Positions 1 to 51,954 of a stretch of 51,954 nucleotides of DNA are shown one piece after another. This stretch comes from Naganishia liquefaciens (Eukaryota > Basidiomycota > Tremellomycetes > Filobasidiales > Filobasidiaceae). The DNA is taken from positions 73,571 to 125,524 of the forward strand of contig BLZA01000046.1 of NCBI GenBank assembly GCA_013423385.1. The letters are read 5' to 3'. Numbering within the stretch: the first letter of the stretch is position 1; every line of letters starts with the position of its first letter. The notes under the pieces were generated by a model that worked only from the letters and a program-made list of their open reading frames with translations, made no database searches and had not been told where the DNA came from. Made by a program: the position numbers and the translations under genes.

Positions 1-958
1 ATAGGTTCCCCGAACTCATCTGGGACTTCTAGTACGCCTTCGGTGACATACACCTCTGCGATCGCTATTGTCAAGTCACCTGGAATCAAGCGATCGTCGA
101 GACTGTCAAGCTTCGTTGCCGCGCTCAACGGTCGAGATTATACGCGTGGTCGTATCGAACCGAAGGGCGAAGGAGCGGACACCTCGAATGTCTCTGCCCT
201 GGTTCTGACAGCGGATACGTCTTCCCTTGACTGCTCCACCTCCCGTAGGGAAGGTTCACAATTGCAGAGATCGGCGACGACCTCGGACTCAGCTATCAGA
301 TACGTTACTCGGTGTTTTCGACAACTCGATGTGCTTGATACCGGAATGGCTTCCTTGAGCGTCAAGACCAACTGGGCATATTGCCGACTGGGCAAGGCAT
401 ATGAAGCCTTCTGCGAGGTTAGTCGACTTCTTGCTCGTTCACTCTGCCTATCCTGCCTCCGGGGTGAATACTCACCGCTCACTCTGCGTATTTACGTTTT
501 CTAGGCCAACACCGAGGGTAGGGACTGGACCAATCGACCGGAACAGCAACGCTTGTTCGCCTTGTTGTGCAACCAAATCGACAGCGATTCTGTGCGCAGC
601 CAGTCCAGCGGTCCGTTGACCACGCGACGATCAGCCCTGCAAAAGCGACTTCAGCGTGCTCGCAAGTTCTTGCTCCTTGTTGATGCCTTTGGGATGTCCG
701 TACTCGACAGCGTGCCCGAAGTCTCGGTCAGTCGAGTCGATGTGCTTCGAATGGAAGAACTACGATCGTTGGCAGACGGTTCATGTATGCAGGCGGAAGT
801 GGACTCGATTCGCCAAAAGCAAGACAGCTTGAAGGGCATGGTGAGTGCACTGTTGAGCTGTATACATTTCTGTGTGTTTATTGCTTTGGTGGCTGATGGT
901 GTCACATTTCTTGGTTTGATAAACCCGCTCTTAGCTTGAGACGCAGAGACCGCAGTGA
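1..958 (+). CDS. Gene G, copy 1, 5'-partial; unrecognised protein
   Basis: I do not recognise this protein. Visible exons are 1-417, 505-840 and 935-958 (stop TGA), with clean GT-AG introns at 418-504 and 841-934. The encoded part is identical or nearly so to gene G copy 2 (20096-21565), which carries the missing 5' end. It is Ser/Thr-rich in the first part, then has helical-looking, Arg/Leu-rich stretches (for example RRSALQKRLQRARKFLLLVD) and ends shortly after RQKQDSLKG. The last exon differs: this copy ends LETQRPQ, copy 2 ends LQTQ. No signal peptide or membrane segment is visible. It is convergent with the SET-like gene. The 5' end lies outside the window. Confidence 0.6.
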
Positions 959-1950
959 AAGTGCAAGTCGTCAAAGCGCGACATGATGTCATCGCTTTGG
1001 CGTAATGTACGGCACGTGCTTCCATCTGTTTGTTTCGCTCTCCACGACTGTTTGTGTATCGCTTTAGCAACCTATGTTTATCGTCACTTGTCGGCCTGCA
1101 CCTTTCAGCCCGAGTTGTCAACTGCACTCCGCATACACAGTAGATTTGGAAATTTGCCCCGAAAGACAGCCTGTCTTTTCGCCCCTGAAACACCATGAGG
1201 GAGATGGAACTCATCCAAGAAACCGCGCGAAGCCTCCTTCTGCCTGAGTAGAGTTTGCTGTCCGCTGCTGCTTTCATTCAGTGACTGATCGATCTTACAC
1301 CAAGCTCCGGATTCATCGGCGCGAACAGGTACATGGCGCACGGGCAACATAGCAGGTCCATTCAGACGTGCTTCCTGATGATGTTGAAAGCCAAATCTCC
1401 CTACTTGAAACCTCTTTGGGGACAAAATAAGGACTCCCATACTGACCCGGCTCGATTGCAAGCTTCTGTAATACCCAAGATGATTGACAGCCTCTAGGCC
1501 TAATGTCCACGATTTCTAGGTGACCTATATACGTTTCTTCGGGGCATTAATGGAACGCATGGGTGTAGTTCCCAGTCGAACCTACACTGCATTCTACAGG
1601 CACCTATACGACCGGTGCTGGACACCTGGAGAGGACTGGCACTGAATGAGGAGGGATATCGAATCCATTAGGGCTGGTTGACAGTCCTTTCTTCGCGCGG
1701 AGCCTCTAAAATACTGACTTTACGATGAAAGAAGTACCATCCAAGGCATAGCATCCAATGAAGGCTAGTTGACACCCCATCTCGGTGAGAGTCACAACTC
1801 GTAGGGGAAAGCATGTTACGTCCGTCTCCATCCCCCTTTCTTGGCATACCCTTCCGAAAAGAGCTATCCGGCCATCAACAGCAAAGGACCCGTCAGTCTG
1901 GTCCCAGCAATTCCCGCGTCCAAAGTCGGCAAGGTACCCAGCCTTTGAGA
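959..1950. other. Spacer between gene G and the SET-like gene, no gene seen
   Basis: This interval matches 19074-20095 in inverse orientation with clear divergence and many small indels. Open frames on both strands are short, are not conserved between the two copies and show no domain. I see no gene here. It is most simply the shared 3' spacer of two convergent genes. Confidence 0.6.
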
Positions 1951-2823
1951 TTATCCAAAGCTGACTCCCTCTCCATAATAGACCAAGATCTGTTGTCCTT
2001 TCCGCACTACCTTGTCCGGATCCTTCGCTCGATAGTTCACCTTGCCGGTAACACGGGCGGTGTGGTGGCTTGGCGTGTGCCGAGTAAGCTGAGAAAAGTG
2101 AAAGGGCGCGTCGGGCTTGTGATTGGCGAACATCAGACGACCCCGGATGGCGAATCGTGCCTTGAGCCAAATTCTTTCGTTTGTCGTATGGTGTCTGTCT
2201 TCATTCACGATTTGCTTCTTCCACCACCAGCCTGAGGATCGGGCTGCTGCCGCGTCTTCAGACCACTCTGACTCGAACACGCAATCATGTCGCTTGCCCG
2301 TCGTCGTCGACCACAGGAGTTCGGCATTGTCTCGTTCATCTTGACTGGCTTTGGCGATAGCGCTTTGTTTGGTGGACTTTGTAGCGAAAAGACCTAGGCT
2401 TCTATACTGGCCTCTAACATTCCAATGCTCGATACGGTAAGGTAGTCCGGTATCTTGGAACAGATCAACGATGATATCACGGACCGTCTGGTTGAACTTG
2501 TCGGTCATCGTTCCGGCTTTCCGATACCGAGCCGGATGCTTTCCAGCTTTACGGCAGGCTTCCAGGAGTTCGGATATGTACCTTACGTCACCCTGTCGAA
2601 AACGCTCCAGGTCGGTATCCTTGTCGACCAGTGTCTTCCTGATGAACTCGGTGGCTTGGAGTTCTCGTGATGGCTGATGCACGGGATTCGTGCCTCGTCG
2701 AACGTTATGGCAGAGGTTGTTGCGTTGTTTCCCCAATTTCGGCATACTGAAGACGTGGATTGTGACGCTCACTGTGCGAGCCGTTGCGTCGCAATGGAGA
2801 AGAACAAGAAGATGCCAATGCAA
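1951..2823 (-). CDS. SET-domain-like protein, copy 1 (best-preserved of three)
   Basis: A single open frame of 290 residues. The C-terminal half resembles a SET domain of the KMT5/SUV420-like type found in fungi. A GLGLFA-like opening is seen as SLGLFATK, the NHxCxPN region as RLMFANHKPDA, and the terminal YYGxG as YYGEGVSFG. The N-terminal half is helical and includes TVRDIIVDLFQDTGLPYRIEH. SET enzymes methylate lysines using S-adenosylmethionine. Here the conserved Cys after NH is absent, so activity is doubtful. The real start could be Met27 (MPKLGK). Two further copies lie at 18347-19073 and 38375-39260, both damaged. The family assignment is by motif reading only; the alternative is an unrelated repeat-borne protein. 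Confidence 0.5.
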   Translation of the reverse strand: MHWHLLVLLHCDATARTVSVTIHVFSMPKLGKQRNNLCHNVRRGTNPVHQPSRELQATEFIRKTLVDKDTDLERFRQGDVRYISELLEACRKAGKHPARYRKAGTMTDKFNQTVRDIIVDLFQDTGLPYRIEHWNVRGQYRSLGLFATKSTKQSAIAKASQDERDNAELLWSTTTGKRHDCVFESEWSEDAAAARSSGWWWKKQIVNEDRHHTTNERIWLKARFAIRGRLMFANHKPDAPFHFSQLTRHTPSHHTARVTGKVNYRAKDPDKVVRKGQQILVYYGEGVSFG

Positions 2824-2855
2824 CCTGGGTGGGTCAGCGACTATCGATCGACAAC

Positions 2856-2893
2856 ACGCGTAACGCGTAACGCGTTAAATAGCCCAAACGCGT
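2856..2893. promoter_or_regulatory. Four ACGCGT boxes upstream of SET-like copy 1
   Basis: ACGCGT occurs at 2856-2861, 2863-2868, 2870-2875 and 2888-2893, just upstream of the SET-like frame. Paired ACGCGT boxes recur at the same relative place in copy 2 (18347-18352, 18354-18359) and copy 3 (38357-38362, 38364-38369). ACGCGT is the MluI cell-cycle box bound by MBF in yeasts; its use here is inference. Confidence 0.5.
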
Positions 2894-3120
2894 TCGTCGC
2901 GAGATCACAAGTGTGCAAATCAACAGATTGTACACAGAGAAACCGAGAGGCATAAACAGCTTGCTTGTCGAAAATCGTTTTCGTTTCTAGGAACTCCCTG
3001 CTAAACACTCGATGCCGCCATCAGGTAATGGACTTTCCAAACCTCGGATCTAATGCGTACGGCGGATGGCAACTCCCCCGAGAAACTAGTGCATCCGGAT
3101 CAAGGTATTCCACGGACAAG

Positions 3121-3904
3121 AAGCTAAGCCAACGTCAAACTCAAAAGGATAGTCGTATATCATGCTCTCTCCTTTCACAGGAGCACGTTCTGATGTGACA
3201 GCTGAACAACTACGTTATCTCTATCTCTGAATCGTTCTTTATGTCAAGCTGGAAAGCATTACTTCTGACATCACGCGATGATACCAATGTTGCCCTGCCA
3301 TTCCCCCAGTTTCGAACACAGCGACCTGTACCAGTATGCTTTTCTTTGTGCGAGAATGTCGTGACAAGCGGTCGAATTCAAGAGTCCCTGTCAGTCATGT
3401 TGAGTGCTATCGTCACCATACCGAATCGTATGTGCGCCTTTCGCCCAGACGACGAGATCTACATGATGGTAGGGGTCACCGACGAGACACAGGAGGGGTT
3501 GCCGACTTGGCGAGCTGGCGAGCTGGATTCGTCCTGGGCGGATCCATGGAAATCGATCCAGGCTGGCACGTTACTCGTTTGTGGCCGTTCCAGCTCGACT
3601 TGAACGGTGACGACTTCTCGGTCCCTCGGATGGCGCGGTTCTTGTTGCACCATTTCCGTTTGCCGGTCTTGACCACCAGCACAGCCTAGTCTGCTGCACA
3701 GCGTTCACGCCTGCTCGTGCTCGTTGGACTGCCTGAAAAGGGCCGATGCTGGACCGTCCATTGATACTGTTGTAGATCTTAGCGGAAGTGCAAGGCGAAC
3801 ATGCGATAAACATGCAAATCTATTCTGCCAAAGCAACTCGTACAACGTTAAAATAATGTCCATCACAACTGAGAGGAGAATCCGATCCGCAAGAAAGCAT
3901 CACG
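3121..3904. other. No gene recognised
   Basis: Between the repeat arm and the NmrA-like remnant. An overlapping pair of + strand frames (3241-3603 and 3336-3689) has no recognisable motif, no intron signals and no second copy in the window. I see nothing I can name. Confidence 0.5.
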
Positions 3905-4940
3905 TCAAGCCTCTCCCTCAAAAATCTTCTTGATCACCTCCGGCCGCGCCTTGAGCGTCTGCCAGAACGTGTCCGCCGGTTTCGCAAGATGCGCGTTGTT
4001 CGGCTTCAGATCGTCACCGCCGTAATCTACCAATACGCAACATCAACGTGACTTCAAGTGTGTGTGTTACGGGGAAGAAGTACTTACACCCGACTTCGCG
4101 GATGCCTCTGTACATCTCTATCACCCGTCCTGCTGCGCGTGAACCAGCAAATGACTGGACGATCGCGTGGAGTTGGGGATCGGGAATGGCGATGTAGGTG
4201 ACTTTCTTTCCGGAGACTATTTGTGCGAGGTTCAATTTAGGATGTAGCAGGTGAGAAGTTTGAGAGAAGGCTGACTCTGTGAGAAAGTCTGGCACATCTC
4301 ATCAGGAGTGATGTACCCCGGCGCAGCATGTACCGCCTTCATTTCCTTCCACCTCTCCTCCCCTTCTCCACCTAGAGCATACTCCAACGGCCCCACCACG
4401 TACTTTCCGTAATCATCCCCTACATCGATATCGGGCAAGGGCGCATTACCCGGCATAGCAAGGCCGAAGATGAATTCGTTGGGATTCGAAGGGCGCGACG
4501 GGGATTGCAAGGTGTAGTTTGTAGAGTACGCGCCGGGTTGGATGTCGAAGATTTTGATGGAAGAGGCGAGGGAACGGCCGTACGGTGTGGCGCGAGCTTT
4601 GACTTCGAAGCTAAGAAGACGTCAGTTAGGATGTGGGATGGAGGGGAATGGACGGAACGTACTTGTTGACTTTGCCGTTGCCTTTGTAAATCTCCTTCAT
4701 GTTTGGTTTCCCAGCCCACGCGTTGACTTGTACACCTGCAGCGGTCACTGCGTCGAATTTGTTCTTTCCCTGCGAGTATTCCTGGAGTACAAGTCAGCGA
4801 AATGAAGGCAAGGGGAGATGGAACGACTCACATGCTCGAATTCGGGGGACTGGTCCTCATAATCACTATTCATCAGACCATGGTGTTGCGTCTGTCGTCC
4901 TCTCGCGTTCGAGAGTCTGAGATGAGCGAGTGCGTAAATC
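3905..4940 (-). pseudogene. NmrA-like NAD(P)-binding family protein, truncated
   Basis: Exons read at about 4663-4781, 4610 to about 4312, about 4236-4088 and 4026-3905 (stop) give an NmrA-like C-terminal half. Recognisable stretches include NAWAGKPNMKEIYKGNGKVN, NEFIFGLAMPGNAPLPDIDV, YVVGPLEYALGGEGEERWKE and IREVG-YYGGDDLKP. Family members are Rossmann-fold redox-sensing or reductase-like proteins of about 300 residues. Missing here is the N-terminal glycine-rich nucleotide-binding motif, which I cannot find upstream on this strand. The join near 4236-4312 does not close in frame with any good splice pair. A piece at about 4835-4940 (NSDYEDQSPEFEH) splices to the first exon but could belong to something else. 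I call it a 5'-truncated, probably dead gene; an unusual intron layout is the alternative. Confidence 0.6.
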
Positions 4941-5149
4941 TGGTCATGGAGATCAGTGAGTCGACTGAACTGAATCAGGGGGTTATGGGGGACTGGGCGT
5001 ACTACAACTTCTCCGTCCGGATTTCAAATTCCGATCAATACGTTCCCGCCGGTTCTACGGAAGGTGCGGCTGATGGGAACCCGTTGCCGCCGAGTTTAGT
5101 GGCCCAACCTGGAAACGCAAAGCACTCCCTCCAACCCGTAGCGTATAGT

Positions 5150-5610
5150 GAGTTCATCTCTTTGCTGGTGGTTGAACGTCGTTCCACAGCTCAAGCCATT
5201 CTCAATAGACTCTGTCAGGTCGGGCTGAATGAGTTGCGATTAGCTAAGCTAGCCGCACTAGCGTGTGAAGCACATATGGCTAACAAGCGATGGCCATTTA
5301 GTATGATTGGTTATCGTGTTTCCGTTTATACTGCTATTATATGTTACATATAGAATATCCACTGTCGGATTGAATAGATATACCACGATGATATAAAAGT
5401 TTCACTTGCTTGGTCAGCGATTCCAGCGTATATACTCTTCAATTCCTGTGGAAATACCGGAAAAATAGATAATCCTGGACAGCAACGTATCGCTCGACGT
5501 TTTACGATATCTGGTCGCTCGAAGTTTCCGTTTTCATTTGACAATTAGCTTTGTCCTCTTTAGCGCCTCCTTGCTTTTCCCCCTAAGGCTAGAAGTGCAG
5601 TAATCACCCC
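5150..5610 (+). repeat. Dispersed repeat D, copy a
   Basis: One of four copies of an AT-rich repeat of about 450-550 bp; the others are near 25256-25820, 40735-41200 and 49270-49860 (-). Shared landmarks in order are GCTCAAGCCAT, GTTATCGTGTTTCCGTTT, CTGCTATTATATG, GCATATATACT-like words, a GAAATACCGG-like word, TTTTTAGCG and TTTTCCCCC. It has no coding capacity. An old solo LTR or a non-autonomous element are possible identities, but no target duplication is evident. It lies beside the broken end of the NmrA-like remnant. Confidence 0.65.
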
Positions 5611-6956
5611 TTGCCAGCTTCGCATCGGTGAATGGAATCAAGCCGTCGAATGATGCAGATGAAGGACTGATGAGGGGGTATTGTGTGTGATCGCATTTGG
5701 ATACTTTGGATAGAAAGAAGCCGATGACGGTAGGGAGGAATTGCAGGGGGCAATGCGATCCGTATGGGTTGACGAACGTATAGAGGGTATCGGACGCCAA
5801 CATTGTTGCTGGTCGTGAGTGCGATAGATCATCTAACTTGGAGCAATTCCAGTTCGATCGCTTGTGTTTGCACCTATAGCTTTCCCTCAGTGTCAACCCG
5901 CTTTATGTCTGACGCCTCCATTCCCGTTACTTCTTCATGTAAATCACTCCAAAAACCTCTTCGCCTATCATAAGTCTTGATATGCCTTACAGTTTCGAAT
6001 CGCCACAACACCGCCACGCTTGACTGTCGATGGCATTTCTATAATAATAGCATTCTGTATGCGAAATTGCTATATGTCGTTTGACTACGTATGTACCTAT
6101 GAAAATCTACTTTCTGATCCTACTCAACGAAGTTGGGGATTTACTCTGCATTCGCACGGGGTCTACTACGGAAGGATACGGACACGAGAGGTTTCTGTCC
6201 ATCGGCGATCAGGTTATCGACAATTTCGAACAGGCCAGAACAGAGGTGATGTTCGAATAACTCGAAAGTTCATCGGCACTTCGCCAAGTTCTCCGACGAC
6301 CGCGAACCCAGTCATAATGGCTAAGCGCCAACCCAACTCCAATCAGCTAGCTTTAAAGACTTTAAAGTTATAAAGTGCCGCTCCGCGATGATGCGAATAT
6401 CGCATACGGTCTCGTGCAGTCCCTCCAATCGACCTCGATAAACTTGGGCAACTGTTAACGTTTAACGGTCTTGCTATAAGAATTCTTAATGCGGACCGAG
6501 GCCATGTGGCTTTTTGCGATAATCTAACGCCTTACTTCTCGCACCTGTGCTTGAGGCTGCGCGCGGTGAGAGAACCCGCGGCACTTCATCATTTGAATAG
6601 AAACTTGTACCGGTGAACGAAGGAAATGGCCTTGGCGGGATAGTTGCGGATTGAGTGTCCACCCATCTGGGAACTAACATAGGCTCCACGACGTTTGCCG
6701 CATCGTTACCGAAATACAGAATTGGTTATGGATCTACAGGAAACAATCGTTTATCGTCTTTGGTGCTGTCAATGCGGTCGAATATGTATGTGAGCAAGCG
6801 GAGGATTGGGGAGATCAAGGCCTAGTTTAGGGTGGTCATAGATTCCGGCACAACGGACAGCACGGAGGCATTAAGGGTTTGCGTGCCTAGCTGGTGTAGA
6901 ATTCTGACCTGTACAGGAAGCATATCTCCGAATACAAACGGTATCTTGCTTTCTCG
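5611..6956. other. No confident gene
   Basis: A minus frame of 120 residues (5534-5896, overlapping the repeat) contains coding-looking text (FVNPYGSHCPLQFLPTVIGF) but has no recognised domain or supporting exons. The rest is stop-rich on both strands up to the ATPase stop at 6957. Confidence 0.45.
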
Positions 6957-9900
6957 CTATATACCGTACTTCATGGCTAAAGAGCTGAGGACGACTCTGT
7001 GGAAAAGAATCAAACGATAGAAAAGTAGTAAAAACGATCAGCGCTTTCATCAAACGGTAGGGAGCAGGAGTCAGTGTTTGACTTACGAAGTGCTGGACAA
7101 CGCCATCGCTAGAGCGGCCCAAACCGGGGGTAACCTTGTATTCCCAAAAGGGTAAAACACTCCGGCAGCTAGGGGAATGAGAATGATATTAAAGATACAA
7201 GCCCAGGCAAAGTTGAACTTTTGACGACTTCGCTCGAGCGGAAGCGGATGTTATAGCAGGTAGATTGATAAAAACATGCACGAATAAGGAGGAATCAGGG
7301 CCTCGATGGTGATCAGAACATAATTATCGCCGAGCCAAAATAAAAGCCTCTGACTCACCGGTAAACTTTCCGCGATATACGTAGTAGAGCCGGGATACCT
7401 TTCAAGCTCGAGTTCAGGAGTACAAAGTCGGCAGAGGCAATACTAGCTTGAGCACCATGGGATAGGGCTACTGCTACGTCTGCAGTGGCTAAGGCAACTG
7501 AATCGTTAAGCCCATCTATGTGTGTAAGAAGGAGAAAACACGTTGGTGATCAAGATGATTACTGGGTAATGAGACAGAGCGCCTGGAAAAACGCTATGAA
7601 TGCAAGCACTTACCTCCTACAAACATGACAGTAGGCTTGCCGTTACCGCCCCGTCGTTGCCCCAACCATTTAAACGGAGTCAATCCCCTCCGATGTGATG
7701 CGTCTACAGACCGCATTGCTCCTTCCTGCAGCCTGGCAATATGTTTGCCCTTTTCTTCTGGAAGAACCTCGGCAATAACGTTCTCGTCTTCGAATCCCAA
7801 CTGTGCAGCTACAGCTCGCGCAGTCTGCTTGTTATCTCCCGATAACATGTGAACCCGAAAGCCGGAGGTTTTGAGCTGTTGAATCACGTCCGTTGCTTCT
7901 GGACGAAGCGCGTCGGCGAGAGCTAAACAGTAGCCCGAATGGAATCCCTCGTCCTCTGATGAAGAATTCTTGACTCGGTACGCTGAAATGACTACAGATT
8001 TCGCTTGCGATTTCCAGCGGTTCAATATTGTTTCTTCGTCTGTCCTAAGTTTCTTCATACCGATATCACGCATGAGACGTTCGTTTCCTATCGCGAAGTC
8101 GATCTCCTGAGAGCCTTGGTCGAACTCGACAGTAAAGCTGGCTTGGATACCTTTGCCTGAAATCTCCGCTATCGATTTGGCCTCGAGCCTGATTCCGTCC
8201 TGCCGGTGATCCTGCAGTAACAGGGGGTTTTCTTTTGCCCACTCGACGATCGCTGCTGCCAAAGGGTGTGAAGACCGGCTTTCACTGATCAGGATCGCTT
8301 GTAAGATGGTGTACTCTGCCTGAGCATCGGTCAACGCCAGCGTATTTTTAGTAGCAGAAGAGACATCGGTAACTTTCAATGCGCCACCTTGGGTCAGAGT
8401 ACCGGTTTTATCAAAAACAATCTACGATAGGAAGACGCGTGTATGAAACCCAGTTCAGCACAGCTACCAGAAAGATTGCTTGAGAACAAGGCGACCTACA
8501 TCGGTAGTCGCAGTGGTTCTTTGAAAAGCTTCGCCTCCTCCGGCAGCTAAGATACCAGTGACTGCAGCTATCCCTGTACCAACAGCCTACAAAGAAGAAA
8601 CATCAACCTATGTTGCGGCGTCTTGGAAGAAGTTGCCGTCCCTAGACATCTTACCTGAGCGCAAGGGGCAGCCAAGCCTATTCCACAAGGGCAGGCGACG
8701 ACGACTACAGCAATCGCACTGTTGTACCGATAGGAGGAGAATCATGAATTCGTTTAGCAGGAAAAGCGAATGACCAGGGCTTTGAGAATCATTTGAATGA
8801 CATCTTATGACGCCTCCGACTTACAATTGAAGAGCAAAGAAAACACGACCACCGAGATCCCTTTCACCCATTGGCAAATATTCTTCTGAGAGCGAGCCCG
8901 ATAACGTTACTGCAAGCCAAATAACGAGATCCACAATGGCCAGATACACGATCACGGGCACGAACACGCCGGTAATGCGTTCAGCCAGCTTTTCGATGGG
9001 CGCCTTTTTCGAAGAGGCATTGGAAACCGCGCGGATAATACCCTCGATCATCGTCTCCTGCCCAATCTTGACCACTCGAACAGCGACGGCAGCGTTTTGA
9101 TTCACCGTACCGGTCATGACTGTATCTCCGAGATTCTTCTTGACGAGCAGTGCTTCTCCAGTGAGACTGGATTCATCAAAGCCACTCGCGCCGTCCACGA
9201 TGATGCCATCCGCAGGGGGCATATCTCCAGGTCGTAAAAGAATGACATCGTCGTATTCGAGATGATCGACAGGGACTGTTATCGGGTCCGCACGTGAAGC
9301 TAGCGTTTGAGGAGAAAGCACGTTCTGCCTGATGCTTCGATCATCGTCAGTGGAGAGCGCACGCTTCTTGCCGAGCCCCGTTGGTGAATCAGCCGCAGCC
9401 GATCCATCAAGCCCAAAGTCGGACAACAACAACGCGGTTGCTGGGCGGAGTGAGCCTAGTAAAGCGATCGCGCTCGTAGTCTACCAAGGGAGAGTTCATT
9501 GCATGCCGCAAATCAAAATCAAGGCTAGATGTTCTCGGTACACACTCGATGTTCAAGTACTTACCTTGGATTTAGCGAATGCCTCCAACACCCGCCCACC
9601 TAATATGAACATAATCAAGAAGACAGACGAGTCAAAGAATGTCGCCCGTCGTTTCGTCATACGCATATCCCCCTGAGGTGCACCGTCCTTCAGGTCAAGG
9701 ATAAGCATAGCCAGAGAGGCGAAGTAGGCGGTTGTGGTCGAAAGGACGACCAACAAATCCATGGATCCAAATGTAAAGAGGGATTTCCAAGTAGATCTTG
9801 AGCTAGCTGTTCTTCGATTTGTATAGTTCCCGGTTTTCAACGCTCGAATAAACGGTCGCAACCTGTGCCATGTCTTTATGTAGAAGATTCTGTAGAGCAG

Positions 9901-12094
9901 ACAGCCGGTTAGCCTTCGGTTCCTTTCAACATTAATAGGAATCAGAGTGTCGGATTGGGAAAGGACTAAATCAAACTTGCCTTCCGACCCCGAACTGAAC
10001 CAAGGTCGCCAAGATCCACAACGCTAATGTAGCACGATCGACTCCGGACCATACGTAAGTCTCTACCCACACCCTGAAAGGATGTTCTTGATTCAAAAGC
10101 AGCATTCCAATGATTCCGCTACGGATCAAATTGGCAAGAGGGCATCGAGATGAGTATGCCACATCTTTGACCCCGCGGTATCGAAAAAAGTAGAGTGCTC
10201 ACATGACAAATGTCGGTATAGAGGCGATGAAAGAGAACAGAAAAGGCCAGAAGAGAACCCATCTTTCTTTCCGCTGGATCTCTCTTCCTCTGTCAGCTGC
10301 GGTAACCGGTTTCACCACCCTAGCGTCGAACTCGGGTGCGATGTCAGAAATCTGTTGAACTAGATGACGAACAGTGTATGGATCTCGAGGTCGATAGGTG
10401 ATGGTGCAATAATCACGGTTTCCCGTAAAAGGCTCATATGCCACCAGGTTCTTCGAAATGCTTCCCAGGTATGAGTTGAGCTTGCGGACACAATCACTAC
10501 GAAAAGGAAATCCTGTTAGATCTCTTGATCCCTTTACTACACACGCTAGGGAACACAGAGGCGACCAACCTGCAAAAGATTCCCTCAACACCAATCCGTA
10601 CCGTCCTGATCTTGGATTCGGAAGTTGGTCGCTGCATCGGCCTAGAGTTTCCGGCTTTGTCCTCGTTCTCCACCAAGATTGTCGATATCACATCCGCTTC
10701 AAAACCGATGTCTTCGATGAGTACCTTGACTTCTTCCGCCTTCATTTCAGCCAGGTGAATTATATCAGCGGAAGCCTCGAGTAGGTTTACGTCTACCTTT
10801 CGGATACGAGGGTCGTTCTTCAATTCTTCAGAGATGGAGGTGGTACAAGACGCGCAGGTCATACCCGAGATCGATAGGATTGTTTTCCATGTCTCCATCT
10901 GAGAGGATGTTATAGTCACCCCATTCCCTCTTTCGCTCGTAACAGGAGCATTTAGCAAGATTTCGGAACCAAAGCCAGCGTCTTTGATCATGTCATTGAT
11001 CGTTCCCGCCGCGAGAAGGCTTGGATCGTACACTACCGTTACTGACGCTGCCAAGAGGTTGACGTCGACTGTCCGAATGCCAGGGTTGTTGGCCGGAGCG
11101 AGTGCTGAGGCGATGGATCCGGTGCATGAACTGTAAAGAGAAGACAGCAGTATAGGATCAGCATTCTGGATAGGGATCCAGGGCAGAAACCGGACACCGC
11201 CACCAGAAGTCTCGGTGGATCTGCCGTATCTACAGCAGGAGAGAAAAAGACTACGTACGCGCATGTCATCCCCTCCACGGATAATGTAAGCTCATAGAGT
11301 CCTCTTGCAGAGCCCGTTTCCGTTGCGATCACGCCTCGCTCGTTCACGATGTCGCCGTCTTCCGCTCTATTGCTGTTCTGACAGAGGGTACAGGACTCGA
11401 GATGTCGACGAGCCCTCTCTTCCTGTCTGTGTCGACGATCCTGGTCAGTGCGCCAAGGAAGCAACCAAGACATCACGGCCGGAGAACGGTGAGACGGTTG
11501 AAGTGGTGTTCGCTGGCGACTGAATGTGGCAGGCAGAGCAAGCCCTGTCTCCATGTCTTCACCGAAAGGTCTGTCTGTGGAGCAATTTGACAGAGACTCT
11601 ACATTAAAGCCTCCTCCATCCTCGAGATCCTCGATGACGTCTTTGACAAGCTGCTTGCAAAAGTGGCGGGAGATCTTCCTGGGACCTTTACCGGACGAAT
11701 GTACCGAAAATGATATGGTATGGTCGAGCCAGGAGATCTTTAAATTCGTCATGCAAGCGTTGTACCGTCCCAATTTGCTGGTGGGTTGTTTTGCGTAGGG
11801 TTCAAGTAAGGTTTCGATATGTTGCACGCATGAAGGGCAGTGCATGTTCGGGACAAACAGCACTACTTGTCCATCGTCGTCCATGTTGATCTGACACGAC
11901 CAGACACTTTTTAAGCGAACAAGTAAAGCTTTATGGAACATCGGTATGTCACTCACATGTAACGTTTTGTGACCACTCACGTCTAAGTGTTCTTTCCCTT
12001 TCCGATTGGTTACGAGAAGGGGTTTCGACAACTTGGCACTGAAATTCGGTGAGCGTTCGCGTAGCTGAACTGGGAAATAACTCGGGCCCGCCAT
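6957..12094 (-). CDS. CCC2-like: Cu(I)-transporting P1B-type ATPase, CCC2/ATP7-like
   Basis: Twelve exons close in frame to 1368 residues: 12094-11259, 11130-10570, 10496-10203, 10118-9981, 9889-9565, 9480-8825, 8718-8655, 8586-8500, 8421-7614, 7515-7359, 7227-7087, 6996-6957. It pumps Cu(I) across Golgi or plasma membrane using ATP. The N-terminus has four HMA-like domains: MHCPSC (about 84-89), MTCASC (276-281), MTCASC (369-374) and a degenerate FCSDC (464-468). The core has TGEALLV, CPC (946-948), DKTGT (Asp991), SSHP, GDGLND (1257-1262), and the TM7/TM8 copper signatures FNFAW..IFNIILIP and MALSSTSVV. The fourth intron has a GC donor (GCAAGT). The start could instead be Met71 at 11884, just before HMA1. 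Its divergent neighbour is the multicopper oxidase, with shared upstream motifs. The reading frame looks intact. Confidence 0.93.
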
Positions 12095-12207
12095 CGAGGC
12101 AGATTACATTATATAGACATGTCTAGCTTCCCAGTTTATGCCCCGCCGAAGACTCTTCAGAAACAGTTCACGCTTCACGGCAGCTTTCGAGCCAGTCAAC
12201 TGGTGAG

Positions 12208-12217
12208 GCATTTTCGC
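12208..12217 (+). promoter_or_regulatory. Copper-module motif GCATTTTCGC, site 1
   Basis: Core of TGAGGCATTTTCGC, 114 bp upstream of the outer ATPase start. It is one of four copies of TGMGGCATTTTCGC confined to the ATPase/oxidase divergent promoter. A metal-responsive factor site is inferred from repetition and position only. Confidence 0.6.
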
Positions 12218-12867
12218 TATTACCGCCACGCAGAACCCCTCGGATGTAAATCGGCCGCACTGCATTCGCGCTTACGAATTCAACAACGCATACAGCAAAC
12301 GCCAGCGGGAGAATGCCCACAGAGGCCGGTTTTGCGCTTCGTCATATACCGAGCGGAAATGGCTAGGTTGCACTAAAGGGCGTCTATTCCGATAAGATTA
12401 TAGTTGGCCCGTGCTTTATCGCCGGTGACTAAAGGCTTTGCTCAAGAAGCAATAATCAGGAGGAGCCTAGAGAGGACCGCTGTCACTCCTAGGAAACCTC
12501 GACCGCTGTGCAGCCGTCGGAGTACGGGGAAATGTGGAAAAGTATTTTCGGAGTGGTCCAGATTGACGAGATATGTCCATTGCCGCGAAGAAATTTGTGC
12601 ACCAGATTCGAAGGTGAGCCCCCGACAGAAAATATTACGTAATACCATCCAGAATAGGGGCCTCGGTCGGCGGCAGCCATCGTTGTATGGGTGGAAATCC
12701 AGCCGCTGCAGCATGAATGTATGAGGGGCTTTGGAAAAGTCGGCCGGGGTTGTGCGGGAGTGACTGTAGTCCTGCCTAGAAAATAAAGAACACTTGAGTA
12801 GAGTTCTTGTTACGTGATGACGTAGCTGATTCAACCATTAGATTCCGGTGCTCCGAGACAAAATGAG

Positions 12868-12877
12868 GCATTTTCGC
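12868..12877 (+). promoter_or_regulatory. Copper-module motif GCATTTTCGC, site 2
   Basis: Core of TGAGGCATTTTCGCTAT, identical over 17 bp to site 1 and in the same orientation. It lies in the middle of the 1.3 kb divergent promoter, about 490 bp from the oxidase start. Confidence 0.6.
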
Positions 12878-13085
12878 TATGATAGGGCAGAAGCAGCAGC
12901 GTTCTGTTTCCATTTCAGGTTTCTCTGGTATGTTTAGTTGACCTAGACAGAAATACGGCTTGCGAATTCTGGCTCCAGGTCCGCTTGCGTAGGGTCGATA
13001 GCCAAGACATTCCTTTATGTTCTTGGATTTGGTTGATCACTCTCGCTTGAGCCAATTTTAACGCTCGTTAGTTGTTTCCGCAAGG

Positions 13086-13095
13086 GCGAAAATGC
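13086..13095 (-). promoter_or_regulatory. Copper-module motif GCATTTTCGC, site 3
   Basis: Reads TGCGGCATTTTCGC on the minus strand, about 270 bp upstream of the oxidase start, in opposite orientation to sites 1 and 2. Confidence 0.6.
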
Positions 13096-13139
13096 CGCAA
13101 CCAGCAAAGAGAGTGAGATGGTTGGACTATCGATTTCTA

Positions 13140-13149
13140 GCGAAAATGC
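13140..13149 (-). promoter_or_regulatory. Copper-module motif GCATTTTCGC, site 4
   Basis: Reads TGCGGCATTTTCGC on the minus strand, 54 bp from site 3 and about 217 bp upstream of the oxidase start. Sites 3 and 4 form a tandem pair facing away from the oxidase. Confidence 0.6.
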
Positions 13150-13365
13150 CGCAATTGTGTGGTTTACATCCTTCAATCATGGATGCTTTAACGCCTCAGC
13201 GGTAACGGGCATGGCATGTTTGCATCATGTTACTTACTACTACTCTTATGAGCTAAGTTGTTTGTGATTTCGCCCTTGAAATCTATATAAACATCGATAT
13301 TTTCGTTGGATCGATCTGTCCTTGTTTCCAACAGTCTAGCAACACAGGGACCATTCGTCTTCAAG

Positions 13366-16278
13366 ATGCTGTCCCGGTCACTGATCAACCTCTGTTATGG
13401 CCTTTTGGGTTCTCTCATCGTCCGTATGGCTACCCCAGCCGCAGCGGTCATCAACGAGAGACAAACAGGAACGCAGCAACGTGAATATACCCTAGAACTC
13501 GAATCAAGTTATGGCGCTCCTGGTAAGTCAGAAGTTCTCCTTAGCTTTCCCTCGAGAGTTGAACAAATTTTGATGATGGCTTTCAAAACATATACCTGTA
13601 TCTCTGCAACTGTATTCTCTGTCGCTCGACTTCAGATGGAGTGCCGCGTCTCATCTATACCATCAATGGTCAAACGCCTGGCCCGTTATTAGAAGCTACG
13701 CAAGGCGAAAATTTCGTCATCACCGTGATTAACAAATTGCCCATGTCGGTGGGTATGCATTGGTGAGTTTTTCTTTTCAAATCAGGTCAGTGCGCTGTTC
13801 ACTTTAAGCTATATTCATAGGCACGGCTTGCATCAAAGGGGGACACCTGAGTTTGATGGTGTACCCGGTGTCAACCAGGTAAGTTTGTTACGGTGATCAG
13901 TGAATTGCCACCTGTGATTACAGGCCATCGGTGGAATGCTGAGCACCTTGCTTTCTGCTGTGCTCACGTTGTTTCACCATTGCCACTGCGCAGTATGGTA
14001 TTCCCGCTGGAGGGAACCTCACTTATCGCTTCGGAACCATGGAAAACTACGGCGCATATTGGTACCACGTTCACGTCAGGGATATCTACCAGGACGGCAT
14101 ACGAGGCCCGTTGTTGATACATCCCAGCGAAAACGTCGACAAGCCGTTCCATCTGATCAGCAATGACACGACAGATGCCCGAGCTTTCTTGGAAGCCGAG
14201 AAGAAGGCGCCAGTGCTCATGGTGAACGATTGGTTCCACCAGACCAGCGAGACGATGCTTGCTCAATTGTCTGTAACAAACGACTCTATGGCTCCCCTGT
14301 GTGCCAACAGCATTCTCTTCAACGGACTGGGTCAAGTCATCTGCACACGAATCTCCAACAACACCAGTTCCTTCGGTTGTGACTCAATGTCGGTGGACAT
14401 GTCTTCTTCGTCGTCGATGTCAGTGGGCATGTCTTCCTCGTCAATGGACATGGGCATGTCTTCTTCGTCAATGGACATGGGCATGTCTTCTTCGTCAATG
14501 AATATGGCTATGTCCCCGTCGATGGCAATGTCTTCCGCTTCCACGAACATCCCTCCGGCAACGATGGGGGCTTCTTCCAAAAGCATGTCAGGGATGGCTG
14601 GTCACGCTCAGATGAAAGGTATGTGTACAAAATAACTTGATGAACATGAGAGGCAGATAATCGGCTGACTGACCTGAATCCGTATGGTCTACACCTGCTG
14701 TGGTGTATATGCAATGCTCTTCTGATTTACTTGTCTTGGCAACATCTATCCCAATTACCAGCAGATGACATAACATCTCTTGCCATGACTGCCATGTCCC
14801 CAGCTTCGACTATTCAAAGCACCCGTGGTTCACGGTCTTTGCAAATGGACAGTGTGACAGATGACGAGATGTGTCAAGATACCGATACGCCACTTTATCA
14901 CTTAATGGCCCCGGAGGATGATACGTGGTTCATGTTTCATCTTGTGAACGCCGGTGCCGCCCAAGAACTCGGTTTCTCCATCGATGAACACGAGATGTGG
15001 GTCATTGCAGCTGATGGAGCTTACGTCAAGCCAGTCCGAACCCAAGTGAGCACATGAAATCCAAGCTCGAAAGTTCAGAATAATCTTCGGATCGCACTAG
15101 CTTCTTACCTTCGTTAATTCTCTTTTATTTTCCTTCCTTAGGTGCTTAATATCGGTATCGGACAGCGTTATGCTATCATGATCAAAAGACCCTTGTCTAC
15201 TCAAAACACAAACGGTTACACTATTCGCGCAGTTACGAGGACGCATCAGGCATATGAGGGTAGAGCTTACCTGGTATATGGCAACACATCGGCTAACGTG
15301 AGTGGTCATTTTTCTCTATGCTTCGCATGAGTAATAATAGTCGTGTAACGCAACTTTCCTCCATCTCACATCATCTTTCGTTACTCTTAGAGCTCGATCG
15401 CCGATGCTCCTTGGATGTCTGTCAATGGCTCTTTCTCAAACAATCAGGCCACCCTACTTGACCCAGCACTGCTTTCACCTTATCCACTTGAGGATCTGCC
15501 ACAGGCTACTCGACTATTAAGACTCGATGTCAATCAGAAGGAGCCAACAGTGTGGGTGCTACACAGGGTTCCTTTCCGGGACAACAACAATCAAGTCCAG
15601 CCATTATTACTCGCCCCTCGACCCGATCCTGGGGTTTTCTACATAAGTGAAATCGAGCAAGAAGTCATTGATGTCGTGATGCAGGTCAGTCTTTTTATCA
15701 ATCATCTACGCAAGGAAAAGAAATGACACAGCTAACGCATCTCTGCTCCCTTTACTGGGTGTTCAACACGGTTAGATCGGTCCTGATAGTCTCGACACCA
15801 TGTCTCATCCGATTCATCTTCACGGTCATTATTTCCGAGTCCTTGGTAGCAAAGCGAATTCGATGTTCCCCAACAACATGACTGTCAGCGAAGTCAAGAA
15901 TCAAATGCCCGACTCAGACATCGCTGCTGCTCTCGATCTGTCACATACTGCGCCTCGAAGAGATTCGGCGCATCTTCCTGAAAACGGATGGTTGGCTATC
16001 CGCTTTACCGCGGATAACCCTGGCGTGTGGCTATTGCATTGTCATATCAATTCACATCTCTCCGTAAGTCGTCCCAGGTCTCATTTGCAGTTGATTGGTT
16101 TATAAACTAAAGCAATCTGTACCCATCCATCGTGACTTGATTGTACGATACCTAATCCGGATCACAGTCTGGAATGGCTATCGCCTTCATGGAGATGCGG
16201 AACAACTTTTCTACTTTCGATGCTGCCGTCACGGCGGTTCCTGTAATCGCACCTTTACCTCCCTTGGTTGAAGCCTGA
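13366..16278 (+). CDS. Secreted multicopper oxidase with Met-rich insert
   Basis: Nine exons close in frame to 698 residues: 13366-13522, 13636-13762, 13821-13878, 13994-14618, 14765-15045, 15142-15297, 15391-15684, 15776-16063, 16168-16278. The start gives a signal peptide (SRSLINLCYGLLGSLIV, then TPAAA). All four copper-ligand motifs are present: HWHG (94-97), HVH (139-141, more often HSH), HPIHLHGH (577-584) and HCHINSHLSSGM near 653. The Met in the last motif would be the type 1 axial ligand, as in ascorbate oxidase and CueO; laccases and Fet3 usually have Leu or Phe. No C-terminal membrane anchor is seen, unlike Fet3. Residues about 248-322 are a Met/Ser-rich insertion built on MSSSSMDMG. 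Next to a Cu-ATPase this suggests cuprous oxidase activity outside the cell; laccase or ferroxidase activity is also possible. Confidence 0.9.
14399..14510 (+). repeat. 27-bp coding tandem repeat (Met/Ser-rich)
   Basis: About four imperfect 27-bp units, each ATGTCTTCTTCGTCAATG plus GACATGGGC, inside exon 4 of the oxidase. They encode MSSSSMDMG repeats and keep frame. Copy number could vary between strains. Confidence 0.85.
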
Positions 16279-18094
16279 ATCGCCGTTCGTAATTGTCATC
16301 GGCTGATGTTGAACTTGCGTAATATCGGGCGAAGAACCAGGCCGTTATATACACGTTACGTAACCAGATTGTGATACACGCTACAACTTCAACATCCAAA
16401 AATCCAATATGTCTCATTGGTGTTCGCTATTCACACCTTTACCGTAATATGTTGGCTATCCGCTGGAAACGCCTGTCCAAGTCCCCAGGCACTATGTGAC
16501 TGGATGCTCACCCGCGTCAGCATACGAGATGGCGCGTCCATCAATAGCTATCATCCTGGATTCACATAAAATTTTATTCCATTACGACGTCATTTATTTT
16601 TCGTTCGATCGACCCTTGATCGCCATGCTGCTATGTTTTGCATGCGCTGCCTCTGACTCGTAACGTACCGATGATCACACTCCAACTTTCGCATCCGGCT
16701 CAAGAAATGACAATACGTTGACGCCTCGGGCCTGCTAATCATACTCTCGAAAACTAGCGGTCACTGCTTGACTCGCTGCAAGCGTGATAGACTATATTCA
16801 GAGCAAGGAGAGAGTCCGAACTGCCAGGAGCCGTTACGTGGTTCTGACCGGGGGTGTGAATAAAGGGCAGTTGACATGGTACCAAGGAAATTTCCTTCCC
16901 GTTACTGTGTTTCAAACGATTAGCTGTCGTTTCTTTTTAACTCTGGATATTAAGCGCGTCGTCCGTCGGGAGGAGGAAAGTTTACTTGGGAGCGGTGCAC
17001 CCTTGTGCGGCAGTGGTCTATATTTCAGGAAATATACAATGCAGACACTTCGAGCTCACCTTGTGGAGAGATAATACCGAGGTTTCGGAAACACCTTATC
17101 GGTATATGTGCCCTACCGTATCGGGTTTCCTTTGCTCTTCGACAATGATATTACGATCACTTACATGAGGTGCTGCTAAAAATATCGTCGAACTCAAGTC
17201 CAGCATACATCATAAGATGTGTGTCTTGGGAACATAGGTGACGTGAAGTAAGTCATCTAATGCTGCTCTTCTGCTTAAGAATCAGCGGCTTCCTGTCTAC
17301 GCTACATTCGGGTTCGTATTGCTAGACCAATCGAAGCATTTGAGAATCAGCGGATGCGTTATAGTCTTGCTTTCCGTTTCGGATAGCGTCCTTCCCGGTA
17401 CCGAAGTAGGATAGGCGTAAATTCGCTGTTAAATGTAACACCGTATGCTTGCTGTCTTTATATCTGGTGCCTCTCCATATGCGTTGAAAAATTGGAGGCA
17501 ATTGGTACACCCACGGTATTGCCGAGTACTCGTGCGACTGTTTACCTACAGTAAAGTTACAGGTTTGTCAGCTCACACCGCAAACATCATGAACGACTTT
17601 GGGAAATAGATAAGACGCTAGGCGCCGTAACCTGAACTTTTTACCGATGATGGAAGGCGTGAAACCAGACTCAAGACTCACGTTACAGACGACGACGAGG
17701 AGCCTAGAGAAAGTAAGAGCGGTGCCACAAAATAGCGATCATAACAATGGGCTGTACCAGACCTCACATTGAAGTTCTCCGTAGGATCATAAAGGAGCAT
17801 GAGAAGACCTTGCCTACGCCTTCAAAGCGCTCCTTTCTTCCATCCCTTCCAGACATGATGAGGCCAGGAACGCTATCAGCCAACGAATACAAGTTTTCAA
17901 GGTTTCGCACCAGCAGTATTTGAGTACGTGATCCAGCACGATGGCTGGGAGCAGGGGCGCTTGACAGCAGAATCCTTTCCTACTTAATAGGGAAAACAGT
18001 CCGAGCTGACACGATGCACAGCTGTTCTAGCAGAACATGTTGGTGCAGACGGAGGGAGAACGTAATGCGACTATCTCTCCTGATCAAGTTTACC
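16279..18094. other. No gene recognised
   Basis: Stop-rich on both strands with only frames of 60-96 residues lacking motifs. About 17440-17650 is a diverged copy of sequence near 40180-40390. A short coding-looking scrap around 17770-17850 (IIKEHEK..PSKRSFL) resembles one at 36895-36945 (DIIEKTSSKRSFL), hinting at old repeat remains. Confidence 0.5.
17440..17650 (+). repeat. Diverged repeat E, copy 1
   Basis: Shares with 40180-40390 the ordered words ACACCGTATGC/ATACCGTGTGC, AGCTCACACC, ACATCAT, GACGCT, CCGT and AACCTG/GACCTG at similar spacing. It is old and non-coding, of unknown type. The match was found by eye, so the limits are approximate. Confidence 0.45.
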
Positions 18095-18346
18095 TCGCCC
18101 TGGTCCGTATCAGATACCTTGATCTAGGTGCAATCGATTCTCGGGGGAGTTGCTAAACGCCGTACGTATTCTGCTCCCCACCTGGATGGTCCCCTGATTA
18201 ATGGCAATGTCGAGTGTTCAGCAGGGGATTTCTAGAAACAAATATCAATCAGGCATGCGTAGGCCGTTTGTGCCTCTCTTCCTCCCTGGACTTATCTGTT
18301 GACTTGCACTCTTTTGGTCTCGCGAGGGGGAGCGTTTCGGCCATGG

Positions 18347-19073
18347 ACGCGTCACGCGTGTTGTCGATGCTACCGAGTTCATCAGGAAGACACTGGTCGA
18401 CAAGGATACCGACCTGGAACGTTTTCGACAGGGTGACGTAGGGTACATATCCGAACTCCTGGAAGCCTGCCGTAAAACTGGGAAGCACCCGGCTCGGTAT
18501 CAGAAAGCCAGAACAATGACCGACAAGTTCAACCAGACGGTCCGTGATATCATCGTTGATCTGTTCCATGATACCGGACTACCATACCGTATCGAGCATT
18601 GGAATGCTAGAGGCCAGTATAGAAGCCTAGGTCTTTTCGCTACAAAGTCCACCAAACAAAGCGTCATCGCCAAAGCCAGTCAAGATGAACGAGACAATGC
18701 AGAACTTCTATGGTCGACGACGACGGGCAAGCGACATGATTGCGTGTTCGAGTCAGAGTGGTCTGAAGACTCGGCAGCAGCCCGATCCACAGGCTGGTGG
18801 TGGAAGAAGCATTTCGTGAATGAAGACAGACATCACACGACAAACGAAAGAATTTGGTTCAAGGCACAATTCGCCATCCGGGGTCGTCTGATGTTCGCCA
18901 ATCACAAGTCCGACGCGTCCTTTCACTTTTCTCAGCTTACTCGGCACTCGCCTGGTCACCACACCGCTCGTGTTACCGGCAAGGTGAACTATCGAGCGAA
19001 GGATCCGGACAAGGTAGTACGGAAAGGACAGCAGATCTGGCTCTATTATGGAGAGGGAGTGAGCTTTGGATAA
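18347..19073 (+). pseudogene. SET-like gene, copy 2, 5'-deleted
   Basis: Matches copy 1 (2823-1951) at roughly 92% protein identity from ATEFIRKT to the end YYGEGVSFG. About 190 bp encoding the N-terminal region in copy 1 is missing: here the ACGCGTGTTGTCGATG stretch runs straight into ATEFI. The remaining open frame from 18516 gives 185 residues. It ends convergent with gene G across a spacer of about 1 kb, the same arrangement as at the left edge. A shorter functional product is possible but unlikely. Confidence 0.55.
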
Positions 19074-20095
19074 TGCCGAACGCCAAATCCGTTGCCGGCT
19101 TCGGAGGCCAGTATTGCTGAGATCATCAGAATAACGGGTCCTTTGCTGTTGATGGTCAAATAGCTCTTTTCGGAAGGCTATGTTAAGAAAGGAGGATGGA
19201 GACGGACGTAACACGCTTTCCCCTACGAGTTGTAACTCCCAACGAGATGGGGTGTCAACTAGCATTCATTGGATGCTATGCTATGCCTTGGATGGTATTT
19301 CTTTCATCGTAAAGTCAGTATTTTAGAGGCTCCGCGCGAAGAAAGGACTGTCAACCAGCCCCAATGGATTCAATATCCCTCCACGTTCAATGCCAGTCCT
19401 CTCCAAGTGCCAGGCGCTGGTCGTGTAGGCGTCTGTAGAGTGCAGGGTAGGTTCGACCGGGAACTATACCCATGCGTTCCATTAATGCCCTGAAGAAACT
19501 CATATGGGTCACCTGGGAATCGTGGACATTAGGCCTAAAGGTTGTCAATCATTTTGAGTATTACAGAAGCTTGCAATCGAGCGGGGTCAGTATGAGGCTC
19601 CTTATTTTGTCCCCAAAGAGGTTTCAAGGCAAGTAGAGACATTGGGCTTGTAACATCATCAGGAAGCACGTCTGAATGGACCTGCTATGTTGCCCGTACG
19701 CGATGTACCTGTTCGCGCCGATGAATCCGGAGCTTGTCGTAAGATCGATCAGTCACTGAATGAAAGCAGCGGACAGCAAACTCTACTCAGGCAGAAGGAG
19801 GCTTCGCGCGGTTTCTTGGATGAGTTCCATCCCCCTCATGGTGTTCCATGGGGCGGTGGGGCGAAAAGACAGGCTGTCTTTCGGGGCAACTTTCCACATA
19901 TACTGTGTATGCGGAGTGCAGTTGAAAACTCGGGTTGCAAGGTACAGGCGGAGAAGTGATGATAAACATAGGTTGCTAAAGCGATACACAAACAGTCGTG
20001 GAGAGCGAAACAAATAGATGCGAAGAGCGTAACCGTATATTGCACCAAAGCGATGGCATGATGTTGCGCTTCAATGACTTGTACTTACACTGCGG
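19074..20095. other. Spacer between SET-like copy 2 and gene G copy 2, no gene seen
   Basis: Diverged inverted match to 959-1950. Frames present here are not conserved in the partner copy. Confidence 0.55.
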
Positions 20096-21565
20096 TCACT
20101 GCGTCTGAAGCTAAGAGCGGGTTAATCGAACCAAAAAAGGCAACACCATCAGCGATCAGAGCAATAAACACATATAAATGTACACAGCTCAACAGTGCAC
20201 TCACCATGCCCTTCAAGCTGTCTTGCTTTTGGCGAATCGAGTTCACTTCCGCCTTCAAGCATGAACCGTCTGCCAACGAGCGTAGTTCTTCCATTCGAAG
20301 CACATCTACTCGACTGACCGAGACTTCGGGCACGCTGTCGAGTACGGACATCCCAAAGGCATCAACAAGGAGCAAGAACTTGCGAGCACGCTGAAGTCGC
20401 TTTTGCAGGGCTGATCGTCGCGTGGTCAACGGACCGCTGGACTGGCTGCGCACAGAATCGCTGTCGATTTGGTTGCACAACAAGGCGAACAAGCGTTGCT
20501 GTTCCGGTCGATTGGTCCAGTCCCTACCCTCGGTGTTGGCCTAGAAAACGTAAATACGCAGAGTGAGCGGTGAGTATTCACCCCGGAGGCAGGATAGGCA
20601 GAGTGAACGAGCAAGAAGTCGACTAACCTCGCAGAAGGCTTCATATGCCTTGCCCAGTCGGCAATATGCCCAGTTGGTCTTGACGCTCAAGGAAGCCATT
20701 CCGGTATCAAGCACATCGAGTTGTCGAAAACACCGAGTAACGTATCTGATAGCTGAGTCCGAGGTCGTCGCCGATCTCTGCAATTGTGAACCTTCCCTAC
20801 GGGAGGTGGAGCAGTCAAGGGAAGACGTATCCGCTGTCAGAACCAGGGCAGAGACATTCGAGGTGTCCGCTCCTTCGCCCTTCGGTTCGATACGACCACG
20901 CGTATAATCTCGACCGTTGAGCGCGGCAACGAAGCTTGACAGTCTCGACGATCGCTTGATTCCAGGTGACTTGACAATAGCGATCGCAGAGGTGTATGTC
21001 ACCGAAGGCGTACTAGAAGTCCCAGATGAGTTCGGGGAACCTATCGCTGATTGTCCGCGACCAGACTGAGTGTATCGACGGGTATCGATCGACATCGGAA
21101 CCGGCAGATCCATCATGCTACTATTCCCCTTCAGCGCTTCCTGATCATGGATATCGATCTGTGATCAACGATGTAACATCCAGCCAAGTCAGCTTCCAGC
21201 AAATATAGCATATTCCGTATCTCCCCGCCGAGAGAGACGAAACGAGATGCACTTACCTCGTATTCTCTCGAGCCAATCTCGAGAATCAGGTTGGGACTCC
21301 ACTGGACATTGGTGATACCAGCTTGCTGGAATGCGACGATGACCGTCAGATAGAGCAGTCCAGCGTTGTGAGCCGCTCTGTCTGGATCTTCGACGGACAC
21401 GAGGTGTTTGGCGTAGGCAGACAGGTTGGCGAGATGTATGTCCCCTTCGGCGAGATCATCTAGCTTCGGACTGATTATCGTCTTTTCCATTTCACGAGTA
21501 GTTCCACTGATGGTTCGCTTTCGTCCTGAAAGGAGTAGGGAAAATGGAGTACAGGAAAAAGGCAT
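20096..21565 (-). CDS. Gene G, copy 2, complete; unrecognised protein
   Basis: Four exons close in frame to 390 residues: 21565-21257, 21140-20628, 20540-20205, 20110-20096. Met26 at 21490 (MEKTIISPKLDD) is an alternative start, because a possible intron acceptor precedes it. I do not recognise the family. The first exon looks helical (HLANLSAYAKHLVSVEDPDR, then AGLLYLTVIVAFQQAG). The middle is Ser/Thr-rich and low in structure. The last part is basic and helical (TRRSALQKRLQRARKFLLLV). No signal peptide, zinc site or membrane helix is seen. It is divergent from the NIMA-like kinase across a 1.35 kb satellite-bearing promoter, and the pair is repeated at the window ends, suggesting linked roles or joint mobility. 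Confidence 0.6.
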
Positions 21566-22014
21566 GGGTATCAGTCTTGTTGACCGTTTACTGTTCCACT
21601 GATTACTTATTTGCTTACCTATACTTCTCGTTCGAGACTAGACGTTGATACAGAACTTGCAAGCTGTCCTCCTCAAGGGAGGCAGACCGTCAACGAGGGC
21701 ATCCATCGGCGACCACGAGTTATATCCTGTTCTCAGCACAGATCACGCTAAAGCATATTCCCTTGCTGTCTTTCCCTCAATCAGCGTTGACTCGCATCTG
21801 AGATCGATCTTGATTGATGGATGAAGGGTTCCAGATCAAGCGTATGAAGAATCCTCCAGAGCCGGTGCCGTAGTGCTATTGTTCTCCGGCGGCGTAGGGA
21901 TGGATGTCGATACCCATCGAGCAAGCTATTGTATCGAAAGTTCGGTTCCTGATCTATTGTTGTGTCGGTGCCGACAAGCGAGGATCGTGCGCAGATGTCG
22001 AGTGCTTGATGGGC

Positions 22015-22165
22015 GGTGATGGGCGCTGGATAGGTGATGGATAGGTGACGGATAGGTGATGGATAGGCGATGAGTGAGTGATGGATGGCCGATGGATGGC
22101 TGATGGATGGCCAATGGATGGCTGATGGAGGATGGCTGATGGATGGCTGATGGATGGCTGGCTCT
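22015..22165 (+). repeat. GGATGGC/TGATGGATGG simple repeat
   Basis: Irregular GATGGATGGCT-type units on the + strand. They are complementary in sense to the CCATCAAT tract 270 bp further on, so the two can pair imperfectly as a hairpin arm. Confidence 0.85.
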
Positions 22166-22437
22166 CTTTCGACTGTTCTCGCTCTTCAAGTGAACGTTTC
22201 GAGCAATCATCTATTCGGAAATACGGACGAGGTCAACACAGCGTTCACCCCTGTAAACGGTGTACACATGTGCTTCAGATGCCCGCTTGATCGATCACCA
22301 CCCCCGCCGATCAGTCCTGCTCGAGCCCCGCTCGGGTCCCGCTCGGGTCGGAGTATCGCGCGACCCGAGGAACACCTGGGCATCACTATGATCTCTTCCA
22401 TTAAACTACTCACCAAACCACCTATCAATCTAGCCAT

Positions 22438-22665
22438 CCATCATTCCATCAATCCATCAATCCATCAATCCATCAATCCATCAATCCATCAATCCATCAA
22501 TCCATCAATCCACCAATCCATCAATCCATCAATCCATCAATCCATCAATCCATCAATCCATCAATCCATCAATCCATCAATCCATCAATCCATCAATCCA
22601 TCAATCCATCAATCCATCAATCCATCAATCCATCAATCCATCAATCCATCAATCCATCAGTCCAT
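22438..22665 (+). repeat. (ATCCATCA)n 8-bp satellite
   Basis: About 28 near-perfect tandem ATCCATCA units, with one ATCCACCA variant near 22510. Arrays like this are hard for short-read and noisy long-read assembly. Confidence 0.95.
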
Positions 22666-22920
22666 CATCGGACTTCGGGAATAGGCGACTTCGGCAGGTC
22701 ATCAAGAGCTGTTTCGTCCCTCTTCTGGACTTTTCCTTCGTCATGTCCTGCCTTTCACCTTCCGCCCTCGACCATAGTACGACGCTTGTGTTTCTCTCGA
22801 GAAACACATGTAGCCTTAGGTATTTAATGCACATCATCTTTGATACAATCATCGTTACCAAACTCTACCCGCCTTTCTGGACAACCTGAATCAGTATCAC
22901 GTGTAGCATAGTGACTCGAC

Positions 22921-25013
22921 ATGCAAAGTCTGGCTGAACACTTCACCACGATCCGGGTCTTGGGAGAAGGTGGTTTTGGAATTGTCAAACTGGTCAAGTC
23001 CAGGCAAGATGGACAGGTATGTAATTCCCCTTACTTGGGTGGGTCTGTGAGACAGTGCACTTGTGGAATTGAGAAGACTGAAATATGTTTATACGCGTAC
23101 CACCTCTTCGTAGCTATTCGCCGTCAAGCTGTTCAAGAAAACATCGAACGTGGCAGAAGCGGTGCGATTAGCCGAGAAAGAAATCGCATTGGTCAAGACC
23201 CTGGTACACCCGAACATCGTTGGCTTTCACGGCATGGGAGATGACCAGAACGAACGGTTCATCATTCTGGAGTATTGTGCCGGAGGGGATCTGCGGTCGA
23301 TGATAGATGAGGCAGCATCACGCAGGTGAGTCTCGAGGGTCGTTGAGTGTTGAGGTGGGGAACCATCTGGATCTGGAAGCGCGAGTTGTCGTTGCGGAAC
23401 TCTGCCCGGTTCTATATGACTGTCACCTATAAGCGAAAGGAGCCCTGCTAACCATCCTTGCGAATCGACCTGATAGAAAACCGATTGCTCATCATCGTAT
23501 CCAGTCCATCTTTTGTCAGATGCTCTTGGCGTTACATTACTGCCATCACTCTTATAAAGGTATACGACATACTCTGTTACATCGTGACTTGAAACCCGAG
23601 AACGGTGAGTTAACATTGTCCCTCAGTGTCACCTTGGCTATCGGTGCACGTACCTTTCCGCTCTCAGCATCAGCATCTAGGTATACAACTGATCCCTGCC
23701 TGTCTGTTTGTCACAGTTCTCCTTAGCGGCGCGGGTCAGGTCAAGCTAGCCGACTTTGGGTTGGCCAAAGTGATGGCGAACGGGCTGACGGTTACTACGT
23801 CTTTCGTCGGTGTAGGTCTCCCTTGAGCCTCGTCCTTGTTGGCTCGGTGGCATCGCACTTTGGCTGATTCAAGGTCCCTTTCGTTCAACCATCTAGACTT
23901 CAGGCTACCTTCCTCCGGTGAGTCCAGAGATAGGAAAGGGCATGCGCGTATGGTAAAGCTGATCTGAAGCGATGCTGAATGATCGTTTCTGTTTATGCCT
24001 ACAGGAGCTGGTTGCCGGTCAACCGTACGATCACAAAGCCGACATTTTCAATCTGGGCTGCATATTGTTCGAACTGTGCACACTGAGGTGAGTCAAAGTG
24101 TTGCCTGAGCTGTTACGTGCAAGAATATATCACCGTAAACGCGAGATTGATCGGGCTCATAACGTATTGTGCTGTGGCTGCCTTGCAGAATCCCGAACCA
24201 CGGCCTCCGAGGCGTTCAGAGGGCAAGAGAGTTCCTTCTTCCTGCCGGTCACTCGGCCCAAATGAACAGCTTGGTACCCATGCTACTAGCCATCGAGGTA
24301 AGTTTACTTCTGGCTTCCTTACTGTTGTCCTGAAGTGGTTGTCGGTCATCGTTGAGAAATATACTGACGATCGATATCCTCTGCCATTTCTCTCTGTAGC
24401 CCATTCGACGTCCCTCGACAGCGGATCTCTTGGCGTCTCCCACGATCGCTGGTTGGTTGCAAATGCCCTGATTTCAACAAGACGATCCGGAAAGGTAAGA
24501 GAAGAACAAGAATGGCCCATCATTGGATCGAGTCGTGTAGCAGTGTTACGTCGCTTGAGCAACTTGTACAGTACTGATCATCTCGTGTTATCTAGGTGTC
24601 AAGACAGGGACCCGGTCCTGAACGATCATATGGCGGGATCCACTTGTCATTGTACGGGAGTAGAGTTGATAGCGCGAGAGGCACGCTTGGAGTCGAAAGA
24701 GCGAGCTTTGGTGGAGAAGCGGCATGAATTGGCTCGACGCCAAGACACCATCAAGTCTATCGAGAAGGCACTGCATGCCAGGGAGCGCATGATCCAAGCG
24801 AGAGAAGCTGCGCTGGAAGCCAAGATCAGGCGGTAGGTCTTTTCCTTTATCTCTCGGCCTTCATGCCTCGCTTATGAGCTATTGTTTCGTGCTTCATATC
24901 TTAGGTTCAATGGGCGTACCTCCTTGTCGTCTGAAGTCATGTCAGACATTTGCTTGCATCCGCCTACTCCACCTCTCAAGCTTCGGGCAAAGAACCCCAG
25001 AAAGGGGTTGTAG
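22921..25013 (+). pseudogene. NIMA-like Ser/Thr kinase, copy A, premature stop
   Basis: Ten exons close in frame to 394 codons ending in TAG: 22921-23016, 23114-23325, 23477-23604, 23717-23811, 23897-23917, 24005-24087, 24189-24297, 24400-24494, 24596-24832, 24905-25013. Kinase hallmarks are GEGGFG (15-20), the AVK lysine (37), HRDLKPEN, DFG and VGTSGYLPPE. The C-terminus is a charged coiled coil (ESKERALVEKRHELARRQ), the layout of NIMA/Nek kinases, which act in mitosis. DIFNLGC replaces the usual DIWSLGC. An in-frame TGA at 24469-24471 (codon 272) cuts the product just after the kinase domain, where copy B has TGG (Trp). A truncated kinase lacking the coiled coil could still be made. Confidence 0.85.
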
Positions 25014-25255
25014 TCGCGTCCTAGCAATTGTGCATGATAACCAGTTGATAGCGTTTATGCACCTTCGAATCTGCTTGAATATGAACTTGTAATCCACAAT
25101 ATTCGCTTTTGGGATGCCACTGGCTAGCATCGAATAAGAAACGCAAATAAACAGCGGCACCGATATTGGGTGCAAGATACATGTCAGCTGGTGGTTGCGT
25201 CAACCGCCCTTTGACTCAGCTGGAATGCCTAACAGACATGTTCGGAGGTGCTGCA

Positions 25256-25820
25256 GAAGATCTTGATTCTTGGCCTCCATAACATTCTGAACACTTGGCC
25301 ACAAAGCCCATTGCCCTAATCCTGTTGATTCACGTTTGGGCGTTGTTTCGGCGATTTACGGTTTACGTTGTATCAACCGACCTAACGAGTGATCTCTGTG
25401 GCTCCGTTTCCGCTGCTCAAGCCATGTTTAGGGAATTTATCTGCTCGGCCTGGATGAAGTGTGATTAGCTAGCTCGTCTGCATACGAGATGCATAGGGCT
25501 AACAGGTGATAACATGCGATTGGTTATCGTGTTTCCTTTTGTACTGCTATTATATGATATATATATATGCGTTATCTACTGTCAAAATCACCAGACAGTT
25601 TACGATAAACCAAACGGAAACCTGGCCTTGCGATCCTAGGGCATATATACTATTCACATCCTGAAGAAATTTCGATAACCCATATAATGCTGGAAAGCAA
25701 TAAATTGCTTGATGTTTTATGATGCCCGGTCACCAGCGTTCTTCGTTCTGATTCGATAATTATCTTGGATATTTTTAGCGTTTTCTTACTTTTCCCCCTT
25801 GCGCAAGAAGATGATTAACA
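25256..25820 (+). repeat. Dispersed repeat D, copy b
   Basis: Second copy of the AT-rich repeat. It lies in the outer flank of the kinase block, and its counterpart in the other block copy is 49270-49860 (-). The text between the kinase stop and here (25014-25255) is also homologous to 49861-50111 but strongly diverged. Confidence 0.7.
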
Positions 25821-26801
25821 GGAGACGGCACATTATCCTCATGAAAAGATCATTGCTTGCAAAGTCATCCATAGCTACTGCCTCTTGGGTCCGCGTTTCT
25901 GGAAAGGCTGCGCGCATCATACATTCACTGAGACGTCGACGATCGTGCTCGAAGAAGATTCATTCCGGCGGATGGACTTGATGAAACAGTTCCCGTTCGG
26001 GCGATTTCTTGTTGTTAACCTTTCCGCTACAAAGTGCGCTGACATTGACTGTAAGCAGAGGTTAACTCGGGTAGGTATGGGAGGAGCAAGAGAGGAGTTG
26101 ATCTGTCCTACATATGTTGCACAATCTTCATTCCGAAACGGCCTATCTGTAAGTCGAAACACCCCATATGTCATTCCGGTTTCCATTGCGTGGTCAAGGA
26201 CGTTGCGACTGGCTTGCCCTTATGACTGATCGCCTGCGGTAAGGCAGCGGAACTGGTGGCTTGGCCTGATCATTACGTGACTCACAAATCTTTTCTGCCA
26301 AGAAAGTGGGCTGTATAACATATGGCCAAACTTCCATCATGTGAGAGATCGCCAGTCACGCGCCTGCGGAAACGAGCTTCTACCAAGCCCCCAGCCGTAA
26401 AAGCCATCTGACAATCTCATCCGCCTCCAAGATCCGAAAACACGAGGACCTGGAAACGAAAGCGATACAGATCTCAGCGATGTGGATCCCGCGGGAAAGC
26501 CGGGACTGGATAAATAGACGATACACAGATAAGAGCAAGTAGACCAAGGACTTCGGTGCAGAGTGCGGATACGGCCAAGCTCATGTTCGGCGGCCGACGG
26601 TGCAGCGGATTTTTTTTTATCGACGCTGCGGATACGGGTCGGATAGCTGGCTTATTCACCATTTTGGAGAATAGAAGACGTTGAGTTCGATTCCGCGTGA
26701 AAAGTGACGTCGACTGGTTCACGCAGTACGTCGCGGTCAACACCAACTATCAGACGATACCCATAGCCGCTTTTCAATCACTGCGTGCGAAGCGACAGCG
26801 C
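25821..26801. other. Upstream region of ArsH, no gene recognised
   Basis: Contains a frame of 114 residues at 25885-26229 without recognisable domains. The last few hundred bases should hold the ArsH promoter. I do not find the AATTTGATTTTCA motif that precedes Acr3 and Acr2. Confidence 0.5.
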
Positions 26802-28172
26802 ATGTCCCCGCGGCGGCTCCCAGTAACGGCCAGCCTATTCTCGTACCGTCAGGCAGCTCTTTCCATTGTCGGGAACGGTATAGCGTACGCTCCGCATAAT
26901 TCGCTCGCTCCCAACCTAGCAAAACATTCCAACAGCATGGCCATCCTTACCAACAACAAAGCATACCAAACTTTCCTCCTGGATGTCATCCCTGGCGCTG
27001 AGCGCACCGCCGGTGGCCAGCCGACTGTCGAACCCGACTGGACTGTGCACCTCGAGCTGGAGACGACCAAGGAGCTTGCTCGACGTTCTCTCGGCGTACA
27101 GAGGAGATTGAAGGTCCTGGTTCTCTACGGCAGTCTTCGAGAACGGTGAGCTGCAGTATCCGTCGAGAGCTTTCTCCTTCACCATGGCTTAAACGCGGTG
27201 ATGATGCCTCAGCTCTTACTCCAAGCTCATGGCATTTGAGGCCGCACGCATCCTCCACCACCTCGGTTGCGAAGTCCGGATGTACGACCCTGCCGGTCTT
27301 CCGGTCAAGGACGACGTCCAGCACGACCATCCCAAGGTGCAGGAGCTACGACAGCTGAGCGAGTGGAGCGAGGCGCAGTTCTGGTGCAGTCCGGAACAGC
27401 ATGGGAACATCACCGCTGTCTTCAAGAATCAGAGTAAGCTGGACAGGAAGGGCACTGCAGTAGCGGATGACGTTGACGGCCACCTTTTCTCGCTTCGCAG
27501 TCGACTGGATCCCGCTTTCGACTGGATCGGTGCGGCCCACTCAAGGCAGGACCCTGGCGTTTGCACAGGTGAGTGAACTTGCACAAGTACAATAATACGA
27601 CGTGACATTTATTCTCAGCTCTCCCTCAGATCAACGGCGGCAGCCAATCTTTTAACACAGTCAACACTCTCCGGATACTCGGTCGATGGATGCGCATGAT
27701 CGTCATACCGAATCAGGTGGGTTTCGATCTTCTGTCTAAGAAGAGAAAAACGCTCTACGCATAACCTGATACTTTTTTCTCTACATCGTTCCTCCCGTAG
27801 TCTTCCCTTCCACTCGCCTGGAAAGCCTTCACACCTGCTGGCCGCCTCATGCCGTCCTCCAATCGCGATCGCCTCGTGGACGTCTGCGAGGAGCTTGTCA
27901 AAATGAGTATCATCCTACTTCCCCATGCTGAGCTGCTCAACGACCGGTATAGCGAGCGCGAGGAGAAGCGGATCAAGGGTAGGTTGCAGACTCAGGCCGA
28001 GAAGGAGAAGGAGAAGGAGAAGGAGAAGGAGAAGGAGAAGGAGAAGGAGAAGGAGAAGGAGAAGGAGAAGGAGAAGGAGAAGGAGAAGGAGAAGGAGAAG
28101 GAGAAGGAGAAGGAGAAGGAGAAGGAGAAGGAGGCTGCAGCGAAGTCGGCTCATCAGGCTCATACGACGTGA
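26802..28172 (+). CDS. arsH: ArsH, NADPH-dependent organoarsenical oxidase
   Basis: Five exons, 26802-27145, 27213-27433, 27501-27568, 27630-27716 and 27801-28172, close in frame to 363 residues. ArsH is a flavodoxin-fold FMN protein that oxidises trivalent organoarsenicals. Family signatures are strong: [20 protein letters not shown] (FMN phosphate loop), [70 protein letters not shown] and IPNQSS. Further in-frame starts exist at 26697 and about 26938; family N-termini vary. The C-terminus carries an unusual Glu-Lys tail (22 GAGAAG units) before [12 protein letters not shown]. It is convergent with the Acr3 gene, 390 bp apart. Confidence 0.95.
27999..28130 (+). repeat. (GAGAAG)22 hexanucleotide repeat in ArsH
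   Basis: Twenty-two perfect GAGAAG units in frame, encoding a run of alternating Glu-Lys at the C-terminal end of ArsH. The length is likely polymorphic and stays in frame whatever the unit number. Confidence 0.95.
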
Positions 28173-28562
28173 TCAGGGAAGGATAGCAAAAAGAAGCAAA
28201 GCTCTACAGCACTAGAACGGGCGATCTGCGAAACTCATAAATGCAGTGCTCTTTCTTTTGGGCTGTGTTAGAATTGCAGCCAAATAACATCACTTAGGGA
28301 AATAGAATGGGATAGCTAAGCATCAACCTCAACCTACACGTGCTCTCTGCGAAGGCTCGAAATGTCAAAGATTAGCGGCGGCGGCCCCTGTGCTCGTCTG
28401 ACCGCCATTCCGCAGTGTCCGGTGTAACATAGCTGAAGACCGGGAGTCCGGTTGCATGAAAGACTGCTTGCTGCAACACTGTGCTCTTTTCCTCGCCGTG
28501 AAATAGGGAATCAACAATCAACATCGAGGTGAATCACATCTACTACATCTTAGGGTTTCAGT

Positions 28563-30487
28563 CTACTGCTTTACAACATCAGAAGGTACTTCACGCTGGC
28601 CTTGCTTCACTCCACCTTCGATATCTTGACCGACGCGTTCTGACCAGTCCAGTTTTCGCTGAAACCACAAGGCTAGATACGTCAACGCGAGGAGAACCGG
28701 GACTTCCACCAGAGGCCCAATGGTTGCGGCTAAAGCTTGATCAGAGTTGACGCCGTAGACTGCGATGGCGACCGCAATTGCAAGCTCAAAGCTAGGGGAA
28801 TTGGAGTTAGCCTTATAGGGCGGGGTATCTTATTCATGTAACGCGGAGCGCTCACTTATTGGACCCGGCAGTAAAGCTCTGCAGACATAGCAAGCACATA
28901 AGAAAATGTCCTGCATTCGACGTTACTCAGGTACGATGGCTCACCTGCACCACCGCCATCTTGTAGCCGTACTTCTTCGATCCGCCTTTTTTGATGCTCA
29001 GATAGTAGATCAGGCCGAAAGCTGCCGACCACATGATGAGAAAGTAGAGGATCATGGGAACAAAGACGCGGAAAACCGCCCCGATGTTGTCCAGAATGCG
29101 AGTCGCTTGTTCGGCGAAAATGAGAAGGATGCTACGCAGGAAAAGCGGAGGTCAGCTTCCAAGGAGGTCTGCGATGGGGCTCAACCCCATACACACGTGT
29201 ATAGCAGGCCGATCAATGCCAATGACCCGAAGTATGGCAAGAATTTGGCGTGAAAAGCCGTCCGGCCCAAAATCATGATCCCGACAAACCGCGTGATGAT
29301 TCCAGCCACAAGTGGAATGCCCAAGTAGATCAGGACCGCGATCGCCGTTTGACCGTATTGCAGTTTGAGCGCAGTCTCGTTCGAGATGACGTTGATGAAC
29401 AGGAGACACATGGGCGAGTACAGGATGATTTGCAGAATGGAGTTGATGATGACGATGATGGCGCAGTAATCGTTATCGCCATGCGCCAACTGGTTCCAGA
29501 TCATCACCATAGCGATGCACCTGTTTGAGGTGGGAATTAGGTGGAGTCAGCGATCGTCTTGCCGCCGAACTCGCGATGGAAGACCTGCCTTGCCAATCCA
29601 ACCATGATGACTCCAGTTCTATAGGTTGGTAGATCTGGCAGCGTTGCCCAAGCCACGGCAAGCATGATCTGTGCGATGTGCAAGAGAAGATAAAACGCCA
29701 TGAACACCTGCTGTACCTGCGAGAGTTCCAAGATACAAACGTACAAATGGTCCAATGATCCAGTTGAGAATGAGGGAGACGATGACCTGACGCCATATAT
29801 GGGCAGTTCTGAACAGTGCCGGAAGTTTCTCGTACTGCACTGGAAGAAATGTTCAGAAGGCAGATTGTGCTAGAGCGTTCAGCGAAAATGTAAAAGGCTT
29901 CCAATGCGGACGCTTCTCACCTTTGGTTAAAATCGGCCACATCATAACGAGAAGACCAATGACGATCGCTGTAACGAGGGAGAGCAGGTCAGGCAGGAGT
30001 CGTTGCCGAACGACGCGCAAAGAATATTCACGTATGGAGACACCTTCCAGAGTTGCACTCGTGAGGACAACGTGGACATTGGGCACAAACTTGCCTACCA
30101 AGGTTGACTGCAATTGTAAGTATACACTTACGTGAGGTACTCGAGAACCAAATGCATACCGATGATGACTCCAAGGATCATAGCAAGGAGTACGAATATT
30201 GCAAGGAACCGGTCCAGCCAACCAAGACCTTTAAGAATCGAAGCTGCGATGGAGGAACCGTCAGTGAAAATGCGCAGCGATGAAACATTGATCGTTGACT
30301 CACTCTGCTTCACTTGAGGTGACTCATCCTGATCGATGAACCGGCCTTCGACCTCCTCCGGCAGGGTGGCGACAATCGGTGGGGGTGAAGCGTCAGTGGG
30401 AACCTTTTCTGAGCTGCGGTACAGGGACTCAGATGTCCGTTCCACTGGATGGGTGAGAATCTCCGGGATGGTGCGGCAATTGGACAT
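28563..30487 (-). CDS. ACR3: Acr3-type arsenite efflux transporter
   Basis: Nine exons close in frame to 471 residues: 30487-30160, 30094-30032, 29968-29921, 29839-29745, 29707-29589, 29520-29197, 29131-28945, 28878-28856, 28791-28563. Acr3 (BART superfamily, ten membrane helices) exports arsenite at the plasma membrane. Diagnostic stretches are [66 protein letters not shown] (containing the conserved Cys), [20 protein letters not shown] and [12 protein letters not shown]. The N-terminal 90 residues are hydrophilic, a fungal extension. The fifth intron uses a GC donor (AG|GCAGGT). A 13-bp perfect inverted repeat lies 170 bp upstream of the start. The Acr2 gene precedes it on the same strand. 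Confidence 0.96.
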
Positions 30488-30656
30488 GGTTGTTATGAAG
30501 GGGAAAGGAAGACAATGTGTCCAGGTTGGTAGGGGTGCAGATGCGTAGAAACAAGTAGATATAAGTAGACATAAATAGACACTCTACTTGCTGACTCTAC
30601 TTGCTGTCAACTTGGCTACAACCGATCTGCGGTACTCGCAACACATTTTGTTGACC

Positions 30657-30698
30657 AATTTGATTTTCAACATCAGATTCAAGAATGAAAATCAAATT
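30657..30698. promoter_or_regulatory. Inverted repeat AATTTGATTTTCA in Acr3 promoter
   Basis: AATTTGATTTTCA at 30657-30669 and its exact reverse complement TGAAAATCAAATT at 30686-30698, spaced by 16 bp. The same 13-mer recurs at 31714-31726 upstream of Acr2. Arms this long and exact suggest a dimeric regulator site, an arsenic-responsive factor being the natural guess. Confidence 0.65.
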
Positions 30699-31003
30699 CA
30701 GGAACGGGCTTGGCGCTAAAAGATGGGCTGAGCACGTGGTTCAAGACCAGTCGACTACCGTAATCTGGCCCGCGATTTTATCTGTATTCATTCGATTGTG
30801 TATTCGCAGCTTTGCCGCCATCTTCGCGATCCCTCCAGCCGAACTCTGGCATCTGGTCGAAACTGGTCGTATGGTCTCTTGAGGTCGAGCATAGTCGCTA
30901 CCGCCTCATTGCGGCCATGATCATCTTGTCCAGTATCCACATAAGTGACCTGGGTGGTATGTAATTCGAAAGACACGTCGGCCCTCGGCGGTACAAGTGA
31001 CTA

Positions 31004-31545
31004 CTATGCTCGCACAACCCCGTTGGGATAACGTGCCACCCATGCATTGATGCCTCCAGTCAAAACGAAGGCTTGGGACGTGACAATGCCTTTGTCGTCT
31101 AGCTCATCCTGATACCACGCAGCGCATCGCGGTCCGCGACCGTTGCTGCTGGAGCAATGAAAGATGACCTCTGGGACGCTGGAGGAAGGCAAGCGCGAAT
31201 CCGGACAGGAAAAGGAATTAACCGACCTGAAACGGACGCATGTCATCGCGCACTCACTCTGAGAGCACGGAAAAGATCCCTGGAAGAGTCTGATAGAATG
31301 TCTGTGCCGGCAAGTTGATCGCTTGCTTGATTATGTGGTCGTCGGGTTCCTGAACGTTCATCCTTCAGTCACAAGATTGACAGCTATGCCGAGTCACCTA
31401 CCGCAATATCTGTCCTTCGGACGTCGACGACGATGAATTCCTTGCCAGCGACCTTGCTCGTCATCCTCTCGTGGAGCTCATGGATGCTCATATGAGCCGG
31501 CTGGCTGACCGGCTGTGGAAGGTGATCGAACCACTTCGCGGACAT
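31004..31545 (-). CDS. ACR2: Acr2/Cdc25-type arsenate reductase (rhodanese fold)
   Basis: Exons 31545-31402, 31349-31258 and 31178-31004 close in frame to 136 residues, close to yeast Acr2 (130). The enzyme reduces arsenate to arsenite for Acr3. Visible are the rhodanese opening VVDVRRTDIAEPDDHI and the active-site loop FHCSSSNGRGPR, a HCX5R signature, then a typical end LTGGINAWVARYPN. The frame stays open to a Met at 31683, which would add 46 residues with a basic, mitochondrial-like look. I prefer 31545 (MSAKWF) because the family starts so, and because the shared 13-bp motif then sits 169 bp upstream, matching the 170 bp seen for Acr3. A non-arsenic rhodanese phosphatase is the alternative. 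Confidence 0.88.
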
Positions 31546-31713
31546 GGCTGGGGAATGGTGGCCGTGGTTATAGCGGATGATATGGTTGAGAGTTGACAGT
31601 GGCCTGCACAAGTTGGATGTCGTTCGCATAGGTTGTCCTGTATGGAGCATCAATCTTGTGAAGAAGATCATGTCAGGACGCAAAAGAGCAGGACAATTTG
31701 ACCAAACCGACCC

Positions 31714-31726
31714 AATTTGATTTTCA
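31714..31726 (+). promoter_or_regulatory. AATTTGATTTTCA motif between Acr2 and CmcJ-like gene
   Basis: Exact 13-bp match (15 bp with the leading CC) to the Acr3 promoter motif. It is 169 bp from the preferred Acr2 start and about 175 bp from the divergent CmcJ-like start, so it could serve both. Confidence 0.6.
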
Positions 31727-31815
31727 TAATGGTTGTCAAGACGATTCGTCAGCTGAATGATCCACGTGTTAGCTGTCTGTAACGGATACGACGCACGCGG
31801 CGATCATCATATTCC

Positions 31816-31850
31816 CTTTTCACTTTTCACTTTTCACTTTTCACTTTTCA
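31816..31850 (+). repeat. (CTTTTCA)5 heptamer repeat
   Basis: Five perfect CTTTTCA units in the Acr2/CmcJ-like divergent promoter, 50 bp before the CmcJ-like start. This could be a promoter pyrimidine tract; no further meaning is shown. Confidence 0.85.
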
Positions 31851-31901
31851 CTTTGGCTGCCATCAGTATCGGCTGGCTTGTCTACCCAGACTACGTCTAG
31901 C

Positions 31902-33403
31902 ATGCATCGCATTTACCGGTCTCCTCTTCTACAGTTGCAGCAAGCCAGTCTGGACCTGTCGAGACTTTCTGTTACCCGCAGAATCACGACAACGGTCAAC
32001 TACCTGGCGCCAATTGAAAAGCTGGTGCCGCCAGTGCAACCGTTCAGGGTGGGTGCTGCAGCTCTCTTGATGTGGTTGACAGGTTTACTGATGCAGTGCG
32101 CCTCGCAGTACGCTTATCCGCCACCAAAAGGGGTTCCAGAACACAACGAAGTCCTCGAGCCGCACCAAGTAGAGGTGAGTCTATTTGTCATGACGGCGAC
32201 TTTGGCCATCTAGTCTCAGCACGATGACTCCACTCCTTCCGATGACTCCACTCCTTCTTTTATTTCGGCGTGTAGGTCCATAACATCCGTCAACGACTTT
32301 CCGACTTTGAGCTCGACCAGTCCGGCTTCACGGCATGGCTTGATACGCCAACATCTTTCAGTGAATGGAATGACGATAAAGCAATCAGAAGCAGATATTA
32401 TGAGGAAACGATACAGTGAGCCGTAATGTATGCATGCTCGTGTCAGTTGAGCTTACTGATCTTCATGGCGATGTGCAGACTGATCAAGGACAAGCTTGGT
32501 GCCACACGAGTGATAATGTAAGTGACAGCCCTCTCATGAAGAGATGTTACAAAGTAGCCACCGACCGAGGAACTTTCGACCCGTAGTTTCGATCATACTA
32601 TACGCCGCCGCAATCCTGATACAGACGACTCTCCCGACACATTGGGAAAGGTACATTAGCTGAACAACGTTGACATACTGGATCGCTAACCTGCCTCCTG
32701 TTCGACAGAGACAACCTGTATACCGCGGTGAGTTCGTCACGATCTCTAAGCATGATGATGTGGCTGACAGCTAGGCTTTTGACAGTTCACGTCGATCAGA
32801 CACCATCGGCTGGTGAAGCAAGGATACGGTTACATATGGGTTCTGAAGAAGCAAAAAAACTACTTCGTACTCGCGCCCAAATTTTGAACATCTGGAGACC
32901 TACGCGGGGACCTGTATTGGATGCACCGCTCGGCTTGATCGATGTGAGAAGCGTAAAGCAGGCGGATTACTCGATTGGTCGGATATTCTACCGCGACAGG
33001 TTAGGATTGACATCTGGCGTTGGTGTTCTTTCCATCTGACATGCGATGACTTCTCAGGGAAGGATCTACCTTCCTAGTTCATCACAATCCCCATCACAAA
33101 TGGTACTACCTTTCGAAGATGATGCCGGATGAGGTGGTGATCATCAAGGTGAGTCGTCCAAAGCTCGCAAGGGAGAAGCCATGATTATCATTGGATTTTC
33201 GTACAGTGTTACGATAACAAGTTGCCTAACATTGTTGCACCTCACTCCGGGTAGGCTCTAGGCGCCTGCGAGTCCACGTTGGTTTCTGACGTCACGCACT
33301 GAATAGCTTTATCACCCCTCCACCAAGCGGCGTTTCTCTCCTACCTCGACACAGCATTGAGGTTCGATGTCTGGTTTTCTACGAGAATGAAAAAGTTTTA
33401 TGA
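31902..33403 (+). CDS. CmcJ/AsaB-like oxidoreductase-family protein
   Basis: Nine exons close in frame to 326 residues: 31902-32174, 32276-32415, 32479-32517, 32587-32650, 32709-32727, 32786-32999, 33058-33148, 33207-33250, 33307-33403. The order of motifs fits the fungal family annotated as CmcJ/NvfI or 'GA4 desaturase-like': VHNIRQRLSDFELDQSGF, RVIIFDHTIRRRNPDTD, RVHVDQTP, ILNIWRPTRGPVLDAPLGLI, KWYYLSKMMPDEVVIIKCYD, PHSGFITPP and SIEVRCLVFYE. HxD within HVDQTP and the later His are consistent with a 2-oxoglutarate/iron-type site, but the reactions of this family are mostly unproven. A 48-nt in-frame stretch in exon 1 (about 32048-32095) has GT...AG ends and may be an intron. The start could also be 31878. 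Its role in arsenic handling is inferred only from position. Confidence 0.8.
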
Positions 33404-36400
33404 AGGGATAACACGACATTGAAGGGATAACACGACTGTTTGTGGTTGTGGCTTTGTTTCTGAGGAGAAGCCATACCTGCGTAGTGCAACCCATGGTGGC
33501 GTTCTTCACGGCTCCTTGAACAGAGAGCTCGACCGCGCTGCTTGTGATCTTGAGGAGTGGGTCGGCAGACTGGACGCACATTGCAATTCGAGACTCTACA
33601 ATTCGTTATACTATATGACTCGATGATACCTACCTAACCAGCCAGTTGCTGTTTCACCACGAACTTTGATGGATTGGCCTTCATGTTCACCACGCGGAGT
33701 TTGCGCGGCGCTAAGACGAACATATCACGACGGTCTCCTGGCTTGTAACTGAACATGAGCCTGGTGTCCGTGAGCCCTTCAGTCCACGATATCCTTCGTG
33801 CTCTTACAAATGCAGGCCACGTCAGCTCGATGAACACGTCCACCCATCCTGAGCGATAAGCATTTGACTGTAGCTCTTGTAGCTCTTACTAAGAGTGCAC
33901 CAGCAAAGCAGCCAGCCCTCAACCCAATATACTTGCAAGCGGCATATAGCAAGGCGCGGGTCAGGACGGAGATAGATTCTGTCCATCGTTATCCTATCAG
34001 GCGTAGTAATTCTTGTTCGAGAATGCGAACTCATCGAGTTCCTCCAAGACAGTGGTTCCAAGTTAAAAATGAGAAGGTCCGTGCACCGTGATGTAATTCA
34101 AGAGGACGCGACGCCTAATGACGGCAGACATTTCCAAAATTTGGCGGTCGACATCGACGACTGCCTCAGCATAGAAGGGAAACAGGGGCGAATCCTTCTT
34201 GGATGGCACAAGCCCTCAAAGTTTCACAAGCGGTGTTTCACCATGCTTGATATCTGGAGCTCTGATGGTGCAGTTCCATAAGAATGCTGTCGTCGCAAAC
34301 TGCAACTCAAGTATGTGCGCTCCAGTTATAAACACGGATCTACTGTGCCTATCCTGGCTTCTGGTACCGATGTTTAGAAAGTTGAACTTGCTCTTCTGAG
34401 TAATGCGCGTGAAGCAAGCGCTCATGCGTGGTCTAAGGACTGTTTGATTCGAAAGACAAGGTACTCCGTATTTCTCTGTCACCTATGTCAAGTCTGTGGA
34501 AAGGGCTTTTATCACAATCCACTTCTAGCAGTACTGTAGCAGCGCAAATATTTTCGAAATTTGAATCTGGTTTGGTCCCAAGCTAAGACATGGCGTACAG
34601 CCTGTATTTTATAAAGGAAATTATGAACTGTAGCTGTACTCGATTGCTTGAAAAGGATTAAAAGCAGCTGTGAATGGCTCACATCTTGATATACATTCTG
34701 TAAGACGATCAGGACGTGACGCTATCGCATCTTTCGGTTAGCCAAGTTCTTCACGATGCGACAGCAATATAGTAAGGCTTCTTCAATTTTCCTCTGTTCA
34801 CTCGTCCTTTCCCCTGTCCCATCTATTGCTTTACTACTGCTTCTATCTACTGACCTTTCTTACCAATCGGTCCATTGTAAGATGAGGAAAGAAAAGGGGC
34901 TGGGTTGAGGCTTTGGATCATGTTTCACAAACCTTAATCATCGCTTCCCGTCCTTTATTCTGCATTCATATTCAGAGGCATACACAGACACTATATGGCT
35001 ACAGTACTAATCGATTTTACCGCATCCTACATAATCAAGGAAGTATCATGGTTGTACAAGCCTGCTTTGATATCGCTTTGATATCGGTATACAATTCCTC
35101 CAAGGCAAAGAGGCGGTCCGGGGAATGAATCAGACATACATGACGCCGATCCCAAACAATTTCCGATGCTAAGCTACAAGGGTAGTCATGCGACCCACGC
35201 ATGTATCTCGTGGAACTACACTCGTCAACTTTAAAACAATACCGCGCGTGTAGGAGGCTTCCTCAAATATGCAGTTTGCGTCTTCGCATTGTAGCATTTT
35301 TTATCTTACCGTGGATGTTCGTTATTATCTGAACAGAGCAGTAGAAGTGAAATTGTCTTGTAAACAAAACGTTAGACTGTATTTGAATATGAAGGCTTGG
35401 TGAATGTATGATTCCTTTATCAATAGCTAGGCCGACAGAAGCTTTTATAGTCTATGTTCCCGTCCAAAATAATGATACAGGGGATGAGTTTAGCTGAGGA
35501 GGAGTAACTCCGGCGGCTGTGAGAGTGGACTAGGTTATCATGTATTGTTGTCGCCATGTAGTGGTCCAGGAGGTCTTCTGCCGTTAGCCAGCCCACACGG
35601 TGACTTTCCGCGGTTCCCTGACTACTTGTATTATTATCATTCATGAAGTTCTGTCAGGATCTGGTTCTTAGGCTTTCCCTGGCTGGCTGCCTTTTCTAGG
35701 AAGTTTCCAGAGCGTGGTATTTTACTGCACAAAGTACAACTCATTCAGAAATTCAAACATTTGTCTATTTCAGTAGAATAATGTGGAGGCTGAGCAAGGT
35801 ATTTGGCTGCTTCTAGCTTCCTATACGTCCCTCTCTTTTCGGATCATGTACCAGAATCTTATCATAGTTGATCTTTGGTCTGAGCGGGTACTTGCTTTGA
35901 TGCATCCCCATCATCAAACGCTGCGGACTGCGCATGACTCGATTCCACAATCCTGTCCTAAGTCTTGTGTATTTTTCGTCTGTTGGCTTTTATAAGTGTG
36001 TCAACTCAGCTATCCCAAGAAGAGGGAGAGATGGAAGATGATACCAACACTTTTAACCACGATATATCATTGGTAACCACGATTTGATCAGTGACCCTGT
36101 GTTTTTCACTGTGAATTTGGTGGTTACGGTAACCAACCAGCTAAGGAGTTTCTGGTTACGGTAGGCAACATTTTGTGGGGCTGTGGAAGAGTTTTGTTAG
36201 AGCTGTTCATATATGGCGTTTCAAAACTCTTTAGCTCTCCGTCCTCTGCTTGATAAAAAGGCGGAAGATACTCGATTACATCTCGTTTAGACACTTTGCG
36301 AAGGACGTCATGAAGGGCAGTGTGAGGAATATATCTAGGCTTCTGTCGATTGCACTTTCCGCTTTGCTGACAATACGATATCATCTATCTCACGTCTGCT

Positions 36401-37635
36401 GCAGCATCTGTAATCTATTTTGTTGCTAGCAAAATCACAACAATGCTGAAGCATCTAGGGCTTGATCTGATTTACTCCCAGTAAGACATGTCATACAGCT
36501 TGCATATTCGCAAGGAAAGTTGCAAGCTATATGCAGGCTGCGATACTTAATCATGCATATATGAGCAGTACAAATCGTCCGAATGTTAATGAGATATGCT
36601 CTTGGCTAAAGCCGTCATAGAAAATTTGGCGGACCTCCCTTTCCGTGATATGTTTAAAAGCGAGATGGGACTAGTTCCTGCATTTCCGCCTCGTTAGCTT
36701 GGTTACTTCGTACACTATTCACCACTGCTGCTTTAAAGCTCTCTGCACGTATCTTTACCCCGGCCCAGGATGAGAAGAGAAAAGAGTATCGATTGAAGAT
36801 AGCGTTTGCTGCGCTAACGATATTGCTGGCCGACTGCGCATGTCAACCGACGCGAAAGTCATGAAGTTTATCCAGCTTACACCGCGAGATTATCAAGCAC
36901 TTCGAGATATAATTGAGAAGACGTCTTCAAAGCGCTCCTTTTTGTCATCCGAATGTAACCGGGCTAGCATTGGCTATCAGTCGATGGCTATCATTTGTTT
37001 GAAATCTTGCATCGATATTTCACTATGCGAGGAAGCACAATAGGGGCCAAGTGGAGAAAACAATAACGCCTACACATAGTCCGTCTCGCCGTCGTCAGAG
37101 ACGACTCGTCCGCCATCCGATGGTTGCAATGGCATAAGACAAAACTTGGTAGCAGTGATTTGTACCATGGTATTTGCTCCAGCGTGACCGTTACCTCTAC
37201 CGAGTCATCTCCTTCATCAATGGGGATGTTGCGAAGTCGCTAACTTGCATAATTGGTCAACGGCGACTGCCGTAGAGGCAAACGTTCATGCGGGCACTTT
37301 GACACAATACTTCGGTCCCTCTCGGTCCCGCATAACCGCTTTGATTGCAGGAAGGTAGGAGATGACGGGCGACATTAGCGATCGCACATAGGTTTGAGCA
37401 GTTTGTCGATACTTGTCGATATCTATCAAACGCCTTTTCGGTCTGGAAGTGATAGCTATCAAATATGCTACGGATTACGCTTACGGCTGACTTCATTAAA
37501 CTTGTATGCTATAACCATTGGCATGGAGAGAGCAGTGGTATGGCGCAGTCGTCTTGGGGTGTACCGGGCGATCTGCTGCGATCTGCCCTGCAGTGTTCAA
37601 GTGTTCCGAGGATTGGGTCACGTTCACTCCGGAGC
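33404..37635. other. Gene-poor stretch, no confident gene
   Basis: About 4.2 kb of AT-richer, stop-rich sequence. Coding-looking pieces without partners are 33634-33843 (-), ending FVVKQQLAG, 34216-34482 (-) and 36124-36384 (-), which has PRYIPHTALHDVLRKVSKRD. None shows a nameable domain or a convincing exon chain. A short inverted word GGTTACGGTAACC occurs near 36122-36134. Old repeat remains are likely. Confidence 0.5.
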
Positions 37636-37738
37636 TTCCCAAGGCACCGAAGCTACGACGACGGCGCAAGTGAAGCGAGGCGCGGTTCTGGTGCAGTCCG
37701 GAACAGCATGGGAACATTACCGCTGTCCTGCAGAATGA
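37636..37738 (+). pseudogene. ArsH fragment
   Basis: About 100 bp closely matching ArsH exon 2 (27329-27432), including an identical run of about 25 bases encoding the SPEQHGN region. Small indels break the frame, and none of the rest of ArsH is nearby. It is a leftover of an ArsH duplication or rearrangement, in the same orientation as the intact gene 10 kb away. Confidence 0.8.
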
Positions 37739-38084
37739 GCATACACTCCCATGGGTCCCAGGCAAACGACAAGGAAGAAGACAAACGAAAGTAGGGAGGT
37801 GCAATGAGTAGCGATCAGAAGAATTACCTTGATCTGACTTGCCATTAGAAGTTCATCATAGATTCATATCCCAGCGCATCGTGCTTCCCAGAGGACATAC
37901 TGTTTCTTCCTTCTCCAAGACGAAACTTCTTGCCATTCGGATACGATCAGAGTTGGTACAGCTAGTGGCTGATGGCTAACATCTTCTTGAGGTATTTCCT
38001 GCCAACATTTACTAGAAACAACTTGTCCACCATCGCATAGTTGTAGTGGTGGTGGTGGTATGCTACTAGCTAAGTCCCAATGAC

Positions 38085-39260
38085 TACGTCATGGTATTCC
38101 CCGAACATGTCTGGTTCGGATCAAATACCTTGATCCGGATGCAATCGTTTCTCGGGGAAGTTGCCAACCGCCGTACGTATTCTACCCTACACCTGGAGAG
38201 TCCCTTGTCTGATGGCAAACCCGAGTATTCAGCAGGGGAGTTTCAAGAAACGGATATAATGCAGACAAGTAGGTCGGTTGTGCCTCTCTCCCTCCCTGTA
38301 CTTATCTGTTTATTTGCAATCTTTTGCTCCCGCGAAGGGCGCGTTTTGGCCATTAAACGCGTAACGCGTGTCGTCTGTCGATCGATATTGCCTTATTCAC
38401 CCAGGTTGCGTTCGCATCTTTGTTATCATCTTCCTACTTCTTCCAACTCAGACAGAACGCTTGACACGCTGGCCTTCGGGAAAACAACGCAACGACTCCT
38501 CAATGACGTTCGGCGGGGCACGAATCCCGTACATCAGCCTTCGCGCGAGAACTCCAAGCCACCGAGTTCATCAAGAAAACTCTGGTCGACAAGGGTATCG
38601 ACCTGGAACGTCTTCGACAGGGTGATGTAGGGTACATCTCTGAATCTTGGTAGCCTGCCGTAAAGCTGGGAAGCACCCAGCTCGATATCGAAAGCCGGAA
38701 CGATGACCGACAAGTTCAACCAGACGGTCCGTGACATCATCGTCGATCTGTCCCAAGATACCGGACTACCTTTCCGTATCGAGCATTGGAATGTTAGAGG
38801 CCAATATAGAAGCCTAGGTCTTTTCGCTGCAAAGTCCACCAAACACAGCGCCATCGCCAAAGCCAGTCAAGAAGAACGAGGTAATGCCGAACTCCTATGG
38901 TCGACGACGACGGGCAAGCGACATGATTGCGTATTCGAGTCAGAGTGGTCTGAAGACTCGGCAGCTGCCCGATCCACAGGCTGGTGGTGGAAGAAGCATT
39001 TCGTGAATGAAGACAGACACCATACGACAAACGAAAGAATTTGGCTCAAGGCACGATTCGCCATCCGGGGTCGCTTGATGTTCGCCAATCACAAGCCGAC
39101 GCATCCTTTCACTATTCACAGCTCGCACGGCACTCCCCTCGGCACCATACCGCTCGCGTTAACGAGGAAGGTTAGCTATCGTCCCAAGGTCCAGACAAGG
39201 TAATAAATGAAGGACAACAAATCTGGATTTAATATGAGGCAGGAGTCAACTTAGGGTGAA
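38085..39260 (+). pseudogene. SET-like gene, copy 3, degenerate
   Basis: Third copy of the SET-like gene with its upstream ACGCGT pair (38357-38369). It keeps the N-terminal text lost from copy 2 (VRRGTNPVHQPSR), but the frame shifts several times, and the final YYGEG region is lost to a stop. The middle 166 residues (38703-39203) remain open and about 85-90% like copy 1. Unlike copies 1 and 2 it is not followed by gene G. It appears to be the oldest or least constrained copy. Confidence 0.6.
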
Positions 39261-40734
39261 ACAGAATAACGCGTATGGTGTCGACTTTGAATGCGGGCAT
39301 CCCGACTTTGGATGTAGGATCGCTCAGGTGGAACTGAGGACCCGTCTAGTGTTCTTGACAGGGTAGTATTTCCTATGATGGTCTTGTCATGAAGAGAGGA
39401 AAATACGGAAGTAATGTGTTTCCCCTCATCAGGTTCGCTGCCGATCTTCCTAACTCAATAATGCCAGCTCCACAGGATGCTGCGCCCTGGATCGTCTCCT
39501 TTTGCCGCACAGATGATATCACACCTTTCGGCCAAGGCGAACAACGCAGGACTGCAATCCGCCCCGAGAAGTCTGATATGGCTCCGCTTCTGGTACCCGA
39601 CCTCGCCAGACACCGAGCGCACTGTCCAGACCCTATTTGGGTCAGTCGCATCTTTATATTTGACGTGAGAAACGGAGTAAGTCTAGAGGAATTTATCATG
39701 ACGCGGGGGAATAGGGTGGTCGAGGGAAGTCAGTCACAATCAAAAAGGAAGGACGGCCGAGCGGAACGCTGCAAGATGTAAGCGCAGACGGTATAAGCGC
39801 AGGAGATCTGCATAGCGGAGATGGGGTACAGCCTGCAGGAGGTTAATAGGAGGATTCCCGACATAATCTCAAGACTCTGAGCCAATCCAGCTCTTGCTCC
39901 TCCGTTACACCGGATTGCACGTTATGCCCTTTGCCTCGAGTGGAGTGACGAAAGCTTCGGCAAGGGTTCTGAGGAAGTGTCGGAATTAGCGTGGAAGCCT
40001 TCCCTACCGGCAGTCTTCTTTTTAAGATTCACTAGCTACTCGACAGCTGGTGCTACCCTGTAAGCCATAGGGTCTATCGGCGAAGCTTTCCCATGCATCG
40101 AGATTTGATGGGGATGCTTTCCGGTGCATGGGATTTTATTTCAAAGCGGTCAAAAGCAGTTTGTCTATTGCACATAATACCGTGTGCCTGCTGTTTTCGT
40201 ACTTATGCTTCCCGATAGATGCTAGTGCACTGAAGGCGGAGGGTACGAGTTGGCTTTGCTAAGATCGTGCACGGGTCTTCCTACGGGATATTCTGGGATT
40301 ATTAGCTCACACCACGCACATCATCATATTCCGGGATACAGATTGGACGCTGGGTACCGTGACCTGCGCTTTCCTGCCTGTGAAAGAACAATTCAGGCGC
40401 TCGCACCCATGAATCTCGAGCAGAAGATGAGGACGAAGATCCGAGAGACACCCCTCAGACTTTCGGGAAAGGAGCCCTAGAAACGGATATAAACAAGTGG
40501 AGGAATCGTGATCGGGCAATCATTCAAATGCCCACCCGAAACCTGTTGAGTACGTCTGGAATATTGTGATTTACATTAATCAATTGTGGAATGGTGCGCA
40601 TTAGCATCCAGGGAACAAGAAAGGACAGCTGTATCGGTATCGAAATTCAGGGCATATTATGTGTGAACGCGGAGAAGCGGCTGAGCACGCGATTTGAACA
40701 TTGCCGGAAGAGCTCAGCCCCAGGCTTTGTCCCG
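39261..40734. other. No gene recognised
   Basis: Frames at 39389-39781 (+) and 39373-39699 (-) overlap antiparallel and have no motif. The interval includes repeat E copy 2. I see nothing else. Confidence 0.5.
40180..40390 (+). repeat. Diverged repeat E, copy 2
   Basis: Partner of 17440-17650 in the same orientation. The best-conserved part is around AGCTCACACC and the GACGCTGGGTACCGTGACCTG stretch near 40305-40370. Confidence 0.45.
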
Positions 40735-41200
40735 TTGTCCCGTTGACTCGTGTTGGTTAGTTGTATTGCCGAGATACGGCTTGCGTGGTATTAGCCATGA
40801 ATCTAGAACGTTGATGTAACTGGTTCCGTATTATGGTGCTTCCACCTCTCAAACCATTCTCAAGAGACTTTCCCCGATGAACGGAATGATTTGTAATTAG
40901 CTCGTCCGCTCGTGAAAATGCATAGCCATTCAGTATACGCACTTATAGTCTCGTTTATATACTGCCATAAGATGTTAGATACTCTTCAATATCGGATTAA
41001 GTAAATCTACCTCGGTAAAACAAGTATGGACTTGCTGTACCTTTGTGTCTAAAGTGTAGTATCTTCAATCCCGAAGGAAAATTCTTTAAAAGAATCCATC
41101 CGGACAGCGAGATCCGTTCAACCTTTCATGGTTCTCGGTCGCCCCAACCCGTTTGCGCTTGATAAGGTCTTCGTCTTCCTTAACATCTTCTTGTTTACGC
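40735..41200 (+). repeat. Dispersed repeat D, copy c
   Basis: Third copy of the AT-rich repeat, opening with GTTGACTCGTGTTGG as in copies b and d. It is more diverged after about 41000. It is not next to a kinase copy. Confidence 0.6.
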
Positions 41201-41614
41201 CTTCATACATGGCTGGAGCTCGATTTCAGTCGTCTAACCGAAGTAACAATTTGTGATTTGGGACCTCGCGGCAAACAACCTTCCTCCCGGTTCTACAAAG
41301 TGGTACGTAGTGCTCACCTGACTTGATGACTGCCAATCGAAGATGCACTTGTTGAGCCAACGGATCCTCACTTGAAGTGAAGTCAAAAAGGAAAGAAACA
41401 TCGTACATCGATCTAATTTGCGTGTGTCACTAGACTAGAAACGGCTACAAATATCAACCAAGAAGGCTTGCGTTGATGCTAATTTCCTACTGAAGGCAGA
41501 GCCATCTGCGACTGCAGAAGTCTATAGAGAGTATCTTACAGGTCACAGCTGAACGACTGTTGTTCAAGTGTTGCGTATATGATGGCTTCAGCATGCGCTG
41601 ACAAGAAGGGGCGA

Positions 41615-44600
41615 TCAAACGAGAAATTTGTATTGCCAAGTCAAGTTAACACCGAAGGCAATAGCCACGACAGGGAGCACGCTGACTACCTCTCCCAAGC
41701 CAGCGTATGCGGGTGGGATCCTGACCTTGACGAAGGCACCGGAAGCCAGCAGGAGGGCAAAGATGTTGTAGGTAATCGACCATGCAAGTCCAATGATGAC
41801 ATGGAACCTGCTGAGCTGCGCGAGTCGAAGGGCAGACAAAATACTGGTTTGAATGTCGTTGGCAAAGATAACCGCTCCCGCTGCTCCTTTGGCCGCTTCA
41901 GTTCCACCAGAGATTGCAAATGCCGCATCAGCCTGAGCGAGTGCGGGTGAATCGTTGCTGCCGTCGCCGATGTAGCAGACTTTCCTGCCTTGCTGTTGAA
42001 GCCGACAAATGGCCTGCAACTTCTGAGTGGGCGACTGCTGTGCATACGCTTTATCGGACGGAATACCGAGTTGACGAGAAAGTTCTGAAACGGGACCAGG
42101 AAGATCGCCACTGAGAACGATGACATCCTTTCCCATGTTTTGCAATTGTCGCACTAGATCGAAAGCTTCGGTTCGGGGTTGATCTTGAAGTGCAAAGTAG
42201 GCGATCAAAGTGCCGCCCAGAGTGACGTAAAACATCGTGTACCCAGCAAGTTGACCCAGCGCTTCTCGCTTCCGTTCCACAACCTCACCGCTTTCGTCAA
42301 CAAAGCTTTTACTACCGCCGCGCAACTCGAATCCTTGATACGTGGCCTGCATACCTTGACCGGGAACATTTTCAACTTCGAGTCCTAGATGCGTAATCTT
42401 GGACGATTCCTGGTTGACAAGCCATTCCGAGACAGCTTTTGCGACGGGATGAGGTTGGTTTTGCACAAGAGCTGCGATTAGGTTAAGAGCTCTGTCGACA
42501 AGGAAGGAATCGACGACAGCAAGTTGCCCTTGGGTAAGCGTTCCTGTTTTATCGAAGGCGACGACGTCGACGTGGCGAGATGCCCACAAGCTTTCGTTTG
42601 AGCGGAATACGACGCCGTTTCGTAGTCCGATTTGCATGACGACAGCAGTAACGAGGGGAATCTATGTGACGAAAAGCCAACAGCGATGAGTGAGAATAGA
42701 CATCAACAATAAAGAATTTACCACGAGAACATACCACAAGCACCAACGCACAAGGGCAAGCCACCACCAGAACCGCAATAAAGTACGTCAAACCCGAGAC
42801 GGCAGAATCTTGCGGAGATTCCTTCCTGACAAAGCGGCCAACCACGGACCAGGCGATGAAGGCGATACACGCACTAACGACTGATACGGGCAGAATAACA
42901 GCTGCGGTCCTATCCGCCAAGTCCTGGACCGACGAACGGCTCTGCTGAGCATCCGAAACCAAGTTTTGCAGTCGTGACAAAAAGTTTTCGTGCACCAGTC
43001 GAGTGACTTGAAAGTCGAGTTCGGGACCGACGACGATACTACCGGCGATCAAGTTGTTACCGACTCGTTTGGGTACCGGCACGCTTTCGCCCGATGCAGA
43101 TGATTCGTCTGCCCATGATTCGCCCTTGACGACGATGCCGTCAGTCCCGACCGCTTCATCTTTGTGCACGCGGATGATGTCGCCGTACTGCAAGAGTCGA
43201 ATATCCACCGGTTCGGTGGTCCCATCCACTTGAACAAGGATGGCCTGATCGATTTGTAGGTTTTGCAAAGCACGGATCGCAGAACCCGAAGACTTTCTGG
43301 CGAAAGCTTGAACAGCATGTCCAACCAGCACAAGGGTAAGAAGCAGCGCAGGTGTCTCGAAAAACGGTTCGCCAAACTCGATGCCGCCCAGTTGAAAACC
43401 ATAGGCGCAAAAGGAATAGACGTATGCAACGATTGTGCTAACGCTAACAAGGAGCGAAGTATCGACTTGCCGAAGATAGAGAATGGATCGTACCGAGGAC
43501 GCAAAGATGGATTGACAGAGAAGCATGATGATCGAGGTGATTCCGAGGGAAAGACCGTTGTAGATGTTTCGCTTCCGATGGTCGAGATCGGCCCAAGCAA
43601 AGACAAGGACTGGTACCACACAGATTGAAGAAGCGATTGATTTGATGCAAGCTCGGACGAGATCCTGCTGGACGCCGTCGGACAGATCCATCGCTTCACG
43701 CCAGGGCAACAAGCTGGGCTGGTACTCTTTGAGCAAGTCGATTGCTGATCGAGGATCCATGGTGAAAGACAGGATACAATATCCCTTGTTCTTGGTCATG
43801 GTGATACCGTTCGCCTCCAATGCCTCGGGGTCTGGCTTAACGCCAAACTTGACGGGAAACGAATGAACCTTCTTTCCATCATCTTTGGCAGAACCGAAAG
43901 CCGTTGAAGGAGTGATTTCGAACCCAGTTGCCCGAGCGATATATCTCGAGATTGCTTCAGGACCGATAAGTTCCGGGTCGTAGAGTAGTGTAACTTTGGC
44001 TGCAAAGTAGTCGAAGTTGGATTGATGGACCGAGCTCAGCATCGACAGGGCACGATTTACTTTGCCGGTACAAGAGGCACAATCCATACCTTTAACCTGG
44101 AGGCAAAGGGTTCGTAAAGACGCCGGAGAAGGCGTATTCGCCTTCCCGTCAAGTCCTTTTTCGGTGCTCGCTTCACCCTTGGCGCTCGAACCATCTTTAG
44201 ACTTCTCGCAGTATTTCTTCGTTTCGATTGAGCAGGACGCAGATGCAGACGTTGCTTTGATTATTTCCGCCGTTCTATTAACGGTGGTGGCTCCGGATTG
44301 CATTTTTAGCAAAGGCGTAAAACAGCAGCTCTTCTGAGCGCAAAATTGTTCGAAAAGTTGACAGCAGTATCGCAAGATGCGGTCGGTGTCGGCCGAAATC
44401 ATGGGAGAGAGTCGGGCAACGAATGGATTGTACCTCGATCCTGCGGGAAACAGGCAAATCGTAAGGGCATGTAACTATGCAAAGCACAGTAGGACCACGG
44501 ACTCACTATCACCGGTGAGCAAAAGAGGTAGACAACAAGAACAGATAGGTTCTATACTCGTGATAAAGATGTATATCAATAATCGGATGAATGCGCAAAG

Positions 44601-45856
44601 GCTGATCAAGACATGCTCACCTGCCTTTCGATCCTCATCACCCGCATCACCCCCTGTATCAGTTGTATAATCCTTCTCATTGTCACAGCAGGAGAGCTTG
44701 GCGTTGATGACACTGTTATCATCACTACAGCCAACCGCTTTGGCAAGATCAGCATCTGCCTCCTTCTCGATGTGAGAGTCGGACCTTGAAACAGCAGCTG
44801 TATCGCTGGTGATAACCATCGAAGGCTTGGAATGTTGCTTTGAGCGACAGTCGACATTGACGGGGGCGACTTCGAAACCGATAGCGAATTGACTGTCTTC
44901 CTTGCTGCAAGAGCCTTCTTTCGCAGCTCCAGTATCTGGCTTCGAAGGTGCGCAGTCTTGATTCTTCGCGCAACAGTTGGTCTTGACATGAGATGTGCCG
45001 TCGACAATTGTTGCAGGTTTCGGACCCTTGACCGAACATCGGGCGGATTCGGTAGACGATTCGGTAGCAGATGTGATTGCTCTATGAGTCTTCGTAAGGC
45101 CACAGCTGGGTTGAACAGGGGCAAATTTCGCGGTGGAGGCCTTCGAGAAACATTCTGAAGTGATATCCGTAGCAGGCCTTTGGGTCAAACAGATTCCAGA
45201 AGAATCAATGCGTTTGCCGCAGACGGAGACTTTGTCTTTGTCGCAATTGCAAATAAGGCGTTCCGAACCGGCAATATCGTTGATAGCTTGGCACCAGTCG
45301 ATTCTGGTGGACGCTGAAGTCTTGTTGCCGGGACTGGCTTTGCTGTTGGAAGATTGGTCGACTGTGTTTGCATTGAAAAGAGAACCGCTTTCTCCAGCTT
45401 GCCCGTCGCAATTGAGCTTTCCTCCCTTATCCGAGCAACGTCGGGACATATTCAGTTCAGATATAGCTTCAGGCTTTATTAACAGACCTAGCAAGAGAAG
45501 GAGGAAAAGAGTAAGTGATTAGGTCATTGGATGTGAGATCGCGCGCAGGTATGCATACCTGGAACGGGGTCTTTTGGTTCTTCAGACCGAATAGAGTCCA
45601 ACTTCTTAGTGCAGCACCCGGTTTTGGCAGGAGCTACAGGAGGTGCACATGTAATATCGAATGGATGGGCGTCCGAGGTCTTTTTCAAGAGTTCAGGCAC
45701 TGGCATACTGGTCTTCGAGGAACAGCACGAGGTGGATTCGACGGCGATCGACGAGCTGTCTGTAAATAACGGACCGCAGAGATTTTTTTGACGGCGGCAG
45801 GTTTGACAAGCGGAGGTGTCGTCTGTGTGCGATGTATAGAACTGATCGTCTGTCAT
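41615..45856 (-). CDS. PCA1/CRP1-type P1B metal ATPase, Cys-rich N-terminus
   Basis: Four exons, 45856-45559, 45487-44621, 44440-42735 and 42661-41615, close in frame to 1305 residues. Family members (yeast Pca1, Candida Crp1, Aspergillus CrpA) export copper or cadmium at the plasma membrane. The first 480 or so residues are hydrophilic and rich in Cys pairs (STSCCSSK, TGCCTKK, TNCCAKNQDC, LSCCDNEKD, RYCCQ, KSCC). One HMA domain follows (MDCASC, 507-512). The core has SGESVPVPK, CPC (950-952), DKTGT (Asp994), HPVAKA and GDGSNDSPAL. The C-terminal membrane pair reads SITYNIFALLLASGAF and AGLGEVVSVLPVVAIAFG, the AGLGE..SVLP form typical of Pca1/Crp1 rather than Ccc2. It is divergent from the PQ-loop gene. 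Cu versus Cd selectivity cannot be read from sequence. Confidence 0.93.
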
Positions 45857-45909
45857 GCTTATAAATGCTAAGGTGGAATACTACGAAGACGTTGTTTGAG
45901 CCTATCCCC

Positions 45910-45919
45910 GCATTTTTGC
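45910..45919 (+). promoter_or_regulatory. GCATTTTTGC, near-match to the copper-module motif
   Basis: One mismatch to the GCATTTTCGC core found four times upstream of the other ATPase and the oxidase, here 54 bp upstream of the PCA1-like start. The short length makes chance plausible. Confidence 0.35.
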
Positions 45920-46301
45920 CTTATTTGCGCCAAGCAAGACTCAACATCATGCGGTTACAGATCGATGTAAAACGATCTCGCACGTTCGCTTGGCAGTAGT
46001 ATAAGTGCGATCCGCGGATCGCCGGTCATTCACGGAGATAATCACAAAGGGGATTATAGTTCAGATAAGCGCGTCTCCCTTTTCAGGTCAAACGAAAAAG
46101 CGAGAGGACCAACAGAAGCGCAAGGATTGCAGGCGCATTCGGCTTTGTGAAGGATGAAAGTTTGGGGGTTCGGCTCGGATTCGGAAGCGGCAGAACCCCC
46201 AAAGTTGATCGAGCCACACTTGCATAGCATTCGAGAGAGGTAGTTATCAAGCAGGTCGATCCTATTGCGTAGTTGGCTCCCATCTCCGGCTTCAGTCTAG
46301 T

Positions 46302-47594
46302 ATGACGAACTTGGTAGCCATAGAAGCTCTTGCGATTTTGGGAGCGGTAAGCAGCCGAGACCATTCCTTGTCGTCCCATACAAGACGCCCATCTCCTCTT
46401 ATCCCTTTTACCAGGTGTTCTGGTCCATTCAGGTGAGCTGGCCCGAAGGCTTATGTACGCGCACAAGTGATACTCATAATAGCTATATTTTTGTGTTTCT
46501 GCCCAATCGCCGTCCAGCTCGTACCGCAAATATGGCTCAATTACCGCCGACACCATACCGACGGTTTGCAACCCAGCATGATGATTCTCTGGTCTCTTGC
46601 TGGACTTCCCCTCGGCATACATAACATCCTTAGCAACCAGCATGTCGCGTTGCAAGTACAGGCTCAGATATTGACGGGGTTGAGTCTGGTTACGTGGGGG
46701 CAAACTATGTATTATGGAAATGTAAGTAGACTGCTTTCCAGGTAGAAGGTATTCCGTAGAGGAAGTTTACCAAAACACTCTTACGTCTTCTTCAGAAATG
46801 GCCGATGAGGAAGTGTCTGCTCGCGTCGGCAGGACTCGGGATAGCCTTTGCAGCTATGGAATGCGCATTTGTTTTCGGGTTCAAGGTGAGCAGTATCAAT
46901 TTCCTCTTTGGACCAGAATCCTGAAATGTCTAATCTGTTCTGTCGTACCTAAATCCCCTACCTACTCAGCACGGCAACGTATCCGATACAGTTCTACATA
47001 ATTTTCTCCGCTCCCAAGCCATCCTCTCTGCCATCGGTCTTGGTCTAGGCGTTCTCCGGCATTATTTGGATATATATCAGCATAAAGCCGTTAGAGGGAT
47101 TAGCTGGACATTTGTCTTCCTAGACGCAATGGGAGATCTAACCTCACTACTTGCCATCGGTAAGACTGCCAGTCAATATTTAGTCATGTGTCAGCTTACG
47201 CTCATGGATTGTCTGTTTCCTTGATATCCGCGATTTTACAGTGTTGAAGTCACCCGTCGACGCGACAGCGGCTGCTATCTACGCTACTGAACTGGCTTTG
47301 TGGATCGGGATCATGCTTGCGGGTGTTATATTCGCATTGCGTGATACCATCCAAGCTCGAGACGAACCGCAACAGCCCCAAAGCGAAGCTCAGGTGATCC
47401 GTAACGATTCTCATCAAAGCGAAGTGACAACCCCAACTGCATTGGGATTGGATACATCGTTGCATCAAACGCCAATTTTAGAAGAGCCGTATCATCGGTC
47501 GGCCTTCGCTAGTATCAGGAAGAGATTGCCTAAAAAGCTTGCTCATCGGTTGGAAGAGCGTCGGCGACTGGAGGTTGACAGTCAGGGGGCTTGA
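46302..47594 (+). CDS. PQ-loop repeat membrane protein
   Basis: Six exons close in frame to 299 residues: 46302-46346, 46415-46432, 46518-46721, 46796-46885, 46970-47159, 47242-47594. The first repeat reads AVFWSIQLVPQIWLNYRR with the PQ pair intact. The second reads HYLDIYQHKAVRGISWTFVF, where PQ is absent, a pattern I recall in fungal members. Seven membrane helices are expected, plus a hydrophilic tail of about 90 residues. PQ-loop proteins move amino acids, cystine or sugars across vacuole or other membranes; the substrate here is unknown. It shares a 445 bp divergent promoter with the PCA1-like ATPase, so a link to thiol or metal homeostasis is possible but only positional. Confidence 0.85.
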
Positions 47595-49269
47595 GGATTG
47601 ACAGATGTTTTACATTGATAGTCATAAATTAGGGTAGGACTTGAATGAAATGTAATGCCCTGAGCCTCGCATGACTTCCGTTTGTTCCTATTTCTATTAG
47701 CTTAATAGCTCTCATGCACACCTTCCTCTACATACACCTTTAGAATGATCAAAGACAAAGATACGTGTGATGCTTCAAGAGCAACGGGGGATAGATTGTT
47801 CGCCGGTAGATCGTCTACGACTTCTTGCCTAAATATCTGCTTCAAACGTTACACCGCAGTATCCCGGCTATGATATGACGGGGATCATCTACTTGGAACT
47901 TGGTTGCGGGCGAAGCAATCGAGTGAAACATGGGCTATGCTTCGCCCCCGACTCTTCATATCGGCGATCGATGCTAATTCTGATCCACCTCTAGGAGGAA
48001 AGGCTGAGTCTTATGGATAGTGCATTTTCGATGCACGGAGAGTGAGCGTATCGGATTGACCAAGGTATATGATTTTGTGCATATCATCTTTGTTGTGAAC
48101 TCGGCTGTGTCAGCCTCATTCGCTTGGCATCTGCATAAACTCTGATCACTTCTCCCTAGACACTGACCCCGGGTCATCGATCGTCCTCTTTTATCCCTGA
48201 GGATACCGACTTTGGAACAACACTATCCAAACAGGCATCGTAGTCTCTTACCCCTCTGTCTTTGCGTTGTATCGAATCAGCCAAGACGGCTACAACCTGA
48301 CTTTGAGCTCCACCTGGCACCCTAGCCTTCCACCCTGATATGAACGGAACACCAATCGTCAAGGGTGGAAGCTTGAGACGCATCGTTCGAATCTGCCTCC
48401 CCTTAGCAATCAGCTGGTGGGCTTTGCAGCTTGAACAGCTATGATTTTGCATTCTTGAAAGCGCGAGCTCAAGGTACATCTAGAGAGCTGTTGCTAGTGC
48501 TTTAGAATGTCTGGATCAGCGAGAAGTTCCTTCCAGAATTCTATAAGACATGTTAGGCGAGTGATCCAGAGAGATTGCAGCGATAAAGTGACAAAGCTTC
48601 ACGCCGGGAGGACAGGAAGGATTTCGTCTCACTTTCCTAGAAGCTTCTCAATGAAACTCAAGAACGTATCAGGTATGGATGCTCAATCCTATAAACTGCC
48701 TTGCGATGTTAAACTGTTGTATTAATAAGGTATGAATACCACGGCGGTGCAGAAGATTTCCGTGGCGGGTGAGGTTCAAATGTGAGATCGAAATCAACAG
48801 GCAGGTCTTGGGGATATTCCAATGCATCATTATCTTTCAGACCCTTAGCAAAGTAGACACTCTGCGAGCAGCGAACAGACGGTACGCCGTTCTCGAACAA
48901 GCGCAAGGCTAAAGCCTACACACAGGCGGGCAACACTTGATTGACCGAAACAAGTCCGCCCTTACGTCCAATATATAGACCACGAGCCATGACTTATCCG
49001 ACATTTCGCCTAGCTGGAAAGCATCCTGATCAATCTGAATGTCATAGCAATTCAACGGCTGTATCAAGCGATTCAGAGTAGGCAACCTCGGGGAGTCATG
49101 CACCGTCCTCATCGTTATGTCCTAGAGTTTCAGGAAATTCTTATCGATAGCCTTGTCAATTATTGGTTTTCCTGAAGCAGGCCCGACGCGAGGCAGTAAC
49201 TGATCGAGATAACAGTTCAGATTATTCTCCGAGAAAATTCTAGTCTGTATTCGACTGAGTTTGCACTGT
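47595..49269. other. No gene recognised
   Basis: Frames of 60-101 residues without motifs on either strand. The sequence is stop-rich, and I see no repeat beyond isolated short words. Confidence 0.5.
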
Positions 49270-49860
49270 GATTTTCGCGGTAACAAGTGGTGAGGCGCTT
49301 TTCACCGTAGTTGCTGATCCGAGAACCCATATTACTTCCGCGCTAAAAAGTACCAAGATGGTTATCGAATGTGAAGGAAGACGTCGTGGGACCGGGCATC
49401 ATGAATCGTCGAGCAATATATCGCTTTCCAGGATTAAATGGGTTTCCGGTATTTCCTCGGGATGTGAAGAGCATATATACTCTGGAACCGCAGGCCCAGG
49501 TTTACGTTTGGTTCACCGTGATCTGTCTGGTGATTCCGACCGTAGATGCCGAATATATATCATATGGTAGCAGTACAAACGAAAACACGATAACTAGTCG
49601 TATGTAATCACCTGTTAGCCCTGTGCCTCTCGTGCGCAGGAGAGCTAGCTTATCACGACTCATTCAGCTCGACCAGATAAAGTCTCTCAAGAATTGGCTG
49701 AGTAGCGGAAACGGAGCCATACAGACCGTTCCTGGGGCTATCGGTTGGTGTAACGTAAACTGTATACCGCCAAACCAACGCTCGAACGTGAGTCAACAGG
49801 ATTGAGGCATGAGCTTTCTGGCCAAGTGTTCAGAATTAGATATGCAGGCAGAATCAAGAT
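49270..49860 (-). repeat. Dispersed repeat D, copy d
   Basis: Fourth copy, minus strand, collinear with copy b relative to the adjacent kinase. It is therefore part of the inverted block, but diverged to perhaps 65-75% identity while the neighbouring kinase is nearly identical. Confidence 0.7.
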
Positions 49861-50111
49861 ACTCTGTAGAAACTCGAGACATGTCTATGAAAAATTCCGG
49901 CTTGAGTTGAAAGGCGGTTAACGCAACCGCCTGCCTACATGTATTGCACCCTTCCATTGGTACCGCTGTATATCTACGCTTCTTAATCGATGATAACCAG
50001 TAACATTCCAAATTCCATTATGGTGCATTACAATTACAATAATACATAGCAGAGTCCAAGGAGCACGGGAGCTGTGTCAACTGATTGCCTGACACAATTG
50101 CTAGGACGCGA

Positions 50112-51954
50112 CTACAACCCCTTTCTGGGGTTCTTTGCCCGAAGCTTGAGAGGTGGAGTAGGCGGATGCAAGCAAGTGTCTGATATGACTTCAGACGACA
50201 AGGAGGTACGCCCATTGAACCTAAGACATGAAGCACGAAACAATAGCTCATAAGCGAGGCATGAAGGCCAAGAGATAAAGGAAAAAGACCTACCGCCTGA
50301 TCTTGGCTTCCAGCGTAGCTTCTCTCGCTTGGATCATGCGCTCCCTGGCATGCAGTGCCTTCTCGATAGACTTGATGGTGTCTTGGCGTCGAGCCAATTC
50401 ATGCCGCTTCTCCACCAAAGCTCGCTCTTTCGACTCCAAGCGTGCCTCTCGCGCTATCAACTCTACTCCCGTACAATGACAAGTGAGTCCCGCCATATGA
50501 TCGTTTAGGACCCGGTTGCTGTCTTGACACCTAGATAACACGAGATGATCAGTACTGTACAAGTTGCTCAAGCGACGTAACACTGCTACACGACTCGATC
50601 CAATGATGGGCCATTCTTGTTCTTCTCTTACCTTTCCGGATCGTCTTGTTGAAACCAGGGCATTTGCAACCAACCAGCGATCGTGGGAGACGCCAAGAGA
50701 TCCGCTGTCGAGGGACGTCGAATGGGCTACAGAGAGAAATGGCAGAGGATATCGATCGTCAGTATATTTCTCAACGATGGCCGACAACCACTTCAGGACA
50801 GAAGTAAGGAAGCCAGAAGTAAACTTACCTCGATGGCTAGTAGCATAGGTACCAAGCTGTTCATTTGGGCCGAGTGACCGGCAGGAAGAAGGAACTCTCT
50901 TGCCCTCTGAACGCCTCGGAGGCCGTGGTTTGGGATTCTGAAAGGCAGCCACAGCACGATACGTTTAGAGGCCCGATCAGTCTCGTGTTTACAGTGATAT
51001 ATTCTTGCACGTGAAAGCACAAGCAACACTTTGACTCACCTCAACGTGCAGAGTTCGAACAATATGCAGCCCAGATTGAAAATGTCGGCTTTGTGATCGT
51101 ACGGTTGACCGGCAACCAGCTCCTGTAGGCATAAACAGAAACGATCATTCAGCATCGCTTCAGATCAGCTTTACCATACGCGCATGCCCTTTCCTATCTC
51201 TGGACTCACCGGAGGAAGGTAGCCTGAAGTCTAGATGGTTGAACGAAAGTGACCTTGAATCAGCCAAAGTGCGATGCCACCGAGCCAACAAGGACGAGGC
51301 TCAAGGGAGACCTACACCGACGAAAGACGTAGTAACCGTCAGCCCGTTCGCCATCACTTTGGCCAACCCAAAGTCGGCTAGCTTGACCTGACCCGCGCCG
51401 CTAAGGAGAACTGTGACAAACAGACAGGCAGGGATCAGTTGTATACCTAGATGCTGATGCTGAGAGCGGAAAGGTACGTGCACCGATAGCCAAGGTGACA
51501 CTGAGGGACAATGTTAACTCACCGTTCTCGGGTTTCAAGTCACGATGTAACAGAGTATGTCGTATACCTTTATAAGAGTGATGGCAGTAATGTAACGCCA
51601 AGAGCATCTGACAAAAGATGGACTGGATACGATGATGAGCAATCGGGTTTTCTATCAGGTCGATTCGCAAGGATGGTTAGCAGGGCTCCTTTTCGCTTAT
51701 AGGTGACAGTCATATAGAACCGGGCAGAGTTTCCGCAACGACACTCGCGCTTCCAGATCAAGATGGTTCCCCACCTCAACACTCAACGACCCTCGAGACT
51801 CACTGCGTGATGCTGCCTCATCTATCATCGACCGCAGAATCCCCTCCGGAACAATACTCCAGAATGATGAACCGGTTCGTTCTGGTCATCTCCCATGCCG
51901 TGAAGCCACGATGTTCGGGTGTACCAGGTCTTGACCAATGCGATTTTCTTTCTC
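50112..51954 (-). CDS. NIMA-like Ser/Thr kinase, copy B, 5'-partial
   Basis: Inverted copy of the kinase at 22921-25013, lacking the glycine-loop exon because the window ends within exon 2. Exon and intron sequences are nearly identical to copy A. It keeps Trp (TGG at 50655-50657) where copy A has a stop, so its kinase domain runs on into the coiled coil and the same C-terminus (PPTPPLKLRAKNPRKGL). The exon 2 donor lost one G and exon 3 gained one C; these cancel and the join stays in frame (SRKNPIAHH against SRRKPIAHH). The last 60 bases show several one-base changes in homopolymer runs that break the frame and may be sequence errors. Confidence 0.8.

Follow-up and report, generated by a model that had tools for sequence, protein, structure and literature searches.

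Naganishia liquefaciens is a copper-tolerant deep-sea yeast. A SOD exon of the genome analysed matches 3ce1_A, taken as the SOD of this species, at 128 of 128 residues, in keeping with that source. The window, meaning the whole stretch of 51,954 bases that was analysed, corresponds to positions 73571-125524 of scaffold C22, which is 147,914 bases long and extends past both window edges. The metal genes expected from the original prediction are present, namely two P-type ATPases of the heavy-metal class and one exon each of a multicopper oxidase, an FMN reductase and an SBF transporter. They fill the DNA between copies of a block of about 7-8 kb, in which a kinase gene, a repeat-rich middle, a gene called G and a 'SET'-like gene follow one another in that order. 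The features are given below in window positions, with scaffold positions marked C22.

1..2655, minus strand: copy 1 of the block, gene G/'SET' arm; continues left over a 3,064-base N run to the kinase end of the block (plus orientation) at C22:68949-70506
1954-2874, minus strand: counterpart of the 'SET' gene in copy 1, a 307-aa frame
3201..5182 (pieces 3201-4425, 4454-4875 and 4977-5182), plus strand: flank of copy 1; recurs directly at C22:130492-133456
7597..12103, minus strand: heavy-metal P-type ATPase pieces (HMA, E1-E2, hydrolase; Pfam)
13943..14632, plus strand: exon of a multicopper oxidase (E 1.5e-4); the matching ATG frame is 14039-14635
18303..19070, plus strand: predicted 'SET' gene of copy 2, a 256-aa frame whose N-terminus differs from that of its relatives
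18369..25780, plus strand: copy 2, gapless, inverted with respect to copies 0, 1 and 3
21045..23173, plus strand: block middle, present in copy 2 and, at 70-74% identity, in copy 0; absent from the window edges, at which the N runs start
22424..22667, plus strand: 8-base tandem repeat array in the block middle, 30.5 copies of ATCAATCC
23096-23311 (E 2e-12), 23445-23603 (E 2e-4) and 23716-23808 (E 0.017), plus strand: kinase pieces of copy 2 (Pkinase, Pfam)
27214..27429, plus strand: NADPH-dependent FMN reductase exon (profile match)
29190..29528, minus strand: SBF-family transporter exon (profile match)
38111..39255, plus strand: fragment of a further block copy ('SET' gene and flank), from block comparison
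41615..44402, minus strand: second heavy-metal P-type ATPase, in two frames, called 'PCA1-like' in the original prediction
49341..51954, minus strand: copy 3, kinase arm; the scaffold goes on to the right over a 4,967-base N run

Domain content was assessed by Pfam scans of 40 window frames and of all six frames of ~18301-26200 and 26001-35999 (plus-strand frames from 17201), and, outside the window, of 20 pieces taken from 19 long frames out of the 38 listed for C22. The ATPase pieces at 7597..12103 probably belong to one gene, and the FMN reductase and SBF transporter exons are likely to represent ArsH and ACR3, respectively. For the second ATPase, the first frame matches Naganishia albida at 95% over 77% of its 617 aa, and the best database match stands at 99%. 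A tRNA scan of the window found none. Pfam hits in the scanned frames of the block were limited to the kinase and one weak match of coiled-coil type (RNase_Y_N), which stays below the cut-off. The kinase assignment is supported by Pkinase matches in three frames, of which only the first passes the Pfam cut-off.

The 'SET' name fared less well, being confirmed neither by Pfam nor by PDB nor by fold. The protein has no Pfam match at E<=0.05, a single-sequence PDB search gave no match, and a PDB profile search yielded one weak partial match (8ga6, profile positions 184-224); its AlphaFold model, with a mean pLDDT of 38.7, was too poor for a fold search. Thirteen homologous matches were found, one of them C22 itself, and none carries a Pfam domain (0/13). 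The five named relatives all come from Naganishia (three from Naganishia friedmannii and two from N. adeliensis), and three relatives are annotated 'hypothetical protein'.

Four copies of the block are present on C22, in the orientations +, +, - and +, at 34.5-41.7, 68.9-76.7, 90.6-99.5 and 122.9-125.5 kb, with the flank of the last resuming at 130.5 kb. Two of them are near-full and two are interrupted by gaps, and fragments lie at 30.1-33.0, 78.8-79.2 and 111.7-112.8 kb. The oldest, copy 0, occupies C22:34540-41654, and copies 1 and 3 repeat each other directly at a spacing of 53,721 bases. Several diverged copies of one block thus share one region of the scaffold, as in a segmental-duplication array of a subtelomere-like region, and they sit 17-118 kb from its nearer or farther end. 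Outside C22, one 169-base match, on C13, appeared among the matches listed for four block probes.

As predicted, base 1 pairs in inverted orientation with base 21044 (1-2655 against 21044-18369, E = 0.0) and base 51954 with base 23174 (49341-51954 against 25780-23174, E = 0.0), and the stretch of the internal block that is absent from the edges is 21045-23173, or 2,129 bases. The edges had been thought to rebuild an exact inverted image of this block, but the arms are just 93.2% (left) and 91.5% (right) identical overall. In the left arm, there are no differences over the 737 bases nearest the window edge; splitting the arm at 20250, a cut picked after viewing the identity profile, gives differing columns of 5/794 inside and 179/1,886 outside (Fisher p = 4e-22). 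The right arm differs by 11 single-base indels plus 2 substitutions within the final ~300 bases of the window and by a single position in the ~600 bases inward of these, after which divergence climbs. Beside the gaps, the edge copies are identical or near-identical to copy 2, and their far ends differ by ~9% (copy 1) and ~20% (copy 3).

Both window edges abut N runs that are putative assembly gaps, C22:70507-73570 on the left (3,064 bases) and C22:125525-130491 on the right (4,967 bases). Beyond the left run lies the kinase end of the block, and beyond the right run window 3201-5182 recurs directly in diverged form, at 91-96% identity. Each window end matches the internal block in inverted orientation, very probably because both stop at gaps within further copies of this block. 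Of the layouts proposed in the original prediction, the scaffold shows the chromosomal one, with a third copy of the block: the N gaps lead into block and flank, and an older copy is found at C22:34.5-41.7 kb. The lengths of the runs agree with linear joins within 3-8%, since a linear order predicts gaps of 3,216 and 5,350 bases when measured by copy 2, and of 2,899 and 4,815 bases when measured by the oldest copy.

The other layout, a separate circle of some 54 kb in which two inverted copies of the block lie between two single-copy regions, and around which C22 would be a mis-join, does account for some of these observations. Its ends would close with 2,129 bases missing, as many as the block middle of copy 2 contains, and recombination between the direct copies 1 and 3, 53,721 bases apart, would release such a molecule. 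However, the edges do not join each other but open onto N runs inside the scaffold, which continues from both of them into other sequence, with different DNA, the diverged flank copy, beyond the right gap. Four block copies and fragments are present on C22 rather than two copies, and a circle accompanied by a chromosome without it predicts gaps of 2,129 and 6,437 bases, both missed by the N runs. A plasmid collection searched with window 40000-46000 returned 0 matches. The circle is accordingly unsupported as an account of the window and very improbable; its excision through direct copies 1 and 3 is possible.

It is very likely that C22 is a linear nuclear scaffold on which the window is bounded by gaps inside two further block copies, and that the whole forms a segmental-duplication array with metal genes between the copies. 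The gaps would contain block middles, and the identity or near-identity of the edges to copy 2 may go back to exchange or gene conversion that took place recently among the copies. Recombination between copies would flip, duplicate or delete the intervening segments, and between the direct copies it could excise or amplify the 53.7-kb metal-gene segment.

Inverted copies on one molecule can recombine, which flips the segment between them. Compatible with the core of this array, the kinase and 'SET' ends could be paired differently on a linear molecule, with the segments between inverted copies flipped or with both orders present in the culture. The joins between kinase end and 'SET' end, even that of gapless copy 2, cross near-identical DNA, so a short-read scaffold may have mispaired them, and the identity or near-identity of the edge copies to copy 2 at these joins points the same way. 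Such a pairing is nevertheless quite unlikely, because the gap lengths match the pairing in the scaffold and 10-kb mate pairs were used to correct misassemblies in the N6 genome (PMC7679087). This assembly was built from Illumina reads and 4-10 kb mate pairs with Platanus and partial Sanger gap filling, leaving 0.10% gaps (PMC7679087); the genome sequence compared here comprises 28 contigs, against 59 scaffolds published, with a total length, 19.44 Mb, that agrees (PMC7679087). Near-identity of the edge copies to copy 2 is a plausible reason for a short-read assembler to have halted there. Outside the gaps, identity between copies is 98-99% over the last full 100 bases left of the left gap and 95.5% over the first 1.2 kb right of the right gap, so identity alone cannot fully account for the breaks.

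The ends of C22 carry telomeric signals. CCCCTAA is repeated four times at 14-41, and on the right TTAGGGG occurs twice at 145700-145717, followed by a reverse transcriptase (RT) frame truncated at the scaffold end. All 15 RT matches in the genome lie within 10,850 bases of a scaffold end, in constant orientation and many beside CCCCTAA repeats, a distribution in keeping with a telomere-targeted retrotransposon. Telomere repeats at its start and a telomere-associated retrotransposon at its end raise the possibility that C22 is an entire linear chromosome of 148 kb. Among telomere-type motif matches, 15 of 79 lack the combination of outward orientation and a position within 15 kb of a scaffold end, which indicates that false joins, insertions or old fusions exist. 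Motifs of this kind inside scaffolds, together with the two N runs of C22 within repeats, would also suit a chimera, in which two subtelomeric chromosome ends, and not one chromosome, were joined through repeats; this is compatible with the gapped block copies and, since the gap lengths fit a linear order, rather unlikely. Returning to the linear array, we tentatively propose, as a reading that is on balance unlikely, that C22 is a complete metal-resistance minichromosome of ~148 kb, telomere to telomere, on which inverted copies would allow the copper and arsenic segments to flip, while the direct pair, copies 1 and 3, would allow the 53.7-kb metal segment to be duplicated, lost or released as a circle. 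A literature search on the karyotype of N. liquefaciens, made with loose terms and judged by title, found none.

Circular genomes such as those of the chloroplast type and the 2-micron plasmid carry a pair of inverted repeats that separates two single-copy regions. Their layout resembles that of the window if its ends were joined, whereas C22 is linear, with more than two block copies and with telomeric signals at its ends. C22 shares with the fungal repeat system of PMC6895784 and with the CUP1 arrays of Saccharomyces cerevisiae (PMC4232551) fungal repeats, metal-related genes and a potential for recombinational changes in copy number. In contrast to both, its repeat unit consists of the kinase, gene G and 'SET'-like gene with metal genes filling the space between copies, the copies occur in both orientations, and amplification was not seen. 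Extrachromosomal circular CUP1 DNA has been described in yeast aged under copper (PMC6890164), and direct repeats around copper genes could likewise release a circle from C22; this hypothetical circle would measure 53.7 kb and arise between block copies that have diverged. The telomere-associated non-LTR retrotransposons CNL1 (Cryptococcus neoformans) and MoTeR (Magnaporthe) are a further comparison (PMC12810828). The RT that closes C22 on the right is like them in that its 15 matches sit near scaffold ends, a likeness based on RT comparison within the N. liquefaciens genome.

Together, these results remove a false lead, as a 54-kb circle is not required by the sequence, and they illustrate that contigs ending inside near-identical repeats can mimic a closed molecule. 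They leave C22 as a candidate metal-gene chromosome of 148 kb, or as the end of a chromosome, in copper-tolerant N. liquefaciens; owing to its repeat layout, changes in the copy number and orientation of metal genes can be tested directly.

BLAST of the window against itself bore out the inverted pairing proposed for its two ends: the left arm (1-2655) matches 21044-18369 at 93.2% and the right arm (49341-51954) matches 25780-23174 at 91.5%, both far beyond chance (E = 0.0), and the 2,129 bases between 21044 and 23174 are without counterpart at the window edges. Both arms thus pair with copy 2, the gapless internal copy of the block, a repeat running from a kinase end through a repeat-rich middle to gene G and a 'SET'-like gene. 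The image had been described as exact, which overstates these figures, and identity is uneven along both arms. On the left, the 737 bases adjoining the window edge are identical to copy 2, and splitting the arm at 20250, a cut picked after the profile was seen, gives 5 differing columns of 794 on the side of the window edge versus 179 of 1,886 on the other (Fisher p = 4e-22). On the right, the final ~300 b (51650-51954) hold 11 single-base indels and 2 substitutions, followed inward by one difference in ~600 b, and then by divergence that rises to 38 differences across 24101-25050 and 174 across 25051-25780. The one-base indel runs at this contig edge are likely low-quality gap-filling sequence; Sanger gap filling was used for the N6 assembly (PMC7679087).

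The window corresponds to positions 73571-125524 of C22, a scaffold of 147,914 bases in a genome of 19,446,910 bases in 28 contigs, and directly abuts an N run on each side, of 3,064 b on the left (C22:70507-73570) and 4,967 b on the right (C22:125525-130491). Sequence left of the left run (C22:68949-70506) is the kinase end of a block, oriented to continue into window base 1. Sequence right of the right run (C22:130492-133456) is a direct match, in three pieces (95.5%, 91.3% and 92.8%), to window 3201-5182, which follows the block in copy 1. Both window edges therefore lie within, or run into, further block copies. Mapping along C22 with copy 2 as ruler gave the following array.

Block copies and fragments on C22
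34540-41654, + strand, copy 0, pieces at 71-82% versus copy 2
68949-76678, + strand, copy 1, broken by the left N run
90600-99500, - strand, copy 2, gapless
from 122911 into the right N run, + strand, copy 3, visible as kinase arm and flank after the block only
30073-32995, both orientations, fragments
78752-79165, - strand, fragment
111681-112825, - strand, fragment

Probes from the middle, the 'SET' gene, the kinase and the flank had at least one match outside C22, the single one listed being 169 b long, on C13. In Naganishia friedmannii, two relatives of the 'SET'-like gene (P0130, P0132) are on contigs that both measure 117,148 b and are probably the same one, so clustering of copies may be a feature of the genus as a whole.

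Of the two arrangements in the original prediction, a chromosome with further block copies is supported, since the array continues on both sides of the gaps, and a circle of ~54 kb is not, since the scaffold runs on past both edges and gap lengths fit a linear order. Scaffold gap lengths usually derive from mate pairs, and are therefore a partly independent measure of scaffold order. With copy 2 as ruler, linear order predicts a left gap of 3,216 b and a right gap of 5,350 b; with copy 0 it predicts 2,899 and 4,815 b, values obtained by subtracting mapped positions and, on the right, adding 545 b of copy 1 flank. These predictions match the N runs within 3-8%, whereas a circular window with the outer parts joined together predicts gaps of 2,129 and 6,437 b. 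Judged from sequence, arms could have been wrongly joined across the near-identical middles, N-free copy 2 included. A linear molecule with kinase and 'SET' ends paired otherwise is compatible with the array, the core of which would still stand. Why assembly broke here is not fully explained by sequence identity: just outside the left gap, copy 1 is 98-99% identical to copies 2 and 3 over the last full 100 b and shares 88-91 of 98 positions with them in each of the two preceding blocks, and the flank right of the right gap is 95.5% identical to that of copy 1. Even if the N runs were masked sequence and not assembly gaps, both would be internal to a single scaffold. N bases also begin another contig (C26), and the C22 total of 8,031 is ~40% of that expected at a 0.10% gap rate for 19.44 Mb.

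Telomeric signals lie at both ends of C22, with CCCCTAA x4 at bases 14-41 and TTAGGGG x2 at 145700-145717, the latter followed by a reverse-transcriptase frame.

C22:145700-147914 (including TTAGGGG), - strand, frame L017 of a telomere-associated non-LTR retrotransposon, 665 codons, reaching the scaffold end, RVT_1 E = 4e-18

Among the best-scoring reverse-transcriptase matches genome-wide, this one included, 15 of 15 begin no more than 10,850 b from the end of a scaffold, in + orientation where that end is the left one and - where it is the right. With constant orientation, near scaffold ends and beside TTAGGGG, the C22 frame is reminiscent of CNL1/MoTeR; CNL1 of C. neoformans occupies chromosome ends, has telomeric repeats on its flanks and is closest to MoTeR (PMC12810828). 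End signals on both sides, by telomere pattern or reverse transcriptase, mark 11 of 28 contigs, C22 being the smallest (8 of 28 by telomere pattern alone). Of 79 telomere-pattern matches, 15 are located elsewhere or have the opposite orientation, so the genome does contain false joins, insertions or fusions, and the following repeats may be any of these.

Internal or wrong-way telomere-type repeats
C11:550980
C13:7592
C14:133604
C17:1168448
C24:403580
C25:232461
C27:56733
C27:178550

Together, these signals allow either reading: C22 may represent one complete linear chromosome of 148 kb, or a chimera of two chromosome ends joined via repeats, which would likewise leave the core of the array standing and does not exclude it. 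C12 (176,050 b) and C21 (324,132 b) are also short scaffolds and carry telomere or telomeric reverse-transcriptase signals on each side, which makes further very small chromosomes possible in this genome.

The segments between copies carry metal-related genes.

Genes in the window
7597-12103, - strand, heavy-metal ATPase pieces, between copies 1 and 2
~14.0-14.6 kb, + strand, multicopper oxidase exon, between copies 1 and 2
27214-27429, FMN reductase exon, between copies 2 and 3
29190-29528, SBF transporter exon, between copies 2 and 3
41615-44402, second ATPase, between copies 2 and 3

The main exon of the second ATPase matches itself, C17 (32%) and the first ATPase (30%) in the genome. SBF and FMN reductase relatives are present on C6 and C1, so these functions are not confined to C22. 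A second FMN-reductase-like piece (27330-27420 versus 37637-37727, 86.8%, direct) was also seen, so two related genes may be present in the arsenic cluster. Outside the window, 12 of 20 long-frame pieces of C22 had a Pfam match: LTR and non-LTR retroelement domains (seven), copper amine oxidase, alpha-amylase, P450 (two) and NACHT/NPHP3. The best match of a P-type ATPase exon is 99%; among matches with an organism name, Naganishia albida comes first, at 95% over 77%. One Cu/Zn SOD exon was found in the genome, on C3, and 128 of its 128 residues match PDB 3ce1_A, which we take, following reference 6 of PMC7679087, to be the SOD of strain N6 of Cryptococcus (now Naganishia) liquefaciens. That strain is heavy-metal tolerant, and its draft (19.44 Mb, 59 scaffolds, GC 53.4% versus 49.7% for C22) was assembled with Platanus from Illumina reads with 4-10 kb mate pairs (PMC7679087).

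Identity between copies peaks where the window meets the gaps, and the block is repeated in both orientations. Exchange or conversion between copies would keep their inner parts similar, a segment between inverted copies could flip, and the metal segment could be duplicated, deleted or released through copies 1 and 3, which are direct repeats 53,721 b apart. Known parallels include an ARR3 array located at a telomere in Cryptococcus (PMC6895784) and CUP1 circles (PMC6890164). Repeat biology and assembly behaviour are ordinary here; the part worth a long-read check is the small scaffold that carries metal genes and has a telomeric signal at each end.
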